Shown piece by piece: positions 1-64,000 of a DNA stretch of 64,000 nucleotides. The stretch lies in NCBI GenBank assembly GCA_947169265.1, contig CAMVPC010000001.1:1-64000 (forward strand), in the 5' to 3' direction. Position numbers and translations under genes: made by a program. The notes below the pieces were generated by a model. The model was not told the DNA's origin. It did not search any database and saw only the letters and a program-made list of their open reading frames with translations. Position 1 is the first letter of the stretch. Each line of letters starts with the position of its first letter. The stretch is from an uncultured Prevotellaceae bacterium. GTDB lineage: Bacteria > Bacteroidota > Bacteroidia > Bacteroidales > Muribaculaceae.

Positions 1-76
1 TCGTCAAAATAGTCCAAAACTAATTGGCGTGTCCCATTGCGGAAAACAGGAAAAACCGAAAACACCGATGCAGACT

Positions 77-101
77 GCAAGCCGCCCGGAGGGCGGCTTG
101 C
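77..101 (-). terminator. Intrinsic terminator after the MurT-like gene
   Basis: An 11-bp perfect inverted repeat (77-87 with 91-101) with a 3-base loop lies about 70 bases beyond the stop codon of the minus-strand gene ending at 173. Read on the minus strand it is followed by a T-rich stretch. It probably ends the long minus-strand run of peptidoglycan genes. The rest of 1-172 shows no gene. Confidence 0.65.
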
Positions 102-172
102 AACCGTCGTGACGTCTCCTCATTTAGCATCACTGAGGTCGCCCCCGGGGCGGCGTGCGATTTAGTGTGGCG

Positions 173-1927
173 TTAAATTTTGATGTAGATGCGGCGGCGA
201 TAGAGGATGTAGCCGAAGCACCACACGATGAGCACAAACGCGATGGCAAACAAGCACGAGGCGGCCTCGGGGTTGTGAGCCTTGACGCTGCCATTGTCGT
301 TGCGCTCGGCGCCGGTGACCCACTTGCAGCCGTCGTGCAGTAGCGAGTGGAACGTGAAGGTACGACCCTGGCTCGAGGCGGCTTCGAGCGCTTGGTTGTA
401 GGCTTCGACGGCTTTGTCGGGTGTCACGCTGTCGGGTAACTCTTTCGTGCCGCAGCCGGCAAGGTTGGTAATCAGCAGGTCGCGCGGCGTGGAGAACACT
501 TCGGTGAGGCCGCCCTCCTTGCCGTCGCCCTGCTCGAGTGCCATGAGCGCGCGCCCGTGCCCATCGCCGGCGGCGAGAGCATAGAGGCCGCGTGCCCGGG
601 CGTGGTCTTGCGCGAGGCCCATCATGCCGTAGTCGTGAGCCAGCGCGAGGTCGAAGCGGGCCGCGTTCATCGCCGAGTCGGCGGCTTCTTGCATCAGGGG
701 CAGGGCACGCGCGCTGTCGCCGGCGTTAAGGTAAGTGACGGCGAGGTTAAAGCGAGCCTCGTTCAGTCCGGCGTCGGCGGCCTGTCTGAAGAGTTGTTGC
801 GCCTTTAGTGTGTCAGACTCCACACCCTCGCCGTTGTAGGTCATGATAGCCAGGTTGTTGCAGGCCTCGGGAAGATTGGCGCGCGCGGCCGTGTCGAGCA
901 GTTTGGCGGCTTTCTCCTGGTCGGCGGCGCAATAGTCGGCCGAGTGGCCCAGGATAACGGCGCTGAACACGATGGAGAGCACGGTGCCCACGAGGTAGCA
1001 GAACAGCGGATTCACGCCGAAGGACTGGAAGAATCGGCACCACCGGTCGTGTCCCTTGATGTCGATGATATAGACGAGCAATGACAGGATGCACGAGGCC
1101 ATGCCCGTGGTGATGAGCACGTAAGACGTGGTCCACGCCTTTTTGCCGCACGGAATGCCATACTGCAGCAACCAGCCGGCCAGCAGCAGCCCTATGCCCA
1201 GTGTGGCCACCTTGACCACGCGCTCGCGGTTGTCGCGGTATTTGATGAGAAGACTGCCCACCATGAAGCCGATGAGCACATGGGCCACGCAAGCGATGGT
1301 GCTCAGCACGCCCTCGGGGTCGAGAGCGAGGCGCAACCCGTAGGCGCTCTCGTGGTACATGTGGTCGTCGCCCAGCACGGCCAGGTCGACGCGCGACAGG
1401 ATGTTGGCCGTCGAGAACTCGTAGCCGTTGCCCCATCCCAGTAGTGCGGCGTAGCCCACCAGCAACAGCCCGATGACCCACGGAATGAACTTCTGCTTGA
1501 CGAAGATGGCAATCATCGAACCGAAGAAATAGACGAGGGCCAAGCGCTGGAACACGCCCAGGAAACGCAGGTGATTCCACCAGCGGCTCATGTCGAAGGT
1601 GGAGCCGAAGAAACTGCGGAGCGTCATGCCGAACAAGCTCACGGCCCACCCGATGAGGAACAGCACCAGGGTGCGGCGCACGATTTTCCACAGTAGGGAC
1701 TTGCCGGGCTTGAAATCGAACTTGCGTAGCGAGAAAAACATCGATACGCCCATGACAAACACGAAGAAGGGGAACACGAGGTCGGTGGGCGTGAGCCCTA
1801 TCCACTCGGCGTGTTTAAGCGGGGCGTAAAGATTTCCCCACGACCCGGGGTTGTTCACCAGCAACATGCCGGCGATGGTGATGCCGCGCAAGATGTCGAC
1901 GGCCAGCAATCTCTTGTTTTCTTTCAT
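173..1927 (-). CDS. DUF5009/HGSNAT-like multi-pass membrane protein with inserted Sel1 repeats (probable MurNAc transporter, MurT-like)
   Basis: The 584-residue product starts with a DILRG motif in the first membrane helix and has about ten hydrophobic helices, as in the heparan-alpha-glucosaminide N-acetyltransferase-like (DUF5009) family. As I recall, a protein of this kind was reported as the inner-membrane MurNAc transporter MurT of Tannerella forsythia; here that role is inferred from the NamZ, AmpG, MurQ and kinase genes nearby. Residues about 332-468 are not membrane helices but 3-4 Sel1/TPR-like units (NLAxxYxxGxG, ALPLMQEAAD), placed before the last helix at about 555-575. The next gene upstream ends 9 bases away, so it is the last gene of an operon. 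Acyltransferase activity is the alternative. Confidence 0.75.
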   Translation of the reverse strand: MKENKRLLAVDILRGITIAGMLLVNNPGSWGNLYAPLKHAEWIGLTPTDLVFPFFVFVMGVSMFFSLRKFDFKPGKSLLWKIVRRTLVLFLIGWAVSLFGMTLRSFFGSTFDMSRWWNHLRFLGVFQRLALVYFFGSMIAIFVKQKFIPWVIGLLLVGYAALLGWGNGYEFSTANILSRVDLAVLGDDHMYHESAYGLRLALDPEGVLSTIACVAHVLIGFMVGSLLIKYRDNRERVVKVATLGIGLLLAGWLLQYGIPCGKKAWTTSYVLITTGMASCILSLLVYIIDIKGHDRWCRFFQSFGVNPLFCYLVGTVLSIVFSAVILGHSADYCAADQEKAAKLLDTAARANLPEACNNLAIMTYNGEGVESDTLKAQQLFRQAADAGLNEARFNLAVTYLNAGDSARALPLMQEAADSAMNAARFDLALAHDYGMMGLAQDHARARGLYALAAGDGHGRALMALEQGDGKEGGLTEVFSTPRDLLITNLAGCGTKELPDSVTPDKAVEAYNQALEAASSQGRTFTFHSLLHDGCKWVTGAERNDNGSVKAHNPEAASCLFAIAFVLIVWCFGYILYRRRIYIKI

Positions 1928-1936
1928 ATACTGTGA

Positions 1937-4720
1937 TTAATTGTTAGTGACAAGATGTTGATTAAGCAGGTAGATGAGCGACTGATAGGGTACACCACTG
2001 TGCGTGGTGAGGCCTATCTCGCAGGTGCGGCTATTCGAGAATCCACGCTTCACGCCATGTGCGGCGAGGGCTTCTCGCAGCTTGCGCAGCGCCCACTCGT
2101 TGAGTTCGGGATGGGTGAAACCCTTGTCGCCGGCAAAGCCGCAGCAGCCCACACCTTCGGGCAGGAAGACACGCGTGGAGCAACGTCGCGCAAGGTCCAC
2201 GAGTTTGTCGCCTATGCCCATGAGTCGCGTGGAGCAGGTGAGGTGCAAGGCCACAGGCTCGTCGTCTCGCGTGAATTGCAGCTCGGGTGCCACCCGGTCG
2301 TGGATGAACTCCATGAGTTCCAGTGGTTCGACGCACGTGAAGTGTTGTCGCATGTGGTGCAGGCAGGGACTTTGGTCGCACACCACGGGCCACTCGCCGT
2401 TGTTCGAGGCTTGCAGCAACGCTTCTTCGAGTTGTGCGGCCTTGGTGTCGGCGATGTCGGGCATACCTTTACTGGCCCAAATCATGCCGCAGCACAGTCG
2501 CTTCATGTCTTTGGGGAAGATGACTTGCCATCCGGCGCGCGAGAGGAAACTGACGACGGTGTCGACGAGGTCGGTGTCCACCCCCTTGCCGCGCCCCATC
2601 GTTTGATTGAGGCAACTGGGGAAGTATACCACCTTGCGGTCGCCTGTGGCCGGCGGCGTCGCAATCGCGCTTTTGGGGCGTGGCAACGAGGGCGTCCACA
2701 GGGGCATTCCCAACTTGTGCAGTCCGCGCCCCACAGCCGTCACGCCTTTGTCGCCGAGCACGACATGCCCGGCGTGAGCCACATAGAGTAGTCCTTTGAG
2801 CGAGGTTTTCACTCCCGCGAAGTGGCGTGCCACCCACTTGCCGGTGCCGTGTCCCAAGCTGCCTTTGGGCAACGCCTCGGCGCGCAGGTCGTGGGTGAGT
2901 TCGCCCACGTTGATTTTCATGGGACACGAGGTGGCGCACAGGCCATCGGCGGCACAGGTGACGTTGCCCGGGTAGCGGTATTGCCGCTCAAGGGCGCGCA
3001 GTAGCGCGGCGTTCTCGCCGGTGGCGCGCAGACGCGCCATTTCGCGCTGCACGATGATGCGTTGCCGCGACGAGAGGGTGAAGCCGGCGCTCACACAGTT
3101 CACCTCGCAAAAACCGCACTCGATGCACTTGTCCACGCGGTCGCTCACGCGCGGCATGGGCTTGAGGTGCTTGATGTAGCACTCGGAGTCGTCGTTGAAG
3201 ATGACGCCCGGGTTGAGGATGCCCAGCGGGTCGAAGATGCGCTTAATCTCGCGCATGATGTCGTAAGCCTCGTCGCCCCACTCGCGCTTGACGAAGGGCG
3301 CCATGTTGCGGCCCGTGCCGTGCTCGGCTTTGAGCGAGCCGTCATATTTGTCGATGACCAGCTTCACGGTGGCCTCCATGAGGTCGCGGTAGCGGTCTAT
3401 TTCTTGTCGTGTGTCGAAGGATTGCGCGATGATGAAGTGGTAGTTGCCCTCCAGGGCGTGGCCGTATATGCAGCTGTCGCTGTAGCCGTGGTCTATGAGC
3501 ATTTGCGCCAGGTCGACGGTGGCTTCGGGAAGGTCCTCGATGTGGAAGGCCACGTCCTCGATGATGACCGTGGTGCCCACGGGGCGCGTGCCGCCCACGC
3601 TGGGGAAGATGCCCGAGCGGATGGCCCAATATTTGCCATATTCCTTGGGATCGTCGGTGAAGCGGGCGGGCACGGCGAGCTTGTAGCCGCACAGAATTTC
3701 CTCAATGGCGGCGATATTCGTTTCGAGCTCTTCGCGGCTGTCGGCAAACGTTTGGATGAGGACAGCGGTGAGGTCTTTGCCTGTGGTGTCGTTCACGCTG
3801 GCCAGCGACTTGCGGTCGAGCAGCTCGGCACAATGCACCGGGCCTTTCTTGAGCGCTACAACGGCCTCGCAGGCCGCGCGCATCTGCTCAAAGTAGAGCA
3901 TGGCGCTGGCGCGGTGAGGAAACAGGTGTCCGGTCTTCATCGTGAACCGGCTGGCAAAAGCCAGTGTGCCCTCGCTGCCCACCATGAGGTGGGTGATGAT
4001 GTCGAAGGGGTCGCTGAAGCGGGCGAGCGGCAACAGGTTGAGGCCCGTCACGTTCTTGATGGCATACTTGTGCAGGATGCGCGCCTTGAGTTCGGGATTA
4101 CCTTGCACGCGGTCGCGCAACCGCTCGATGCCGGCGATAAAGTCGGGGTGGCTGCGGCCGAATGCCTCGCGGCTTGCGGCGTCGCCCGTGTCAAGCACAG
4201 TGCCGTCGGCCAGCACCATGCGCAGCGACACCAGTTCGCGGTCGCTATTGGCGTGGGTGCCGCAGCTCATGCCGCTGGCGTTGTTGATGACGATACCGCC
4301 CACCATGGCGCTGTTTTTCGATGCCGGGTCGGGCGTGAATGTGCGTCCATGGGGTGCCAGGATGCGGTCTACTTCAGCTCCCACGAGGCCGGGCTGCATG
4401 GTGATAAGCGTGGCGTCGTCGTTGAGCGAGTAGTCTTCCCAGTGCTTGCCGGCGACGATGAGAATGGAATCGGTGTTGGTCTGCCCGCTCAAGCTCGTGC
4501 CGGCCGCGCGGAAGGTGACGGGGAACCGCAATTCGCTCGCTATCGCGAGCAACCGCGACACCTCCTGCTCGTTTTTACTGCGCACCACCACTTGCGGCAC
4601 GTTGCGGTAGAAACCGGCGTCGGTGCCCCACGCCAGGCGCCGCAGCTCGTCGGTATAGATGCGCTCGCGCGGGATAAACGCCTTTATTTGCTTTACAAAA
4701 TCCTTATATCTCTGTTCCAT
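1937..4720 (-). CDS. FAD-binding and [4Fe-4S] oxidoreductase, D-lactate/D-2-hydroxyacid dehydrogenase type
   Basis: The 927-residue protein fuses a GlcD-like FAD domain (about 1-470; FRAAGTSLSGQT flavin loop, late AEHGTGRNM motif) to a GlcF-like iron-sulfur part: two cluster motifs CIECGFCEVNC and CAADGLCATSCP at about 530-605, then two CCG domains (CCGMIW, CCGFAGDKGF). This is the layout of YdiJ and of D-lactate:quinone oxidoreductases. There is no signal peptide, so it should sit on the cytoplasmic face of the membrane and pass electrons to a quinone or soluble carrier. It lies between the MurT-like and NamZ genes with 9-base gaps. MurQ releases D-lactate from MurNAc-6-phosphate, so D-lactate is the likeliest substrate; D-2-hydroxyglutarate or glycolate remain possible. 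Confidence 0.85.
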   Translation of the reverse strand: MEQRYKDFVKQIKAFIPRERIYTDELRRLAWGTDAGFYRNVPQVVVRSKNEQEVSRLLAIASELRFPVTFRAAGTSLSGQTNTDSILIVAGKHWEDYSLNDDATLITMQPGLVGAEVDRILAPHGRTFTPDPASKNSAMVGGIVINNASGMSCGTHANSDRELVSLRMVLADGTVLDTGDAASREAFGRSHPDFIAGIERLRDRVQGNPELKARILHKYAIKNVTGLNLLPLARFSDPFDIITHLMVGSEGTLAFASRFTMKTGHLFPHRASAMLYFEQMRAACEAVVALKKGPVHCAELLDRKSLASVNDTTGKDLTAVLIQTFADSREELETNIAAIEEILCGYKLAVPARFTDDPKEYGKYWAIRSGIFPSVGGTRPVGTTVIIEDVAFHIEDLPEATVDLAQMLIDHGYSDSCIYGHALEGNYHFIIAQSFDTRQEIDRYRDLMEATVKLVIDKYDGSLKAEHGTGRNMAPFVKREWGDEAYDIMREIKRIFDPLGILNPGVIFNDDSECYIKHLKPMPRVSDRVDKCIECGFCEVNCVSAGFTLSSRQRIIVQREMARLRATGENAALLRALERQYRYPGNVTCAADGLCATSCPMKINVGELTHDLRAEALPKGSLGHGTGKWVARHFAGVKTSLKGLLYVAHAGHVVLGDKGVTAVGRGLHKLGMPLWTPSLPRPKSAIATPPATGDRKVVYFPSCLNQTMGRGKGVDTDLVDTVVSFLSRAGWQVIFPKDMKRLCCGMIWASKGMPDIADTKAAQLEEALLQASNNGEWPVVCDQSPCLHHMRQHFTCVEPLELMEFIHDRVAPELQFTRDDEPVALHLTCSTRLMGIGDKLVDLARRCSTRVFLPEGVGCCGFAGDKGFTHPELNEWALRKLREALAAHGVKRGFSNSRTCEIGLTTHSGVPYQSLIYLLNQHLVTNN

Positions 4721-4729
4721 GTGTATGGT

Positions 4730-5998
4730 TTAGGGGAGGTCGATGAGGTCGAGGTCGCTGCCTTCGTGGTAGAGGTAATATCGTGTGGAAAGTTGCTTGA
4801 AGGCCGCGGCGTCCTTGTTGAAGTAGGCCTCAATGTCCTCCACACGGTAGCGCTTGATGAAGCGCTCGCGAATCTCCTTGGTGCCACACACCTTGTCGAA
4901 CATGTTGTAACGCTTGGGATTCTGCTCAAACAGCTCCTTGTCGGGGTACATCTCGTGGATAACTTGCAGGAAGTAGAATTGCGTGAGCGTGAGACGGGCC
5001 GCGTCGGGGTCGGTGATATAGGTCTGCACGCCGTGCACTTCTTGCAGCGACTTGTCCACGGCCACACTCAGGGCAAAGAACGGCTTGTAGTGAATGGGGC
5101 GGAAGTGCATGCCCGGCAGGTTGAGGGCGTTCATGCGACGGCACAACTCTTCGGCGTCGATCCACGAGGCGGCGAAGGTCTCGAAGGGCAACGTATAGCC
5201 GATGCCGGTGTTGAAGATGTAGAGCTCGCCCAGGATGCCGCTCACGGGATAGAAAAAGGCGTTCTCGGGGGCGGGGATTTGCGGCGAGGGAAGCACCCAG
5301 GGCATGCCGGTGTCGCGGAACTTCATGTCGCGTGTCCAGCCCTGCATGGGAATGACGGTGAGCTTGGCCTGTCCCTTAATCTTGTGCTCGCCGTTGAGCA
5401 GACGGGCGAGTTCGCCCGGTGTGAGTCCATATAAATAAGGTATGGAATACTTGCTCACAAACGAGAAGTAGCCGTCCTCCACAAGGTTCCCTTCTACCTT
5501 GTTACCGCCCAGGGGATTGGGGCGGTCGAGGACCATGAACTCGATGCCGTTTTCGGCGCAGGCCTCCATGCACACGCCCATCGTGGCGTAGAACGTGTAG
5601 CTGCGGCAGCCGATGTCTTGAATGTCGTACACGAGTACGTCGATGCCGCGTAGCATCTCGGGCGTGGGTTTGTGCGTTTTGCCGAAGAGCGAGTACATCT
5701 TGATGCCGGTGGCGGGATCCACGGCGTCGCCCACGGCGTCGCCGGCATGGGCGTTACCGCGCACGCCGTGCTCGGGGCCAAAGAGAGCCACGAGCTTCAC
5801 GCCGGGCGCCTCGTTGAGGATGTCGACAGTGCTCTTGAGGTTGTTGTCGATGCCGCTGGGGTTGGTCACCAGCCCCACACGCTTGCCTTGCAACTGCTTG
5901 AATCCGCTGTCGCGCAGCACTTCAATACCGGGTTTCACCACGGCGCCGGCGGCCATTACCACCACAGTGGCCATGAGAAATAAATAGTATCGTTTCAT
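4730..5998 (-). CDS. namZ: Exo-beta-N-acetylmuramidase, NamZ family (DUF1343)
   Basis: The 422-residue protein carries a signal peptide (hydrophobic residues about 4-20) and then the DUF1343 domain: GKRVGLVTNPSG, ALFGPEHGVRG, VYDIQDIGCRSYT and DRPNPLGG are all present. NamZ enzymes (GH171) remove MurNAc from non-reducing ends of peptidoglycan glycan chains. Export places it in the periplasm, where free MurNAc would be produced for the membrane protein encoded two genes downstream. It is 9 bases from the D-lactate dehydrogenase-type gene. The length is normal for the family. Confidence is high in the family and moderate in the exact substrate. Confidence 0.88.
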   Translation of the reverse strand: MKRYYLFLMATVVVMAAGAVVKPGIEVLRDSGFKQLQGKRVGLVTNPSGIDNNLKSTVDILNEAPGVKLVALFGPEHGVRGNAHAGDAVGDAVDPATGIKMYSLFGKTHKPTPEMLRGIDVLVYDIQDIGCRSYTFYATMGVCMEACAENGIEFMVLDRPNPLGGNKVEGNLVEDGYFSFVSKYSIPYLYGLTPGELARLLNGEHKIKGQAKLTVIPMQGWTRDMKFRDTGMPWVLPSPQIPAPENAFFYPVSGILGELYIFNTGIGYTLPFETFAASWIDAEELCRRMNALNLPGMHFRPIHYKPFFALSVAVDKSLQEVHGVQTYITDPDAARLTLTQFYFLQVIHEMYPDKELFEQNPKRYNMFDKVCGTKEIRERFIKRYRVEDIEAYFNKDAAAFKQLSTRYYLYHEGSDLDLIDLP

Positions 5999-6022
5999 AG
6001 AGGAATAGTTGGTTGAATGAAG

Positions 6023-6580
6023 TTATTTTTTCCTTTTGATAGTATGCTTGAGTTTGAGTACCGCAAAATTTAATTCAATCTCTGTTTCGGTCTCATCGGT
6101 GTGCATGTTGTCCCCGAACAAGTCATCCACAATCTCGCCACTGCGTCGCATGAGCGACTTTTGTTTTAATTCGTCGGGGTTCTGAGTCATCTCGTGGATA
6201 TTGCGCGACAACTCTCTCAACTTGGCAAATGCCTCAATGATGGCAAGGGTGGTCTGCACGGCCTTGTCGCCTTTGAGGATGGTGGCAAGCATATACAATC
6301 CTTTCTCGGTAAAGGCTTTATAGTTGTATTTGGAGTGGGTTCCTTTTCCTCCTCTTTGTTCTAAGGTCAAAAATTTTGATCTTAGAGCAGAGGATTCCTC
6401 ATTGTTGAGAGTGATGATATAACCATTAGGAAACTTGTTTGGATTATTTTTTACAGCTTGGTTAATAATTCTCGTTTCTACGCCGTAGAGTTGCGCCACG
6501 TCGTGGTCAAGAATTACGTCTTGTCCATGAATGGTCAGAATCTTGTCGTTGACCGAATCAAATTTTACAATACTGCTCAT
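6023..6580 (-). CDS. ORF6N domain DNA-binding protein (phage antirepressor type)
   Basis: The 185-residue protein has an N-terminal ORF6N domain: VILDHDVAQLYGVETRIINQ followed by NPNKFP and a FTEKGLYMLATILKG segment, then a charged C-terminal region. ORF6N/KilA-N proteins occur in phages and in bacterial chromosomes as DNA-binding antirepressor-like proteins. This gene lies between ampG and namZ in the same direction (24 and 38 bases from its neighbours) and is visibly more AT-rich than they are, which suggests later insertion into the cluster. Whether it regulates the operon or is a passenger cannot be read from the sequence. Confidence 0.8.
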   Translation of the reverse strand: MSSIVKFDSVNDKILTIHGQDVILDHDVAQLYGVETRIINQAVKNNPNKFPNGYIITLNNEESSALRSKFLTLEQRGGKGTHSKYNYKAFTEKGLYMLATILKGDKAVQTTLAIIEAFAKLRELSRNIHEMTQNPDELKQKSLMRRSGEIVDDLFGDNMHTDETETEIELNFAVLKLKHTIKRKK

Positions 6581-6618
6581 CTTTGTTTAGGTTAATAGTT
6601 CATCAACGTTTCATCTGA

Positions 6619-8655
6619 TTACTCCTTGAGGCTTTTTTCTTCATTGTCCTTTTTCAGGCCGAAAGAGGGATCCACTTTCACGATGAATGCGGCACCGATT
6701 GTGAACAAGCAGCAAATCATAGTCCAAACGAAGAAGTTTTGATAGCCGATGAGGTCTTCAAGCCATCCTGCCATCATACCCATCATCATGGAGAGTGCCA
6801 TAAAGCCGGTGCAAATAGCGTAATGCGCCGTCTTATATTTGCCCTCACTATAATATATAAGGTAAAGCATATAGGCCGTGAATCCGAAGCCGTAACCAAA
6901 TTGCTCGATGAAAACGCAAATGTTAACTGTGAGGAACGACTGATCTTGGGTGAACGACAGATATATAAATGTAAGGCAAGTGAGCGACATGCTCCACGCC
7001 ATAGGATGTAGCCATTTCTTAAGACCACCCTTAGCCGCCACGATGCCGCCAATGATACCGCCCAAAGTGAGGCCGATAATACCCACAGTGCCATATACGA
7101 TGCCTACCTCGCTAGTCGAAAGGGCCAAACCGCCTTTGTCGAGTGGGTCAACGAGGAACGGCATAATGATTTTCGTCAACTGGGCCTCGGGGAAGCGATA
7201 GAAAAGCATGAACAAGATGGCGGCTATGGTTTGCCACACGGGGAACTTTGTGAAGAAAGTCTTGAAGGTGTCAAAGAAACCACTCACGATTTCTTTTGCC
7301 GTCATTTTTTGTTGGTTGGCATCAACTGCCGGTTTAGGTAATGCCCAACTGTGATAAATGACAATGGCTAAGAAGAACGCCGATAAAACCACAAAAACTA
7401 TGGCCCAAGCAAGTGGTATATTGCCCGAAGTGCCGAGGAACGATGACGATACTTTCTCCTTGATTTTATTATCGATAGTGAAATGGATATAAGCCGGTTT
7501 GTCCCAGTTGGTTTCGTTGAATACGAATCTTGACTTGTCAACTTTTATGTCGGTGCTTCCCTTATCGTTGGCGATATTAAGCACATACTCCTCGCCTGGA
7601 GCAGGCTTCTTGTTGAGCCTGACGGCCACAATGGCAAAATTGGAGCCGGTGGCATCGGCTTTTATGTTTTTGAACTTGTCGGGGAATGTGGTGGCTATGA
7701 AGTTTTCAAATCCCGATTTGACGACTTCTTTCTTGGAAATGTCGCTCGCGCTTGCGGTTACGCTGTCGCCGTTAACGATGCCGATATATGCATAATGGTC
7801 GCCAGTCCACTCGGCCCTTACGAGTTTGAAGTCGTCTTTCTTGTTAAGCATCAACTTGTCATCGCTCGTGAAGTCGGGGTCGGGGATATAGAAGCCATTA
7901 GCGATATTTGAGCGGTTGATTGAGTCTCCGATTGCTTTGGTGTATTCGGCAAAAGTCATTGCCGAATCGCCCATTGCCCCCTCCTCGGGCACTTTAACCG
8001 AGGTGGCGATGGAGTTGGAACTGACGATGAAGTGAACGTCGCCGGTGAGGTCGGCTTCGGAGGGGTCTATGGTGGGAAGCACGGCCTCGGTGGCTGTGGC
8101 TTGCGGGTCGGCCTCGATGTCGATGCGTACGGGTTCGAGCCCCGAATTCATTTCAATCACGCCGGCCAAAATCACCAGCAGGCCTTGCCCCACTACGGTG
8201 GCAATGCGGTAGAAAGTGGAACGTATGCCCACAAATAGCGACTGCTCGTGCTCGGTGAGCGCCAGCATATAGAAACCGTCGGCGGCAATGTCGTGGGTAG
8301 CGCTGGCAAATCCCATCAGCATGAACACGGCGAAGGTGAGTTGCACCCACCAGGCGGTGGGGATAGTGAAAGCGATGCCCGCTAAGGCAATGGCCACCAC
8401 CCATTGCATGATGAGAATCCACCACCGTTTGGTTTTGATGATGTCCACGAATGGGCTCCAAAAGGGCTTGATTACCCAGGGTAGTCCCAGCCATCCGGTA
8501 TAAAGAGCGATGTCGGTGTTCGACATACCCAATCGCTTGTACATGATTACCGAGATTGTCATTACGGCCACATAAGGAAGTCCTTGCGCAAAATAGAGAG
8601 TGGGAATCCAAGCCCAAGGATTTCTTTTCGTCGTTTTTTTGATTTTGTTACTCAT
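6619..8655 (-). CDS. ampG: AmpG-like muropeptide permease (MFS) with large periplasmic insertion
   Basis: The 678-residue protein begins as an AmpG-type major facilitator: YFAQGLPY in helix 1, then HDIAADG after helix 4, and ends with the second helix bundle (about 413-665). AmpG normally has roughly 420-490 residues. The extra length is a hydrophilic block at about residues 170-412 between helices 5 and 6, a loop that should face the periplasm. Its end resembles Calx-beta-type or similar beta-sandwich repeats (RLNKKPAPG, then SRFVFNETNWDKP). AmpG imports anhydro-muropeptides; neighbouring SpoIID-like and NamZ genes fit this. The insert could bind substrate or the cell wall. Base composition is less GC-rich than the flanking genes. 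Confidence 0.82.
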   Translation of the reverse strand: MSNKIKKTTKRNPWAWIPTLYFAQGLPYVAVMTISVIMYKRLGMSNTDIALYTGWLGLPWVIKPFWSPFVDIIKTKRWWILIMQWVVAIALAGIAFTIPTAWWVQLTFAVFMLMGFASATHDIAADGFYMLALTEHEQSLFVGIRSTFYRIATVVGQGLLVILAGVIEMNSGLEPVRIDIEADPQATATEAVLPTIDPSEADLTGDVHFIVSSNSIATSVKVPEEGAMGDSAMTFAEYTKAIGDSINRSNIANGFYIPDPDFTSDDKLMLNKKDDFKLVRAEWTGDHYAYIGIVNGDSVTASASDISKKEVVKSGFENFIATTFPDKFKNIKADATGSNFAIVAVRLNKKPAPGEEYVLNIANDKGSTDIKVDKSRFVFNETNWDKPAYIHFTIDNKIKEKVSSSFLGTSGNIPLAWAIVFVVLSAFFLAIVIYHSWALPKPAVDANQQKMTAKEIVSGFFDTFKTFFTKFPVWQTIAAILFMLFYRFPEAQLTKIIMPFLVDPLDKGGLALSTSEVGIVYGTVGIIGLTLGGIIGGIVAAKGGLKKWLHPMAWSMSLTCLTFIYLSFTQDQSFLTVNICVFIEQFGYGFGFTAYMLYLIYYSEGKYKTAHYAICTGFMALSMMMGMMAGWLEDLIGYQNFFVWTMICCLFTIGAAFIVKVDPSFGLKKDNEEKSLKE

Positions 8656-8683
8656 GATGTATTTCAGTTTAGGTTGTTTCGCT

Positions 8684-9997
8684 TTAATATTGGGTGGTGA
8701 TGTTGGCGTTCACGAAGTAGTGGAGCAGGATTTGGCGGTAGCTGTAGCCGCGCGCGCCCATCACGGCGGCTCCAATCTGACACAGCCCCACGCCGTGGCC
8801 CCAGCCGGCGCCCCGCAGCACAAACTTGCCGGGGAAGCCGTCGGCGTCGATGTCGTGGCGCTCGACGATGAATGCCGAGCTGTAGAGGCATGAGGGCGAC
8901 AGGGCATAGCGGATGGCCAGCTCTTTACCAATGATTTTGGTCATTTTCTCGCCCACGATTTTGAGTTTATAAAGGCGGCCGCTGGTGCCTCGCGCCACGG
9001 GCTGCAGGTCGCTGATGCGGCCGTAGTCGTCGCCGGTGCGTCGGGCGATGAGCTCGGCCAGCTCATGGCCGGTGTATTCCACTTTCCAGCGGTAGAAGTC
9101 GGTTGTTTCCTGGTCATAGTCGTTGAGCACCTGTGAGAGGATTTCGGGGTCGCGGGTGTTGCAGTGGGCGTGTGGTGACGAGAGAATCCACTCGGCGGCG
9201 ATGTCCTCGCGCCGCAAGTCGGGGAAGTTGTCCTCATCATCGCTGTCGCGCCGTGCCTGCAGGTAGTCGTGATGGTGGTTGTCCCAACAATTCTCAAACT
9301 CCTCCATCACGCCGCCACACGACTTGGAGAAGCGTGCGTCGCACAGCTCGCCGCCGTAGGTGAGCACCTGTCCCCAGGTGGCCTCAATGGCCTGGCGCAC
9401 CGTCTCGGTCGTGGCGCGCGTGATGCCTTGATAGCGCTGGCAGTGGTCGTCGGCACACACGTCGAAGTTGAGGTGGTCGTCGCGGTCCCACCACTTGATG
9501 TCGGCCTCGTCGCTCTCTTCCTCATGGCCCATGGTGGCCTCGTTGAGGGTGGTCTTGTTCATTTGGGCCAATAGCCAGCTGCGCGAAATCACGGCGTGGG
9601 CCTTGAGCAGCTCGAGTGAGGCGTTGGCGCTCATCTCGCTCGAGATGACGCTCAGCAGGTATTCCTCGATACTGAGCACGTTGATGGCGGTGAGCTTGTC
9701 GCCCTCGACAATGAGCCGGAGCGCGCCGTGAAAGGTTTGGTCCTCCTTGCGGCGCCAGTGGAAACTCACCCCGATGGTGACATCGTGGAGCGTGAATGAG
9801 TCGGTGTCGGCATTGATAGGCTCGAACGTGAGCGTCGCGTGGCGCTCGCCGTCCCACTCAATGAGGCCGTCAACGACTTGGGCCAGCTGGTGGCCGCTCA
9901 CCCGCTTGTCGCCCACGAGATAGTCGTCGTGCAGGCTGAATTCTATCACGGGCTCGCTCATGATGCCCACCTTCACTTGCGGTACTGTGTTGTTCAT
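8684..9997 (-). CDS. SpoIID/LytB domain protein lacking a signal peptide
   Basis: The 437-residue protein has the SpoIID family hallmarks: an EYLLSVISSEMSA segment containing the expected catalytic Glu, LLKAHAVISRSW, a Cys/Ser-rich middle (FSKSCGGVMEEF), and the closing GWGHGVGLCQIGA motif. SpoIID is a lytic transglycosylase acting on glycan strands without peptides. Bacterial homologues are usually exported, but here the N-terminus (MNNTVPQVKVGIMSEP) has no hydrophobic segment, so the product looks cytosolic. It overlaps the DUF4922 gene by 4 bases (ATGA), showing translational coupling, and precedes ampG by 28 bases. It may act on muropeptides already imported by AmpG. Family assignment is firm; location and substrate are inference. 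Confidence 0.85.
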   Translation of the reverse strand: MNNTVPQVKVGIMSEPVIEFSLHDDYLVGDKRVSGHQLAQVVDGLIEWDGERHATLTFEPINADTDSFTLHDVTIGVSFHWRRKEDQTFHGALRLIVEGDKLTAINVLSIEEYLLSVISSEMSANASLELLKAHAVISRSWLLAQMNKTTLNEATMGHEEESDEADIKWWDRDDHLNFDVCADDHCQRYQGITRATTETVRQAIEATWGQVLTYGGELCDARFSKSCGGVMEEFENCWDNHHHDYLQARRDSDDEDNFPDLRREDIAAEWILSSPHAHCNTRDPEILSQVLNDYDQETTDFYRWKVEYTGHELAELIARRTGDDYGRISDLQPVARGTSGRLYKLKIVGEKMTKIIGKELAIRYALSPSCLYSSAFIVERHDIDADGFPGKFVLRGAGWGHGVGLCQIGAAVMGARGYSYRQILLHYFVNANITTQY

Positions 9998-10887
9998 ACG
10001 TTTTGTGAAAAATAGTCAATCAAAAAATCTTTTTCATCTTCGGTAATGCCCACTTCATCGCCTATGTCGTAAAGCAACTCGGGCTTGACGCGTTTAAAAT
10101 CCTCCTCTCTCACGATGGGCCATATGCCGCCCATCTCCACGGCGGCGGGGCTTATCAAGAACTGCTCCGGCCCCGTTCCGTAGCATGCCGGGCGGTGCTT
10201 GGCGCGCGGCACGATGATGATGTGCCACTGGCCGGCCGTGCGGTGGCAAAACACGTTTTGCATGGGCTCAGACTTGTCGCCATGCAGGCGGGTCATGCCA
10301 TCTTGCAGAATGTGGAACCATCTTAACGCTTCGTTCTTGCTCTTGCGGATGATGTAGAGGAATGGGAAATAGCATGAGAGGTCGGCGTCATTGTCGATGG
10401 TTTCACGACACAACGGCAGCTCGGCGAAGGGAACGGCTTGGAAATGCAGGTGTCGCGGTGCCGAGGCACCGCACCGCGGCCCGTTGTAGAAAAGCACGTA
10501 GCCCGGCATGAGTGCCGCCACGTCCATCATCTGCTCAATGTGGGGCACGATGGCCTGCGGCCGGTGGTCTACGGCGCTCACGGTGAGGTGGCGGGTGAAA
10601 ATGGGGTAGGGGTTCACCTGGATGCGGAGGCGGTTTCCCAAAGTAATGGCCTCTTGCTCGGGAGGTTGTTGCGCGGCACACAGGAAACACCGCTTCGCCT
10701 CCTCATCGCCGGCCTCTGCCGTCGCCGAGCGGTGGCGGCAGGGAAGGAGCCGGGCCACGAGCGTGCGCCCGTGGTGGCTGAACACCCGCTCGGGTGCTTG
10801 CGCCACAGCCGTGTAGTTGTCATGTGCCAACGACCAGTTGCTCAGCTGGCGGGCATAGAGGCCTTCGATTTTTTTGAGGAGGGTCAT
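9994..10887 (-). CDS. DUF4922 protein, HIT/GalT-like nucleotidyltransferase or phosphorylase
   Basis: The 297-residue protein shows a CxxC pair (CFLCAAQQ, about residue 70), an NPYPIFTRHLTV strand, a YNGPRCGASAP segment and an HLHFQ motif (HxHxQ) as in galactose-1-phosphate uridylyltransferase, GDP-hexose phosphorylase and Ap4A phosphorylase. The HxHxQ histidine is the usual nucleotidylated residue in that superfamily. No signal peptide is present. The gene is coupled to the SpoIID-like gene by a 4-base overlap and follows the glycosyltransferase gene by 23 bases. The three together suggest cytosolic chemistry on a nucleotide-activated sugar. The substrate is unknown; the family has no function I know of. 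Confidence 0.75.
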   Translation of the reverse strand: MTLLKKIEGLYARQLSNWSLAHDNYTAVAQAPERVFSHHGRTLVARLLPCRHRSATAEAGDEEAKRCFLCAAQQPPEQEAITLGNRLRIQVNPYPIFTRHLTVSAVDHRPQAIVPHIEQMMDVAALMPGYVLFYNGPRCGASAPRHLHFQAVPFAELPLCRETIDNDADLSCYFPFLYIIRKSKNEALRWFHILQDGMTRLHGDKSEPMQNVFCHRTAGQWHIIIVPRAKHRPACYGTGPEQFLISPAAVEMGGIWPIVREEDFKRVKPELLYDIGDEVGITEDEKDFLIDYFSQNV

Positions 10888-10910
10888 TCTTCGCGTTTAA
10901 ACTGAAAAAT

Positions 10911-12407
10911 TCAGCAGCACTTGCAGCCCTTGTTGAGTGCGATGCGCGCCTGGAGCTCCCAGGTGCGGATGCGGTCCTTGTAGAGGTTGTTGCGGTTCAT
11001 CTTCTCTACGTCGAGACTCGCGTCGCTGTTGTCGTCCCAGCGGCGGCACAGGTACACGGGGGTGTAGACGCGCCCAATCTGGTAGGTGCGCGAGATGTTC
11101 AGCCCCAGCGCATAGTCCTCGCCGTAGCTTGTGTTGGGAATCTTGACATCGCGCAGCACGGGCGTGTAGAAGGCGCGCGGTGCACCCAACCCGTTGATGC
11201 GCAGGGCGTTGTTTCGGCCGTTTTCGGGTGTCCATTCCTTGTGGTCGATCACGCCGGGTGGGATGGGATTGCCGTCGATGTCGGTCATCAGGTAAGTACC
11301 CACCACCATGGCCACGTTTTGCTCATAGAAAGCGTTGACCATGGTTTGGAGCGTGTTTTCGTCCTTGTACATGTCGTCGCTGTCGAGTTGCACGATAAAC
11401 TTGCCGGCGAGTTCGTGGTGGGCCGCCATGTTCCAATATCCGCCGATGCCCATGTCATAGTAGTCGGCAATGAGGTGGATGAGGCGCGGGTCGTCATATT
11501 CGGCGATAGCTTCGCGGGTACCGTCGGTCGAGAAGTTGTCTACAATCATAAGGTTGAACTTGAACGTGGTCTTTTGCCGCAGCACGCTGTCGATGGCATC
11601 GCGAATGGTGCGGATGCGGTTGCGCACGGGAATCATCACCGTGGCTTCCACGGCAAAGTTGCCCTCGCTGAATTCGATGTGCTTGAAGTTGGGCACCAGC
11701 TTGCCGTCGACTTCTTTCTCGGGTGGCAGATACCCGCCTATCTCCTTGAGGTGCTGGGTGCAGGCGGCTTCCATCTCGATTTGGCGTCCGCGGTTGCGTG
11801 GGTCAACATAGTCGAAGATTTTCTCACCGCTCTTGCGCGTGTCGAGCTCCACATCGCTGTAGAGGAACTCGTTGATGTGGGTGATGGCGGCAAATTGCGA
11901 CAGCTTCAGGCGCAGGTCGTAGAGGCCCGCGTGCTCGTAGGTGGCTGTCATCTTTCCGGCGGCTTTCTTGAAGCAGCATGAGCAAAAAACGAGCACGCTG
12001 CCAAAGTCGAAGTCGTCGCGCAACGCGCCCTGCTGGTAGTCAATCACCGGGGCTTTGTCGGCGCCACGATCGGTGACGTTATAGTGGTCGGCATAGACCA
12101 TGCCGCTGCCGCTGTCGGCAAGGATTTTTACGAAACGCTCGATGGCGAAAGGCGCGAACTTGAGCGTGACGTGCTTGGTGTAGAGAAGCGTGACATCGCT
12201 GTCGGCTTTCTCGGCGATAGCCTTGATGGTGGCCGTGGAGGTGAGGTTGTCCACCTTGAGGATTTCACATCCTTCCACAGTGCCGGTGGCCTCGGGGGTG
12301 GCCAGGAGGTAGATTTTGCCGATGAGCTCTTGGCCCTTGAGGTTCTCGATAGTTGCCTGCACCTGCTCGGGGCTGACAAACGGGATAAAACAGTTGATTT
12401 TTGACAT
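10911..12407 (-). CDS. Family 2 glycosyltransferase
   Basis: The chosen ATG at 12407 gives 498 residues; an open frame continues upstream but through the octamer repeats of the spacer. Residues about 255-470 form a GT-A domain (VMIPVRNRIRTIRDAIDSVL, IVDNFSTDGT, and the DxD-type motif QLDSDDMY), followed by acceptor-side features (GEDYALGL). The N-terminal half also looks like a weaker GT-A fold (INCFIPFVSPEQ, VTLLYTKHVTL). The protein ends in a Cys-rich tail (KGCKCC). No signal or membrane segment is visible. Its position ahead of DUF4922, SpoIID-like and ampG genes links it to muropeptide metabolism, but donor and acceptor cannot be told. Confidence 0.8.
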   Translation of the reverse strand: MSKINCFIPFVSPEQVQATIENLKGQELIGKIYLLATPEATGTVEGCEILKVDNLTSTATIKAIAEKADSDVTLLYTKHVTLKFAPFAIERFVKILADSGSGMVYADHYNVTDRGADKAPVIDYQQGALRDDFDFGSVLVFCSCCFKKAAGKMTATYEHAGLYDLRLKLSQFAAITHINEFLYSDVELDTRKSGEKIFDYVDPRNRGRQIEMEAACTQHLKEIGGYLPPEKEVDGKLVPNFKHIEFSEGNFAVEATVMIPVRNRIRTIRDAIDSVLRQKTTFKFNLMIVDNFSTDGTREAIAEYDDPRLIHLIADYYDMGIGGYWNMAAHHELAGKFIVQLDSDDMYKDENTLQTMVNAFYEQNVAMVVGTYLMTDIDGNPIPPGVIDHKEWTPENGRNNALRINGLGAPRAFYTPVLRDVKIPNTSYGEDYALGLNISRTYQIGRVYTPVYLCRRWDDNSDASLDVEKMNRNNLYKDRIRTWELQARIALNKGCKCC

Positions 12408-12468
12408 GATGGTTATTTTTTTAGTAAACGAGTAGACAAGTAGACGAGTAAACGAGTTAGATATGCGC
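12408..12468 (-). repeat. Octamer-type intergenic repeat ahead of the glycosyltransferase start
   Basis: Read on the minus strand the spacer consists of about four imperfect copies of an 8-base unit (TACTCGTT / TACTCGTC / TACTTGTC / TACTCGTT) followed by a run of seven A. The last copy plus the A-run is a 21-base exact match to 50514-50534, where it also sits just before a start codon (the adenylate synthase gene at 50536). The two copies have the same orientation relative to the downstream gene. Confidence 0.7.
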
Positions 12469-15400
12469 TTATTTGCCGGCGAGGAATTGAAGCAGGTTGC
12501 CCATGAGGGCGGTGCGCTCGCTGCTGTCTTGCATGGTCTCGATCGGGAAACCGAGTACCGCTGTGCGGTAGTTGCCGCGGTCGCTGGCAATGCCGGCCGG
12601 AATGTTGTTCTCGCTGTAACGCATGATAGTGGCGCCAAGACTGTCGCTGGCTTTGATGGCGTCGGGGCTCTCGGCGGCATAGACCTCGCTGCCCAGTTGC
12701 GTGGTGAAGTGATAACGCTTGCCGTCGACGATGCTGCGCTGGAAGGGCGACGACACCGTGGTCACCTCGCCGCGTTGCGCGGCTTGGCCCGTGAGGTACT
12801 CATAGCCGAGCACGCTCTTGGCAAAGTCGATTTCGGTGGCGCTGGGAGCGTCTTTATCCCAAATGTCGGTCGCCACATAAGCGCCGCTCAGCAGCACATT
12901 GCCGCCGCCTGTGGTGAACTGCCGCAGGGTAGTCATGAGGGCGGGTGTGAACGCCTTGAAGCGGTTAGGCACGGCGCCGCGTCCCACGCGCGTTTCTTTT
13001 TGCTTACCCATGATGAGGTCGATGACAGTCACGCTCTTGGTGTCGGCCTTGCCGTTCTCGAAGGCTTGCAAGCTCGACGAGATGAAGGAATATCCGTTGG
13101 CGAGCAACGCCTCGCCATGCACGCCGGGGAAATCGAAGGTGTTGCCGGCGATGACCGTCGTCTCGTAGCCCGAGCGGCTGGCGCCGAAGCCGCCGGCGTC
13201 GTCGTCGCGCCAGGGCAGCTTGCGGCGGAACTCGAACTGCGAGCCCAGATAGTTGTATTGCTTGATGTAAGGCACGCCGTGGTCTTTCTCGTCGGCAAAG
13301 CCGGCTAACTCGCCACAGTCAAACCAGTCGGGGGCACTCACGCGGGTAAAGCTGTTGACGACGAGCACGTTGCCTTTGTTCTCACGCGCCACGCCCAACG
13401 ATAGCGTCTCGCTGGGGAAGCTGCGTCCGCCGTCGTTCATGGCGATGATTTTGAAGCTGTGCACCTCGTTGTCGTCGATGCTCACCGAGTAGTGGGGACT
13501 GTCGACAACGTCCACTTCCTTGAAGCCGTTGGCGTTGCCCACGCGCTCGAGCACGATATATTTCTTGGGGTCGGCGTTCTCGCTGAGTTTGTCGTGTGTG
13601 GGTTGCCAGCGGAGCATGAACAGGCGGTCGCTCACGCGCGTGATGGTGAAGCTGTTCACGGGCAGCGGTTGCACCACATAGTCGCGGTGGTCGCGTTGGG
13701 CGATGAACTTGAGGATACCCTTATAGATGGCGCGGCTCACGGTGAAGCGGAACGTGGGGTCGAGTCCATATTTCATGTCGGCGAAGTTCTGGTGGCTGAG
13801 CAATTCGAGCAACATGGCGGGCACCTCGGGCACACGCGCCTCATAGTATGACTTGTCCCACATGCCGCGGCGTGTCCAGTTTGGCTCGAAATCGGCGCGC
13901 ACGTCCTTGACGATTTCGCTTACCACAAAGTTGGTGAGGTTGCGCGACATCTCGCGTGGCGTGCCGTTCTCGTAGCGCCCGAAGTTCTTGCCATTCTTCT
14001 TGGTGCAATAAATGCCCAGGGTGCCGATGATGTCGTCGTTCATCGTTGTGCCGGCATCGCTGTGGAAGGCAAACGACACGTCAACGGGCACATTCAGGCC
14101 AGCTGCCTTGGGCAGCACTTGCGAGCCGCCGGCCAGATAGTTAACCCACTCGCCGCGGCAACGGTAGTCGTCCACATAGTCGTTGATGCCGTTGCTCGTC
14201 GAGTACACCTCATGGGGGAAGCCCGACCACTGGAGCCAGTAGCGAGCGCCTTCGGTGTAGCGCGGGTGCAGGCTGGGGACATACTTGTAGTCGATCCCTT
14301 CCTTACCCAGATAGGCCTCGTTTTCTTGTTCGGCGGCGAGACGTCGGTTCTCTTCGGTGGGCAGTGCGGGCCTGCGCACGATATTGCCCATGCCTCCGCC
14401 CACCTTGACGGCGTCGGCGGTGACCACGTGCTTGTCGTCGTGGCTCAGGTTGGAGAGTGTGACAACTTTCTCGTTGAGCCCCTTGGCGAGGCGGTAGTGG
14501 CCCACATAGACCCACACGCCGCCGCCCATGGTCTGGTCGATGGTCATCTCACGGGTCTGGTCGAGCGTGGTGATGGTGTAGTGAGCGTCCTGGCTGCTGT
14601 TGGGCAACGTTTTGTAAGATACATAGATGGCATATTCTCCGGCCTCGGGCACGGTGACGTCCCAGTGGGCAGCCGACACTTTTTTCTTGTCCTTGCTGGT
14701 CTTGACCATGCGGTAGGTGCCGTCGGTGAAAGGATTCTCGAAGTCTTTATAGTGCTCTTGCTTGTAAGCGAAGCCCGGCTCCTTGCCGTTGCCCCACTTT
14801 TGCTTGCCGTTAGCCTCGCTGTAGCCAGCCTGCGCGCGGAAGCCGTCGTTGTCGACGATGACCTCGACGCGCTGCGTGTCGCGCTCACGTGGACTCCACA
14901 CATAGGCGCCGGCATTCTCGAGCATGGGGTTGAGGAAGGGCATGACGTAGCTTTGCGTGTACAGGTCTTCAACCGTTTGCAGCACGCGGGCGCGTTGCCA
15001 CTCCCAGCGGTTGAGCTTGGGCTCGAAATACCATCCGTGGCTCTGCCACATGGCGATGATGTTGCCGTCAAGGCCCTTGTTGTAGTGGCGGTTGGGGTCG
15101 AGGTCGTGGATGAAGGCCGAGTGATGCCGCTTGTAGCTGTTGTCGTAGCTGGCGAAATATTGCTCGATGGGGTTGCCGGTGATGGTGAGCGCCACCTCCT
15201 TGTCGTCGTAGTCGCTGCCCAGGACCGATTTGATGTCGCGCTCGAGGGCGTCGAGACTCTCGCGGGTGAACGGCACGTCGCCATAGTTCTCGGTAAGGTC
15301 GACGCGCAGTGTGTCGCCGTCGAGCACGACGCTCTTGGCCTTGGGCACGCCTATCCCCATCTTTGGGGGCAGCGTGGCCGCCACCACTTTGTTCACTTGG

Positions 15401-15489
15401 GCCAGTTGCTCGTCGGTGAGCGCCTGGGCCTTTGCCGCCAGGCACGACATTGCCACGGCCATGGCTAAGAGTAGACTTTTCTTCAACAT
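12469..15489 (-). CDS. Exported N-acetylmuramoyl-L-alanine amidase-like protein with inserted golvesin-type domain
   Basis: Starting at the ATG at 15489 (signal peptide 1-22, LAAKAQ) the product has 1006 residues; the longer open frame upstream has no support. The amidase_3-like fold appears split: IIAMWQSHGWYF at about 144-155 and the second half at about 405-595 (SFAFHSDAG near 475, MLLELLSHQN near 565). Between them (about 205-365) lies a golvesin/xanthan-lyase-type beta domain, which itself ends in VVTADAVKVGGGMG. A fibronectin III-like segment (about 605-705) and a 290-residue C-terminal domain follow. Family members are often labelled xanthan lyase. It should cleave stem peptides or bind glycan outside the cell. 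Confidence 0.75.
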   Translation of the reverse strand: MLKKSLLLAMAVAMSCLAAKAQALTDEQLAQVNKVVAATLPPKMGIGVPKAKSVVLDGDTLRVDLTENYGDVPFTRESLDALERDIKSVLGSDYDDKEVALTITGNPIEQYFASYDNSYKRHHSAFIHDLDPNRHYNKGLDGNIIAMWQSHGWYFEPKLNRWEWQRARVLQTVEDLYTQSYVMPFLNPMLENAGAYVWSPRERDTQRVEVIVDNDGFRAQAGYSEANGKQKWGNGKEPGFAYKQEHYKDFENPFTDGTYRMVKTSKDKKKVSAAHWDVTVPEAGEYAIYVSYKTLPNSSQDAHYTITTLDQTREMTIDQTMGGGVWVYVGHYRLAKGLNEKVVTLSNLSHDDKHVVTADAVKVGGGMGNIVRRPALPTEENRRLAAEQENEAYLGKEGIDYKYVPSLHPRYTEGARYWLQWSGFPHEVYSTSNGINDYVDDYRCRGEWVNYLAGGSQVLPKAAGLNVPVDVSFAFHSDAGTTMNDDIIGTLGIYCTKKNGKNFGRYENGTPREMSRNLTNFVVSEIVKDVRADFEPNWTRRGMWDKSYYEARVPEVPAMLLELLSHQNFADMKYGLDPTFRFTVSRAIYKGILKFIAQRDHRDYVVQPLPVNSFTITRVSDRLFMLRWQPTHDKLSENADPKKYIVLERVGNANGFKEVDVVDSPHYSVSIDDNEVHSFKIIAMNDGGRSFPSETLSLGVARENKGNVLVVNSFTRVSAPDWFDCGELAGFADEKDHGVPYIKQYNYLGSQFEFRRKLPWRDDDAGGFGASRSGYETTVIAGNTFDFPGVHGEALLANGYSFISSSLQAFENGKADTKSVTVIDLIMGKQKETRVGRGAVPNRFKAFTPALMTTLRQFTTGGGNVLLSGAYVATDIWDKDAPSATEIDFAKSVLGYEYLTGQAAQRGEVTTVSSPFQRSIVDGKRYHFTTQLGSEVYAAESPDAIKASDSLGATIMRYSENNIPAGIASDRGNYRTAVLGFPIETMQDSSERTALMGNLLQFLAGK

Positions 15490-15526
15490 AATATAATGGA
15501 ATGTGATGAATATTTCTTTGTCGCAA

Positions 15527-15556
15527 TGTGGCCTTTGGCCACACGAGACAAAGTTA
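15527..15556 (-). promoter_or_regulatory. Promoter -7 box and leader hairpin of the amidase gene
   Basis: On the minus strand TAACTTTG at 15556-15549 matches the TAnnTTTG box of Bacteroidetes promoters; a good -33 box is not seen. Just downstream a 7-bp perfect inverted repeat with a 3-base loop (15527-15533 with 15537-15543) covers the likely transcription start and early leader, 38 bases before the ATG. It could be an operator or an RNA hairpin. Confidence 0.5.
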
Positions 15557-15637
15557 GGCAAAACATTCCATTTATCGGGAAAAAGATGGCAAACTTTTTC
15601 TCGATATAAACGATATTTAATATTTTTAAACGGTTTT

Positions 15638-16495
15638 TTAGGGATTGGCCGTGTGGTAAACCACCAGGCCGGGCATCGAGCTGCTGATGATTTTGAGGAT
15701 GTGGGCCCCATAGTTCGAGGCCACTTGAAGCAGAATTTCGCTGTACTTGCAGGCCACAACACCCACAAAGCAAATGGGGTGTTCCTTGTAGTCGTACTGG
15801 CAAAGGTGGCGGTCGAAGAAGCGGGTGATTTCATCGTGCACAAGCCGATAGACGTATTCGTTGTCGAGGTGGTCGGCAAGGAACATGCTGTAGTTGCGCA
15901 AGTTGCGGTTGGCAAACGGGTTGTTGTACACGCTGTCCATGATGGCCTCGGGAGTGGTGTGCATACTCTCGTAAAAAGCCTCGATGAGCGGCTTGGGGGC
16001 AAGGTTCTTGAGCACGTCGCCCAAGAAGATGCGGCCCATGGCACTGCCGCTGCCCTCGTCACCCAGAATGAAACCGCACGAGTTCACGCGACGTACGATG
16101 CGCTCCCCGTCGTAGAAACACGAGTTGCTGCCGGTGCCCAGAATGCAGGCCAGGCCGGCCTCGTTGATGAGCAGGCCGCGCGCCGCCCCCAGCAAGTCGC
16201 TCTCGACTGTGGTGGGCGACTTGAACTGTGCCACGAGCGAGGCCTCCACGATCTTGATTTTCTCGGGGTTGGAGCAACCCGCGCCGTAGAAATACACGTG
16301 GTCCCAGCGGCGCTTGAAAAATTCATGCGGCAGCTCGAGACGCACGATGTGGCTAATCTCTCGGCGCGTTTGGAAGAAGGGGTTCAAACCGGTTGTTGTG
16401 GCCTGCGCCACAACTTCGTCGCCGCTCACCAGGCTCCACTCGGTGCGCGTCGACGAACTCTCGCCAATTACGATGTTTTCTTCGGTCGATTTCAT
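15638..16495 (-). CDS. BadF/BadG-type sugar kinase paralogue with altered first phosphate motif
   Basis: The 285-residue protein is a clear paralogue of the kinase at 22033-22878: both share LGTGSNSCFYDGERIV-type and ILGDEGSGxxMG motifs and the same length. This family includes GlcNAc kinases and the MurNAc kinase MurK. The N-terminal phosphate-1 motif differs: where the paralogue has ADCGSTK, this one has GESSSTR, so the usual Asp is Glu and the Gly is Ser. It may phosphorylate another amino sugar, be slow, or act as a sensor. It is separated from the amidase gene by 148 bases holding a promoter, so it may be a single-gene unit at the head of the island. Confidence 0.82.
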   Translation of the reverse strand: MKSTEENIVIGESSSTRTEWSLVSGDEVVAQATTTGLNPFFQTRREISHIVRLELPHEFFKRRWDHVYFYGAGCSNPEKIKIVEASLVAQFKSPTTVESDLLGAARGLLINEAGLACILGTGSNSCFYDGERIVRRVNSCGFILGDEGSGSAMGRIFLGDVLKNLAPKPLIEAFYESMHTTPEAIMDSVYNNPFANRNLRNYSMFLADHLDNEYVYRLVHDEITRFFDRHLCQYDYKEHPICFVGVVACKYSEILLQVASNYGAHILKIISSSMPGLVVYHTANP

Positions 16496-16517
16496 CTCTT
16501 AATGCTCAATGTCGCCG

Positions 16518-16525
16518 CAAAAGTA
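16518..16525 (-). promoter_or_regulatory. Promoter -7 box of the kinase gene
   Basis: TACTTTTG read on the minus strand, 23 bases before the kinase ATG at 16495, fits TAnnTTTG. A matching -33 box is not evident. Confidence 0.4.
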
Positions 16526-16717
16526 CCGCATTTTTTAGGATTTTTTCGCATTTCATCAATAATTAACATAAAAAGACGTCTGTTAACATATAAGTGGCAA
16601 AAATGTTAAATACAGTTGAGTGCTTTTCCTTCCCCCCTTCCCCTTCAAGAGCCGTAGGCCTGCGGCTCCTGATTAAAAAAGTGATGTGTTGACGTACCAA
16701 CATTGCGGCAAATTGAT

Positions 16718-16725
16718 TATCTTTG
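16718..16725 (+). promoter_or_regulatory. Promoter -7 box of the cysteine desulfidase gene
   Basis: TATCTTTG fits the Bacteroidetes -7 box and lies 45 bases before the ATG at 16770. It rules out the earlier in-frame start at 16686. The -33 box is poor. Confidence 0.45.
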
Positions 16726-16769
16726 TCGGCCGAACAAATAATGGCCTTAAAGATTATTGCCCCTCCCTT

Positions 16770-18077
16770 ATGATGACTAAAGACGAACAGCAAGCGATTA
16801 TCGCACTCATTAAAAAACAAGTGGTGCCCGCTATCGGGTGTACTGAACCTATGGCCGTGGCGCTGTGTGTGGCCAAAGCCACCGAATTGCTGGGCACCGT
16901 GCCCGAGCACGTCACCCTGCGCCTGAGCGCCAACATTCTCAAGAACGCCATGGGAGTGGGAATTCCCGGCACCGGCATGATAGGCTTGCCCATCGCCGTG
17001 GCCCTCGGGGCGCTCATCGGGCGGCCCGAGCGCGAATTGGAGGTGCTGTGCGACTGTGACAAGGCTGCTGTGGAACGCGGCAAGCAATTTATCGCCGAGA
17101 ACCGCATCACCATCACGCTCGAGGAGCAAGACCCCGACAAGTTGTATATCAACGCGTTGGTTACGTCACAAGGCCACGAGGCCGAGGCGCGCATCAAGAC
17201 GCATCACACCCACTTCGTGTGGCTCGCCAAGGACGGACAGCCCCTTGAAGGAGGTGCGCAAGCATGCCCTGATGCGAGCGCCGCAGGAGGCGAAGAGGCC
17301 GAAGATGGGCCGTCGCTCACCCTGCACAAGGTGTATGAGTTCGCCACCTCGACCGATGTTGACGACCTGCGTTTCATCCTGGAGGCTAAGCGCCTGAACG
17401 AGGCGGCGGCCATGAGTGGTTTGCGCGAGAACTATGGTCATCAGTTGGGAAAAACCATGTGTTCGCCGCTGGGACGCGGCATCATGGGCGACAGCATTTT
17501 CGCCAAAGTGCTCTCGGTCACCAGCTGTGCCTGCGACGCGCGCATGGCAGGCGCCATGGTGCCCGTGATGAGCAACTCGGGCTCGGGCAACCAGGGCATC
17601 TGCGCCACGATGCCCGTGGTCGTGTTCGCCGAGGAGAACCACAACACCGAGGAGGAACTCATCCGTGCGCTCATCATCTCAAACCTCACCGCCATCTACA
17701 TCAAGCAGACGCTGGGCGCCCTGTCGGCGCTTTGCGGTTGCGTGGTGGCCTCGACGGGCAGCAGCTGCGGTATCACCTATTTGATGGGCGGTACCTACGA
17801 GCAAATCAGCTATTCGGTTAAGAACATGATTGCCAACCTCACCGGCATGATTTGCGACGGTGCTAAACCGTCGTGCGCGCTCAAGCTCACCAGCGGTGTG
17901 AGCACGGCGGTGCTGAGCGCCATGCTCGCCATGCAGCACAAGTATGTGTCGTCGCAGGAAGGTATCATCGACGATGACGTGGACCAGAGCATCCACAACC
18001 TCACCTCCATTGGCAGCCGGGGCATGGACGAGACTGACCGTTTCGTCCTCGACATCATGACCCACAAGACCAAATAA
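16770..18077 (+). CDS. L-cysteine desulfidase / L-serine dehydratase alpha-like protein (UPF0597, YhaM/CyuA family)
   Basis: From ATG 16770 the product has 435 residues, the usual size of the family. The VVPAIGCTEPMAVALC start, the VSNSGSGNQG-type segment (MSNSGSGNQGICATMPVV) and the CGCVVASTGSSCG and GMICDGAKPSCALK cysteine motifs are those of the iron-sulfur-dependent cysteine desulfidase group, which converts L-cysteine to pyruvate, ammonia and sulfide. No signal peptide, so cytosolic. It is transcribed away from the kinase gene from a 274-base divergent region that also holds a pyrimidine tract (about 16621-16648). L-serine or another amino acid is a possible alternative substrate. Confidence 0.85.
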   Translation: MMTKDEQQAIIALIKKQVVPAIGCTEPMAVALCVAKATELLGTVPEHVTLRLSANILKNAMGVGIPGTGMIGLPIAVALGALIGRPERELEVLCDCDKAAVERGKQFIAENRITITLEEQDPDKLYINALVTSQGHEAEARIKTHHTHFVWLAKDGQPLEGGAQACPDASAAGGEEAEDGPSLTLHKVYEFATSTDVDDLRFILEAKRLNEAAAMSGLRENYGHQLGKTMCSPLGRGIMGDSIFAKVLSVTSCACDARMAGAMVPVMSNSGSGNQGICATMPVVVFAEENHNTEEELIRALIISNLTAIYIKQTLGALSALCGCVVASTGSSCGITYLMGGTYEQISYSVKNMIANLTGMICDGAKPSCALKLTSGVSTAVLSAMLAMQHKYVSSQEGIIDDDVDQSIHNLTSIGSRGMDETDRFVLDIMTHKTK

Positions 18078-18194
18078 GTTTTGAAATAAGTGTTTTGCCC
18101 ATGAGGCTCTGTCTCATTTTGAGATGGAGACATCTTGCTTTCACCCGAAACCCTACCCTAAATGGTGGTAAATGGAGAATAATGCGGCCAAATG

Positions 18195-18225
18195 TTGTCA
18201 TTCTCAAATCTTTTTGCTATTTTTG
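18195..18225 (+). promoter_or_regulatory. Promoter of the BspA-type gene
   Basis: A partial -33 box (GTTG, TTG at 18195-18197), a 20-base spacer and TATTTTTG at 18218-18225 precede the ATG at 18257 by 31 bases. Confidence 0.5.
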
Positions 18226-18256
18226 CGACTATCAAACCATTATTTTCCAGTAGATT

Positions 18257-20611
18257 ATGAAAAAAGTAAACTTGCGATTTCTTGCTGTTCTACCAGCTTT
18301 GCTGCTCCTGGCCTTTGGTTCCAAGGCTGCCAACTATGACTTTATGGTGAACGGCTTAGCTTATCAGATTGTATATGACGGAGCGGGGGTGAGGGTGACG
18401 CCGACATCTTATGATGGGAACAACTACGCAGGCCTTACTGCAGCCAATATTCCCGCCAAGGTGACTTATAATGGTACGACGTATCCCGTCATGGAAATAG
18501 CGGCCGCAGCCTTTAAAAATTCACCGATTAAAACAGTGACTATAGCCGCGTCGGCCACCCACATCTATGACAGCGGTTTTTCAAATTGCGCCCAATTGAC
18601 CACGGTGAATATCGGCAACTCGGTGACCTATATAGGCAAGAAATGTTTTTATGACTGCCCAGCCCTCACCAAAGTGACGATAGGCAATAAACTGGCCACA
18701 ATTGACAACTACGCATTTGAGGATTGCACCGCGCTGAATTCCATTACGCTCCCCGCCAGCCTCACCACCATAGGGATGTGCGCCTTCCAGAACTGTAAGG
18801 GCTTGACGGCCATTACTATACCTGCGTCCGTGAGCGCGTTGCAGGAGTCGTGGTTCATCAACTGCACCAGCTTGAAAACTGTGACATGGAACGCCACAGC
18901 GTGTGCCAACGCCCCAGATCCTAATTTTATTAATGTGCCGTCGCCACCCTTTGCCGGTTGCACCGCCCTCACTACGTTCAACTTCGGGAGCAACGTGACG
19001 CGCATCCCCGACTACCTGTGCTGGGAACAGGCGGGCATCACCTCGCTCACCATCCCCGCCTCGGTAAGTTATGTGGGTAGGTCGGCTTTCTATAATTGTA
19101 CAGGCCTGAAGACGCTCAACTGGAATGCGAAGGAAACCAACGATTTCAAAATCAGTACGTGGTATGGCACCTTGCCTTTCTTCCAATGCGAGAACTTGGA
19201 AAAGGTTACTTTTGGGAGCACGGTAGAGAAAATTCCCGCTTACTTGTGCTTTAAATGCTCCAAAGTATCTTCGGTAAACTTTCCTAACACGCTTAAAAGC
19301 ATCGGATGGGAGGCGTTTCTCGGTACGGGACTCAAATCGGTGACTATACCCTGCTCGGTGACAAACGTCACGGCAGGCGCATTCACCGGATGCGACAGTC
19401 TCAAGCATGTAACATGGGACGTGGTGGAGCATGTCAACTATGGCGGCTATGACGATACTCCCTTCTTCCACATAGCGGGTGGAGTCGCCAAACCCAACTT
19501 AACCAGCATCACGCTGGGTAGCCATGTGAAAAAGGTCCCCAATTATCTGTTTAGTAATATGAGCGGTGTCACTGAACTCGCATTGCCCGAAGGGGTGACT
19601 GAGGTGGGGGCTTATGCCTTCGCCGGCGTGCCCGCCACAGTACTGAACCTGCCATCCTCGTTGACCCGTGTGGATGATTATGCCTTCAATGCGGCCAAAG
19701 TACCCTCACTGACCTTGCCCGAAGGACTTACTTACGTGGGAAGATTTGCCTTTGCGGGTTGCCCCCTCACTGAACTGCATATTCCAGCCGCGCTCGCCAA
19801 TATCGGTACGAGGGCATTCAACGCATCCAAGCTGATGTCGGTCACGGTAGATCCCAACAATCCCATCTATGATTCACGCGAGAACTGTAATGCGGTCATC
19901 CTCACCAGCTCCAACGCAATCATCCTTGGCAGTAACGTGGCAACGATTCTGCCCACGGTGACCCGGATAGGCGACTACGCTTTCGCTGGTTGTCCATTCA
20001 CCTCCATCAACATTCCCGCCTCGGTGACCACCATTGGCAGCTATGCTTTCTCCGAAAGCGGCCTGACGTCGCTGCCCTCGCTGCCCTCGGTAACCGCGAT
20101 TAACGAAGGAGCTTTCTCAAGTTGCTATAAATTGAAAAATATTTCATTGCCCAGTTCAGTAAAAACGATAGGGAGTGTGGCTTTTAGAAACTGTTTAAAC
20201 CTTGAGACGTTAATTCTTCCTGACTCGATAACGTCAATTGGTGCAAGGGCGTTTGGCGGTTGTGACAAGATGAATGCCATCAAGAGTTTTATTGCGCACC
20301 CCGACAACGTGAACTATGGAAGTGACGTGTTCAAATATTCTGTCGCGAACCGTTGTCGACTGCTGGTGCCCGTGGGTACGACAGACATCTATCGGTCGAC
20401 AACCCCTTGGAAGAAATTTGCCATCGAAGAGTTTGTCGCTGGCGATATTAACGCCGACGGCGTAATCAGCGGTGCCGACGTTACTGCCCTCTACAACGCC
20501 CTACTCAATGACGAATATCAATATGTCATCGATGGTGATGTAAATAACGATGGCATACTCAATGGTGCCGACGTCACTACACTCTACGACTTCCTCCTCA
20601 CCGGCAATTAA
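18257..20611 (+). CDS. BspA-type leucine-rich repeat surface protein with C-terminal dockerin-like module
   Basis: The 784-residue protein has a signal peptide (about 1-25, FGSKA) and then a long series of Treponema/BspA-type leucine-rich repeats of about 23 residues (AFxxCxxLTxITIPxSVTxIGxxAF) to about residue 690. BspA proteins are surface or secreted and bind host or extracellular proteins. The last 56 residues are two calcium-loop units (GDINADGVISGADVTALY and GDVNNDGILNGADVTTLY), the pattern of type I dockerins. There is no T9SS tail after them. A very similar module occurs in the amidase at 60404-62944. Monocistronic, with its own promoter. Confidence 0.85.
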   Translation: MKKVNLRFLAVLPALLLLAFGSKAANYDFMVNGLAYQIVYDGAGVRVTPTSYDGNNYAGLTAANIPAKVTYNGTTYPVMEIAAAAFKNSPIKTVTIAASATHIYDSGFSNCAQLTTVNIGNSVTYIGKKCFYDCPALTKVTIGNKLATIDNYAFEDCTALNSITLPASLTTIGMCAFQNCKGLTAITIPASVSALQESWFINCTSLKTVTWNATACANAPDPNFINVPSPPFAGCTALTTFNFGSNVTRIPDYLCWEQAGITSLTIPASVSYVGRSAFYNCTGLKTLNWNAKETNDFKISTWYGTLPFFQCENLEKVTFGSTVEKIPAYLCFKCSKVSSVNFPNTLKSIGWEAFLGTGLKSVTIPCSVTNVTAGAFTGCDSLKHVTWDVVEHVNYGGYDDTPFFHIAGGVAKPNLTSITLGSHVKKVPNYLFSNMSGVTELALPEGVTEVGAYAFAGVPATVLNLPSSLTRVDDYAFNAAKVPSLTLPEGLTYVGRFAFAGCPLTELHIPAALANIGTRAFNASKLMSVTVDPNNPIYDSRENCNAVILTSSNAIILGSNVATILPTVTRIGDYAFAGCPFTSINIPASVTTIGSYAFSESGLTSLPSLPSVTAINEGAFSSCYKLKNISLPSSVKTIGSVAFRNCLNLETLILPDSITSIGARAFGGCDKMNAIKSFIAHPDNVNYGSDVFKYSVANRCRLLVPVGTTDIYRSTTPWKKFAIEEFVAGDINADGVISGADVTALYNALLNDEYQYVIDGDVNNDGILNGADVTTLYDFLLTGN

Positions 20612-20685
20612 CCCGCTTTGCTAACTATGGTTTTTATGGGGAATTTCTAAAAAAGAATTGCCGATTATTAATTTTTGCTAAATAA

Positions 20686-20717
20686 TTTGCTCGTTTCACA
20701 CTTAATAACTAAATTTG
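20686..20717 (+). promoter_or_regulatory. Promoter of the DUF4332 gene
   Basis: TTTG at 20686-20689, a 20-base spacer and TAAATTTG at 20710-20717 form a full Bacteroidetes-type promoter 43 bases before the ATG. Confidence 0.65.
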
Positions 20718-20759
20718 CCGCAAGTGTGTATATATAACGTCTAAACACTATCAATAACA

Positions 20760-21167
20760 ATGAATTACAAGATTATTGACATTGAAGGAGTGGGCGAGGT
20801 GTATGCTCCCAAGCTCATTGAGGCCGGTGTGGCCACTGTAGAGGACCTGCTCAAGCGTTGCGCAAAGCCCGCCGGACGCAAAGAACTCGCAGAGGCTACC
20901 GGCATCAGCGGTAAACTTATTTTGCGTTGGGCCAACCATGCCGACTTGATGCGTATCGACGGCGTGGGCCCGCAGTTCAGCGAACTGCTCGAGGCCGCCG
21001 GCGTCGACACCGTCAAGGAACTGCAGCACCGTGTGCCCGCCAATCTGCAGGCCAAGCTCGAAGAGGTGAACGCCGCCCGCAACCTCGTCAACCGTGTTCC
21101 CGCCCTCAAGGAGGTGGAGAAAATGGTGGCCCAGGCCAAGGAGCTTGACGCTGTCATGGAGTATTGA
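20760..21167 (+). CDS. DUF4332 helix-hairpin-helix protein
   Basis: The 135-residue acidic, cytosolic protein has two helix-hairpin-helix-like segments (IEGVGEVYAPKLIEAGV at about 8-24 and IDGVGPQFSELLEAAGV near 60-76) characteristic of DUF4332. Such motifs usually bind DNA backbone, or mediate protein contacts. It has its own promoter and lies 83 bases upstream of the SGNH hydrolase gene. Function is unknown; no catalytic motif is visible. Confidence 0.8.
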   Translation: MNYKIIDIEGVGEVYAPKLIEAGVATVEDLLKRCAKPAGRKELAEATGISGKLILRWANHADLMRIDGVGPQFSELLEAAGVDTVKELQHRVPANLQAKLEEVNAARNLVNRVPALKEVEKMVAQAKELDAVMEY

Positions 21168-21250
21168 TGATAGGCGCGCCGCAGGCCGCACCGGCGCCAC
21201 AAGCGTCGGTGACAATGCTTTGCGGCCCAAACACTAACGCGTATATTATA

Positions 21251-22006
21251 ATGAAAGGAATACTTACCCTGACCATCGCGGCGCTCGCGCTCACTGCTTG
21301 CGCGCAACAGCCCGCTACGCACAGCGCTGTGCCGGCCGACGACAAGAACCTGCCGCCCAAGAACGTGCCGGCGGCGGTCACTCCCCACTGGCAACTGCCT
21401 GCCAACCACGTGAACCACGACAAGTACTACGCGCGTCGTGCCACTCACTTCGGTACGTTGCCCATCGACACTAACGACATCCTCATGCTGGGCAACAGTC
21501 TCACCGACGGCGCCGAGTTCGCCGAGTTGTTCAACAACGCCAACGTCAAGAACCGCGGTATCGTGGGCGACATCATCCAGGGTTATATCGACCGTCTTGA
21601 GCCCATCACGGCCGGGCATCCCGCCAAGATTTTCATTTTGGGCGGCGTGAACGATGTGTCGCACGGCGTGAGCGGCGACAGTATCGCGCGCGCCATGGAA
21701 CGTCTCGTGAAACTCATCAAGCGGCAGTCGCCGCGCACCAAGATTTACGTGCAAAGTATGCTACCGTTCAACAACGACGTGCAGCTGTGGAAATACCTCA
21801 AGGACCGCGAGCACGTCGTCGTCGAGGGTAATAAGGCCCTTGAGCGGATGTGCCGCCGCCAGGGTGTCACCTGGATTAACCTGTATCCGCTCTTCGACAA
21901 CGGCAACGGCAAGCTCAAGCCCGAATTCACTAACGATGGCCTGCATCTCATGGGCGAGGCTTATATCGTGTGGCGTGACGCGTTGCTGCCCTATATTAAC
22001 GAATAA
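21251..22006 (+). CDS. SGNH/GDSL-type esterase lipoprotein
   Basis: The ATG at 21251 begins a lipoprotein signal (IAALALTAC, lipidated Cys near residue 17), giving 251 residues; the longer frame from 21164 is not supported. SGNH blocks are visible: LMLGNSLTDG (Ser), GGVNDVSHG (Asn), and a late NDGLHLMGEAY with the catalytic Asp/His. The product should be a membrane-anchored periplasmic or surface acyl-esterase. It is 26 bases from the probable MurNAc kinase gene and then murQ, so removal of O-acetyl groups from peptidoglycan sugars is an attractive, untested role. Confidence 0.85.
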   Translation: MKGILTLTIAALALTACAQQPATHSAVPADDKNLPPKNVPAAVTPHWQLPANHVNHDKYYARRATHFGTLPIDTNDILMLGNSLTDGAEFAELFNNANVKNRGIVGDIIQGYIDRLEPITAGHPAKIFILGGVNDVSHGVSGDSIARAMERLVKLIKRQSPRTKIYVQSMLPFNNDVQLWKYLKDREHVVVEGNKALERMCRRQGVTWINLYPLFDNGNGKLKPEFTNDGLHLMGEAYIVWRDALLPYINE

Positions 22007-22032
22007 TTAATCACTTCTCTATCACGAATATT

Positions 22033-22878
22033 ATGATTTTAATTGCTGACTGCGGGTCGACCAAAATCAACTGGTGCCTGCTCAAAGACAACGAGAAAGT
22101 AGCTCAGATTTTCACCACCGGCATGAACGCTCTCCTCATGACCGAGGACGAGATGGCGCAACGCATCGCCGACGAACTCATGCCCAACCTGCAAGGCTAC
22201 CGGGTGGACGAAATCCACTACTACGGCGCCGGCATCATCAACGACAACATCAGGCAACAGGTGGTGAACGCGCTCAAGCGTAACATCACCACGGCCACCA
22301 CCATCACTGTCGACAGCGACTTGCTCGCGGCTGCACGCGCGCTGTGCCAGCACGAGCCCGGCGTGGCTTGCATCATAGGGACCGGCAGCAACAGTTGCTA
22401 CTACGATGGCGAGCGCATCGTCGACAATGTGTCGCCCCTGGGCTATATCCTGGGCGACGAGGGCAGTGGCGCCGTCATGGGCAAGATGCTCGTGGGCGAC
22501 GTGCTCAAGAAACAGTTGCCAGGCCACTTGTGCAAGGAGTTCCTTGAGGAGTACAAGCTCGACCGCAACGCCATCATCGAGCGCGTGTACCGCAAGCCGG
22601 CCGCCAACACTTTCCTGGCGCAGTTCGCCCCGTTTATCATCAAGCACGTGAACGAACCTTCGATTCACGCGTTGGTGTTGCGAGCCTTCACCGACTTCTT
22701 CCGCCGCAATGTGGCCAACTACAACGGCTATCAGCAACTGCCCTGCAACTTCGTGGGTTCCATCGCCATGCTCCTCAAGGACGTCCTGGTCGAGGCCGCC
22801 CGCCCGCTGGGAATTACCGTGGGCCTTATCATCAAGGACCCCATGGAGGGCCTTGTCAAGTTCCACAGTACCAAGTGA
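22033..22878 (+). CDS. murK: BadF/BadG-type sugar kinase, probable MurNAc kinase (MurK)
   Basis: The 281-residue protein has an ASKHA fold with phosphate-1 motif IADCGSTK at the N-terminus, ESDLL-like VDSDLLAAARAL, GTGSNSCYYDGERIV (phosphate-2 region) and ILGDEGSGAVMG. This family contains N-acetylglucosamine kinase and the MurNAc/GlcNAc kinase MurK of Tannerella. It is followed after 28 bases by murQ, whose substrate is MurNAc-6-phosphate, so phosphorylation of MurNAc at O6 is the most probable reaction. It has a paralogue at 15638-16495 with a changed first motif. No signal peptide; cytosolic. Confidence 0.85.
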   Translation: MILIADCGSTKINWCLLKDNEKVAQIFTTGMNALLMTEDEMAQRIADELMPNLQGYRVDEIHYYGAGIINDNIRQQVVNALKRNITTATTITVDSDLLAAARALCQHEPGVACIIGTGSNSCYYDGERIVDNVSPLGYILGDEGSGAVMGKMLVGDVLKKQLPGHLCKEFLEEYKLDRNAIIERVYRKPAANTFLAQFAPFIIKHVNEPSIHALVLRAFTDFFRRNVANYNGYQQLPCNFVGSIAMLLKDVLVEAARPLGITVGLIIKDPMEGLVKFHSTK

Positions 22879-22906
22879 TTTCCCCGTTTAACACTACACG
22901 CGAAGT

Positions 22907-23722
22907 ATGGCTTTTGTGAAAATCAGCGAGCAACCGTCGCTCTACGACGACCTCGAGAAAAAGAGCGTACACGAGCTGCTCACCGAAATTAACCGCGAGG
23001 ATCACAAGGTGGCCGACGCCGTCGAGCTGGCCATCCCACAGATAGAGAAACTGGTGATCGGCATTGTCGAGCGCATGAAGCGCGGCGGACGTATCTTCTA
23101 TATGGGAGCCGGAACGAGCGGACGCCTCGGTGTGCTCGACGCCAGCGAGATTCCACCCACCTTCGGGATGGACCCCGGATGGATTATCGGCCTTATCGCC
23201 GGCGGCGACTATGCGCTGCGCAACGCCGTCGAGAATGCCGAGGACGATGAGACGCAGGGCTGGAAAGACCTGCAACAATATCATGTCAACGACAAGGACA
23301 CCATCATTGGCATTGCCGCCAGCGGCACCACGCCCTACGTTATCGGGGCCATTCGCGACGCGCGTGCCCACGGCTGTCTTACAGCCTGCATCACCAGTAA
23401 CCCCGACGCGCCGGTGAGCGCCGCCGCCGAGATTCCTATCGAGATGATAGTGGGGCCTGAATATGTCACCGGCAGCTCGCGCATGAAAAGCGGCACGGGG
23501 CAAAAACTCATCTGCAACATGATTTCGACCAGCGTCATGATTCAGATGGGGCGCGTCAAGGGCAATAAGATGGTGAACATGCAGCTCACTAACCAAAAAC
23601 TCGTGGACCGCGGCACACGCATGGTGGTAGAGGAACTGGGCCTCGACTACGACAGCGCCAAGCGGCTGTTGCTCCTTCACGGCTCGGTGAAAAAGGCCTG
23701 TGACGCCTACCGCGCCCAATGA
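22907..23722 (+). CDS. murQ: N-acetylmuramic acid 6-phosphate etherase
   Basis: The 271-residue protein is a single SIS domain with the signature GAGTSGRLGVLDASEIPPTFG region (about 66-86), AASGTTPYVIGA, and PEYVTGSSRMKSGTGQK. MurQ removes the D-lactyl ether from MurNAc-6-phosphate, giving GlcNAc-6-phosphate and D-lactate. It is about 25 residues shorter than the E. coli enzyme, mainly at the C-terminal end, which is common in this phylum. It lies in a tight run SGNH esterase - kinase - murQ - ribD and overlaps ribD by 4 bases. Confidence 0.95.
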   Translation: MAFVKISEQPSLYDDLEKKSVHELLTEINREDHKVADAVELAIPQIEKLVIGIVERMKRGGRIFYMGAGTSGRLGVLDASEIPPTFGMDPGWIIGLIAGGDYALRNAVENAEDDETQGWKDLQQYHVNDKDTIIGIAASGTTPYVIGAIRDARAHGCLTACITSNPDAPVSAAAEIPIEMIVGPEYVTGSSRMKSGTGQKLICNMISTSVMIQMGRVKGNKMVNMQLTNQKLVDRGTRMVVEELGLDYDSAKRLLLLHGSVKKACDAYRAQ

Positions 23723-24747
23723 ACGACCGCGACAGCTTGTTCATGAGGCGCGCCCTGCAGCTGGCGCGCGGCGGGGCGGGACACGTCTCGCCCAACCCCA
23801 TGGTGGGGGCTGTTGTCGTGCACGAAGGCACCATCGTGGGTGAGGGTTATCACCGCTGTTGGGGGCAGGCCCATGCCGAGGTTAACGCCATCGCGAGCGT
23901 GAAAGACCGCTCGCTGTTGCCCGCGAGCACTGTTTATGTGACTCTCGAGCCGTGTGCCCACTACGGGAAAACGCCGCCTTGCGCGCGGTTGCTCATCGAC
24001 AGCCACGTGGCACGCGTGGTGGTGGGAACCCTCGACCCCTTTGCCAAGGTGGCCGGACGCGGCGTGGCCATGCTGTGCGAGGCCGGCATCGAGGTGACGG
24101 TGGGTGTGCTTGAGCGGGAGTGCCGCGACGTGAACCGCCGCTTCCTCAAGGCACATTCGTCAGGACGCCCATGGGTGTTGCTCAAGTGGGCGCAGAGCGC
24201 CGACGGATTCATCGCGCCCCGGGGAGGACGTTGCGCCCTGTCGTCACCGCTCACCACGACCTTGATGCACCGCGAGCGCGCCCTCGTCGACGCTATCGTG
24301 GTGGGAGCGCGCACAGTGGCTATCGACGACCCGTCGCTCACCGTGCGACACTGGTGCGGACACCAACCCCTGCGCGTGGTACTCTCTCGCGCCGGTTCGA
24401 TTCCCGTCGCGAGCCGTGTGCTCACCGACGGCCTCGACACGCTCGTCTATAACCGAATGAAAAACAGTCACGACGGTCCTGTGGAATGGGCCGTCCTCGA
24501 CACATCGCGCCCCGAGACATGGTTGCGCGACCTTTACAGTCGTGGCATCACAAGCGTGATGGTGGAGGGCGGTGCCGAGATTCTCATCCAGATGATTGCC
24601 GCCGGAACTTGGGACGAGGCCCGCGTCGAAACGGCTCCTGTGCTGTTGCGCGAAGGCGTGACGGCGCCCGCCATTACCGGCCGCACGCTTACCGACGAAA
24701 CCGTCGACGGCCGTCACATCGTCCGCCTTGTCCCGCTTGGCGACTGA
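23719..24747 (+). CDS. ribD: Bifunctional riboflavin biosynthesis deaminase/reductase RibD
   Basis: The 342-residue protein has a deaminase half with HAEVNAI and the zinc motif LEPCAHYGKTPPC (about residues 50-85) and a reductase half (from about 150: WVLLKWAQSADGFIA, VVGARTVAIDDPSLTVR, VMVEGGAEIL). It performs steps two and three of the pyrimidine branch of riboflavin synthesis in the cytosol. Its start overlaps the murQ stop (ATGA), so it is probably co-translated with the MurNAc genes. No riboflavin switch is present upstream. Confidence 0.95.
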   Translation: MNDRDSLFMRRALQLARGGAGHVSPNPMVGAVVVHEGTIVGEGYHRCWGQAHAEVNAIASVKDRSLLPASTVYVTLEPCAHYGKTPPCARLLIDSHVARVVVGTLDPFAKVAGRGVAMLCEAGIEVTVGVLERECRDVNRRFLKAHSSGRPWVLLKWAQSADGFIAPRGGRCALSSPLTTTLMHRERALVDAIVVGARTVAIDDPSLTVRHWCGHQPLRVVLSRAGSIPVASRVLTDGLDTLVYNRMKNSHDGPVEWAVLDTSRPETWLRDLYSRGITSVMVEGGAEILIQMIAAGTWDEARVETAPVLLREGVTAPAITGRTLTDETVDGRHIVRLVPLGD

Positions 24748-24750
24748 AGG

Positions 24751-25509
24751 CTACAAGGCGATGTCGTCGAGCCAGGTATCGTCGGCGAAGCGGCACAAGT
24801 CCACATAGGCGTCGATGCCGGGCACGACTCCGCTTTGCGAGAACTGCCAGATGGCGTATCGCCCGTTCCAGTCAACGGCGGGCTCGTTTTCGCTGTAGCG
24901 TCCCAGGTAAAGCTGATAGTCGTTGAAGGCCGGGGCGAGGTTGTCGTTGTAGAACGTGGTGGTGCTGTAGATGATGGGAGGACGGCCGTAGTGCCGCTCG
25001 AGTAGCCGGGCCATGAAAGCGATGCTGTCGACGAGTTGGCGCCGCGACCAGTCGCCTCGTGTCTCCACATCAATCATGGGAACGAGGTCCTGCGAGCTGC
25101 GGGGGGCCAGGCGCGTGAAGTTGTCGACCTGGCTGCTGACGCTCGCCGTGGTGGTGAAATAGTGGTAGCTCCCCACCGCGAGGCCCAGTTTGCGCGCCGT
25201 TTCCACGTTGTAGCCGTAGTGTGGCGATTCGTAGGTGGCTCCCTCGGTGGCCTTGATGAACACAAAGCGAATGTTCTTGTCTTGCGCCACGCGCGCCCAA
25301 TCGATCATGCCCTGGTGGCTCGAGATGTCGATGCCGTCGTAGGGGGCATGCTTGTCGCGTGGCGCGAACACGCGGCGGGCGGTGGTGTCGCGACCATCTT
25401 CAGCCTTGTGTGGGCGGCACCCGGCGGCAAGGCACACCACAAGGCACGCCACCATCATTGCCGGCAGCGCGTTGCCCAGTGATGCGAAGGCTTTATTGAG
25501 CCGTTTCAT
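24751..25509 (-). CDS. GH25 lysozyme-family lipoprotein
   Basis: The 252-residue protein has a lipoprotein-like signal (CLVVCLAAGC, Cys near 31) and a GH25 domain: YDGIDISSHQGMIDW, FVFIKATEGATY, GSYHYFTTT, LVPMIDVET (with the DxE-type acidic pair) and AIWQFSQSG. GH25 enzymes cleave the MurNAc-GlcNAc bond. It is downstream of a second GH25 gene by 14 bases and converges on ribD, whose end is only 3 bases away. Confidence 0.88.
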   Translation of the reverse strand: MKRLNKAFASLGNALPAMMVACLVVCLAAGCRPHKAEDGRDTTARRVFAPRDKHAPYDGIDISSHQGMIDWARVAQDKNIRFVFIKATEGATYESPHYGYNVETARKLGLAVGSYHYFTTTASVSSQVDNFTRLAPRSSQDLVPMIDVETRGDWSRRQLVDSIAFMARLLERHYGRPPIIYSTTTFYNDNLAPAFNDYQLYLGRYSENEPAVDWNGRYAIWQFSQSGVVPGIDAYVDLCRFADDTWLDDIAL

Positions 25510-25523
25510 GATGTTGCTTGCTG

Positions 25524-26900
25524 CTATTTATTGCGCTTGGTGGGATAGTCCACGTTGTCGTTATCGGTCGAATTCTTGTTGACGCGCTTAAAGGTCTCTT
25601 TTGATTTCTTGGTCTTGGAATAGGGGGCCTCGGGCGACGGCTTGGCAGGTGTCGCGGGAGTGGCCGTGGTGGTAGCGGCACCGTTGTTGCCGGTAGCGGT
25701 TTCGTGGTTCTGTTGCTGCCGTTGTTGTTCGGCTTTTTCCTCTTCCTTGTGCTGGCGCTCGGCCTCCTTGCGTTGGCGCTCGGCCTCTTTGCGCTCGTGC
25801 TCGGCTTGCTCGTGGGCACGTTTTTCGGCCTCCTTGCGCTGGTGTTCGGCCTCCTTGCGCCGGTGTTCGGCCTCCTTGCGTTCGCGTTCGGCTTGCTCGT
25901 GAGCGCGTTTTTCGGCCTCCTTGCGCTCCTTCTCGGCGCGCTTTTCGGCCTCCTTGCGTTCCTTCTCGGCGCGTTTTTCGGCCTCCTTGCGTTCCTTCTC
26001 GGCGCGTTTCTCGGCCTCCTTACGTTCCTTCTCGGCCTTTTCGCGCTGTTTCTTGCTGGTAGCCGGCACATCGCGCTGAGCCACGTTCTTGGGCTTGGGC
26101 GGCGGCGGTGGCACGGTCTCCTGCCGTCCGCCGCGGCGTCGCTTATTGTTTTTCTTGCCGTTGATGAGGATATTGTTCACGTTATAGCCCTTGTTGAAGC
26201 GGCTCAAGTCGACCATGGTGTCGATGCCCTTGATGCGACCGCGGTCCGAGAATTGCCACAATATCCACTTGGCGCCGTAGTTGAGCCGCGGCTCGGTTTT
26301 GGCATAGCGCGCGATGAACAGCGGGTAATCGGCAAAGGTGGCGCCCAGGTAGGAGTTGAAGAACGAGCTGCTGGCGTAAATCATAGGGCGGCAGCCGTAA
26401 TGGGCCTCGAGCATGTCGGCAAACACCTTGACGCTGTCGCGCAGCTGTTGTGCGGTCCATCCCTTGCAGGTCTCCACGTCGATGAGCGGCAACAGGTCCT
26501 GCTCCTCAATCTTGACGACGCGCGTGAAATTGTTGAACTGCGACTGCAGCGACGAGGTGGTGCGGAAAAAATGGTAGGCCCCCACTTTCACGCCTTGCGC
26601 GCGCGCGTGCTCGATGTTGCGGCGATAGTGTCGCGAGACGTGGGTGGCGCCCTCGGTGGCCTTGACATAGACAAACTGGATGTTTTTGTCCTTGGCGGTA
26701 GCAGTCCAGTCGATGTCGTGCTGGTAGCTCGACACGTCGATGCCGTCGTAGACGAGCATATCGTTGTTACTATAGTTTTCGTCGCCCACGACAGTAACTT
26801 CCTGTTTGGGCTCGTCGGGCTCGGCCCATAGTCGTGTGGGGGCGAAAGCCACCACCGTCACGAGGGTCAGTAATATGTAAAATCGAAAAAAGGCGTTCAT
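25524..26900 (-). CDS. Exported GH25 lysozyme with long charged coiled-coil tail
   Basis: The ATG at 26900 is chosen because a promoter box lies at 26919-26926, across an upstream TTG candidate. The product has 458 residues: signal peptide about 1-27 (LWAEP), GH25 domain about 55-245 (YDGIDVSSYQHDIDW, VYVKATEGATH, LLPLIDVET, WILWQFSDRG), a basic/proline linker, then about 120 residues of heptad- and 11-residue-like repeats (EKERKEAEKRA) predicting a long helix, and a Thr/Ala/Pro-rich end. The tail resembles TolA-type stalks and may hold the enzyme at the wall. The repeats are also nearly identical in DNA. Confidence 0.85.
   Translation of the reverse strand: MNAFFRFYILLTLVTVVAFAPTRLWAEPDEPKQEVTVVGDENYSNNDMLVYDGIDVSSYQHDIDWTATAKDKNIQFVYVKATEGATHVSRHYRRNIEHARAQGVKVGAYHFFRTTSSLQSQFNNFTRVVKIEEQDLLPLIDVETCKGWTAQQLRDSVKVFADMLEAHYGCRPMIYASSSFFNSYLGATFADYPLFIARYAKTEPRLNYGAKWILWQFSDRGRIKGIDTMVDLSRFNKGYNVNNILINGKKNNKRRRGGRQETVPPPPPKPKNVAQRDVPATSKKQREKAEKERKEAEKRAEKERKEAEKRAEKERKEAEKRAEKERKEAEKRAHEQAERERKEAEHRRKEAEHQRKEAEKRAHEQAEHERKEAERQRKEAERQHKEEEKAEQQRQQQNHETATGNNGAATTTATPATPAKPSPEAPYSKTKKSKETFKRVNKNSTDNDNVDYPTKRNK
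25725..26042 (-). repeat. 33-bp minisatellite in the GH25 tail
   Basis: Four copies of a 33-base unit run from about 25911 to 26042 (two adjacent copies, 25944-25976 and 25977-26009, are identical), with more degenerate copies down to about 25725. Each unit encodes 11 residues of the coiled-coil tail, so copy-number change keeps the reading frame. Confidence 0.8.
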
Positions 26901-26918
26901 GTTTTGCTTGTGAGAGTG

Positions 26919-26950
26919 CAAAGTTAGCTATTTACTTTTAAATAGCCAAA
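26919..26950 (-). promoter_or_regulatory. Promoter of the GH25 pair
   Basis: On the minus strand TTTG (26950-26947), 20 bases, then TAACTTTG (26926-26919) form a complete Bacteroidetes promoter, 18 bases before the ATG at 26900. Confidence 0.65.
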
Positions 26951-26990
26951 AGCGCCAAAAGTTACATTTTGCCCAAAAATGCCCGAAAAG

Positions 26991-27022
26991 TTTGTGTTTT
27001 CGGCATTTTTCGACTAATTTTG
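26991..27022 (+). promoter_or_regulatory. Promoter of the L,D-transpeptidase pair
   Basis: TTTG at 26991-26994, a 20-base spacer and TAATTTTG at 27015-27022 precede the ATG at 27054 by 31 bases. Confidence 0.65.
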
Positions 27023-27053
27023 CCCATCTTTGTTGACATTTTTTATTTTTGTT

Positions 27054-27614
27054 ATGAATAAATTAAGATTATTTTTAATGTTCGCGTGGTTGCCGTTGCT
27101 CGCGCTGGCAGGCGCGAACGAGCGTGCGGCACAGCGCAATTTCATTGTCGTGTCGAAGAAAGGTCTCGAGTTGCGCGTGTATCACCCCAATGGCGCCGAC
27201 ACCACATTGGTGGCGCGGTTTCCCGCCTGCATGGGCAAGAACTTGGGTAACAAGCAGCGTAAGGGCGACCATCGCACACCCGAGTCGTCGCTGGCCAAGC
27301 CTTTTAAGATCACAATGATACAGGATGCTTCGGGGTGGACACACAACTTTCGTGACGGGCGAGGCAGCATCAAGGCTTATGGCCACTGGTTCCTGCGGCT
27401 GGCCACGCCGGGACACTCAGGCATAGGTATCCACGGGAGCACCAACAACCGCGAGAGCGTGCCGGGCCGCGCCAGCGAGGGCTGTATCCGCCTGCTCGAT
27501 GAGGATATTATCACGGTCAAGGAGAAGTATGCTTACGTGGGCATGCCCGTGATAGTGCTCGACGAGGACACCGAGGCGTTGCCCTTCGAGATTCCGCTAT
27601 TGAAAACAGAGTGA
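27054..27614 (+). CDS. YkuD-type L,D-transpeptidase family protein (exported)
   Basis: The ATG at 27054, downstream of a good promoter, gives 186 residues with a signal peptide (about 1-20, LALAGA). The YkuD catalytic pattern is clear: IHGSTN followed by ASEGCIRL, with the nucleophile Cys. These enzymes form 3-3 cross-links or attach proteins to peptidoglycan; short single-domain versions may also act as carboxypeptidases. It is the first of two tandem paralogues; 60 residues around the active site are identical in both. Confidence 0.88.
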   Translation: MNKLRLFLMFAWLPLLALAGANERAAQRNFIVVSKKGLELRVYHPNGADTTLVARFPACMGKNLGNKQRKGDHRTPESSLAKPFKITMIQDASGWTHNFRDGRGSIKAYGHWFLRLATPGHSGIGIHGSTNNRESVPGRASEGCIRLLDEDIITVKEKYAYVGMPVIVLDEDTEALPFEIPLLKTE

Positions 27615-27635
27615 TGTGTAAGTGCTAAGTGTGAA

Positions 27636-28265
27636 ATGCTAAGGTATTTACTTGCGATAGTGCTCGTCATGGCGGTTGCCGCGACGGGGTGTAAAGGCGA
27701 TAAGAAAGAAAGTGGCGAGCAAAGCGTGGTCGAGGCACCCCGACAGCTCACCCGGGCCAATATCGTGCGCGAAAGCGGCTACGAGGCCTCTAAAGCCTTT
27801 ATCGTGGTATCGAAGAAGGAACTCACCCTAAGCGTCTACGCGCCCGACGAAAAAGGCGACACGGTGCTCGTGGCCGAGTTTCCTGCCTGCTTGAGCAAAA
27901 ACAAGGGAAACAAGGAGCGTTCGGGCGACATGCGTACGCCCGAGTCGCCCGCCGACAAGCCCTTTGAGATCACGCAAATCCAGGATGCTTCGACGTGGGA
28001 ACATGACTTTGGTGACGGACGCGGGAAAATCCTCGCCTACGGACACTGGTTCCTGCGGTTGGCCACGCCGGGTCACTCGGGCATAGGCATCCACGGGAGC
28101 ACCAACAACCGCGAGAGCGTGCCGGGCCGTGCCAGCGAGGGTTGCATCCGCCTGCTTGACGAGGACATCATCACGGTCAAGGAGAAGTATGCCTACGTGG
28201 GTATGCCTGTTATTATCAAAGGAGAAGACCAGGGACCGCTCCCCTTCGAGCGCAATGCACGATAG
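27636..28265 (+). CDS. YkuD-type L,D-transpeptidase lipoprotein
   Basis: The 209-residue product has a lipoprotein signal (VAATGC, Cys near 19), an extra 40-residue linker and then the same YkuD domain as the gene before it, with HGSTNNRESVPGRASEG and CIRL. Over 60 residues the two proteins are identical while their N-terminal halves differ, and the genes still differ at many silent sites there. The spacer is only 21 bases, so they form an operon. Lipidation versus simple export would place the two enzymes in different layers of the periplasm. Confidence 0.88.
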   Translation: MLRYLLAIVLVMAVAATGCKGDKKESGEQSVVEAPRQLTRANIVRESGYEASKAFIVVSKKELTLSVYAPDEKGDTVLVAEFPACLSKNKGNKERSGDMRTPESPADKPFEITQIQDASTWEHDFGDGRGKILAYGHWFLRLATPGHSGIGIHGSTNNRESVPGRASEGCIRLLDEDIITVKEKYAYVGMPVIIKGEDQGPLPFERNAR

Positions 28266-28320
28266 GGAGACGGGTTTCGTAACGCAATAATGTGGGCCGG
28301 CTCCACGTTAATTAAAACAA

Positions 28321-29520
28321 ATGGCTAAACGAATACTGCTTGTTAATAAATTCTTCTACACCCGCGGTGGCGCCGAGGTGGTGTGCATCAACCTGCGTGA
28401 TGAACTTACCGCGCGGGGATATGAGGTGGGCATCTTCACGATGGCCTATCACCATATCGACGAGGTGGAATACCTCTACGAGGCGCCCGAGGTGTCGTTC
28501 AAGCAGGGCTTTGCCGGCAAGGTGAACTTCGCGCGGCGCACCCTGGGCGGCTACCACGTCGCCGAGGCTTTTACCCGCGCGCTCGACGATTTCAAGCCCG
28601 ACGTGGTGCACTTGCACAATATTCACAGCTACCTGTCGCCGGTTGTGGCTCGCCTGGCGCACGAACGCGGTTGCCGCGTGGTGTGGACCATGCACGACTA
28701 TAAGCTCGTGTGCCCCTCTTACAGTTGCCTCGACCATGGACGTCCCTGCGAGCGGTGCCTGACGCATCGCCATGCCATACTCACCCGGCGCTGTTTCAAG
28801 GACAGCTGTGCCGCCGGAGCCCTCGCGTGGCTTGAGGCACGCCGCTGGAGCCGCCGCCGCCTCGAGCGGTGGGTCGACGCGCTGGTGTGTCCCAGCAAGT
28901 TCCTGCGCGACATGATGGAGCGTGGAGGGTGGAGCCGCGACAAGCTGCACGTGCTCAACAACTTTATCGACCCGGTGAAACTGCGCGAGCTCGACCGCGA
29001 ACACGGGCGCGAGGACTATGTGGCCTTTGTGGGACGACTTTCGCACGAAAAAGGTGTCGATACGCTCCTGCAGGTGGCCAAGAATAATCCCTCCCTCAAG
29101 CTGAAGTTGGCAGGTAACGGACCCTTACGGCTCTCGCTCACGGCGCAATATGGGTCGCTACCCAACGTCGAATTCGTGGGGCAGCTCGAAGCCGCCGCCG
29201 TGGCCCGCTTTGTGACCCGCGCCGCGTGCCTGGTGGTGCCCTCGGAGTGGTATGAGAACAATCCGCTCACCATCATCGAGGCGCAATGCGCCGGTACGCC
29301 TGTCGTGGGCTCGAACATGGGTGGCATCCCCGAGCTGGTGGCGCCCGAGAATGGCGTCATTTTCCCCATGGGCGACCGAGAGGCGCTGGGCAATGCCATT
29401 AATAGGGCACTTGCCACCACGTGGGACCATGCCGCTATCGCGCGCCGCGGCCGCGAACGTTTTTCGGCCGACGCCCACTTGTCGCGCTTGTTGGAACTTT
29501 ATTTCCCGGTGCGGCCATGA
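28321..29520 (+). CDS. Family 4 glycosyltransferase
   Basis: The 399-residue cytosolic protein has the GT-B pattern of GT4 enzymes: N-terminal NKFFYTRGGAEVVC, DVVHLHNIHSYLSP, Cys-rich DHGRPCERCLTHR, and C-terminal FVGRLSHEKGVDTLL and NPLTIIEAQCAGTPVV with the EX7E-like region. It transfers a sugar from a nucleotide donor to a lipid-linked or glycan acceptor. It overlaps the next glycosyltransferase by 4 bases (ATGA). The donor cannot be deduced. Confidence 0.88.
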   Translation: MAKRILLVNKFFYTRGGAEVVCINLRDELTARGYEVGIFTMAYHHIDEVEYLYEAPEVSFKQGFAGKVNFARRTLGGYHVAEAFTRALDDFKPDVVHLHNIHSYLSPVVARLAHERGCRVVWTMHDYKLVCPSYSCLDHGRPCERCLTHRHAILTRRCFKDSCAAGALAWLEARRWSRRRLERWVDALVCPSKFLRDMMERGGWSRDKLHVLNNFIDPVKLRELDREHGREDYVAFVGRLSHEKGVDTLLQVAKNNPSLKLKLAGNGPLRLSLTAQYGSLPNVEFVGQLEAAAVARFVTRAACLVVPSEWYENNPLTIIEAQCAGTPVVGSNMGGIPELVAPENGVIFPMGDREALGNAINRALATTWDHAAIARRGRERFSADAHLSRLLELYFPVRP

Positions 29521-30617
29521 AAGTGGTCGTGGTGGGGACGCGGGGCATCCCCGATATTCCCGGTGGCGTGGAGACCCACTGCCAGCAACTTTACCCGCGG
29601 CTCGTCGAGTTGGGTTGCGACGTGACGGTGATACGCCGCAGTTGCTATGTGTCGCCGTCGAACAGGATGGAGGAATATCGCGGCGTGAAACTCATCGATG
29701 TGTACGCGCCCCGCAAAAAGAGTTTCGAGGCTTTCGTTCACACCGCGCTGGCCATTGTCAAGGCGCGGCGCCTGCGCCCCGACCTCATCCACTGTCATGC
29801 CGTGGGACCGAGCGTGGTGTTGCCGCTGGCGCGCTTGCTGGGCATGCGCGTGGTGGCCACGCATCATGGCCCCGACTACAACCGTGCCAAGTGGAACGCG
29901 CCGGCTCGCTTCATCATCAAGTGGGGCGAATGGTGCCAGGCACGGCTTGCCCACCATGTGATAGCCATCAGCCGTCCCATTGTGGCGGCACTCGACGATG
30001 ACTATGAGCGGCGCGAGCGTGTACACCTCATTTACAATGGCGTGGAGTCCCCGCCCGCCGATGTGGCTGTCGACTGTCTCGCCCGCTATGGACTGGAACC
30101 GGAACGCTATGTGCTGGCCGTGGGGCGGTTTGTGCCCGAGAAACGTTTCGACTGGCTCGTCAAGGCCTTTGCGCGCGTGGCGCCACAGGGCTTGAAGCTT
30201 GTGCTGGCCGGCGACGCCGATCACGACGATGACTATGCGCGCGCGCTCAAGCGGTTGGCCCACGACCACGGCGCGGTGCTCACCGGCTATGTCACCGGCG
30301 AGCCCTTGCGGCAACTGTTGCACCATGCGCGACTTTTCGTGTTGCCCAGCACACACGAGGGATTGCCCATCTCGCTGCTCGAGGCGATGAGCCACGGGCG
30401 CGACGTGCTGGTGAGCGACATCACCGCCAACCGGCTGAGCCAGCTCGGCGAGGATGATTTCTTCCACACCCACGACATGGACGACTTCGTGGCTCGCCTG
30501 CGGAGTAAACTGGAACGTCCCGTCGACGAGCGCCAGTACGACCTCACCGATTATGATTGGGACCACATCGCCCGGCAAACCCTCAAAGTCTATCACGATG
30601 CCCTTGACCCACGATAA
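29517..30617 (+). CDS. Family 4 glycosyltransferase
   Basis: From ATG 29517 (overlapping the previous stop) the product has 366 residues. The N-terminus GTRGIPDIPGGVETHC is that of rhamnosyl-type GT4 enzymes; VATHHGPDYNRAKWN, AVGRFVPEKRFDWLV and HEGLPISLLEAMSHGRDVLV complete a GT-B fold. It is the middle gene of a three-glycosyltransferase operon that probably builds a surface polysaccharide repeat unit or a lipid-linked glycan. No polymerase, flippase or sugar-nucleotide gene is next to it. Confidence 0.88.
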   Translation: MKVVVVGTRGIPDIPGGVETHCQQLYPRLVELGCDVTVIRRSCYVSPSNRMEEYRGVKLIDVYAPRKKSFEAFVHTALAIVKARRLRPDLIHCHAVGPSVVLPLARLLGMRVVATHHGPDYNRAKWNAPARFIIKWGEWCQARLAHHVIAISRPIVAALDDDYERRERVHLIYNGVESPPADVAVDCLARYGLEPERYVLAVGRFVPEKRFDWLVKAFARVAPQGLKLVLAGDADHDDDYARALKRLAHDHGAVLTGYVTGEPLRQLLHHARLFVLPSTHEGLPISLLEAMSHGRDVLVSDITANRLSQLGEDDFFHTHDMDDFVARLRSKLERPVDERQYDLTDYDWDHIARQTLKVYHDALDPR

Positions 30618-31623
30618 GCGCAACCTCCTGCTTCTCGATTTTCCGGCCGACGGCACTTGGCCGATGAAACGCCGGCTCGAGCAAGACACCGGCAAGTCAT
30701 TCGAGGTGCGGTGGATAGAAGGCCGCATCAAGGTCAGCCGTCTGCGGCGCGTCATGAACTATTTTCTTTTCCCCTTGAAGCCATTCCTGCAACGCAAGCG
30801 TCTGGGCGTGCTTATCTCTTGGCAACAATTTTATGGTATTGTTTTTGCATGGTTGTGCAAGTTGTTCCGTGTCAAGAAGACAGTGACTCTAATCATCATG
30901 ACTTTTATTTATAGGCCAAAAGCAGGTGTCATGGGGAAAATCTATGAATGGTGGGTGAGAAAAGCCGTGTGCAGCCGCTATGTCGATAAGGTGGTGGTGT
31001 ATAGCGACACCGAGATTGACTTCTACCATGAGCGGCTGGGAATAGCGCGCGACAAACTGCAATTCATTCCATTGAGCATCGCCGAAATACCCGCTGAAGA
31101 CGCCTTGCCTTCTCCTTTGTCGGGCGAGCGATTCATTTTCTCGGCAGGAAAGAGCAACCGTGACTATGAGTTTCTTATCACGGCTCTTTCGGGCACGCCC
31201 TATCGCTTGGTGATAGCAAGCGACACGTGCCGACGCCCGGGGTGTGACAATATTGTGGTGCGCCACGACCTGTGGGACGAGGACATGCTTCATTACATGC
31301 GCCACAGCCACTGCGTGGTCATTCCCCTCAAAGACTTGAACATCAGCAGCGGACAGCTCGTCCTCCTGCAGGCCATGCAGCTCGGGAAACCGGTAATCGT
31401 CACGCGTTCTCGCGCCATCGCATGCTATGTGAGAGACGGCTGGAACGTTCTCACTATCGACAACACACCCGAACAGTTACTTGCCGCTCTCGACACGCTC
31501 TATCATGACGAGGACACTTACCACCGCCTGGCGCAAAACGCCATCGACACCTATCGCCAACGCCACAGCGAGACCGCGATGGGCGCCGCCCTTGCATCCG
31601 TCGTGAGCTCGCTGTGCCGGTAA
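30598..31623 (+). CDS. Glycosyltransferase, GT-B type
   Basis: The ATG at 30598 overlaps the previous gene by 20 bases and gives 341 residues; an internal ATG at 30664 is possible. The C-terminal half shows FSAGKSNRDYEFLI, a VVIPLKDLNISSGQLVLLQAMQLGKPVIVT segment and a typical late DTLYHDEDTYHRLAQNA helix, as in GT4-like enzymes. A hydrophobic, basic patch (KPFLQRKRLGVLISWQQFYG) near residue 60 may contact the membrane. Specific activity is not known. Confidence 0.8.
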   Translation: MPLTHDKRNLLLLDFPADGTWPMKRRLEQDTGKSFEVRWIEGRIKVSRLRRVMNYFLFPLKPFLQRKRLGVLISWQQFYGIVFAWLCKLFRVKKTVTLIIMTFIYRPKAGVMGKIYEWWVRKAVCSRYVDKVVVYSDTEIDFYHERLGIARDKLQFIPLSIAEIPAEDALPSPLSGERFIFSAGKSNRDYEFLITALSGTPYRLVIASDTCRRPGCDNIVVRHDLWDEDMLHYMRHSHCVVIPLKDLNISSGQLVLLQAMQLGKPVIVTRSRAIACYVRDGWNVLTIDNTPEQLLAALDTLYHDEDTYHRLAQNAIDTYRQRHSETAMGAALASVVSSLCR

Positions 31624-31688
31624 ACTCTTTTCTCCTGCCGCGATTTTCGCGATTTCATGCACGAAATATGCAGTATTTCGGTGGTTTT

Positions 31689-31719
31689 TTTGCACTTGGC
31701 AAAAAAATTGCTATTTTTG
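31689..31719 (+). promoter_or_regulatory. Promoter of the penicillin-binding protein gene
   Basis: TTTG at 31689-31692, a 19-base spacer and TATTTTTG at 31712-31719 precede the ATG at 31758 by 38 bases. Confidence 0.65.
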
Positions 31720-31757
31720 CAAGTTAAAACATAGTGTAAGTATTTGTACTATTGATT

Positions 31758-34166
31758 ATGGCCAATAAGAAACCTATGACCAAAAAGCAGGCGCGCAAGG
31801 CGCGCCGCAGGCGCAACAATAAGATAGTCAAATGGATGTGGGGCATCTTTATAGGGTTCTTCGCATTCCTGTTTTTGATGTTTGTGCTCATCTATAACGG
31901 TGTGGTGGGCTACATGCCGCCCATCGCCGACCTGCAGAACCCGGCCGACCGCTTCGCCTCGACGCTCTACACGAGCGACGGCAAGGAGATGGGACGCCTG
32001 TTCAAGAGCAAGGGTAACCGCGTCTATGTGGAGTTTGACCAGCTGCCGCAGCACCTTAAGGAGGCCCTCATCGCCACCGAGGACGTGCGCTTCGAGGAAC
32101 ATTCGGGCATCGACGCCATCGCCCTGGGCCGCACGTTCATCAAGCGTATCATCATGGGCCAGTCGAGTGCCGGTGGCGGTAGCACCATCACGCAGCAGCT
32201 TGCCAAGCAGCTCTACTCGCCCGAGTCGAGCAGTATCTTCGAGCGTGCGTTGCAAAAACCCATCGAGTGGGTTATCGCGCTTAAGCTCGAGCGCTACTAC
32301 ACCAAGGATGAGATTATCCAGATGTATTTCAACCAGTTTGACTTCCTCAACAATGCCGTGGGCATCAAGAGCGCGAGTTTCGTGTATTTCGGCAAGGCCA
32401 ACCCTAACGACCTCACCATCGAGGAGAGCGCGTTGCTCGTGGGCCTGTGTAAGAACCCGTCTTATTACAATCCGCTCCGCTACCCCGAGCGCGCCAAGCA
32501 ACGCCGCAACGTGGTGCTCGACCAGATGCACGTGGCCGGCTTCCTGACCGGTGACGAGTGTGAGCGCCTCAAGCAAACCGACATCGTGCTTAACTATCAC
32601 AAGGTGAACCGCAACGACGGACTCGCCCCCTATGTGCGCGAGGAGATTCGCCGCATGATGATGGCTAACGAGCCGCGCCGCGAGGACTACCCCGACTGGA
32701 ACGAGCAGGCCTACTACGACGACCTCAACCAGTGGGAGACCAATCCGCTCTACGGGTGGTGCAACAAGCACAAGAAGCCCAACGGCGAGCCTTACGACAT
32801 CTACAACGATGGTCTCAAGATTTACACCACTATCGACAGTAAAATGCAGCAATATGCCGAGGAAGCCGTGCGCGACCACTTGAGCAACACGCTACAGCCC
32901 ACTTTCATTCGTGAGCGAGGCGGCTACTATAATCCCTACACCAGCAACACCGCCGAGCTGAGCGCGGCCACCAAGCAACGTCTCATCGACAACGCCGTGC
33001 GCCAGAGCGACCGCTATAAGCAGCTCAAGGAGCAGGGACTGAACGAGAGTGAAATCATCGCCAACTTCAACACGAAGACCGAGATGCACCTGTTCTCCTA
33101 TTCGGGCGAAATCGACAAGGAAATCACGCCGCTCGACTCGATTCTCTACACTAAGTCGTTCCTGCGATGCGGCTTCATGGCCATGGACCCGCAGACGGGC
33201 TATGTGAAAGCTTATGTGGGAGGCCCCGACTATAAGTACTTCAAGTATGACATGGTATCGACAGGACGCCGCCAAATCGGCTCGACTGTAAAGCCTTACC
33301 TTTACACGCTGGCCGTCGACAATGGTTACACGCCGTGCACGCCCGTGTCAAACGCCCGCATCAACATCAACGGCTGGTCGCCGCGCGGCGGTGGTGGTGG
33401 CGGTTCAGTGACCCTCAAGCAGGGCCTCACGACGAGTAACAACACAGTGAGTGCCCACCTTGTTGACGACCTCAAGCCCGCCAATCTCGTGAACCAAATG
33501 AAGAAATTCGGTATCACCAATCGCCTCGACACTGTGGCCGCGCTGTGCCTCGGGCCCTGCGAGGTGAGCCTGCGGCAGATGGTGGCGGCTTACTCCACAT
33601 TTGCCAACGAGGGAATGCGCTCCGAACCCATTTTCGTGACGCGTATTTGCGACAACAAGGGTAACGTGCTTGACGAGTTCACACCCATCCAAACCGAGGT
33701 GATAGGAGTCGATAGCTACTACAAAATGCTCTCGATGCTCGAGAACGTTGTCGACAACGGCACCGGCCGACGCATTCGCGGCTCTTATGGCATCACCGCT
33801 GAGATGGGCGGCAAAACCGGTACCACCAACAATAACAGCGACGGTTGGTTCATGGGCTTCACCCCCGACATTGTGGCCGGCACTTGGGTGGGTGGCGAAG
33901 AGCGATATATTCACTTCTCGTCGGGTGCCTTCGGTCAAGGTGCCGAGCAGGCGCTTCCCATCTTTGCCATCTTCATGAAGAAACTCTACAACGACCCCGA
34001 CCTGCCTTACCGGCAAGACACCAAATTCAACTGGCCCACCGACCTCGACTTGTGCGATACCGGCGACTATGGCGACTACCACCGAGGAGGCGGCGGCCGT
34101 GGCGGCGGTGGTGGCGGCGGCGACGATGGTGGTGACGTGACAGTCATGCCCGGCGCCTTCGATTAG
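31758..34166 (+). CDS. Class A penicillin-binding protein (PBP1A type)
   Basis: From ATG 31758 the product has 802 residues; the TTG two codons upstream adds nothing. A basic N-terminus is followed by one membrane helix (about 27-48), a GT51 domain (EDVRFEEHSGID with its catalytic Glu, GGSTITQQLAKQLY) and a transpeptidase domain (STVK near residue 510, SNN, KTGTTNNNSDGWF). The enzyme polymerises and cross-links peptidoglycan on the outer face of the inner membrane. The C-terminus is a glycine-rich tail (about 25 residues) that would be disordered. It is monocistronic. Confidence 0.93.
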   Translation: MANKKPMTKKQARKARRRRNNKIVKWMWGIFIGFFAFLFLMFVLIYNGVVGYMPPIADLQNPADRFASTLYTSDGKEMGRLFKSKGNRVYVEFDQLPQHLKEALIATEDVRFEEHSGIDAIALGRTFIKRIIMGQSSAGGGSTITQQLAKQLYSPESSSIFERALQKPIEWVIALKLERYYTKDEIIQMYFNQFDFLNNAVGIKSASFVYFGKANPNDLTIEESALLVGLCKNPSYYNPLRYPERAKQRRNVVLDQMHVAGFLTGDECERLKQTDIVLNYHKVNRNDGLAPYVREEIRRMMMANEPRREDYPDWNEQAYYDDLNQWETNPLYGWCNKHKKPNGEPYDIYNDGLKIYTTIDSKMQQYAEEAVRDHLSNTLQPTFIRERGGYYNPYTSNTAELSAATKQRLIDNAVRQSDRYKQLKEQGLNESEIIANFNTKTEMHLFSYSGEIDKEITPLDSILYTKSFLRCGFMAMDPQTGYVKAYVGGPDYKYFKYDMVSTGRRQIGSTVKPYLYTLAVDNGYTPCTPVSNARININGWSPRGGGGGGSVTLKQGLTTSNNTVSAHLVDDLKPANLVNQMKKFGITNRLDTVAALCLGPCEVSLRQMVAAYSTFANEGMRSEPIFVTRICDNKGNVLDEFTPIQTEVIGVDSYYKMLSMLENVVDNGTGRRIRGSYGITAEMGGKTGTTNNNSDGWFMGFTPDIVAGTWVGGEERYIHFSSGAFGQGAEQALPIFAIFMKKLYNDPDLPYRQDTKFNWPTDLDLCDTGDYGDYHRGGGGRGGGGGGGDDGGDVTVMPGAFD

Positions 34167-34191
34167 CGAAATTGACAATTAACTGATAAAC

Positions 34192-34233
34192 AAGCATCAG
34201 CTCTTGCCTATTGTCGGGCGAAAGCTGATGCTT
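34192..34233 (+). terminator. Terminator after the penicillin-binding protein gene
   Basis: An 11-bp perfect inverted repeat (34192-34202 with 34223-34233) with a 20-base loop and a short T-rich tail lies 25 bases after the stop. Further on, an 8-bp inverted repeat (34263-34270 with 34306-34313) encloses a GC-rich stretch; its role is unknown. Confidence 0.5.
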
Positions 34234-34324
34234 ATTTTCACCAAGTTAATGGCAGTGACTCCTGCCGCGGCACAGGACGACCGCCGGCCGTGGATATCGT
34301 GAGACCCGCGGCATGGCGTGCGCT

Positions 34325-34356
34325 TTTGGTATTGTCGAGAAAAATGCTTAACTTTG
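34325..34356 (+). promoter_or_regulatory. Promoter of the lipoprotein gene
   Basis: TTTG at 34325-34328, 20 bases, TAACTTTG at 34349-34356; the ATG is 46 bases downstream. Confidence 0.65.
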
Positions 34357-34402
34357 CGGGGAATCTATTGAATTTGGCAACAATTAAAACAACATCAACG
34401 AT

Positions 34403-35233
34403 ATGAAACAGCTTACATTCATGCTTGTGGCCTTAGTGGCCATGATGGGGATGGTGTCGTGCGACAACAAGGACCCCGAACAAATCGCACAATTCCAGCA
34501 AGAATTTTACGTTCGCTCGGTCGATAAAAACGACCATAGCGTGCAATTTTCCCAAACGGTTTCGGTAATTACGGCCAACTATACGCAGAGCGAGATGGAT
34601 ATCACCGTCACCGCCAAACTCAACGGCTCGGCTTCGGCTACCATTCAGTTACTCAAGCTCGCGATGGCTTATGATCCCACCACGGGAATGTATTCGATGA
34701 GTAAAGGCGCCAATACCACTGTCTCGGGAGGCGCTGCGGTGAGCGACATTGAGGGCTCTTTCGACATGAACACCGGCATTATGTATCTGCACTTTGTGGC
34801 CGATGGAAAGTATGACGTGTACTGCACCACGCGTCTGCTCTATCCTTATGGCTCGGCAACGTCGAGCTACGAGAAGAACGGCGAGAAAAAGACCAGCACG
34901 GCCGATGATTTCTGTCTGGCCATCGAGCTTAACGCCGACGGTACCAAGGCCAACCTCACCCTGTACAATGTGTCGCTCGAGACCGATATCGCGAAAATAA
35001 TTTATGTCGATTACGCTTCAATTCCCGTGACGGTTACCGCCGACGGCTATGTGCTCGAGGCTGCCGCCCTCGAGGCCGCTATCGACAATGTGCCCAAAAA
35101 GGACTACGACATGACCGATTTCAAGGCTACTATCAACACCCAGGGCCGCCGCATCAACGGTTCGTTCACCATCGACGGACACGATGTGACCTTCTCGGCC
35201 AAGATGCTCAACGAGAGCTATATCCTGTTTTGA
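34403..35233 (+). CDS. Lipoprotein of unknown function, beta-rich (calycin-like)
   Basis: The 276-residue product has a lipoprotein signal (GMVSC, Cys near residue 20) followed by DNKDPE, an acidic stretch like the lipoprotein export signal of Bacteroidetes, so it may be surface-exposed. The rest is beta-rich with two similar halves (TVSVITANYTQSEMDITVTA and IPVTVTADGYVLEAA regions). It shares general character with the lipoprotein at 52697-53563. I do not recognise a named family with certainty and no catalytic residues are evident. Confidence 0.7.
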   Translation: MKQLTFMLVALVAMMGMVSCDNKDPEQIAQFQQEFYVRSVDKNDHSVQFSQTVSVITANYTQSEMDITVTAKLNGSASATIQLLKLAMAYDPTTGMYSMSKGANTTVSGGAAVSDIEGSFDMNTGIMYLHFVADGKYDVYCTTRLLYPYGSATSSYEKNGEKKTSTADDFCLAIELNADGTKANLTLYNVSLETDIAKIIYVDYASIPVTVTADGYVLEAAALEAAIDNVPKKDYDMTDFKATINTQGRRINGSFTIDGHDVTFSAKMLNESYILF

Positions 35234-35275
35234 CAATAGCCCGTTCGGGGAGACAAGGGCTCATAGGTCGCTGCC

Positions 35276-38200
35276 ATGGAAAAGGACAACGAACTGAAAA
35301 ATTTACAAGTGATAAAGGCTTCGGCCGGTTCGGGCAAGACTTATAATCTTGCCCGAACCTATATCCAGCACCTGCTGGGACGCAGGCGCGTGGTAAACGG
35401 CACCGTGAAATATGAGTTGCGCCACTCGCGCAACTACCAAAACCACTTGTTGGCTATCACGTTCACTAACAAGGCAACGGCCGAAATGAAGACACGCATC
35501 GTCACCGAACTTTACAAGTTGGGTCGCGGCGAGGGCGACTATGTGGACGATTTCAAAGAACTCTTTGTGGACAGTATCGACGAGGTGGCGCGCGCTGCAA
35601 GGGTGGCCTTGGGCGATATCCTGTTTAACTACACCACGTTCAACGTGAGCACCATCGATTCTTTCTTCCAGTCGATAGTGCGCACGTTCGCGCGCGAGCT
35701 CAACACGGCCTATAACTACGAGCTGCAGCTCGACGCCAATTATGCCACAGCGGTGGCCGTCAACGACTTCTTGCTCGACCTGGGCGGTAATGGTCCCGAG
35801 GAGCGCTTGGCGGGCCGCTGGGTGCGTGAGTATATCCGTCACAACGTCGACAACGAGCGCGACTGGAACTTCTTCGGCAAGCCGCGCGACTTGGTGGCCT
35901 TTGCCGAGAATATCAACCGGGAATTCTTCCGCGAAAAGGAAAAAGACATCGCCGCCTATCTCAAGGACGTGGCCGGCAACGACAGCCCCGTGTCGCGCTT
36001 TGTCGACAAGCTGGGACGTGCCGCCGAGGCCCACAAGGCCGGTTACGCCGCTTTGCCCGACCGGTTGCGCGCCTTTTTCGTCGCCCTGGGCCGTGGCGAG
36101 GACGATATCAAGGCGAAGTCCATCAACGACCTCATGGCGTTGCCGACGGGCACGGTCCCCGGCAAACCGACGAGCACCCTGCGCGGCTATACCGTCGACA
36201 CGGCGTTGACCGGTAAGGTGCTCCGGAAGGCGTCCACCACCGGACTGCCGGCACACGCGAGTCTCGACTTCGCCAAGCTCATGGCTGAGGCCATTGGCCA
36301 TTACGACCGCTGGATGGCCCTTGAGGCCGTGAGGCGCAACACGTGGAACCTGGGCTTGCTTGACCGCATCGCGCGTCACCTGGAGCAGTATCGCCACGAC
36401 AACAACACGCTGCTCATGGCCGATACCGCCGACCTCATCGCCACCACCCTCAAGAGCGGCAACGAGTTCATCTATGAGCACGTGGGCGCCTGGATTAACC
36501 ACTACTTGATTGATGAGTTTCAAGACACGAGCCGCAAGCAGTACGACAATTTCAAGCCCCTGCTGCGCGGTGCCATCGCCAGCGGGCACCAAAACCTGAT
36601 TATCGGCGACGAGAAGCAGGCTATCTACCGCTTTCGCAACAGCGATGTGGCTATGCTGCGCGACGAGATTGAGAAAGATTTCAGACCCGAAGATACCGGT
36701 GGCAAACCGCTGTCGACCAACTATCGCAGCCAGCGCGCCATCGTCGAGTTCAACAATCGTTTCTTTGAGGCGGCACTCGGCGTTTTCGACACGTCGCGGT
36801 TCGCGGCGCTCAAGAAAACCTACGCTCACATTAAGCAGGAAATCTCGAAGGACGATGTGCCCGGACTGGTAATGATACACTTCGACTATCCCGGCAAGAA
36901 AACCGACGATGACAACGACGCGCCCGCCGATGTTCTGACCGCCTTGCCGGCCTATATCAACGAGCTGCGCCGGCGCAAGTTTGCCCAGCGCGACATCGCC
37001 ATCCTTGTCGACCGCGTGGCCGAAGGCCGCAAGGTAATAAGCCAAATCTTGCGCCACAACGACACTTGCGCCGACGAGAGCGAGAAAATCAATGTCGTCT
37101 CGAGCGACTCGCTCGCTCTCGAGACATCGACGGCCGTCAAACTCATCGTGAGCGTGCTCACCTCGCTCGAGGCCGCCCGCGAGACCGCGCCGCCCGAAGA
37201 CGAGGATGACGTTGACGACAGCGACAACACTGTGCCGACTTCGCTCAACAACCGTCTGGCCGAGCAACGCCGCCACAAGATCACTAACGCGTTCAACAAA
37301 AAGTTGGCAGTCAATGGTGCCGATAATGCAGGCGCCCAGCTGCGGCAGTGTTTTGAGGACGATGAGCGGCAGAGCGACGGCATGGATGCCCGCGCGCGCC
37401 TGCAAAGCTACTATAACAGCGTGGCCGAGGTGTTGCCCGACGCCGACCGTGAGCAGTCGAGCCTCGTGGCCATCGTCGACCGCATCATCGACTTGTATCT
37501 GGGTGATGCCACCGGCACCGAGAACGCTTTCATCATGGCGTTTCAGGACCTTGTGGTCGATTTCCTGTCGCAAAGCAATGGCGGCACCGTGCGCGAGTTC
37601 CTTAAGTATTGGAACACGAAAGGCCGCAAACTCTCAATCAGCTCGCCCGAGGGTTCCGATGCCGTGAGCGTGATGACCATCCACAAGTCGAAGGGACTGC
37701 AGTTCCCGTGTGTGATAGTTCCGTTGGCCACGTGGAAACTCATCGATGTGCGCCCCGACACCCTGTTGTGGGTCACCCGCGACATGTGGCTCAATGCCGC
37801 CGGACAGGGCGTGCCCCTTGAGGGCATCGGCGCCGACGATGCCACCATTGTGCCGCCACTCGTGCCGGTGCCGGCCTCGGCCATGGAGCGTATTCCCGAG
37901 TTCATGCCGTTCTTCGACAGCGAAAAGGAGAAGGACCTCATCGACAACCTCAACAAAACTTACGTGGCTTTCACGCGCCCCGAGGAAGAGTTGCACATTT
38001 TCGCGTCGCTCCCCGCCACTACGCCTGCCGCAACGGGCGATGGGCCCAAATCGGCGGCGCAGCTATTGCGCGCTGTGGCCACCGGAGTGAACGGAATGCG
38101 TGTGGAGGCCTCTATACGCGTTAACGGTAAAAAGGACGAGGAATTGCCCACCTTGCTGGTGATGGGCGAGTCTCGCGAAAAACTCCCGCCTAAGAAAGAC

Positions 38201-38314
38201 AAGGACAAGGCCGCGCCGGCACAAAGCCCCATGCCCCCTTATCGCGTGGGCTTCTTGCCCGATACGGTAACCGTGTCGTTGCCACCCGCTCCGGTAGTCG
38301 ATTTCAGTTTTTAG
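35276..38314 (+). CDS. UvrD/RecB-like (AddA-type) helicase
   Basis: The 1012-residue protein carries superfamily 1 helicase motifs in order: IKASAGSGKTYNLART (Walker A, residues about 13-28), LAITFTNKATAEMK (Ia), IDEFQDTSRKQ (II), GDEKQAIYRFR (III), STNYRSQRAIVEF (IV), MTIHKSKGLQFPCV (V) and YVAFTRPEEELHIF (VI). Length and order fit the AddA/RecB group, which unwinds broken DNA ends for recombination. The expected C-terminal PD-(D/E)xK nuclease is not visible: the protein ends about 70 residues after a Lys/Pro-rich linker. No AddB partner lies next to it in this window. Confidence 0.85.
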   Translation: MEKDNELKNLQVIKASAGSGKTYNLARTYIQHLLGRRRVVNGTVKYELRHSRNYQNHLLAITFTNKATAEMKTRIVTELYKLGRGEGDYVDDFKELFVDSIDEVARAARVALGDILFNYTTFNVSTIDSFFQSIVRTFARELNTAYNYELQLDANYATAVAVNDFLLDLGGNGPEERLAGRWVREYIRHNVDNERDWNFFGKPRDLVAFAENINREFFREKEKDIAAYLKDVAGNDSPVSRFVDKLGRAAEAHKAGYAALPDRLRAFFVALGRGEDDIKAKSINDLMALPTGTVPGKPTSTLRGYTVDTALTGKVLRKASTTGLPAHASLDFAKLMAEAIGHYDRWMALEAVRRNTWNLGLLDRIARHLEQYRHDNNTLLMADTADLIATTLKSGNEFIYEHVGAWINHYLIDEFQDTSRKQYDNFKPLLRGAIASGHQNLIIGDEKQAIYRFRNSDVAMLRDEIEKDFRPEDTGGKPLSTNYRSQRAIVEFNNRFFEAALGVFDTSRFAALKKTYAHIKQEISKDDVPGLVMIHFDYPGKKTDDDNDAPADVLTALPAYINELRRRKFAQRDIAILVDRVAEGRKVISQILRHNDTCADESEKINVVSSDSLALETSTAVKLIVSVLTSLEAARETAPPEDEDDVDDSDNTVPTSLNNRLAEQRRHKITNAFNKKLAVNGADNAGAQLRQCFEDDERQSDGMDARARLQSYYNSVAEVLPDADREQSSLVAIVDRIIDLYLGDATGTENAFIMAFQDLVVDFLSQSNGGTVREFLKYWNTKGRKLSISSPEGSDAVSVMTIHKSKGLQFPCVIVPLATWKLIDVRPDTLLWVTRDMWLNAAGQGVPLEGIGADDATIVPPLVPVPASAMERIPEFMPFFDSEKEKDLIDNLNKTYVAFTRPEEELHIFASLPATTPAATGDGPKSAAQLLRAVATGVNGMRVEASIRVNGKKDEELPTLLVMGESREKLPPKKDKDKAAPAQSPMPPYRVGFLPDTVTVSLPPAPVVDFSF

Positions 38315-38347
38315 AGTTCCCCTTTTCCCCCTTCCCCCATTTTTTAT

Positions 38348-39115
38348 ATGCGTTATTTTATCCAGTTGAGTTACCGCGGAGCGGCTTACCACGGGTGGCA
38401 GATTCAGCCTCACGACAATAGTGTGCAGGAAACGCTTGAGAAGGCGCTCGCCGTGTTGTTGCGCTACAAGGTGAGCGTGGTGGGCGCCGGACGTACAGAC
38501 ACCGGCGTGAACGCCCGCATGATGGTGGCCCACGTTGATGTGGCGGAACCTATCGCCCAAGTGTCACGATTCATTCACAGCCTCAATGGACTCTTGCCGC
38601 GTGATATCGCCATCGAGCGCGTGTGGCCCGTGCCGGCCGACGCCCACGCGCGTTTCGACGCCGTGAGTCGCACTTATAAGTATTTTATCCACACGGCGAA
38701 GTCGCCGTTTCTGCATACCCTGAGCTGGTACACGCGTCCCGGGCTCGACTTTGAGGCCATGAATGAGGCCGCGGCCTGCCTGTTGCGGCATATCGATTTC
38801 ACGTCGTTCAGCAAACTGCACACCGACGTCAAGACAAACAATTGCCGCATTACTCACGCCGCGTGGACGCCGCTGCCCATGGACGGATGCCACGTGTTCA
38901 CCATCACCGCCGACCGCTTTCTGCGCAACATGGTGCGTGCTGTGGTGGGAACCCTCGTTGAGGTGGGGCGTCACAAAATCGACGTGGCGCGGTTCAACCA
39001 CATCATCGAGGCCCGCGACCGCGGTATCGCCGGCACCTCAATGCCCGGCCACGCACTCTACTTGTGGGATATTACCTATCCGCCCGCCATCGCGTTTTCT
39101 GGTGGTGAGCCGTAA
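38348..39115 (+). CDS. truA: tRNA pseudouridine(38-40) synthase TruA
   Basis: The 255-residue protein has the TruA catalytic motif GAGRTDTGVNA (Asp near residue 56), the N-terminal YRGAAYHGWQIQP, and the late ADRFLRNMVRAVVGTLVEVG segment. It makes pseudouridine in the anticodon stem of many tRNAs. It follows the helicase gene by 33 bases that contain a C-rich pyrimidine tract. Confidence 0.95.
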   Translation: MRYFIQLSYRGAAYHGWQIQPHDNSVQETLEKALAVLLRYKVSVVGAGRTDTGVNARMMVAHVDVAEPIAQVSRFIHSLNGLLPRDIAIERVWPVPADAHARFDAVSRTYKYFIHTAKSPFLHTLSWYTRPGLDFEAMNEAAACLLRHIDFTSFSKLHTDVKTNNCRITHAAWTPLPMDGCHVFTITADRFLRNMVRAVVGTLVEVGRHKIDVARFNHIIEARDRGIAGTSMPGHALYLWDITYPPAIAFSGGEP

Positions 39116-39117
39116 GT

Positions 39118-39144
39118 CCCAATCGGCCTAATGAGCGATTTGGG
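39118..39144. terminator. Hairpin between convergent truA and the 39145 gene
   Basis: CCCAATCG (39118-39125) can pair with CGATTTGGG (39136-39144), one base bulged, between two converging genes. The T-tail is weak on both strands. The left arm plus following bases (CCCAATCGGCC) recurs just after the stop of the TolC-type gene (59694-59704). Confidence 0.35.
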
Positions 39145-39768
39145 TTAAACTTCGTAGGTTTTTGCGTTTTTGCGTCGTTGCTCTTTTTCGCGCTCTTGAC
39201 GTTCCCGCTCGAGTTCCTGTTCTTGTTTTTCGGCATCTTCTTTGCTTTGCACTTTTTGCTTGGTTTTTTCGCGTTTGTTGGGTTGCTGTGTCTTGTTCTC
39301 GGCAAAGCTCTTGATGATGTCTTCGGCGGTGTCGCGGTTGCCCAGCAGGTAGTTGATGGTCACCTCGACGATGAGCCGCGACTGCTTGTTTTTCGACACA
39401 AGGTCGCAGATGATGGCCCTTGAACCGTCGGGCATAGTGCCGTCAATGGCATAGGTGTTGAAGCCCTTAACCTTGATTTTGGCTTTCTTGGTATCGTACA
39501 TGTTATATCCGCCGGCCTTGCGCTCGAGGTTGGTGGTGAACGTTTTCTTGTCGTCGGTGTCCTGACGCTGGTAAAGGCGTATCGTCATAACCATGTCCTC
39601 CCACTGCAGCTCGAAATAGGACGAGGTGTTGCGGGTGACGAAGCCGTCGTCGGGCGTTTCGAACGTGAGGTTATATTTGCTCCAGGTGTAGATGCTGGCG
39701 CAAGCCTCGCCGGGTGCCCACATCGCGAGGGCTGCCACCAGGCTAAACAAGAAAAGACGGATGTTCAT
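39145..39768 (-). CDS. Exported protein of unknown function with charged C-terminal helix
   Basis: The 207-residue product has a signal peptide (about 1-24, GEACAS), a central beta-rich part (about 25-155; YNLTFETPDDGFVTRNTSSYFELQW) and a 50-residue Glu/Lys/Arg/Gln-rich C-terminus (ELERERQEREKEQRR) predicted to be helical. The globular part suggests a small periplasmic domain. I do not recognise the family. It is 61 bases downstream of a GH25 gene in the same direction and, like the GH25 protein at 25524, pairs an exported domain with a charged helix. Confidence 0.65.
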   Translation of the reverse strand: MNIRLFLFSLVAALAMWAPGEACASIYTWSKYNLTFETPDDGFVTRNTSSYFELQWEDMVMTIRLYQRQDTDDKKTFTTNLERKAGGYNMYDTKKAKIKVKGFNTYAIDGTMPDGSRAIICDLVSKNKQSRLIVEVTINYLLGNRDTAEDIIKSFAENKTQQPNKREKTKQKVQSKEDAEKQEQELERERQEREKEQRRKNAKTYEV

Positions 39769-39829
39769 TGTATATTGAATCGTAGAATGGGAAAAATGTA
39801 GTAATGTAAAATAGTCCGCGGCTCATGGC

Positions 39830-40597
39830 TCAAAGCTCGTCGAGCCATTGTTGCCACTCGGTGGCCGAGCCGTTGAAGATGTTGAGGTCCACGTCGCCGT
39901 CGACGCCTTCGACTTCGCCCCAGTAGCTGTACTGCTGGAAGCGATGGCCTATGTGGGCGATGCTGTCGGGGTTCTTGAACGAGGAGAGCCACAGTTCCAC
40001 GTCGTCGAAGTGGCCCTTGATGTATTTCTTGTAGCCGTCGCCGTTGGTATAGATGATGACGCGGTGCCCGTTGTCGCGCAGCTCGGCGACCATGTCGCGC
40101 AGGCGGGTGCGTGTGGTGGTGTCATCAACGCGGTCATTTTTTTCGTCCTCGATGTCGATGACCAGCGGCAAGTCGAGCGGCATGCCTTGCGTCGTGGCGA
40201 TGAGGTGCTGTGCCTGCCGGCGGCCGTCGCGTCCCTTGCGGAAAAAGTGGTAAGCGCCCACCTTGAGGCCGGCGGCGTGGGCCGCGCGGCAGTTGCGCTT
40301 GAAGTTGGCGTCGCGGTGCGACACGCCCTCGCTGGCCTTGACGAAGACAAAGGTCACGTCGCATGCCGCCACGCGCTCAAAGTCGATGTCGCCATTGTGT
40401 CGCGACACGTCGATGCCGGCGATGGGGAATCGCGCCGGGTCGATGCTCACGTGGGGATGGAACAGATGGTGCCGCTCCACATAGACGAGCACGCCCAAGG
40501 CCACGAGCAAAACAAGTCCAACCCCCACCAGCCACTTGCGGGTGGTGGTGGGGGACAGGGACTTGGATTGTTTTTTCGTGTGCCGCTTGCGCGCCAT
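39830..40597 (-). CDS. Membrane-anchored GH25 lysozyme-family protein
   Basis: The 255-residue protein has a basic N-terminus and an uncleaved-looking membrane helix (about 22-40), then a GH25 domain: IAGIDVSRHNGDIDF, FVFVKASEGVSH, GAYHFFRKG, LPLVIDIEDE and a late QQYSYWGEVEGVDGDVDLN. It would act on peptidoglycan from the inner membrane's outer face. It is the third GH25 gene in this window and the only one with an N-terminal anchor rather than a signal for release or lipidation. Confidence 0.87.
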   Translation of the reverse strand: MARKRHTKKQSKSLSPTTTRKWLVGVGLVLLVALGVLVYVERHHLFHPHVSIDPARFPIAGIDVSRHNGDIDFERVAACDVTFVFVKASEGVSHRDANFKRNCRAAHAAGLKVGAYHFFRKGRDGRRQAQHLIATTQGMPLDLPLVIDIEDEKNDRVDDTTTRTRLRDMVAELRDNGHRVIIYTNGDGYKKYIKGHFDDVELWLSSFKNPDSIAHIGHRFQQYSYWGEVEGVDGDVDLNIFNGSATEWQQWLDEL

Positions 40598-40615
40598 GCG
40601 AATGATAGTTGTTGC

Positions 40616-41050
40616 TTAGAACAAGGGGAACGACTTGGGAGTGTTCACAAAGGTAGCCTCAAACTGGTCTTGGGTCTTGACGAATGCCATGATACCCTGG
40701 ATGAGCGCGCACACGCTCACGGCAGCGCTGGGAATACCGCACAGGATGAAGCCTAACAAGAACACAAGCAGGAACACCACGCCGGGCATGGCTTTACCTA
40801 CATAGAAATAGTGCACGCCAAAGACGCCAAGAAGGATGGCGAGCAGGCCGAAGACACCGCGGCTCTTACCCGAGGGACCCGCATCGAACGGACCACCTTG
40901 AGCGGCCGGTTGGGCATACTGGGGAGCTGCCTGCGGCTGGGGAGCGGCGGGATTGTTAACGGTTGCGCCACAGTGAGGGCACTGCACTTGAGGAGTCTCG
41001 AACGGTGTGGTGAACTGCTGGTTGCAGTTGGGACAATTAAGTGTTGGCAT
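40616..41050 (-). CDS. TM2 domain protein with N-terminal zinc ribbon
   Basis: The 144-residue protein begins with a two-CxxC zinc ribbon (LNCPNCNQQF and VQCPHCGATV, about residues 4-31), a Gln/Pro/Ala-rich linker, and a TM2 domain of two to three membrane helices (FGLLAILLGVFGVHYFYVG). The C-terminus ends in SFPLF, as in the paralogue just upstream (41114-41530). Function of bacterial TM2 proteins is not known; the ribbon should be cytosolic. Confidence 0.8.
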   Translation of the reverse strand: MPTLNCPNCNQQFTTPFETPQVQCPHCGATVNNPAAPQPQAAPQYAQPAAQGGPFDAGPSGKSRGVFGLLAILLGVFGVHYFYVGKAMPGVVFLLVFLLGFILCGIPSAAVSVCALIQGIMAFVKTQDQFEATFVNTPKSFPLF

Positions 41051-41113
41051 AACAATTAATGTTTTAAAAGTGAATAAAAAAGTGAATTATGAAATTTGGT
41101 TTGATAGCTGATT

Positions 41114-41530
41114 TTAGAAGAGCGGGAAAGTGCTCGACGAGTACACATACTTGCGGTCGAAGTCTTCCTGGCTCATCGTGAGCATCATGATGCCCTGGAC
41201 GAGCAGCAACACGCCCCAAATGCCGCATGAAAGGAATGTGAGCAACAGACAAATCAGGCCGCCGGCAACCTTGCCGCAATAAAAGTAGTGGATGCCGAAA
41301 CCGCCCAGCAACAGGCACAAGACGCCGCCCACGATGTGGTCCTTGCCGCTACCGGGAGCGGTGCCGCCAGCCGGTTGCCCGTAGGCATATTGCGGTTGCT
41401 GCTGGTTGGGCTGTTGCTGGTAGCCCATGCCGGTGTTGACGATGTTGCCGCAATGCGGGCACTGCACTTGCGGCGCGTTGACCACGGTGGTGAAGTTGCG
41501 GTAGCAATAAGGGCATTGTAAGTTTGCCAT
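41114..41530 (-). CDS. TM2 domain protein with N-terminal zinc ribbon (paralogue)
   Basis: The 138-residue product has the same architecture as the next gene: LQCPYCYRNF and VQCPHCGNIV ribbon, Gln/Tyr/Gly-rich linker (about 35-60) and a TM2 domain with GGFGIHYFYCGK. Both end in TFPLF/SFPLF. The pair is separated by 63 bases and lies downstream of yidC. Tandem duplication is evident from the shared design; sequences outside motifs have diverged. Confidence 0.8.
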   Translation of the reverse strand: MANLQCPYCYRNFTTVVNAPQVQCPHCGNIVNTGMGYQQQPNQQQPQYAYGQPAGGTAPGSGKDHIVGGVLCLLLGGFGIHYFYCGKVAGGLICLLLTFLSCGIWGVLLLVQGIMMLTMSQEDFDRKYVYSSSTFPLF

Positions 41531-41576
41531 AACAGTGAGATATTTAAAAGTTTAGACTATTGAAATCGTGATAAGT

Positions 41577-43652
41577 TTATCGGCGTCCTTTTTTGTTTCG
41601 CTTCTCTTGCTCGCGCAGCATGGCCTGCTGCTTGCGTTGCATCTCTTCCATGCGTGCCATCCAGCCGTTCTTCTTCTTGGGCTTCTTGGCGTTCTCGGCC
41701 ATGGTGGCTCTCACTTTTTCCTCGCTCACGAAGAGTCGGCACAGGTAAGTTTGGCCGATGGTGAAGAGGAGCGACACGAAGTAGTAGTAGCTCAAACCGG
41801 CGGCGTAGTTGTTGAAGAAGACGAGGAACATAATGGGCATGAGGTACATCATCCACTTCATGCCGGGCATGCCGCTCGATTGCTGCGACTGCATCGACAG
41901 GTAGGTATAGCCGAGGTTGGTGGCCGTCATGAGCAGACAGAAGATGCTCAAGTGGTCGCCCAGCAAGGGGATGGAGAACGGCAGGTGGATGATGGCGTCG
42001 GGGGCGCTCAGGTCGGGGGCCCACAGGAACGACTGTCCACGCAGCTCGATGCTCGAGGGGAAGAACCAGAACATGGCGATGAGGATGGGCATCTGCAGCA
42101 GCATGGGCAGGCAACCGCCCATGGGGCTGGCGCCGGCTTGACGGAATAGCTCCATCTGCTTTTGCTGGCGCTTGGCCATATTCTCTTGTCCGGGATATTT
42201 TTCGTTGAGTTCCTTGATGTCGGGCTGCAGCACGCGCATCTTGGCCTGCGACATGTAGCTCTTGAAGGTGAGCGGGAACAGGACGAGCTTGAGCAGAATG
42301 GTGAGCACGAGGATGATGATGCCGTAGCTCCACCCGGAGTTGCCCAGCCAGTTGAACACGGGAATGATGATGCCGGTGTTAATCCAGCGGAACAGGGTCC
42401 AGCCCAGCGACACGAGTCGCGTGAGCTTGAGGTCCTCGTCGGGCGAGTAGCGGTCGTAGTCGCGCAGCACCTTGTATTTGTTGGGTCCCAAGAAGATGTG
42501 GAACGAGGCGGGGTGGGCGGCGGTGGCGTCGTAGGCCACACTGGTCGTCACCTTGAGGTCCTTGAGGTAGGTGTCGTAGTCTTTTTGTCCTTCCTCGTAG
42601 GCGCGGCTCTCGAGCGTGGTGGGGCCGTTGAATCCCTTGTCGGCGATGAGCACTGTCGAGAAGAATTGGCTCTTGGCCGAGAACCACTTGAGTTGTCCGT
42701 TCACGTTCTCGTTCTTGTTGCCGTTCTCGCTGAGGTTGTCGACTTCGCCGTCGCTGCCCATCTCTTTCCAGTAGAGAGCGCTGTTGCGTTCCTCAAAGTT
42801 CTTTCCGGCCTCCTGCCGGCGCAGCTTTTGCGTCCATTCCACGGTCATCTCGCGTGTGGTGGGCGGCAAGAAGCGGTCCATGTTCTGCTGGTCGATGTCG
42901 ACCTTGAGCATGTAAGAGTCCTTGTCGAGGGCGTAGCGTATGGCCCACCGCGCGCCGTTGCCGGCCGTGAGGGTCATCACCACGGCGGTGTCGCCTTGTT
43001 GTTGGCCGTCGAAGTAGAAGATGTTGCTGTTGAACGGGGCGTTCTTGCCCATGAGGGTGAAGTTGAGCGCGTTGTTGTCACCGGCGATAAGCTCGACGGG
43101 CACCGCGTGGCCCTTCTTGTAGTCCTCTTGGGTGTGGTAAGCGGTGTAGGCCTTGAGGCGGGCGCCCACGATGGCTGCGCCGCGCGACGAGATGGTGACC
43201 TCGAGCGAGTCGTTGGCGATGGTGAATTTTTTCTCGGTGCCCGTGAGGTGGGAGGCGAAAGCCTCGTTTTGGGCATAGCGGTCGTGGGCGTTGCGCAACG
43301 CGGCGATGGCGGCGTTTTGCAGCGCGCTGTCGTCGAGTCCCTTCTTGACTTGGTCGAGGCTCACCTCCTTGCCGTTGACGGTGATGATGCCGGCGGCGTG
43401 TCCGTCCTCGTTGTGCAGATTCACTTCATGGGTGACTATATTGTTGGTCTTCACGAGCGAGTCGAGCATGGCTACAATGTGCGAGGGCAGGGTGTCGGTG
43501 GGCGTGTCTGTAGCGGTGGCGCGTGCCACTTGCTCCTGTTTTTGCGCTTCTTGCTGCGCTTTGATTTCCTCTTCACTGGGCTGCTGCAGGTACATGAAGC
43601 CGAAAACGACGGCCACCATGAGCAACATCCCTATGATAGTGTTTTTGTCCAT
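41577..43652 (-). CDS. yidC: Membrane protein insertase YidC
   Basis: The 691-residue protein has an N-terminal helix (MDKNTIIGMLLMVAVVFGF), a large periplasmic P1 domain (about 25-400) and the conserved five-helix insertase core (from about 430: GIIIPVFNWLG, PLTFKSYMSQAKMRVLQPDI, GASPMGGCLPMLLQMPILIAMFW split here as two motifs). It inserts membrane proteins alone or with Sec. The C-terminus is basic (KRNKKGRR), typical of YidC. It lies 67 bases downstream of pyrG, an order common in the phylum. Confidence 0.95.
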   Translation of the reverse strand: MDKNTIIGMLLMVAVVFGFMYLQQPSEEEIKAQQEAQKQEQVARATATDTPTDTLPSHIVAMLDSLVKTNNIVTHEVNLHNEDGHAAGIITVNGKEVSLDQVKKGLDDSALQNAAIAALRNAHDRYAQNEAFASHLTGTEKKFTIANDSLEVTISSRGAAIVGARLKAYTAYHTQEDYKKGHAVPVELIAGDNNALNFTLMGKNAPFNSNIFYFDGQQQGDTAVVMTLTAGNGARWAIRYALDKDSYMLKVDIDQQNMDRFLPPTTREMTVEWTQKLRRQEAGKNFEERNSALYWKEMGSDGEVDNLSENGNKNENVNGQLKWFSAKSQFFSTVLIADKGFNGPTTLESRAYEEGQKDYDTYLKDLKVTTSVAYDATAAHPASFHIFLGPNKYKVLRDYDRYSPDEDLKLTRLVSLGWTLFRWINTGIIIPVFNWLGNSGWSYGIIILVLTILLKLVLFPLTFKSYMSQAKMRVLQPDIKELNEKYPGQENMAKRQQKQMELFRQAGASPMGGCLPMLLQMPILIAMFWFFPSSIELRGQSFLWAPDLSAPDAIIHLPFSIPLLGDHLSIFCLLMTATNLGYTYLSMQSQQSSGMPGMKWMMYLMPIMFLVFFNNYAAGLSYYYFVSLLFTIGQTYLCRLFVSEEKVRATMAENAKKPKKKNGWMARMEEMQRKQQAMLREQEKRNKKGRR

Positions 43653-43719
43653 TTGTTTTTTGTTCGGTGTTTAGTGCTGAATGTAATGTTAGAATTGAAT
43701 GAATCGGTTGTATCGCGGG

Positions 43720-45372
<1,653 letters not shown>

Positions 45373-45375
45373 CTA

Positions 45376-45383
45376 CAAAGATA
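45376..45383 (-). promoter_or_regulatory. Promoter -7 box of pyrG
   Basis: TATCTTTG on the minus strand fits TAnnTTTG; the -33 box is weak. Confidence 0.45.
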
Positions 45384-45502
45384 AACATTTTTTATGAAAT
45401 GGCACAATGTTTTACACATTTATTTGCTAAATGGGGCAATCCCGAGAGGCAAGACGAGGTTTTGGACCAAAATAATGTGGTCGCGGCCCTCACAAACACA
45501 GC

Positions 45503-45542
45503 ATCTCCCCACAACGCTTTGTGGCGGCGGTTGTGGGGAGAT
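45503..45542 (-). terminator. Terminator after the radical SAM gene
   Basis: A 13-bp perfect inverted repeat (45503-45515 with 45530-45542), 14-base loop, 22 bases beyond the stop at 45565. The following T-tract is poor, so it may need a factor or act as an mRNA end stabiliser. Confidence 0.55.
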
Positions 45543-45564
45543 AATGATGTCTTGCGGGGACGGC

Positions 45565-46344
45565 TCAAGCGTTCACCTGGACGGCGATGCCTTCGGCCTC
45601 GATGCGCCGGGCTATGCGTCGCAGCTCATCGGCGCCCACGTGCTCGAGCGCGGTCTCGGGCGTGGGTCGGTCGATGGAATATACCTGCACAAGGCGCGGC
45701 TGCAGCCGCAGGTAGGCGTTGATGAGCGCGTCAACCTCGGCGTCGGTGGTGTTGTCGATGACGCGTCCCTCGTGGGTGCCGCGCACAAACATCGTTTGGA
45801 TGATGCACTCGCCGCGGTAGGCTTCCAGGTCGATAAGCAATCCCTCGGGAATGACGTTGTGCGACACGGGCCGGTTGAGGGCCAGCATGGTGGCGGCCAC
45901 GGCGCTGTCGAGCTTGAGCACGTTGTTGTCGACCATCTTCAGGGCCTTGCGCACGTTGGGCTTGGCGGCCATCGTGGCGTTTGAAAGCACGGTGACTTTG
46001 GCCTGCGGATAGTAGCGGTTGCGCAGGCGCACCACGTCGCTCACGATGTCTTTGAAGTCGGGGTGCAGCGTGGGCTCGCCGTTGCCCGAGAAGGTGAGCG
46101 AGTCGAGCGGTTCGCCGGCCGCAGCGAGTTCCTCGAGACGGCGCTTGAGTTGCTGCTTAACGGCGTTGCGCGTGGGCACGCCGCTGGTGCCTGTGCCCTG
46201 GGCGTTGAAACCGGCCTCGCAGTAGAGGCAGTCGAAGGAGCACAGCTTGCCGTCGTTAGGCATCAGGTTGATGCCCAGCGAGTGGCCCAGCCGTCGGCTT
46301 TTGATGGGGCCAAAGATGGTGCTGTGGAACAGAACAGTCTGCAT
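45565..46344 (-). CDS. Radical SAM protein
   Basis: The 259-residue protein has the CxxxCxxC cluster motif (CSFDCLYC, near residue 38) and further radical SAM features (SGNGEPTLHP for SAM binding, VTVLSNATM). It is a short, single-domain enzyme of the GTP-cyclase-like/wybutosine-type subgroup often annotated only as radical SAM. It is the last gene of an operon greA - HIT - radical SAM with 14-21 base gaps. The substrate is unknown. Confidence 0.85.
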   Translation of the reverse strand: MQTVLFHSTIFGPIKSRRLGHSLGINLMPNDGKLCSFDCLYCEAGFNAQGTGTSGVPTRNAVKQQLKRRLEELAAAGEPLDSLTFSGNGEPTLHPDFKDIVSDVVRLRNRYYPQAKVTVLSNATMAAKPNVRKALKMVDNNVLKLDSAVAATMLALNRPVSHNVIPEGLLIDLEAYRGECIIQTMFVRGTHEGRVIDNTTDAEVDALINAYLRLQPRLVQVYSIDRPTPETALEHVGADELRRIARRIEAEGIAVQVNA

Positions 46345-46358
46345 GACAATGGGTTTTG

Positions 46359-46751
46359 TTATTTAATTTTCGCGGCGATGGCGGCGGCGATTTCCTGCAT
46401 ACGCTCGCCCTCGAGTTTGAGGTGGGGCTTGACGAAGTTCATGTCGCCCTCGGCGTTGATGGGCAACAGGTGGATGTGGGCGTGAGGCACTTCCATGCCC
46501 ATCACGGCGATGCCCACGCGCCGGCACGGCATGGCCTGCTTGATGGCGGTGGCCACCTTGCGTGCGAAGGCCCACAGGCCGGCATAGTCGTCTTGCTCGA
46601 GGTCGAAGATGTAGTCGACTTCTTTTTTGGGAATCACCAGGGTGTGGCCCTCGACCACGGGGTTGATGTCGAGAAATGCGTAGTAGTGCTCGTCCTCGGC
46701 AATCTTGTAGCTGGGAATCTCGCCAGCCGCGATTTTGCTGAAAATGGTCAT
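46359..46751 (-). CDS. HIT family hydrolase
   Basis: The 130-residue protein has the histidine triad HAHIHLL near residue 95 and the N-terminal IFSKIAAGEIPSYKI of Hint-type nucleotide-binding proteins. Such enzymes hydrolyse AMP-lysine or other purine nucleoside phosphoramidates. It lies between greA and the radical SAM gene. Confidence 0.92.
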   Translation of the reverse strand: MTIFSKIAAGEIPSYKIAEDEHYYAFLDINPVVEGHTLVIPKKEVDYIFDLEQDDYAGLWAFARKVATAIKQAMPCRRVGIAVMGMEVPHAHIHLLPINAEGDMNFVKPHLKLEGERMQEIAAAIAAKIK

Positions 46752-46772
46752 GTGTCGGTTAGGATTAATGGG

Positions 46773-47243
46773 TTAGACAGCGATTTCGACAATTTCAAAC
46801 TGCATGGCGCCGGCGGGCACGGTGACCTCGACCACGTCGCCCACCTTGTGGCCCATGAGTCCCTTGGCGATGGGCGTGGAGATGGAAATCTTGCCCTCGC
46901 GCATGTTGGCCTCGGTGTCGCCCACGATGGTGTAAGTCATCACGGCGCCGTTCTTGAGGTTCTTGATGGTGACCTTGTTCATGAGCTGAACCTCGTCGGT
47001 GTTGATCTTGCTGGCGTCGATGATGCGCGCGCCTGCAATGAGGTTTTTGAGCTCGGCGATTTTCGCCTCGAGCAAGCCTTGACGCTCACGCGCCGCATCA
47101 TACTCGGCATTTTCGCTCAGGTCGCCTTTCTCGCGTGCCTCGACGATGGCCCTTACCACGTCGGGACGCTCAACGTTCTCGAGATGAGCCAGTTCGGCCA
47201 TCTTTTTGTTGTAACCCTCTTGGGTCATGTAACGTATTGCCAT
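46773..47243 (-). CDS. greA: Transcription elongation factor GreA
   Basis: The 156-residue protein has the N-terminal coiled coil (REKGDLSENAEYDAARERQG with its acidic tip) and the C-terminal FKBP-like domain ending in SISTPIAKGLMGHKVGD. It rescues backtracked RNA polymerase by stimulating transcript cleavage. A TACCTTTG -7 box at 47349-47342 implies a leader of about 90 bases. Confidence 0.96.
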   Translation of the reverse strand: MAIRYMTQEGYNKKMAELAHLENVERPDVVRAIVEAREKGDLSENAEYDAARERQGLLEAKIAELKNLIAGARIIDASKINTDEVQLMNKVTIKNLKNGAVMTYTIVGDTEANMREGKISISTPIAKGLMGHKVGDVVEVTVPAGAMQFEIVEIAV

Positions 47244-47341
47244 AGAGATATTTAATTAGTTATATTTTTCATTAAAAAACTGAAGAACCACAGCAAAGTC
47301 GCCGGGATTCCTCGTTGATTTTCATTATGTAATTAGCACTG

Positions 47342-47349
47342 CAAAGGTA
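47342..47349 (-). promoter_or_regulatory. Promoter -7 box of the greA operon
   Basis: TACCTTTG on the minus strand; -33 region only partly matches. It lies 98 bases before greA, leaving an untranslated leader with no obvious structure. Confidence 0.45.
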
Positions 47350-47442
47350 ATGACTTTTTTTTACTTACACAATTTTTGGACCAAAAAAACAAGCCATGCG
47401 GTCCATGGGTGATGGCGCCATTACCGCTTAGGGTGGGGGCTT

Positions 47443-47919
47443 TCACGCGATGGGCTCGATGAGGGCCACGGCCTGCGCGGCGATGCCCTCGCCACGGCCG
47501 GTGAAGCCGAGGCGCTCGGTGGTGGTGGCTTTGATGGAGATTTGACCCTCGTCGCAAGCCATGGCGCCGGCGAGCGCTGTCACCATGGCGGTCACGTGCG
47601 GGTTGATTTTCGGGGCCTCGGCCATGATGGTGAGGTCGCAGTTGACCATGCGGTAGCCATGCTCGCGCAGCAACGCCACCACGTGACTCAGTAGCAGACG
47701 GCTGTCGATGCCCTTGTATCGAGGGTCGGTGTCGGGGAAGTGGTAGCCAATGTCGCGCAAGGCGGCGGCGCCCAGCAAGGCGTCGCACAAGGCGTGAATC
47801 GCCACGTCGGCATCGCTGTGTCCCAGCAACCCCAGGTGATAGTCGATTTTTACCCCACCCAGCCACAGTTCCCTGTCGGGGACGAGGCGGTGCACATCAA
47901 AGCCGAGCCCTACGCGCAT
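47443..47919 (-). CDS. ispF: 2-C-methyl-D-erythritol 2,4-cyclodiphosphate synthase
   Basis: The 158-residue protein has GFDVHRL at the N-terminus, the metal-binding GHSDADVAIHALCDALLG motif, FPDTDPRYKG and the C-terminal TTTERLGFTGRGEGIAA. It is a step in the MEP isoprenoid pathway. It follows porV by 26 bases; as I recall, porV and ispF are also neighbours in Porphyromonas gingivalis. Confidence 0.96.
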   Translation of the reverse strand: MRVGLGFDVHRLVPDRELWLGGVKIDYHLGLLGHSDADVAIHALCDALLGAAALRDIGYHFPDTDPRYKGIDSRLLLSHVVALLREHGYRMVNCDLTIMAEAPKINPHVTAMVTALAGAMACDEGQISIKATTTERLGFTGRGEGIAAQAVALIEPIA

Positions 47920-47945
47920 GGTCGTGAAGCGTGAGAAAACGTTTG

Positions 47946-49157
47946 TTATCGGTTAAAGAGGCCCTTGATGCCGTCCATGTCGAACGACAAGGTGAAGCGC
48001 AGCGTTTGATCGAGCGGGCTGTTCTGGGCCGTGGCTATCATGTAAGACGCGTCGAGGCGCAACACGCTCAGCGAAAAACCGGCACCCAAGCCGAAGTAGT
48101 TGCGGTTACCCTTGAACTTGTCTTCGTGGAAATAGCCGGCACGCAAGAAGAACTGCTGGTTGTAGCTGTATTCGGCACCCAGCGACCACGTTATCTCGCG
48201 CAACTCCTCCTTGAAGCCGCCGGGAGCATCGTGGAATGACTTGAAGATACCCGAAATTGAAGATTGGTCTTTCCACGCCTGCAGGGCTTGCTCATATTCC
48301 TCGTTGTTGCCGTCGTAGTCGCTTAAACGGGGCTTAAGCGGCACCATGAGTTTATTGGCCTCCACGCTGAACGTGAGGTTGTGATAGTCGGCAAGCGGGA
48401 AAGTGAAGGCCGTACCTAACCTGAGGTTCGCGGGCAAGAAAGCCGGCTCATTACCATTGTCATAACTCACTTTAGAACCGATATTGCTCAAGTTGAAACC
48501 CAGTGTCCACTGGCACTCGTTGCGACCCACCATGGGATAGGTGACGAAGTAACCGTTGATGTCGGCTGCAAAGGCGCTCGCGCCCTTCACGTCGCCGGCT
48601 CCGTCGGCATAGCTGCTGTAGCCCAAGTCGCTATAGATGTAGCGCAAGGCTACACCCATCGAGAATTTCTCGCTCAGTTTGCGCGAATAACCCACGTCGA
48701 ACGCCATCTCAAACGGGTGGATATTCGACAGCGTGGCACCCGAGCCGTCGGTGGTTTGCACCTCACCCAGCGAGAAATAGCGCATCGAGGCGCTCAGGGC
48801 CTGGTTGTCTTGACTGCCCATCTTCCAATAGCCCGCCAAGTTGGCGAGGAAGATGTCGTTGACGAGTTTGCGCAACCACGGCGTGTAGGACAACGCCACA
48901 CCGGCGCGGCTATAGGCAAACGCGTATTTCGATGAGTTCCAAAACTGAGAGTTCACGTCGGGGTCGGTGGCCGCGCCCTGGTCGCCCATCGAGGCGCCAC
49001 GCGCGTCGGGCGTGATGCTGAGCGAGGTTACACCCGTGGTGATGGGGTTGAATTCGGCGCTCTTGAGGTCCTCTTCGGCCCACATTGTGGCTGTGCCACC
49101 AAGCAGGAACAGTCCTGCCACCAACGATATACGGTTGATTTTGTTCATAATTTTCAA
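47946..49157 (-). CDS. porV: Type IX secretion system outer-membrane protein PorV
   Basis: The 403-residue protein has a signal peptide (about 1-27, TATMWA) and the PorV family N-terminus (FNPITTGVTSLSITPDARGASMGDQGAATDPD in segments), followed by a beta-barrel rich in alternating aromatic strands. PorV shuttles T9SS cargo from the translocon to the attachment complex. A second ATG at 49148 is possible. porU, its usual neighbour, is absent upstream, where a divergent lipoprotein gene lies instead. Cargo-type tails occur on the proteins at 53722 and 60404. Confidence 0.9.
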   Translation of the reverse strand: MKIMNKINRISLVAGLFLLGGTATMWAEEDLKSAEFNPITTGVTSLSITPDARGASMGDQGAATDPDVNSQFWNSSKYAFAYSRAGVALSYTPWLRKLVNDIFLANLAGYWKMGSQDNQALSASMRYFSLGEVQTTDGSGATLSNIHPFEMAFDVGYSRKLSEKFSMGVALRYIYSDLGYSSYADGAGDVKGASAFAADINGYFVTYPMVGRNECQWTLGFNLSNIGSKVSYDNGNEPAFLPANLRLGTAFTFPLADYHNLTFSVEANKLMVPLKPRLSDYDGNNEEYEQALQAWKDQSSISGIFKSFHDAPGGFKEELREITWSLGAEYSYNQQFFLRAGYFHEDKFKGNRNYFGLGAGFSLSVLRLDASYMIATAQNSPLDQTLRFTLSFDMDGIKGLFNR

Positions 49158-49220
49158 GATAGGTTTACACCATTAATAACTCAAATCGCGGCTTTTTATT
49201 GTATCTTATCCCAATTTAGG

Positions 49221-49251
49221 TTGCAAGAATTGAAACAATTCGCTAAATTTG
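49221..49251 (+). promoter_or_regulatory. Promoter of the lipocalin-like lipoprotein gene
   Basis: TTGC at 49221-49224, a 19-base spacer and TAAATTTG at 49244-49251, 42 bases before the ATG at 49294. Confidence 0.55.
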
Positions 49252-49293
49252 CGCTCAATAAACAAATTAATAACCCCCTAACAACAACGAATT

Positions 49294-49776
49294 ATGAAAA
49301 AGACTACTTTCATGCTGATGTCGATTGTGGCATTCTTTGCGGTGGCTTTAATCTCGTGTGACTTCCTTAACTCCGAAAAACAACTTGTGGGCACCTGGAC
49401 TGTGAGCTACAACGAGGATAATTGTGTCACCACTAACACTTACACGTTCAACAGCGACGGCACCTTTAAAGAGGTGATTGAGTCCGAGTTTGTGAATGGC
49501 ACGCTCAAGTCGGTGGCCGAGGGCACGTGGCGCGTCAAGAACGAAGTCATCGAGTTTGAGTACAACCTCGACAAGACTAAAGGCTATGTCAACGGTGAGG
49601 AGGACGAGGAGGTTACCGCCGACTTGGTCTCGACCAATCGCAAGGAAAACGCTATGACTACCGAGTATCGCGACCGCAATAGCGTGTACGGATTCACCAT
49701 CGTGAAAGTGAACGACAAGAAGCTCGTGGTTAAAACCGGCGACAAGGATTCAGAACTTGAGCTGACCAAAAAATAA
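49294..49776 (+). CDS. Lipocalin-like lipoprotein
   Basis: The 160-residue product has a lipoprotein signal (ALISC, Cys near 22) and a small beta-barrel-like domain starting with LVGTWTVSYNED, then TNTYTFNSDGTFKE and GTWRVKNEVIEFEY, the pattern of lipocalin-like (DUF5640/DUF4923-style) domains. A paralogue lies at 51161-51715, with matching GTWEYSY, TNTYEFNEDGT and GVWKVRDNIVEFLY segments. Ligand unknown; likely periplasmic or surface. Confidence 0.75.
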   Translation: MKKTTFMLMSIVAFFAVALISCDFLNSEKQLVGTWTVSYNEDNCVTTNTYTFNSDGTFKEVIESEFVNGTLKSVAEGTWRVKNEVIEFEYNLDKTKGYVNGEEDEEVTADLVSTNRKENAMTTEYRDRNSVYGFTIVKVNDKKLVVKTGDKDSELELTKK

Positions 49777-49820
49777 ACGTCAACGTTTGCAAGGTTTAAG
49801 CGAAACAAGTACTATCAACA

Positions 49821-50492
49821 ATGTTGAACATTATTGTTGACCCTCGCATCACGGCGGCGTGCCCGCAACTCAAAATAGGGTTGGTGCGCGCCAACGTGGT
49901 CAACGAGTCCACCCCCGACGAGTTGTGGCAAGAGATAGAACGGGCCGCGACCGCCGTGGCCCGCGATTATGAGTTGCTGGCCATCAACCGACGGCCCGCC
50001 ATCGCCGCCACGCGCCACCTCTATAAGTCGCTGGGCAAGGACCCGGGGCGCTACCGCGTGGCCAGCGAAGCGCTGTGCCGCCGCATCGTGCGCGGCCTGG
50101 GGTTGTATCGGCTCACGACGCTCATCGATGTGGTCAACCTCGTGTCGGTAGTGAGCGGATATCCCATCAGCGGCCTTGACGCCGATAAGATTGCCGGCGA
50201 CACGCTCACCCTGGGCGTGGGCGAGGAGGGCGAGGTGTATAACGGCATCGGGCGTGGGCCGCTCAACATCGCCGGCATGCCCGTCTATCGCGACGACTGT
50301 GGCGGCATCGCCACGCCCACGAGCGACGAGGAGCGCACCAAGTTCACCCTCGACACGCGGCACGTGCAAATCAATATCAACGCCTTTGGCGAGGAGATGC
50401 CCGTCGACAAGGCTGTCGAGTGGACCGTGTCGCTGCTCGAGCGCTATGCCCACGCGACTCAAGTTGAAACAGCCATCCTCACCAACCTCTAA
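49821..50492 (+). CDS. B3/B4 domain protein (tRNA synthetase editing-domain like)
   Basis: The 223-residue cytosolic protein matches the B3/4 domain of phenylalanyl-tRNA synthetase beta chains: KIGLVRANVVNESTP, YKSLGKDPGRYRVASEAL, YRLTTLIDVVNLVSV and GRGPLNIAGMPVYRDD. Free-standing versions may hydrolyse mischarged tRNA. It precedes the threonylcarbamoyl-AMP synthase gene by 43 bases, so both may concern tRNA quality. Confidence 0.88.
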   Translation: MLNIIVDPRITAACPQLKIGLVRANVVNESTPDELWQEIERAATAVARDYELLAINRRPAIAATRHLYKSLGKDPGRYRVASEALCRRIVRGLGLYRLTTLIDVVNLVSVVSGYPISGLDADKIAGDTLTLGVGEEGEVYNGIGRGPLNIAGMPVYRDDCGGIATPTSDEERTKFTLDTRHVQININAFGEEMPVDKAVEWTVSLLERYAHATQVETAILTNL

Positions 50493-50513
50493 CCCCATCA
50501 CCCCGTCAACCCA

Positions 50514-50534
50514 TCTACTCGTTTACTAAAAAAA
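50514..50534 (+). repeat. 21-base element identical to the one before the glycosyltransferase gene
   Basis: The 21 bases ending in seven A, directly before the ATG at 50536, are identical to the minus-strand sequence just before the ATG at 12407. The preceding bases (CCATCACCCCGTCAACCC) look like diverged octamer units. Confidence 0.7.
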
Positions 50535-50535
50535 G

Positions 50536-51141
50536 ATGAAAATACTCCAACTCATTGAAGACAATATCAACGAGCGCCACCTCGATGAGGTGGTCGACAC
50601 CCTGCGCGACGGCGGCATTGTTGTCTATCCTACCGACACGATGTATGCTATCGGCTGTGACGCGCTCAATAATCAGGCTATCGAACGGATTTGCACGCTC
50701 AAAGCGATGAAAAGCGCCAAAACCAACCTCTCGATAGTGTGTGCCTCGATTGCCGATGTGAGCGACTATGCCAAGTTCGACAACCGGCAGTTCAAGATGC
50801 TCAAGAACCATTTGCCGGGCCCCTTCACTTTTCTGCTTCCCGCCTTGAGCAAGCTGCCCAAGGCCTTCAAGGGGCGTCGCACTGTGGGCATCCGCATCCC
50901 CGACAATAAAATTGCGGTGGCCATCGTCGAGGCGCTGGGTCACCCTATTCTCTCGACCAGCGTTGAGGGGCGTGACGACGACTACCGGTGCGAGCCCGAA
51001 CTCATAGCCGAGACCTATGCCGAGAGCATCGACATCGTTATCGACGGCGGCCGTGGTCGCCTCGTGCCCTCCACAGTGGTCGATTGCACCGGCGGAGCGC
51101 CCGAAGTGGTGCGGCAAGGTGCCGGAACTTTTGAAGAATAA
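50536..51141 (+). CDS. L-threonylcarbamoyladenylate synthase family protein (TsaC/YciO type)
   Basis: The 201-residue protein is a YrdC-type domain: VVYPTDTMYAIGCDA, NHLPGPFTFLLPA, RTVGIRIPDN and the late GGRGRLVPSTVVD. It makes threonylcarbamoyl-AMP for t6A modification of tRNA, or belongs to the related YciO group; the KxxK-type motif (MKSAKTNLS, KxxxK here) leaves this open. Its start is directly preceded by the 21-base repeat element. Confidence 0.85.
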   Translation: MKILQLIEDNINERHLDEVVDTLRDGGIVVYPTDTMYAIGCDALNNQAIERICTLKAMKSAKTNLSIVCASIADVSDYAKFDNRQFKMLKNHLPGPFTFLLPALSKLPKAFKGRRTVGIRIPDNKIAVAIVEALGHPILSTSVEGRDDDYRCEPELIAETYAESIDIVIDGGRGRLVPSTVVDCTGGAPEVVRQGAGTFEE

Positions 51142-51160
51142 CTTCCTAAAAAAAAACAGA

Positions 51161-51715
51161 ATGATTATGAAAAAATCCATCTTTGTTTTGCTGGCAGCCG
51201 TCGCACTTGTGATGATGGGCTGTGCACAAAGGACATCTTTTGATGGTAGCGGGACCGACGACATGGATGATACCTCGAGCGAGGAAAGCGTGGAACTCAC
51301 TGCCGACGAGCAAGCCATGCTCGACATCGCGGGCACCTGGGAATACAGTTATGTTGACGGTGATGGCACGCCCACTACCAACACCTACGAATTCAACGAA
51401 GACGGCACGCTGGTCGAAACCGTCACGGGAAACTACAACGGCACCATCCTCAAATTCGTGTCGAAAGGCGTGTGGAAAGTGCGTGACAACATCGTCGAAT
51501 TCCTCTACGAACTCGACAAATGCCGTGCCACCGTCGACGGCGTGCAGGACGACGATTTCACTAAGGGTCTGCGCGATGAAGACAAGAATGAGAATCTTAA
51601 AGTGCGCGAGTATAAGGAGCGCGGCGAAACCTACGGATTTAGTATCGTGAGTGTTGCCGACGACCAACTCGTGCTGGATGTGCAAGGCGAAACTATCACC
51701 CTCACCCGAAAATGA
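51161..51715 (+). CDS. Lipocalin-like lipoprotein (paralogue of 49294)
   Basis: The first ATG at 51161 gives 184 residues; ATG 51167 is an equal alternative. A lipoprotein signal (LVMMGC, Cys near 22) is followed by an acidic linker (DDMDDTSSEES) and a lipocalin-like domain (IAGTWEYSY, TNTYEFNEDGT, GVWKVRDNIVEF). Length and motifs match the lipoprotein at 49294. It lies 19 bases after the adenylate synthase gene and 31 before a thioredoxin gene, so it may be co-transcribed with them. Confidence 0.75.
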   Translation: MIMKKSIFVLLAAVALVMMGCAQRTSFDGSGTDDMDDTSSEESVELTADEQAMLDIAGTWEYSYVDGDGTPTTNTYEFNEDGTLVETVTGNYNGTILKFVSKGVWKVRDNIVEFLYELDKCRATVDGVQDDDFTKGLRDEDKNENLKVREYKERGETYGFSIVSVADDQLVLDVQGETITLTRK

Positions 51716-51746
51716 AATAATTTGAATTTAATTCTTTATTCCCCCA

Positions 51747-52166
51747 ATGAAAAAAACTTTAATATCGCTCGTGATGGCGATTGCCATGTGCGTTGCTTTC
51801 ACCGCTTGTGACAAGCCGCACGACAGGGCAAGCGCCACGGCCGGCGAGCCGCAGGCCGCCGTCGGCGACCCCGCGGCTAACGAGACATCCGCGGCGGCAA
51901 AGGTTGTGCTGCTCGACTTCTATGCCACCTGGTGCGGGCCCTGCCGCGCCCAGTCGACGGTCATCAACGACCTGCAGCAGTCGTGCCCCGACCTGGAAAT
52001 CAAGCGCATCGATGTGGACCAGGACGAGGACATGGCCGCCAGCTACGGCGTGAGCGCCATTCCCACCCTTGTGTTTTTGGCCGATGGCGAGCCGGCGGCA
52101 CGTTTCACCGGCTATACCGAACTTGAGGAATTAAAAACCACCTATAAAAAACTTACAGCACAATGA
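51747..52166 (+). CDS. Thioredoxin-fold lipoprotein
   Basis: The 139-residue product has a lipoprotein signal (CVAFTAC, Cys near 21) and a thioredoxin domain with the exact WCGPC active site (DFYATWCGPCRAQS, about residues 58-72) and cis-Pro loop SAIPTLVFL. It would reduce or isomerise disulfides in the periplasm from a membrane anchor. It overlaps the next gene by 4 bases. Confidence 0.9.
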   Translation: MKKTLISLVMAIAMCVAFTACDKPHDRASATAGEPQAAVGDPAANETSAAAKVVLLDFYATWCGPCRAQSTVINDLQQSCPDLEIKRIDVDQDEDMAASYGVSAIPTLVFLADGEPAARFTGYTELEELKTTYKKLTAQ

Positions 52167-52600
52167 AACATCTTCTCTCCTTGTTCGCGGCACTACTCGT
52201 GATGACCCTGGCCACCGCCTGCCACGAGGGACAGGGCGGCGCGTCGGCCTCGACGTCGAGCGACAGCGCCGATAACGTAACTCGCCCCGAATTGCTCGTT
52301 GTCTACTTCTACGATGGCGGAGACGAGCAAAGTATGGGTGAGGATGTCCTCTCGGCTTTCGATGAGCTGAAAGAACGCTTTGGCGACCGCATCGCCCTGT
52401 GGGCTATCGACAGCAGCATCAACACCGACCTCTTCATGCAGTTTGACCCGCAAGACCTGCCCGCCGCCATGTTTGTTACTAATACCGATGTGCCTCTCTA
52501 CGAGCTCAGCGTCGACAATAGCCTCTCGGGTGACATCGACCGCGAAACCCTCACCAAGACGGCCATCGGTTACCTCGACCCGCAGGGTGCGGCGCAATAA
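52163..52600 (+). CDS. Lipoprotein with thioredoxin-like fold lacking CxxC
   Basis: The 145-residue product has a lipoprotein signal (TLATAC) and a region (LLVVYFYDGGDEQS ... IALWAIDSS ... FDPQDLPAAMFV) whose order of strands and cis-Pro-like LPAAMFV resemble the thioredoxin domain of the gene it overlaps. Where the CxxC should be there is GGDEQ, so it cannot do thiol exchange. It may be a binding partner of the active thioredoxin. The fold assignment is by pattern only. Confidence 0.6.
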   Translation: MKHLLSLFAALLVMTLATACHEGQGGASASTSSDSADNVTRPELLVVYFYDGGDEQSMGEDVLSAFDELKERFGDRIALWAIDSSINTDLFMQFDPQDLPAAMFVTNTDVPLYELSVDNSLSGDIDRETLTKTAIGYLDPQGAAQ

Positions 52601-52634
52601 CGGTAGCCATCGCGTGTCGAAAAGCGAAAAACTA

Positions 52635-52663
52635 AGGGACCCGGCGCTTAGCGTCGGGTCCCT
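52635..52663. terminator. Bidirectional terminator between convergent lipoprotein genes
   Basis: A 13-bp stem (52635-52647 with 52651-52663; one G-T pair) with a 3-base loop lies between genes ending at 52600 (plus) and 52697 (minus). On the minus strand it is followed by TAGTTTTT, a good intrinsic terminator. Confidence 0.8.
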
Positions 52664-52696
52664 GCTACTTATAATGTTCGTTAAGCTATGTGGCGC

Positions 52697-53563
52697 TTAG
52701 AGGGCGAGGGCGGCATCGCCGGTGTGATTGCCTCCCATGCAGTCGAAGGTGATGTGGTGCTCGCCGGTGATCACGTTGAGGGTGGCCTCGAAGTTGGTCA
52801 CGACAAATCGGTTGCCCATGGGCACGGGCCCACCTGCGGTGATGTTGTTGGGGATGATGCCGTTACCGATGAGCTTGTAACCAGTCGACGTGGGGACAAC
52901 GGTAAGGTCGGGGATGTGGATTTTGGGCAGTAGCGGGCTGGAGGCACCACCCACGCTGAACTGCACGTTGTGGATATAGATTTCGGCCTTGAGGTTGTCG
53001 AGCAGGTTATATTGGTAGTAGAGTTTGCCGGTGTCGTAGTAGCTGTCGGTACCCACATCGGTGCGCAACGTGGTGCTGGTGGCCACCACCTTGTAGCCGG
53101 TGCCGCGTGTGTTCACCCCGAAGGTGATGGTGTAGATGTCGCGGGCGGTGTCGACGTGTCCGCCGATGTCGGTAATCTCGTAGCCGCTGTAAGGCTCGCC
53201 GGTCGACGGGTTAAGCATTGAGGCCGAGGCGGCCTTGAGGGTGAACGAGCAGTCGTCGCCGCTGCGCGAGAGCGAGAGCGCGCGCACGTCGCCGATGGTG
53301 AAGTCCACGCCGTGGGGCATGCGCGGGTCGAAGGCCGCGCCCAGGATGGTGGCGGTGGCCAGGGTGGCGTCGGCATCGACGCTCAACTCGCATTGTGCCT
53401 TGCAGTAGTGGTTGAACTCGCCGGTGGCGGCATTGAGGGTGAGAAACGCCATGTCCTGCTTGTCGATAAGGATGGGTTTCGCGGGCACGGGTTCGTCATC
53501 GTTGCCGCAGGCCGTGAGCAGTGCCATGGCGGGCAGCAAGAGGAGGAATGCTAATTTCTTCAT
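52697..53563 (-). CDS. Probably surface-exposed lipoprotein of unknown function
   Basis: The ATG at 53563 gives 288 residues; the longer frame runs into the promoter. After the lipobox (LLTAC, Cys near 18) comes GNDDEP, a typical lipoprotein export signal for the cell surface. The body is beta-rich in two parts, the second (IYIHNVQFSVGGASSPLLPK) resembling DUF4840/calycin-like lipoproteins of Bacteroidales. It shares overall character with the lipoprotein at 34403. No catalytic motif is recognised. Confidence 0.7.
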   Translation of the reverse strand: MKKLAFLLLLPAMALLTACGNDDEPVPAKPILIDKQDMAFLTLNAATGEFNHYCKAQCELSVDADATLATATILGAAFDPRMPHGVDFTIGDVRALSLSRSGDDCSFTLKAASASMLNPSTGEPYSGYEITDIGGHVDTARDIYTITFGVNTRGTGYKVVATSTTLRTDVGTDSYYDTGKLYYQYNLLDNLKAEIYIHNVQFSVGGASSPLLPKIHIPDLTVVPTSTGYKLIGNGIIPNNITAGGPVPMGNRFVVTNFEATLNVITGEHHITFDCMGGNHTGDAALAL

Positions 53564-53601
53564 TTTCTTTTTTATACTTTTTGTTGATGTGTAAACGTGA
53601 A

Positions 53602-53649
53602 TTGCGGCGCGATTAATCCCCAGAGGAGGAAAATCGCGCCGCAAAATTA
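53602..53649 (-). promoter_or_regulatory. Promoter -7 box overlapped by a 13-bp inverted repeat
   Basis: TAATTTTG (minus strand, 53649-53642) with a partial -33 ATTG 20 bases upstream is the promoter of the 53563 gene. A perfect 13-bp inverted repeat (53602-53614 with 53632-53644) starts inside the -7 box and covers the transcription start. It may be an operator, or part of the end of the endonuclease transcript. A second hairpin (53671-53690) lies just upstream. Confidence 0.5.
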
Positions 53650-53721
53650 CGTTTTTTTTATAATTCCCGCAATCACTAAGATTAGTGATTAAGTGGTGAG
53701 GATGCCGTAGTAACTGGTTGT

Positions 53722-55425
53722 TTATTTGATAATCAGTTTGGAGGGGTGTGAGTTGCTGCCGGTGGTGAAGATGTAGATGCCGCCGGGTAGAGCGATGATA
53801 TCGTCGTTGTGGACCGTGCCGAGCGTTTTGACGAGCCGGCCGTTGATGCCGTAGATGCGCACATCGTGCAATGGCTCACTGCACTTGACCACGACAGCGC
53901 CGTCCATGGCGAGGAAGGCCACGGGTTTGTCGGTGGTGATGTCGTTCACACCATTGGTGGCGTTGACGGTGATGACGTTCGACGCGGGGCTCAGGTATCC
54001 CAGGCGGCTACTCTGCACGAAGTAGGTGTGGGACTGTCCGGCCTCCAGGTCATCGAAAAGGTAGGACGTTTCTTCGGTCGAAAATTCATCGCTCGAGAGC
54101 ACCTCGTTGGCCGCGCCATAGATGGTGCGGGTGACCAGATAATAGTCAACGTCGTCGCTCGAGGACTCCCACCGCGCGGTGTACTGTCCGTCGCCGCCAA
54201 TCGAGGCATCGAGCGCCACAACGGGCTTGAGGGTGGGCACGGGCAGGCACGAGGCGCTGATTTCGGTGGCCACGCTACCCACGATACCGCCGTCGCTGAT
54301 GAGCAGACGGCACGTGTGGTCGCCCAGGGCCTTGGGGCTGTAGCTGATTTCGAGGGGATACCCCTCGGCGGTCATGGCGCTGCTGCGCGGCACAGTCGAC
54401 ACCGAGGCCTTGAACGAGTTGCTCTCGTCCTTGTAAACGAGCACGCTCAAGTCGCCGGTGAGGTGCTTGGCCTTGATGTAGACCTTGGTGGTGAGGGTGC
54501 GTCCTATGGCCACTTCGCCAAACTCGATGGTGGTGCCGGGCACGGGCGTGATGAGGCGCGCCGTCTTGTCGGGGTCGTCGGGGTCGGGGTCGGGGTCGTT
54601 AAACACCTCGTTGGCCTTGTCGCCCCAGATGTATTCCATCAAGTCGGGGTTGTCGATGAAGGGGTTGCGGTTGTTTTGAATCTTATAGACGGCCTCGTTG
54701 CGCGCCAGCTCCTTGTCGCTCACGGGGTCTTGCCGTGCCCACTTGAGCAACAGGTTGATTGACCACTCGTTGAGTGTGAGCCACGAGGTGTTGTTGAGCA
54801 TGTATTTATATTTCCAGGTGTAGTCCTGGTAGGTGGTGGCCATATAGAAATAGGTACGCGCGAAGTCGCCCTTATACTCGTCGTTAGGCTCAAACACAGT
54901 GGCGGCGCCACCTCCTTGCCCGGTCATGGGCGTGCCCACGAGACACGAGCCGTTGTTGAAACTGGCCTTCGACACTTCGCCCAGCGGGAAGTTGCTTTTG
55001 GCCATGTTGGCATCGCCATCGCTGGGGTAGAGGTGGTTGAGATCGGTGTAAGCGTCGGAGTTTTGTGCCGAGGTGCCGTAGATGATGGAGTAGTCTCCTC
55101 CCCACCAGCTCTTGGGCAGGGAGTGCTCGCGGTTCATGCCGCTCACCGAGCTTGTGCCGCGGAACTTGTAGGTCTTGTTGCTGTACATGTCCCACACGAG
55201 GTCGGGGTTGTCGAGACGGCAGTCGGTGTGGGGAAAGTGGTACCACAAGCTGCCGTAGGTGACGACGGTGTGGCGCTTGCATAGCTCGCTGACGGCGTTT
55301 TTAAGCGCGCGTCCGCTTTTGCCGTAAATCTCTGCATAGTAGTCTTCGGGAATTTCGGCCCGCATGGCCGCGGTGCCGGCGAGCATCGCGAGCGCAAGCA
55401 TCCATATTTTAGTGGTTGTTTTCAT
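53722..55425 (-). CDS. Secreted endonuclease I family nuclease with T9SS tail
   Basis: From the ATG at 55425 (signal peptide about 1-23, AAMRA) the product has 567 residues. The His-Me finger nuclease region (about 25-270) shows NREHSLPKSWWGG and DLNHLYPSDGDANMAKSN as in endonuclease I/NucM. After it come a beta domain starting TPVPGTTIEFGEVAIG, a fibronectin-like segment and a C-terminal tail DVRIYGINGRLVKTL ... PGGIYIFTTG, the type A sorting domain of T9SS. So it should be a cell-surface or released nuclease that feeds on DNA or RNA. PorV is encoded at 47946. Confidence 0.87.
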   Translation of the reverse strand: MKTTTKIWMLALAMLAGTAAMRAEIPEDYYAEIYGKSGRALKNAVSELCKRHTVVTYGSLWYHFPHTDCRLDNPDLVWDMYSNKTYKFRGTSSVSGMNREHSLPKSWWGGDYSIIYGTSAQNSDAYTDLNHLYPSDGDANMAKSNFPLGEVSKASFNNGSCLVGTPMTGQGGGAATVFEPNDEYKGDFARTYFYMATTYQDYTWKYKYMLNNTSWLTLNEWSINLLLKWARQDPVSDKELARNEAVYKIQNNRNPFIDNPDLMEYIWGDKANEVFNDPDPDPDDPDKTARLITPVPGTTIEFGEVAIGRTLTTKVYIKAKHLTGDLSVLVYKDESNSFKASVSTVPRSSAMTAEGYPLEISYSPKALGDHTCRLLISDGGIVGSVATEISASCLPVPTLKPVVALDASIGGDGQYTARWESSSDDVDYYLVTRTIYGAANEVLSSDEFSTEETSYLFDDLEAGQSHTYFVQSSRLGYLSPASNVITVNATNGVNDITTDKPVAFLAMDGAVVVKCSEPLHDVRIYGINGRLVKTLGTVHNDDIIALPGGIYIFTTGSNSHPSKLIIK

Positions 55426-55467
55426 CTTGATTTGAATGAATGGAAGTGAAAAAATGAATAGAAAGCG

Positions 55468-55499
55468 CAAAATTACTACATTTTGCTTAAATGTGCAAT
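55468..55499 (-). promoter_or_regulatory. Promoter of the secreted endonuclease gene
   Basis: TAATTTTG (55475-55468, minus strand) with ATTG 20 bases upstream, 43 bases before the ATG; the -33 element overlaps the end of the DUF2130 gene. Confidence 0.5.
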
Positions 55500-56833
55500 C
55501 ATTGCGGCGTGTCGGCGTTGTCGTTGGCTTTTCGTGCCTGGTCAAATTTCTCTTTCATCGTGGGATTGCCGCGAGTGAGCCGCTTGATGGTGAGGGCATC
55601 TGTGTCTTGGTTGGCGAGCCGCAGGTTCCTTTCCGACCCCAGGAGGCTGTCCTTCACTTTTTGCAGCTTGGCGATGGTGTCGTCGATTTGCTTGATGGCG
55701 TCGTCAAATTTTTTGGAGGCTCTTTCGTAGTGTGAACCGAATTTTTCCTTGAATTTGAGCAACTTGTTCTCAAAGTTGGTCACGTCTACGTTTTGGTTGC
55801 GTGTGATGTCGAGTTCGTGCTTGAGGGCGACGTTTTTCTTGGCTGCCTGCACGAGCAGGGTGATGAGCGGGATAAAAAATTGCGGGCGGATGACGTACAT
55901 CTTCTCATAACGGTGGCTCATGTCGACGATGCCGGTGTTGTAAAGCTCGCTGTCGGGCTCGAGCAGTGAGACGAGTACGGCGTATTCGCAATTTTTCTCG
56001 CGTCGGTCGCTGTCGAGTTTTTTGAGGAAGTCCTCGTTGTGGTGCTTGGTGGCGGTGGTGTCCATCTCGTTTTTCATTTCGAACATGATGGAGATGTATT
56101 CCATGCCGTTGTCGCTGTCGCGAAAGATAAAGTCGCCCTTGCTGCCGCCCGAGGCGTCGTTGTCTTTCTCGAAATAGGCGCTGGGCATGATGGGACGGAT
56201 GAGGGTGCTGAATTGTGTGCTGCAGTGGATTTCGAGCGTTTCGCCCACCATCTTGGTCGAGAGTCGGGTTTTCATGTCCTTGTAATAATCGACCATTTCC
56301 TGTTTTTGTCGCAGCTGTTGCTCGTAGTTTTGTTTGATGCTTTGCTCGCGCAGGTTGGCCTCGTTGCGTTCGCTGGCGGCCCGGTTGACGAGTTCGGCGA
56401 TTTTCCGTTCCCGTTCCTGCAGCTCGTCTTTCGCTTTGTTTTTTTCCTCAAGCACGGCGACGGTGACGAGATTCTCGCTTTGTGCCACCTTGGTTTGCAG
56501 CGAGGCGATGAGGGCGTCTTTTTGTGCCAGCAGCTTGTCTTGCTCGATTTGCTGTGCTTGCGCGTTGTTGAGCATCTGCTGCTTGAGCGTGGCGATTTCG
56601 TTTTTGCGTTGTTCCAGCTCGTTGTTCTTGGCGTTGAGTTGTCGTTCGAAGTCGTTTTTAAGCCTGAGTTGTTGCGCTTCTTGCTTGAGTTGTTGCTGAT
56701 TCTCAAGCTCGGAGGCGCGACGTTCGACTTCGGCGCGGAACTCGGCGTTTTTCACCTGTGAGGCAATGGCGGCATAGTCGGCCTCGTCGACGGTGAAGAT
56801 ACTGCCGCATTTGGGGCATTTGATTTCTTTCAT
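55499..56833 (-). CDS. DUF2130 protein with zinc knuckle and coiled coil
   Basis: The 444-residue protein starts with a CPKCGSIF zinc-binding motif, has a coiled coil at about 30-185 (Gln/Glu/Lys-rich heptads), and ends in the DUF2130 domain (about 190-440; [37 protein letters not shown]). The FEMKNE region with preceding Asp is reminiscent of PD-(D/E)xK nucleases, which others have proposed for DUF2130. Cytosolic. Function is unproven. Confidence 0.85.
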
Positions 56834-56873
56834 TGGTGATGGCGGGTGAAGTTCGGTTGTGTGGATGTTTAAT

Positions 56874-57680
56874 TTATAGGATAGGTGTTTCGCGCTTTTG
56901 TTGCGACAGGATGCGGTAAGCGTTGCTCATGTCGGTTTGTGTGATGGAAATTTCGCGGTTCACCTCGCGTGTGGGGTCGTCAAGGGTGTGCGACATGAGC
57001 CATTCGTAGGTCTTGTCGAGGTAGAAGACGCGTGCCAGCGCGCCGTGTGAGGCGCCCTGCAACCAGTCGTAACGCAGGTGTTCGGTAGCGCGGGCCGCCT
57101 GCAGGTAGCTCACCACGAGTTTCGACTGGGTGACCGACACGGCTCGGTCGGCGGTGCCGTGCATGATCCACAGCGGCAGCTTCCCCAGCCCGCTCTGGTC
57201 GCGCAGGGTGCATCCGCCGCACAGTGCCATGGCCGCGGCTATCTTGTCGGGATAAGTGCCGGCAAAGTCGAGTGTGCCATATCCTCCCAAGCTCATTCCC
57301 AGCACATAGACACGTGTGCTGTCGATGTGGTAGTTGGCTTTGGTCCACTCGAGGATATCATTGAGTTTCTTGGGCTTCCACGAGCCGCCGGGGTTCTGCG
57401 GCGCCACAATCACGGCGGGAATGTCGAGGCCTTTCTCCACTGCGTCGAGCGGTCCGTAGCGCTTGACGCGGTTCAGGTCGTGGCCACACAGGCTGGCGCC
57501 GTGCAGGAAGATAATGAGCGGCTGCCGCGACCCGTGTGGGTCGTAGCCCTGCGGGGTGCGCACCCAAAAGTTGTATCCGTCGAAAAGCACGTTGCGCTTT
57601 GCCGTGATGGTGCCTTGCTGTGCCATGGCCATGCAGGCGCAGGCTGCGATGGCGAGCAGGAAAGCTGTGATTCGTTTCAT
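56874..57680 (-). CDS. Exported alpha/beta-hydrolase esterase
   Basis: The 268-residue protein has a signal peptide (about 1-20, CACMAMA) and an alpha/beta-hydrolase fold: [13 protein letters not shown] (oxyanion), GMSLGGYG (nucleophile Ser, about residue 133), [11 protein letters not shown] (Asp) and [10 protein letters not shown] (His). It resembles feruloyl-esterase/poly-hydroxyalkanoate depolymerase-like carbohydrate esterases. It lies alone between DUF2130 and ferredoxin genes. The substrate may be an acylated polysaccharide; this is inference. Confidence 0.85.
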
Positions 57681-57830
57681 ATTTTCAAAAGATTCTTTTG
57701 CGTTAATGTCGTTGATTCATTCACCCCTTGTAATGGTGGCGGGACGTGCATCGACAAAATAGGGGCGATGTAGCTCGCCCCCAATCTTTGTCGTTGTGAA
57801 AGGTTATCGGGTAACCTTGTCAATTGCTTT

Positions 57831-57998
57831 TTAACCTTCGGTGATAGCCTCGTTAGGGCAGCTTTCGGCGCAAGAGCCGCAGCTGATGCAAACGTCGGGA
57901 TCAATCACATAGATGTCGCCCTCGCTGATTGCGCCAGTGGGGCACACTGCCTGGCAGGTTCCACAAGCAACGCAGTCTTCTCCAATTACGTATGCCAT
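57831..57998 (-). CDS. 2[4Fe-4S] ferredoxin
   Basis: A 55-residue frame from ATG 57998 to TAA 57831 encodes two clostridial-type clusters: CVACGTCQAVCP and CISCGSCAESCP. The protein is a complete bacterial ferredoxin, about the expected 55-56 residues, with near two-fold repeat. It carries electrons at low potential in the cytosol. A full promoter lies upstream and no partner enzyme is next to it. Confidence 0.95.
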   Translation of the reverse strand: MAYVIGEDCVACGTCQAVCPTGAISEGDIYVIDPDVCISCGSCAESCPNEAITEG

Positions 57999-58067
57999 AG
58001 TTTTCTAGAATTTAATTAAGGTGAATGAATTAGTTGTTAAAATAAGTTGTGAATTTTTTTGACCCTG

Positions 58068-58099
58068 CAAATATAATGCATTTCTTTCAATTCACCAAA
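58068..58099 (-). promoter_or_regulatory. Promoter of the ferredoxin gene
   Basis: On the minus strand TTTG (58099-58096), 20 bases, TATATTTG (58075-58068); about 70 bases before the ATG. Confidence 0.6.
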
Positions 58100-58190
58100 T
58101 AATAATAGCGTCTTAGGCAAAAAAAATGGGACTGTGAGGCCCGTTTGTGTCCTTGCGCTAATCGAAAGTGTTCTTTTTGGGAACAATCAG

Positions 58191-58221
58191 TTTGGGCGTT
58201 GGCGGCAAAGTGTTATCTTTG
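58191..58221 (+). promoter_or_regulatory. Promoter of the TolC-type gene
   Basis: TTTG at 58191-58194, a 19-base spacer and TATCTTTG at 58214-58221, 39 bases before the ATG at 58261. This excludes the earlier in-frame start. Confidence 0.65.
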
Positions 58222-58260
58222 CAGTGCAAAAACTTCGATAGCTCAGGTTTTACCACAACG

Positions 58261-59688
58261 ATGAAAAAATTATTATGCTTCTCGCTTGCCGCGCTCGCGG
58301 CACTCGCGGCCACCGCACAGGTGACGCTCGACTCGTGCCGCCAGATGGCGTTGCGCAACAATAAAGAAATCAGGCAGGCTCAGCTCAAAATTGAGCAGGC
58401 CGGTTACCAACGCAAGGAAGCCCACGCGGCTTATTTGCCCAGCTTCGACCTGCAGGGTACTTACATGTACAACCAAAAAAAGTTGTCGCTCATTGAGAAC
58501 GACGCGTTGTTGCCGGTGAAGAACTTCAGCCTCGCCTCGGGCGGCTATGAGTTTGACATCGTCACCAATCCCTTGACGGGCGAGCCTGTCGTGGCCAACG
58601 GTCAGCCGGTGCCCAAACAGGTGGCGTTGTTGCCCAAGAGCGCGATGACTTACAACATTCATCATGTGATGGGTGCGGCTATCACGGTGACGCAACCCAT
58701 CTACATGGGCGGTAAAATCAAGGCGATGAACGACATCACGCGTTATGCCGAGCAGCTGGCGCAGTCGATGCACGACAGCAAGGCTGAAGAAGTGGTCTAT
58801 AACGTGGACGCGGCTTACTGGCAGGTAGTGTCGCTCAAGTCGAAGCAGCGCTTGGCGCAAAGCTATGTGACCCTTGTGGAATCGCTCGACGACGACGTGA
58901 AGAAGATGCTCGACCAGGGAGTGGCCACGCGGGCCAATCTGCTCTCGGTCGACGTGAGGCTCAACGAGGCCAACGTGGCGCTGACCAAGGTGAACAACGG
59001 CCTCACCCTGTCGCGCATGTTGCTGGCCCAACTGTGTGGCCTGCCCGTTGACACGCAGTTCACGCTTGCCGATGAGGATAAGGCGAACCTTGACACGCAG
59101 CTGCACCCTTCGCAAGTGGACATGAATAATGTGTACGCCAATCGTCACGACCTCCACGCGCTCGAGCTGGCCACGAAAATCTACGACCGCAAGGCCGATG
59201 TGGAACGTAGCGCCATGCTACCCACGGTGGCCGCTATCGGTGCCTATCATGCCACTAATCCCAATAGCTACGACGGCTTCAAGAACCGCTTTGGGTTCGG
59301 CTTTACCGTGGGCGCGATAGTCAAGATACCCTTGTGGCACTGGGGCGGACTGAGCAACAAATACAAGGCGGCGCAGGTCGAGGCCCGCATCAAGCGGCTG
59401 GAGCTTGACGAGGCTAAGGAAAAAATAGAGCTGCAGGTGAACCAGGCGCGCTTCCGCTACCAGGAGGCCAACAAGACGCTCGAGATGACGCGCTCTAACC
59501 TCGCCAAGGCCGACGAGAACCTGCGCGTGGCCCAGCTGGCCTTCAAGGAAGGCATGGCCACCACCGACGATGTGCTCGCGGCGCAAACCGCTTGGCTCGA
59601 GGCCAGCAGCGAGAAAATTGATGCCGAGATTGACGTGCAGCTGTGCGATGTGTACCTCTCGAAGGTCACCGGCACCATGCGATTTTAA
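58261..59688 (+). CDS. TolC-family outer membrane protein
   Basis: From ATG 58261 the product has 475 residues with a signal peptide (about 1-20, ALAATAQ). The two tandem helical halves of outer membrane efflux proteins are seen (VTLDSCRQMALRNNKEIRQA; QAQVEARIKRLELDEAKEKI; FKEGMATTDDVLAAQTAWLEA). TolC proteins form trimeric channels across the outer membrane and periplasm for efflux or secretion. No membrane-fusion or RND gene follows; the gene is followed by a weak hairpin (59699-59714) and the tRNA gene on the other strand. Confidence 0.92.
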   Translation: MKKLLCFSLAALAALAATAQVTLDSCRQMALRNNKEIRQAQLKIEQAGYQRKEAHAAYLPSFDLQGTYMYNQKKLSLIENDALLPVKNFSLASGGYEFDIVTNPLTGEPVVANGQPVPKQVALLPKSAMTYNIHHVMGAAITVTQPIYMGGKIKAMNDITRYAEQLAQSMHDSKAEEVVYNVDAAYWQVVSLKSKQRLAQSYVTLVESLDDDVKKMLDQGVATRANLLSVDVRLNEANVALTKVNNGLTLSRMLLAQLCGLPVDTQFTLADEDKANLDTQLHPSQVDMNNVYANRHDLHALELATKIYDRKADVERSAMLPTVAAIGAYHATNPNSYDGFKNRFGFGFTVGAIVKIPLWHWGGLSNKYKAAQVEARIKRLELDEAKEKIELQVNQARFRYQEANKTLEMTRSNLAKADENLRVAQLAFKEGMATTDDVLAAQTAWLEASSEKIDAEIDVQLCDVYLSKVTGTMRF

Positions 59689-59762
59689 TAATGCCCAATC
59701 GGCCATTAGGCCGAAAACAGGAATAAAAATTGAGGGTGGAACAACGTTCCGCCCTCATTGCG

Positions 59763-59837
59763 TGGGTGCTACCTGGTTCGAACAGGTGACCTCATCCCTG
59801 TCAAGGATGCGCTCTAAACCAGCTGAGCTAAGCACCC
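59763..59837 (-). tRNA. tRNA-Val (anticodon GAC)
   Basis: The minus strand folds as a full cloverleaf of 75 bases including the discriminator A: acceptor stem GGGTGCT/AGCACCC, D arm, 5-bp anticodon stem CATCC/GGATG with the loop TTGACAG (GAC anticodon), 5-base variable loop, and TTCGAAC T-loop. The CCA end is not encoded. It reads GUC and GUU. Confidence 0.95.
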
Positions 59838-59913
59838 GAATGTCGCTTTTTTCGCAAAAGCACGGCAAAGGTAGCACTTTTTTTTGAATTGACAAATTTT
59901 TTGCCCCAAATCT

Positions 59914-59948
59914 TGAAAAAACCGCCTTGTTTGGAGGCTTTTTTTGAG
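59914..59948. terminator. Bidirectional terminator between tRNA-Val and the gene remnant
   Basis: GCCT (59924-59927) pairs with AGGC (59935-59938), loop 7 bases, flanked by runs of A on one side and T on the other so that both strands show a T-tract. It sits beyond the stop of the remnant at 59987. Confidence 0.5.
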
Positions 59949-59986
59949 TCTTTTTGATGGCTTTTCGGCGTGTTCAGCAATGAGGG

Positions 59987-60255
59987 TCAATATTTATAGA
60001 GTACCACATTGCGTCGAATGCGGCGGTCGTTGTAATACATGCCCAGGTATTTCTCGACCATCACGCTCGAGCTGTAATAAGACATGAAGCCTCGGGCCAC
60101 GCCAGGTTGATGAAATGGATGTCGGCGGGTGCATTGCCCTCCTTTAATTGCTTGCGAGCCTCAATCATCACCTTGAGGTTGGCCTCAAGGTGCCTCACGA
60201 GGTCGCCAAATTCAGAGTAGTACAACTCTTTCTTGGCCTCTTCCTCAATATTCAA
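59987..60255 (-). pseudogene. Frameshifted gene remnant of about 90 codons
   Basis: An open frame without ATG (first candidate TTG at 60255) reads NIEEEAKKELYYSEFGDLVR... to HFINLA and then hits a stop after 14 odd residues. In the next frame the sequence goes on as RGFMSYYSSSVMVEKYLG and MYYNDRRIRRNVVLYKY to TGA at 59987-59989. One lost base near 60100 explains both. A -7 like box (TAATTTTG, 60291-60284) lies upstream and a terminator downstream. The family is not recognised; a small helical protein is likely. Confidence 0.6.
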
Positions 60256-60350
60256 ACTTAAAAGGTGGTGATGATTGTGCCCGCAAAATTACAACAAAGA
60301 TTTGAGTCACGGGCCATGTGTAGCAAGAGTTTTTCGGGGTGAAAACGGCT

Positions 60351-60378
60351 GCGGCGCGTCGTGGGGGTGACGCGCCGC
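60351..60378 (-). terminator. Terminator after the dockerin-bearing amidase gene
   Basis: A 10-bp GC-rich stem (60351-60360 with 60369-60378), 8-base loop, 25 bases after the stop at 60404. On the minus strand a TTTTC stretch follows shortly. Confidence 0.65.
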
Positions 60379-60403
60379 GGCTGTTGGTGGGGTGGGCGGT
60401 GGC

Positions 60404-62944
60404 TTAGTGAGCCACGGTGACCTGGCGCGTGGTGGCGGTGACGGCGGTGTAGACGACTACGGTGTAGTGGCCGGCCGGGACGTCCTCCACGTTGATGAAG
60501 TTGCCTGCGTTACGCTTGACAGTCTTGCCGTTGGCGTCGATGAGTTCCATGCCGTGGATGAGGCCGTCGGCACTTGCCACGATATATTCGCTCACGGTGC
60601 CGGCGCTAAGCTTGACTGAGGCGTTGCCGCTGTCGTTGCCCAGCAAGAGGTTGTAGAGCGCGGTGACATCGGCGCCGCTCACGTTGGTGTCGCCGTTGAC
60701 ATCGGCGTTGCCGGCCACGGTGGCGTTGTCGAGCAACACGCCGTAGAGTGCGGTTACGTCGGCGCCGCTCACCACGCCGTCGCCGTTGACGTCGCCGTTG
60801 ACTTGCGGTTTTGTGCCCTCGGCCTTGAGCACATCGTCAAGTTTGATGGTGCCCGAGGCTCCCACCTTGTTGTCGCTCTCGCGGCTCAGGGTGATGCCGC
60901 TGAGCATGTAGCGCTTGCCGGCGGGCAGCATGGTAAGGTCGGCACGCAAGTCGCGCCAGCCGTTGAAGTCGATGCGTCCCAGGTCCACATTCACCACATC
61001 GCCGGCGGCGTAGTCACACAGGGTGACGATGATGCGGTTGAGACTCAGGTCGCCGTTGACAGGCACCACGATGGCATCGTTGCAGGTGAGTTCACCGGTG
61101 CTTTCGGCCAAGGTGGTGAAACTGATTTCGGCGCCGGGCTCCAAGTTGTACTTGAGCTGGATAGATTTGGCGCCGCACAGGTAGTCGGTGGCTGTGGTCA
61201 GCGTAGCCCCGTCGCCCACGAGGTGTTCCTTGGCGTCAAGGACGAGCACGGTCTCGAGTCCTTCGACCTCTTGTGCCACGTCGACGGCGGTAAAGGCGTA
61301 GTCGATTTCCTGCGGCAGACGCAGTCCGGCGGTGTCGACGAGCTCCTTGCTGATGGTGAGGCGGTATCGCTCGCCGGCAGTGAGGGCGCTGGCGATGGGA
61401 ATGCGGATGTAACCGTAATCGTCGCCTTTCTTGTTGAGCTTGACGCTGCGCTTGTTGATGGCGACTTCCTCGCCGGCGGCGTTATAGACGTGGATGCGGT
61501 CGTAGTAGTATCCGGTGACGAGCATCGAGTCGACGCGCAACTCGACGACGGCGTTCTTGTAGTGGACGCGGTCGTTGTCGTGCGGGAAGATGACATAGGG
61601 TTCTATGTATTTGCGTGCCTCGGTTTGGAACTCAAAGCTGTAGTCCTCGCCCAGCGACATGCCGCCGTTGTGCTGTGCGGTGGCTTTGAGGGTGACAGTG
61701 TAGCGGGTGTCGGCCTCAAAGGCGTCGTTAGGCGTGAAAATCAGGCGATAGTAGCTGTCTTCCCAGGTAAATTTTCCTTGCACGGGCGGGTCGATGAGGA
61801 AGGCCTGCTGGGTGCTTACCGGGTCCATGTCCCAGTTGAAGTTGAGCACGATGGGAGTGCTGCACTTGAGCGGGGCGTCGCCTTCGTGCCACTGTGGCGA
61901 GTGGGAGACGACCTCGGGCGGCGTGTTGCGCACGCGCATTAGGTCGAAGTTGCAATAGGCGCTTTGGTTGGGCCCGAGGGTAACCTCTTTCGTTTGCTCG
62001 TAGTGTTCAGGTCCCCGGGCGACAATGCGGTAAGTGCCGGCGGGTACCATCTTAAAGACGTAGAAGCCGTTGTAGAGCTCGCCGGTGTTACATTCGTCGA
62101 GAGTGTTGCCGTCGAGGTCTTGCAGCAGCACGACGGCGTTGTTGAGCGAGAGTCGCTTGTCGTCGCCGAAACATTCGTAGGACACGTTGCGCAGCATGCG
62201 GCTGTCGCGCAGCAGTCCGGCGATGGCTCCGTAGCCAAAGGTGTCGTCGTCGCGCCCGAAGTAGCTGTCGGCGCCACGCGAGAAGTTCCATCCCTCGAGC
62301 CAGCAATAGTTGTCGTTGAGCAGGCGGTAGGTCTCGGGGATGTAGTCATGGAACGAACCTTCGTCGAGCATCGACACCACATTGTTGCCACGCAGCACGC
62401 CCAGTCCCTGTGTGCCCCACTGCGGGTAGAAGGTCCAGTCGCCATAGATGGGGTAACGGTTGAGGGTCCAGTAGGTGGCTTCGTTCTTGATGAGCACGGC
62501 TCCCAAGGTCTCGGCCAGGCGGTCGCTGCCGGCGACTACGGGTTGGCCTGAGTATCCGCGATAAATTCCCAGGGGGTAATTGCAACGGCTCTCGGTGCCG
62601 GTGGCGTTGCTGTGGATGGAGTAGAAGATGTCGGCGCCGCTACTGTTGCTCAGTGCCGCGATGGTCGCCAGCTTGAGGTCGTCGTTTGTGGTGTTTCTTA
62701 CGCGCGACATGGAGGTGGTGTAGCCCTTGGCCTTTAACATGTTGTTGAGGGCGAAGCCTTTCTTGAGGTTGCTGTTCGATTCCCAAAAACCGGCGGTGTC
62801 GCCCTGCACAAAGGGGTAGACGACCACGTTGCGGTCGTCGGCGTCGTGTCCGCCATGACCGGGGTTGATATACACGTGTGGCATTACCGCGTGGGCGGTG
62901 ATGGCGACCGCCGCGCTAACGAGAGCGAGAAATATCTTTTTCAT
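60404..62944 (-). CDS. Secreted N-acetylmuramoyl-L-alanine amidase with dockerin-like module and T9SS tail
   Basis: The ATG at 62944 starts a signal peptide (about 1-19, ITAHA) and an 846-residue protein. The amidase_3 domain (about 20-230) shows YINPGHGGHD, FYSIHSNATG and MLDEGSFHDY, so the zinc ligands are present. Beta domains follow (CNA_B-like ARGPEHYEQTKEV; Ig-like near 370-580). At about 720-780 two calcium-loop units (GDVNGDGVVSGADVTALY, ADVNGDTNVSGADVTALY) form a dockerin-like module, and the end (GMELIDANGKTVKR ... VPAGHYTVVVYT) is a T9SS type A tail. It would cleave peptide stems from peptidoglycan outside the cell. It follows the propeller gene by 19 bases. Confidence 0.85.
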   Translation of the reverse strand: MKKIFLALVSAAVAITAHAVMPHVYINPGHGGHDADDRNVVVYPFVQGDTAGFWESNSNLKKGFALNNMLKAKGYTTSMSRVRNTTNDDLKLATIAALSNSSGADIFYSIHSNATGTESRCNYPLGIYRGYSGQPVVAGSDRLAETLGAVLIKNEATYWTLNRYPIYGDWTFYPQWGTQGLGVLRGNNVVSMLDEGSFHDYIPETYRLLNDNYCWLEGWNFSRGADSYFGRDDDTFGYGAIAGLLRDSRMLRNVSYECFGDDKRLSLNNAVVLLQDLDGNTLDECNTGELYNGFYVFKMVPAGTYRIVARGPEHYEQTKEVTLGPNQSAYCNFDLMRVRNTPPEVVSHSPQWHEGDAPLKCSTPIVLNFNWDMDPVSTQQAFLIDPPVQGKFTWEDSYYRLIFTPNDAFEADTRYTVTLKATAQHNGGMSLGEDYSFEFQTEARKYIEPYVIFPHDNDRVHYKNAVVELRVDSMLVTGYYYDRIHVYNAAGEEVAINKRSVKLNKKGDDYGYIRIPIASALTAGERYRLTISKELVDTAGLRLPQEIDYAFTAVDVAQEVEGLETVLVLDAKEHLVGDGATLTTATDYLCGAKSIQLKYNLEPGAEISFTTLAESTGELTCNDAIVVPVNGDLSLNRIIVTLCDYAAGDVVNVDLGRIDFNGWRDLRADLTMLPAGKRYMLSGITLSRESDNKVGASGTIKLDDVLKAEGTKPQVNGDVNGDGVVSGADVTALYGVLLDNATVAGNADVNGDTNVSGADVTALYNLLLGNDSGNASVKLSAGTVSEYIVASADGLIHGMELIDANGKTVKRNAGNFINVEDVPAGHYTVVVYTAVTATTRQVTVAH

Positions 62945-62963
62945 CGTCGTGTCCTCCTTGTGT

Positions 62964-63872
62964 TTATTGGGTGATTTGGATTTTGAGCATCGTGAGCTTG
63001 CCGTCAATGGTGCTGTAAACCACGGTGCCGGCGGCTGCCGTGGGTTGCATCGTCATCGATGAGGGGGCCGTGAGGGCATGGCTGAAGGTGCCGTCGGCCT
63101 TGAGCAGCAGGATTTGCGACGAGGTGAACTGGTGGCCGTCGTCGGTGGCGTTTTGCACCACGAGGTATTCGTTGTCGAGCCATGCGGGCATCTCGTAGTG
63201 GCCCAGTGAGGCGAGCACGTTGCCGTTGAGGTCGGTGACAATCACGCCGCTCTCGGCCGCCACAAATGCCACTTTGTCGCCGTTGGGCGACAAGCTGGCC
63301 CACAGGTATCCGGCGTAGGACTCCACGGGGGAGTGGGCCGTGGTGACGCCGTCGCGGGTGATTATTAACTGAGAGCCTTTCGTGTAAACGCTTGTGCCGG
63401 TGTCTTTCACGCGGCCGCGGCTCTTGTGGGCCCCCAGAAACGCTGTGCCGCGGTTGCCCACCACCGCGCTCACGGCGCCATGTTGCGGCTCGAGCATAGC
63501 CTGCGCGCTGTGGGTGGCCAGGTCGTAGCTCATGGGCGTGCGGTAGATGAGGTGGTCGTCGGCGCGGCGCGCGGTGACGAAGCACACCCGGTCGTTGCCC
63601 GCCCATCGCGCGTCGAAGCCAGCACCCGGCTCTTCGCTCAGTGTGGTCACGGTGTGACTATTGAGGTCGAGCATGCGCAACCCGCGCGTGTCGGCGTCGC
63701 TGAAGAGAAGTTTCGTGGCGTCGGGACTGAGGCGCGGGTAGCAGGCCTCGCCCTCGATGCCGTCGCTCAACCGTGTCTGACTGACCACGGTCACATGCTG
63801 TGCCATCGCGGTGAGGGCGCAGCATCCACTCAAGAGTGGCAAAATCATTAGTTTTAGTAATGTTTTCATCAT
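62964..63872 (-). CDS. TolB-like beta-propeller protein (exported)
   Basis: The ATG at 63872 (next ATG 63869) gives 302 residues with a signal peptide (about 1-23, CCALTAMAQ). It contains WD40/PD40-like blades of the TolB type (ACYPRLSPDATKLLFSDADTRGL; AGFDARWAGNDRVCFVTARR; LWASLSPNGDKVAFVAAESG). Such propellers bind proteins or glycans in the periplasm. It is the first gene of a two-gene operon with the amidase, so it may help localise or regulate it. Function is inferred only. Confidence 0.75.
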   Translation of the reverse strand: MMKTLLKLMILPLLSGCCALTAMAQHVTVVSQTRLSDGIEGEACYPRLSPDATKLLFSDADTRGLRMLDLNSHTVTTLSEEPGAGFDARWAGNDRVCFVTARRADDHLIYRTPMSYDLATHSAQAMLEPQHGAVSAVVGNRGTAFLGAHKSRGRVKDTGTSVYTKGSQLIITRDGVTTAHSPVESYAGYLWASLSPNGDKVAFVAAESGVIVTDLNGNVLASLGHYEMPAWLDNEYLVVQNATDDGHQFTSSQILLLKADGTFSHALTAPSSMTMQPTAAAGTVVYSTIDGKLTMLKIQITQ

Positions 63873-63911
63873 CAAAAGGGGTATAATGAGTTTTGTGTAT
63901 AATCCAAATGA

Positions 63912-63919
63912 CAAAGATA
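63912..63919 (-). promoter_or_regulatory. Promoter -7 box of the propeller-amidase operon
   Basis: TATCTTTG on the minus strand, 39 bases before the ATG at 63872; the -33 box is not clear. The remaining bases to 64000 are AT-rich with no gene seen. Confidence 0.5.
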
Positions 63920-64000
63920 GTGATAAAATGTGAATAATCGTCTAAAAATCAAAAAAAGTTTTCTTTTCACAGCTTAGGGCTATTAAAGTTAATAACTTTA

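Follow-up and report, generated by a model that had tools for sequence, protein, structure and literature searches.

In the Bacteroidales, a GT2 glycosyltransferase, a DUF4922 protein and a SpoIID-like protein behave as one unit with the muropeptide importer AmpG. In the window (the whole stretch of DNA analysed, 64,000 nucleotides), all four lie in a ten-gene island that is itself already known, since it is of the type of the published ampG operon of Tannerella forsythia. What is new is the coupling to AmpG of the GT2-DUF4922-SpoIID trio, which is predicted to be cytoplasmic. An earlier sequence-only reading had correctly assigned peptidoglycan-sugar salvage to the island, and its suggestion of a new branch of the pathway divides accordingly: the operon had been published in T. 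forsythia, while the unit of trio and AmpG is new.

An ampG operon of the Tannerella forsythia type

The ORF list and family searches placed the ten genes on the minus strand, at the positions and with the close spacing that had been read from the sequence, eight of the nine junctions measuring −4 to 61 bases (9, 9, 24, 38, 28, −4, 23, 61 and 148 bases from the MurT gene upward; the negative value is a 4-base overlap of the SpoIID start with the DUF4922 stop). Genes were named by comparing family scores with curated cut-offs, backed by identity to the T. forsythia operon. Scores exceeded the cut-off for NamZ_N (287 bits), FAD-oxidase_C (165), ORF6N (101), Golvesin_C (80) and, in AmpG, MFS_1 (53). 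They fell below it (cut-off in brackets) for TIGR00901 in AmpG, 155 bits (350), NagX in the MurT gene, 139 (480), Amidase_3, 18 (27), and BadF, 16 (31.5), so AmpG, MurT, amidase and kinase are named after their T. forsythia counterparts, to which they are 49–65% (in two pieces), 49%, 44% and 55.6% identical, respectively.

The block opens with a secreted Amidase_3-type protein (12469–15489), which has a signal-like N-terminus and a Golvesin_C insert; its T. forsythia counterpart holds the Tanf_08345 position, and a sequence search for solved relatives returned none. The trio genes follow, then AmpG (6619–8655), with a long insert between its halves, an ORF6N protein (6023–6580), the exo-beta-N-acetylmuramidase NamZ (4730–5998; PF07075/PF20732; 56% identical to that of T. 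forsythia), with a signal-like N-terminus, an FAD/4Fe-4S oxidoreductase of the D-lactate-dehydrogenase type (1937–4720; PF02913, PF01565, Fer4_8 and CCG), whose substrate is presumably D-lactate and which is 58% identical to a gene of the Bacteroides fragilis cluster, and a MurT-type transporter (173–1927), NagX/DUF5009-like with a Sel1/TPR insert. Upstream of the amidase lies a sugar kinase (15638–16495), orthologous to the gene at the K1058 position, whose solved relatives (8oqk/8ow7) are N-acetylglucosamine kinase. BadF as the family of this kinase was a weak assignment (15.9 bits) and has been replaced by the comparison with T. forsythia and with solved MurNAc/GlcNAc kinases.

The T. forsythia ampG-murTKQ operon (Tanf_08345–08385), which its published account describes as a single GppX-regulated transcript, agrees with the island in both gene content and gene order between amidase and MurT (amidase, GT2, DUF4922, SpoIID, AmpG, NamZ, MurT), with orthologues 35–74% identical, and it too has a kinase (K1058) just upstream. 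The window operon differs in that ORF6N and the D-lactate-dehydrogenase-type gene are interleaved, and in that murK-murQ does not follow murT. Instead, a MurK-type kinase (22033–22878; 49.6% identical to T. forsythia MurK) and the MurNAc-6-phosphate etherase MurQ (22907–23722; 74%; TIGR00274 298 bits, cut-off 302) are displaced to the plus strand, 5.5 kb beyond the kinase, at 22033–23722 as the sequence-only reading had it; the ORF that it called SGNH (21164–22006, plus strand) is also present. Contiguity of murK-murQ with the operon is seen in many relatives (e.g., L117 and L142), and the conservation of gene order extends far past the close relatives. ORF6N was rejected as a pathway member and is probably an insertion, given its GC content of 42% (49–62% in the other nine genes) and the lack of a homologue in 45 further loci or in the best 80 of 571. 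Of the odd members once proposed for the pathway, GT2 and DUF4922 stay, together with SpoIID, and ORF6N drops out.

TAnnTTTG is the −7-type promoter consensus of Bacteroidales. On the minus strand of positions 1–17000 it occurs only at 16525 (16518–16525, ahead of the kinase), 15556 (15549–15556, ahead of the amidase) and 22 (beyond the MurT end), a placement that fits a nine-gene block led by the amidase; the motifs before amidase and kinase sit at the two widest gaps of the island. The two-part pattern TTTG-N18-23-TAnnTTTG had 10 matches in the window versus 0.5 expected and none inside the cluster, and an Rfam search of positions 1–24000 matched nothing.

Predicted activities of the trio

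The SpoIID/LytB-domain protein (8684–9997, minus strand, 437 aa), the core of the unit, scored 171.7 bits against TIGR02669 (cut-off 83.3) and is 61.6% identical to its T. forsythia counterpart. By hydropathy it has no hydrophobic N-terminus, and a signal-like N-terminus was found in one of 80 orthologues tested, the other 79 being without; lacking a signal peptide, the protein should be cytoplasmic. It shares with SpoIID/LytB lytic transglycosylases the domain and the conserved motifs (the SEM glutamate, HxxFDVCADDHC, CGG and GWGHGVGLCQ, all invariant or nearly so), including the glutamate, which is the putative catalytic residue and is invariant in 27 sequences and aligns with the SEM/GEM of solved SpoIID. 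It differs from them in the predicted absence of a signal peptide and in occasional fusion to cytoplasmic enzymes. The subfamily is tightly conserved, with scores of 204 bits or more for each piece versus at most 61 for other SpoIID proteins in one search. The sequence-only reading had not counted this protein among the odd members, although it is predicted to be cytoplasmic.

The DUF4922 protein (9994–10887, minus strand; 147 bits, above cut-off) is predicted to be a nucleotidyl transferase or phosphorylase like Ap4A phosphorylase and GalT. Its fold resembles Ap4A phosphorylase and is of the HIT/GalT/Apa2 kind, and H146-x-H148-x-Q150 is invariant in 34 sequences, HxHxQ being the nucleophile motif of these transferases. 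ADP-glucose phosphorylase was among the Foldseek/VIA family matches listed, and DUF4922 is assigned to some plant proteins of the GDP-galactose-phosphorylase family. Unlike Ap4A phosphorylase Apa2, GalT and the ADP- and GDP-sugar phosphorylases, the protein pairs with a GT2 and an importer.

The GT2 protein (10911–12407, minus strand, 498 aa; PF00535, 72 bits, above cut-off) starts at ~12407 rather than at the first ATG of its ORF, and is 64–67% identical to those of T. forsythia and B. fragilis. It has two GT-A domains, and its model covers the chondroitin polymerase K4CP domain by domain; the rmsd of 21.2 means that the two domains sit differently, and polymerisation by this protein is putative. 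The DxD motif of the C-terminal domain (D342-S-D344-D345) is invariant in 31 sequences.

Co-occurrence with AmpG and the distribution of AnmK, NagZ and MurQ

Among 198 genomes of the order, the AmpG and SpoIID orthologues occur in an identical set of 43, and both GT2 and DUF4922 in 42 of these; the exception, G386, has AmpG and SpoIID alone. Thresholds for AmpG, SpoIID and GT2 were set in score gaps once the scores were seen, and the counts leave out a DUF4922 match in G459 (28.6 bits, the other three genes absent), a GT2 match in G305 (224 bits, genome 61% complete), ten AmpG matches no better than E 1.4e-36 and 58 SpoIID matches of at most 61 bits. All four genes lie within 10 kb in 25 of the 42 genomes, and probably in three more across contig breaks; in about 14 they are scattered, and in G422 a single contig carries them 1.4 Mb apart. 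Five families were sampled both with and without the unit, and in these it is whole or absent. In three genomes where GT2 and DUF4922 form an isolated pair, SpoIID is present in trans, and 16 ORFs fuse GT2, DUF4922 and SpoIID in three arrangements. Stand-alone SpoIID genes adjoin a pathway gene in seven of 16 regions and have none within ~4.5 kb in the other nine. Named loci are the best 80 of 571 confirmed stretches, so this sample leans towards relatives of the query. A GNAT-like two-part ORF, read from the sequence in L043 and L063, was rejected as a SpoIID substitute, since SpoIID lies on another contig beside MurQ (L171, L172).

AnmK was found in five of the 43 genomes with the unit versus 130 of the 155 without it (raw counts, ancestry ignored); it was not found in the other 38, and the window's own genome (95.6% complete) gave no match. 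NagZ was above cut-off in none of the genomes searched, the best match in the own genome being a 985-aa GH3 ORF (152 bits, cut-off 207). Across the 43 AmpG genomes, the best NagZ place is among the matches listed in 22 (ORFs of at least 582 aa), in eight nothing matched at E 1e-20 and ORF length is unlisted for 13; G417 has a second match beyond those listed. The system has AmpG and the type of cargo taken up in common with the E. coli-type NagZ-AnmK-MurQ route, and differs in that its own genome has no AnmK match and no NagZ above cut-off. A simple replacement of AnmK by the trio is weakened, since SpoIID and AnmK coexist in the five genomes above and in four of four outlying genomes (three Ignavibacteria-type and one labelled Cyclobacteriaceae).

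MurQ is present in 24 of the 43 AmpG genomes; in the remaining 19, neither MurQ nor AnmK was found. A complete route to GlcNAc-6-phosphate and pyruvate, as proposed from the sequence, can be written for the window, because D-lactate released by MurQ would feed the D-lactate-dehydrogenase-type enzyme, but an end in GlcNAc-6-phosphate is not general. With MurQ absent from 19 genomes, the central role of the conserved unit is not a catabolic one, and as those 19 lack AnmK as well, some non-catabolic use is needed in them.

Possible routes for the imported disaccharide

We favour, with about an even chance of being right, a scheme in which the trio processes GlcNAc-(anhydro)MurNAc imported by AmpG. 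The unit, its coupling to AmpG, the folds, the conserved residues and the lack of a signal peptide were computed here; the substrate, the direction and each of the reactions assigned to the trio are inferred. AmpG with the three proteins would form the conserved heart of the Bacteroidales salvage operon. Outside the cytoplasm, the secreted amidase and NamZ would strip the glycan and trim it, and AmpG would bring in peptide-free GlcNAc-MurNAc and GlcNAc-anhydroMurNAc, an import that others have shown in T. forsythia only. For that organism, PMC7670621 states that AnmK is absent and leaves the intracellular route to be explored. Inside the cell, the SpoIID-like enzyme would act at the muramyl C1, most likely by opening the 1,6-anhydro ring or by hydrolysing the glycosidic bond. 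Recovery of the GlcNAc half would then fall to GT2 and DUF4922, GT2 running towards NDP-GlcNAc and MurNAc and DUF4922 phosphorolysing NDP-GlcNAc to GlcNAc-1-phosphate; MurNAc would pass to the 6-kinases and, where present, MurQ, whose D-lactate product would feed the FAD/Fe-S dehydrogenase.

GT2 enzymes usually synthesise, running towards the glycoside, and SpoIID enzymes cleave MurNAc-GlcNAc rather than GlcNAc-MurNAc bonds; both habits are opposite to what the favoured scheme needs. The coexistence of SpoIID with AnmK, the nine stand-alone SpoIID genes without a pathway neighbour and G386 also speak against it. A broader version is doubtful: Bacteroidales and some Ignavibacteria might possess a further kind of recycling, in which a cytoplasmic GT2-DUF4922-SpoIID machine, sometimes one polypeptide, dismantles the disaccharide imported by AmpG with neither NagZ nor AnmK. 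The GlcNAc bond would be phosphorolysed in a nucleotide-dependent reaction and the anhydro ring hydrolysed, with the bond energy saved as sugar phosphate or NDP-sugar.

It is unlikely, though the two-domain polymerase fold and usual direction of GT2 and the 19 genomes without MurQ and AnmK would suit it, that the trio is biosynthetic, DUF4922 making or exchanging an NDP-sugar, GT2 building a small cytoplasmic glycan (a store, signal or precursor) and the SpoIID-like enzyme transglycosylating the anhydro-disaccharide onto that glycan or trimming it; the product is not known, and the import pathway can do without the extra steps. Distinctly less probable is a role of GT2 and DUF4922 in glycosylation of the surface or of proteins, with regulation as their only tie to the operon and SpoIID as a wall enzyme exported non-classically. 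PMC5388701 does describe the operon of T. forsythia as related to glycosylation, with reference to Niwa et al. 2011, whose title links GppX to surface-protein modification; the reading is countered by co-occurrence with AmpG even where the genes are scattered, by the fusions of GT2 and DUF4922 to SpoIID and by the near-universal lack of a signal-like N-terminus.

We likewise consider it improbable that the trio clears a toxic by-product, such as anhydroMurNAc adducts or wrong NDP-sugars, which would leave the same-genome occurrence of AmpG and the unit unexplained. The ADP-glucose-phosphorylase match and plant assignments of DUF4922 would agree with such a role, as would AnmK beside the SpoIID orthologue in the outlying genomes, and GDP-glucose phosphorylase offers a precedent for quality control. 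Least probable is mere block inheritance of the operon, with the AnmK contrast as pure ancestry: clustering within 10 kb, a lineage that predicts both AnmK and the unit, and SpoIID genes without pathway neighbours point that way, against the scattered genomes, the whole-or-absent pattern in five mixed families and SpoIID in trans to isolated GT2-DUF4922 pairs.

For AmpG-bearing Bacteroidales, the unit offers three candidate enzymes for intracellular disaccharide processing, two of them functionally unassigned and the third normally regarded as a wall enzyme; deleting single genes and purifying the three proteins would allow the gap in cytoplasmic processing to be tested. If the favoured scheme is true, a SpoIID-domain enzyme would be at work in the cytoplasm, and DUF4922 would gain a pathway.

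The island and its published counterpart

The ten-gene minus-strand island that the sequence-only reading had described as a peptidoglycan salvage island is present at 173-16495, with eight of its nine junctions measuring from -4 to 61 bases and the remaining one 148. From the 5' end it encodes a kinase (15638-16495) and, directly downstream, a secreted Amidase_3-type protein (12469..15489), followed by a GT2 glycosyltransferase (10911..12407), a DUF4922 protein (9994..10887), a SpoIID-domain protein (8684..9997), the muropeptide importer AmpG (6619-8655), an ORF6N protein, NamZ, an FAD/Fe-S dehydrogenase of the D-lactate type (1937..4720) and a MurT-type transporter (173-1927). The MurK- and MurQ-type genes are separate from it, on the plus strand (22033-23722). 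The motif TAnnTTTG, which we take to be the Bacteroidales -7-type promoter consensus, occurs on the minus strand of 1-17000 only in the two widest gaps (15556 and 16525) and beyond the MurT-type gene (22). ORF6N has a GC content of 42% vs 49-62% in the remaining nine, and our named loci (the best 80 of 571) contain no homologue of it. Among these loci the closest relatives of GT2 and SpoIID (66-71%) carry Muribaculaceae or Limisoma titles, and the window probably belongs to that family.

The island is a known operon type, already published in T. forsythia. As excerpts of PMC5388701 and PMC7670621 describe it, Tanf_08345-08370 comprises xanthan lyase, gtf, gtf, lytB, ampG and ybbC, then murT-murK-murQ, is carried on a single transcript by RT-PCR and has a promoter activated by GppX. 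Gene order in the T. forsythia contig is the same as in the window, with identities running from 35% for DUF4922 (lowest) through 62% for SpoIID and 64% for GT2 to 74% for MurQ (highest), and its kinase upstream of the amidase (55.6% to 15638-16495) agrees in position with the K1058 kinase in the excerpted text of PMC10465942. The dehydrogenase between NamZ and MurT is common to the window, the Bacteroides loci and the Muribaculaceae loci. Among the 40 loci of at least 20 kb drawn from the best 80 of 571, it occurs in 22, of which 20 also have MurQ and two end directly after the MurK-type kinase; MurQ without the dehydrogenase occurs in 11. This co-occurrence fits the release of D-lactate by MurQ stated in part of PMC5790795.

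Several local peculiarities were observed. The DUF4922 protein of the window is unusually diverged (29-37% to relatives; GT2 52-71%, SpoIID 53-67%), and the MurT-type protein has 584 aa vs 376-479 aa for 33 MurT ORFs in named loci, the surplus being a Sel1/TPR stretch (~residues 335-530) within the membrane transporter. AmpG of the window carries ~240 additional residues between its two halves; its ORF lengths in named loci are bimodal (34/64 at most 480 aa, 30/64 above 560 aa, none between), and T. forsythia has the short form. By eye, additional ORFs resemble two GNAT domains (~311 aa, between DUF4922 and AmpG; L043 8395-9330, L063 3910-4842), GH9 (~820-850 aa, between SpoIID and AmpG in Marinilabilia-type loci; L147 12588-15059, L152 12207-14768) and a secreted metallophosphoesterase (between amidase and GT2 in Bacteroides; L083 6536-8389, L084 6641-8512).

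Co-occurrence of the trio with AmpG

GT2, DUF4922 and SpoIID form one unit with AmpG. All four genes were searched in one and the same draw of 198 genomes from the order. Three were each found in 43 genomes: DUF4922 above cut-off, AmpG as an orthologue match of E 1e-43 or better, and SpoIID as members of a subfamily whose pieces each score 204 bits or more, every other match staying at 61 or below. The GT2 orthologue, counted from 475 bits upwards, is in 42. AmpG and SpoIID mark exactly the same genomes, the GT2 set is the same minus G386 (a half-unit genome of family f164), and the DUF4922 set equals the GT2 set plus one weak stray, G459. All four genes lie within 10 kb in 25/42 genomes; the other 17 have them at greater distances or on separate contigs, yet keep all four. 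Gene positions at contig ends make them likely neighbours across a contig break in three of these (G304, G415, G417), so that scattered genomes number ~14/42. In the five families (f6, f99, f108, f137, f141) sampled through both carriers and non-carriers of the unit, it is all-or-none among the matches listed, the f6 genome without it (G275) having 1.2 Mb only. In a class-wide draw, DUF4922 was found in 9/295 genomes, every one inside the order, and in three Ignavibacteria-titled genomes the GT2-DUF4922 pair is isolated, with the SpoIID orthologue elsewhere in the genome. A 61% complete genome (G305), with no orthologue matches for AmpG, SpoIID or DUF4922, has a diverged GT2 homologue (224 bits) ~1.1 kb from MurQ (C86:338-3506).

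Trio enzymes are fused in 16 ORFs of the 125 loci (GT2=DUF4922=SpoIID 3, GT2=DUF4922 4, DUF4922=SpoIID 9), which do not represent 16 independent events, as some of the loci share an organism, and MAGs from animal guts that resemble each other account for several of the fusions. Among the titles listed and the excerpts covered from open-licence literature, GT2, DUF4922 or a cytoplasmic SpoIID was given no role in this pathway; DUF4922 by name turned up in plant work, and four Tanf locus tags led to the operon papers only.

The SpoIID-domain protein and a possible step after import

The SpoIID-domain protein of the unit is predicted to be cytoplasmic. Permitting any upstream in-frame ATG, a strongly hydrophobic N-terminus (score at least 2.0) was found in 1/80 SpoIID ORFs vs 79/82 NamZ and 35/41 amidases of the same loci (window: 0.95, 2.79 and 2.40, respectively), and the N-terminal segment of the window's protein has counterparts of the same kind in T. 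forsythia and B. fragilis. The SEM glutamate and other family motifs are retained. In 16 inspected regions where SpoIID stands away from DUF4922, a pathway gene adjoins it in seven (MurQ in L170-L172, AmpG in L175-L177, MurT in L166), and none lies within ~4.5 kb in nine (L163-L165, L167-L169, L173, L174, L178).

The reported cargo of T. forsythia AmpG is GlcNAc-MurNAc and GlcNAc-anhMurNAc, AnmK is not predicted there, and the authors leave the further route open (PMC7670621, in excerpt). Having a secreted amidase as the first gene fits the published preference of this AmpG for disaccharide free of peptide. We detected AnmK in 5/43 AmpG genomes (in pieces in G330) vs 130/155 others (Fisher p 1e-18, ancestry ignored), and not in the window's own genome, T. 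forsythia, B. fragilis or four more named Bacteroidales. The NagZ cut-off was reached in 0/198 genomes; NagZ-model matches in AmpG genomes were GH3 ORFs of at least 582 aa in 22/43 (matches listed with length), came without a length in 13/43 and were absent in 8/43, and NagZ-sized ORFs (367-453 aa) occur in at least 15 genomes without an AmpG orthologue. MurQ is present in 24/43 AmpG genomes vs 20/155 others, which indicates that catabolism is optional.

Synthesis is the usual activity of GT2 enzymes, and the bond normally cleaved by SpoIID is the other glycosidic one. A biosynthetic role of the trio is possible. Water use in the SpoIID family has precedent, since a Waddlia member shows muramidase activity towards peptide-free glycan (PMC6635528, in excerpt). 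AnmK and the SpoIID orthologue coexist in the three Ignavibacteria-titled genomes and one labelled Cyclobacteriaceae, which argues that the trio is more than an AnmK stand-in, and AnmK loss in Bacteroidales may be secondary. As for a role after import, the trio is a candidate that could fill the T. forsythia-type gap downstream of AmpG.
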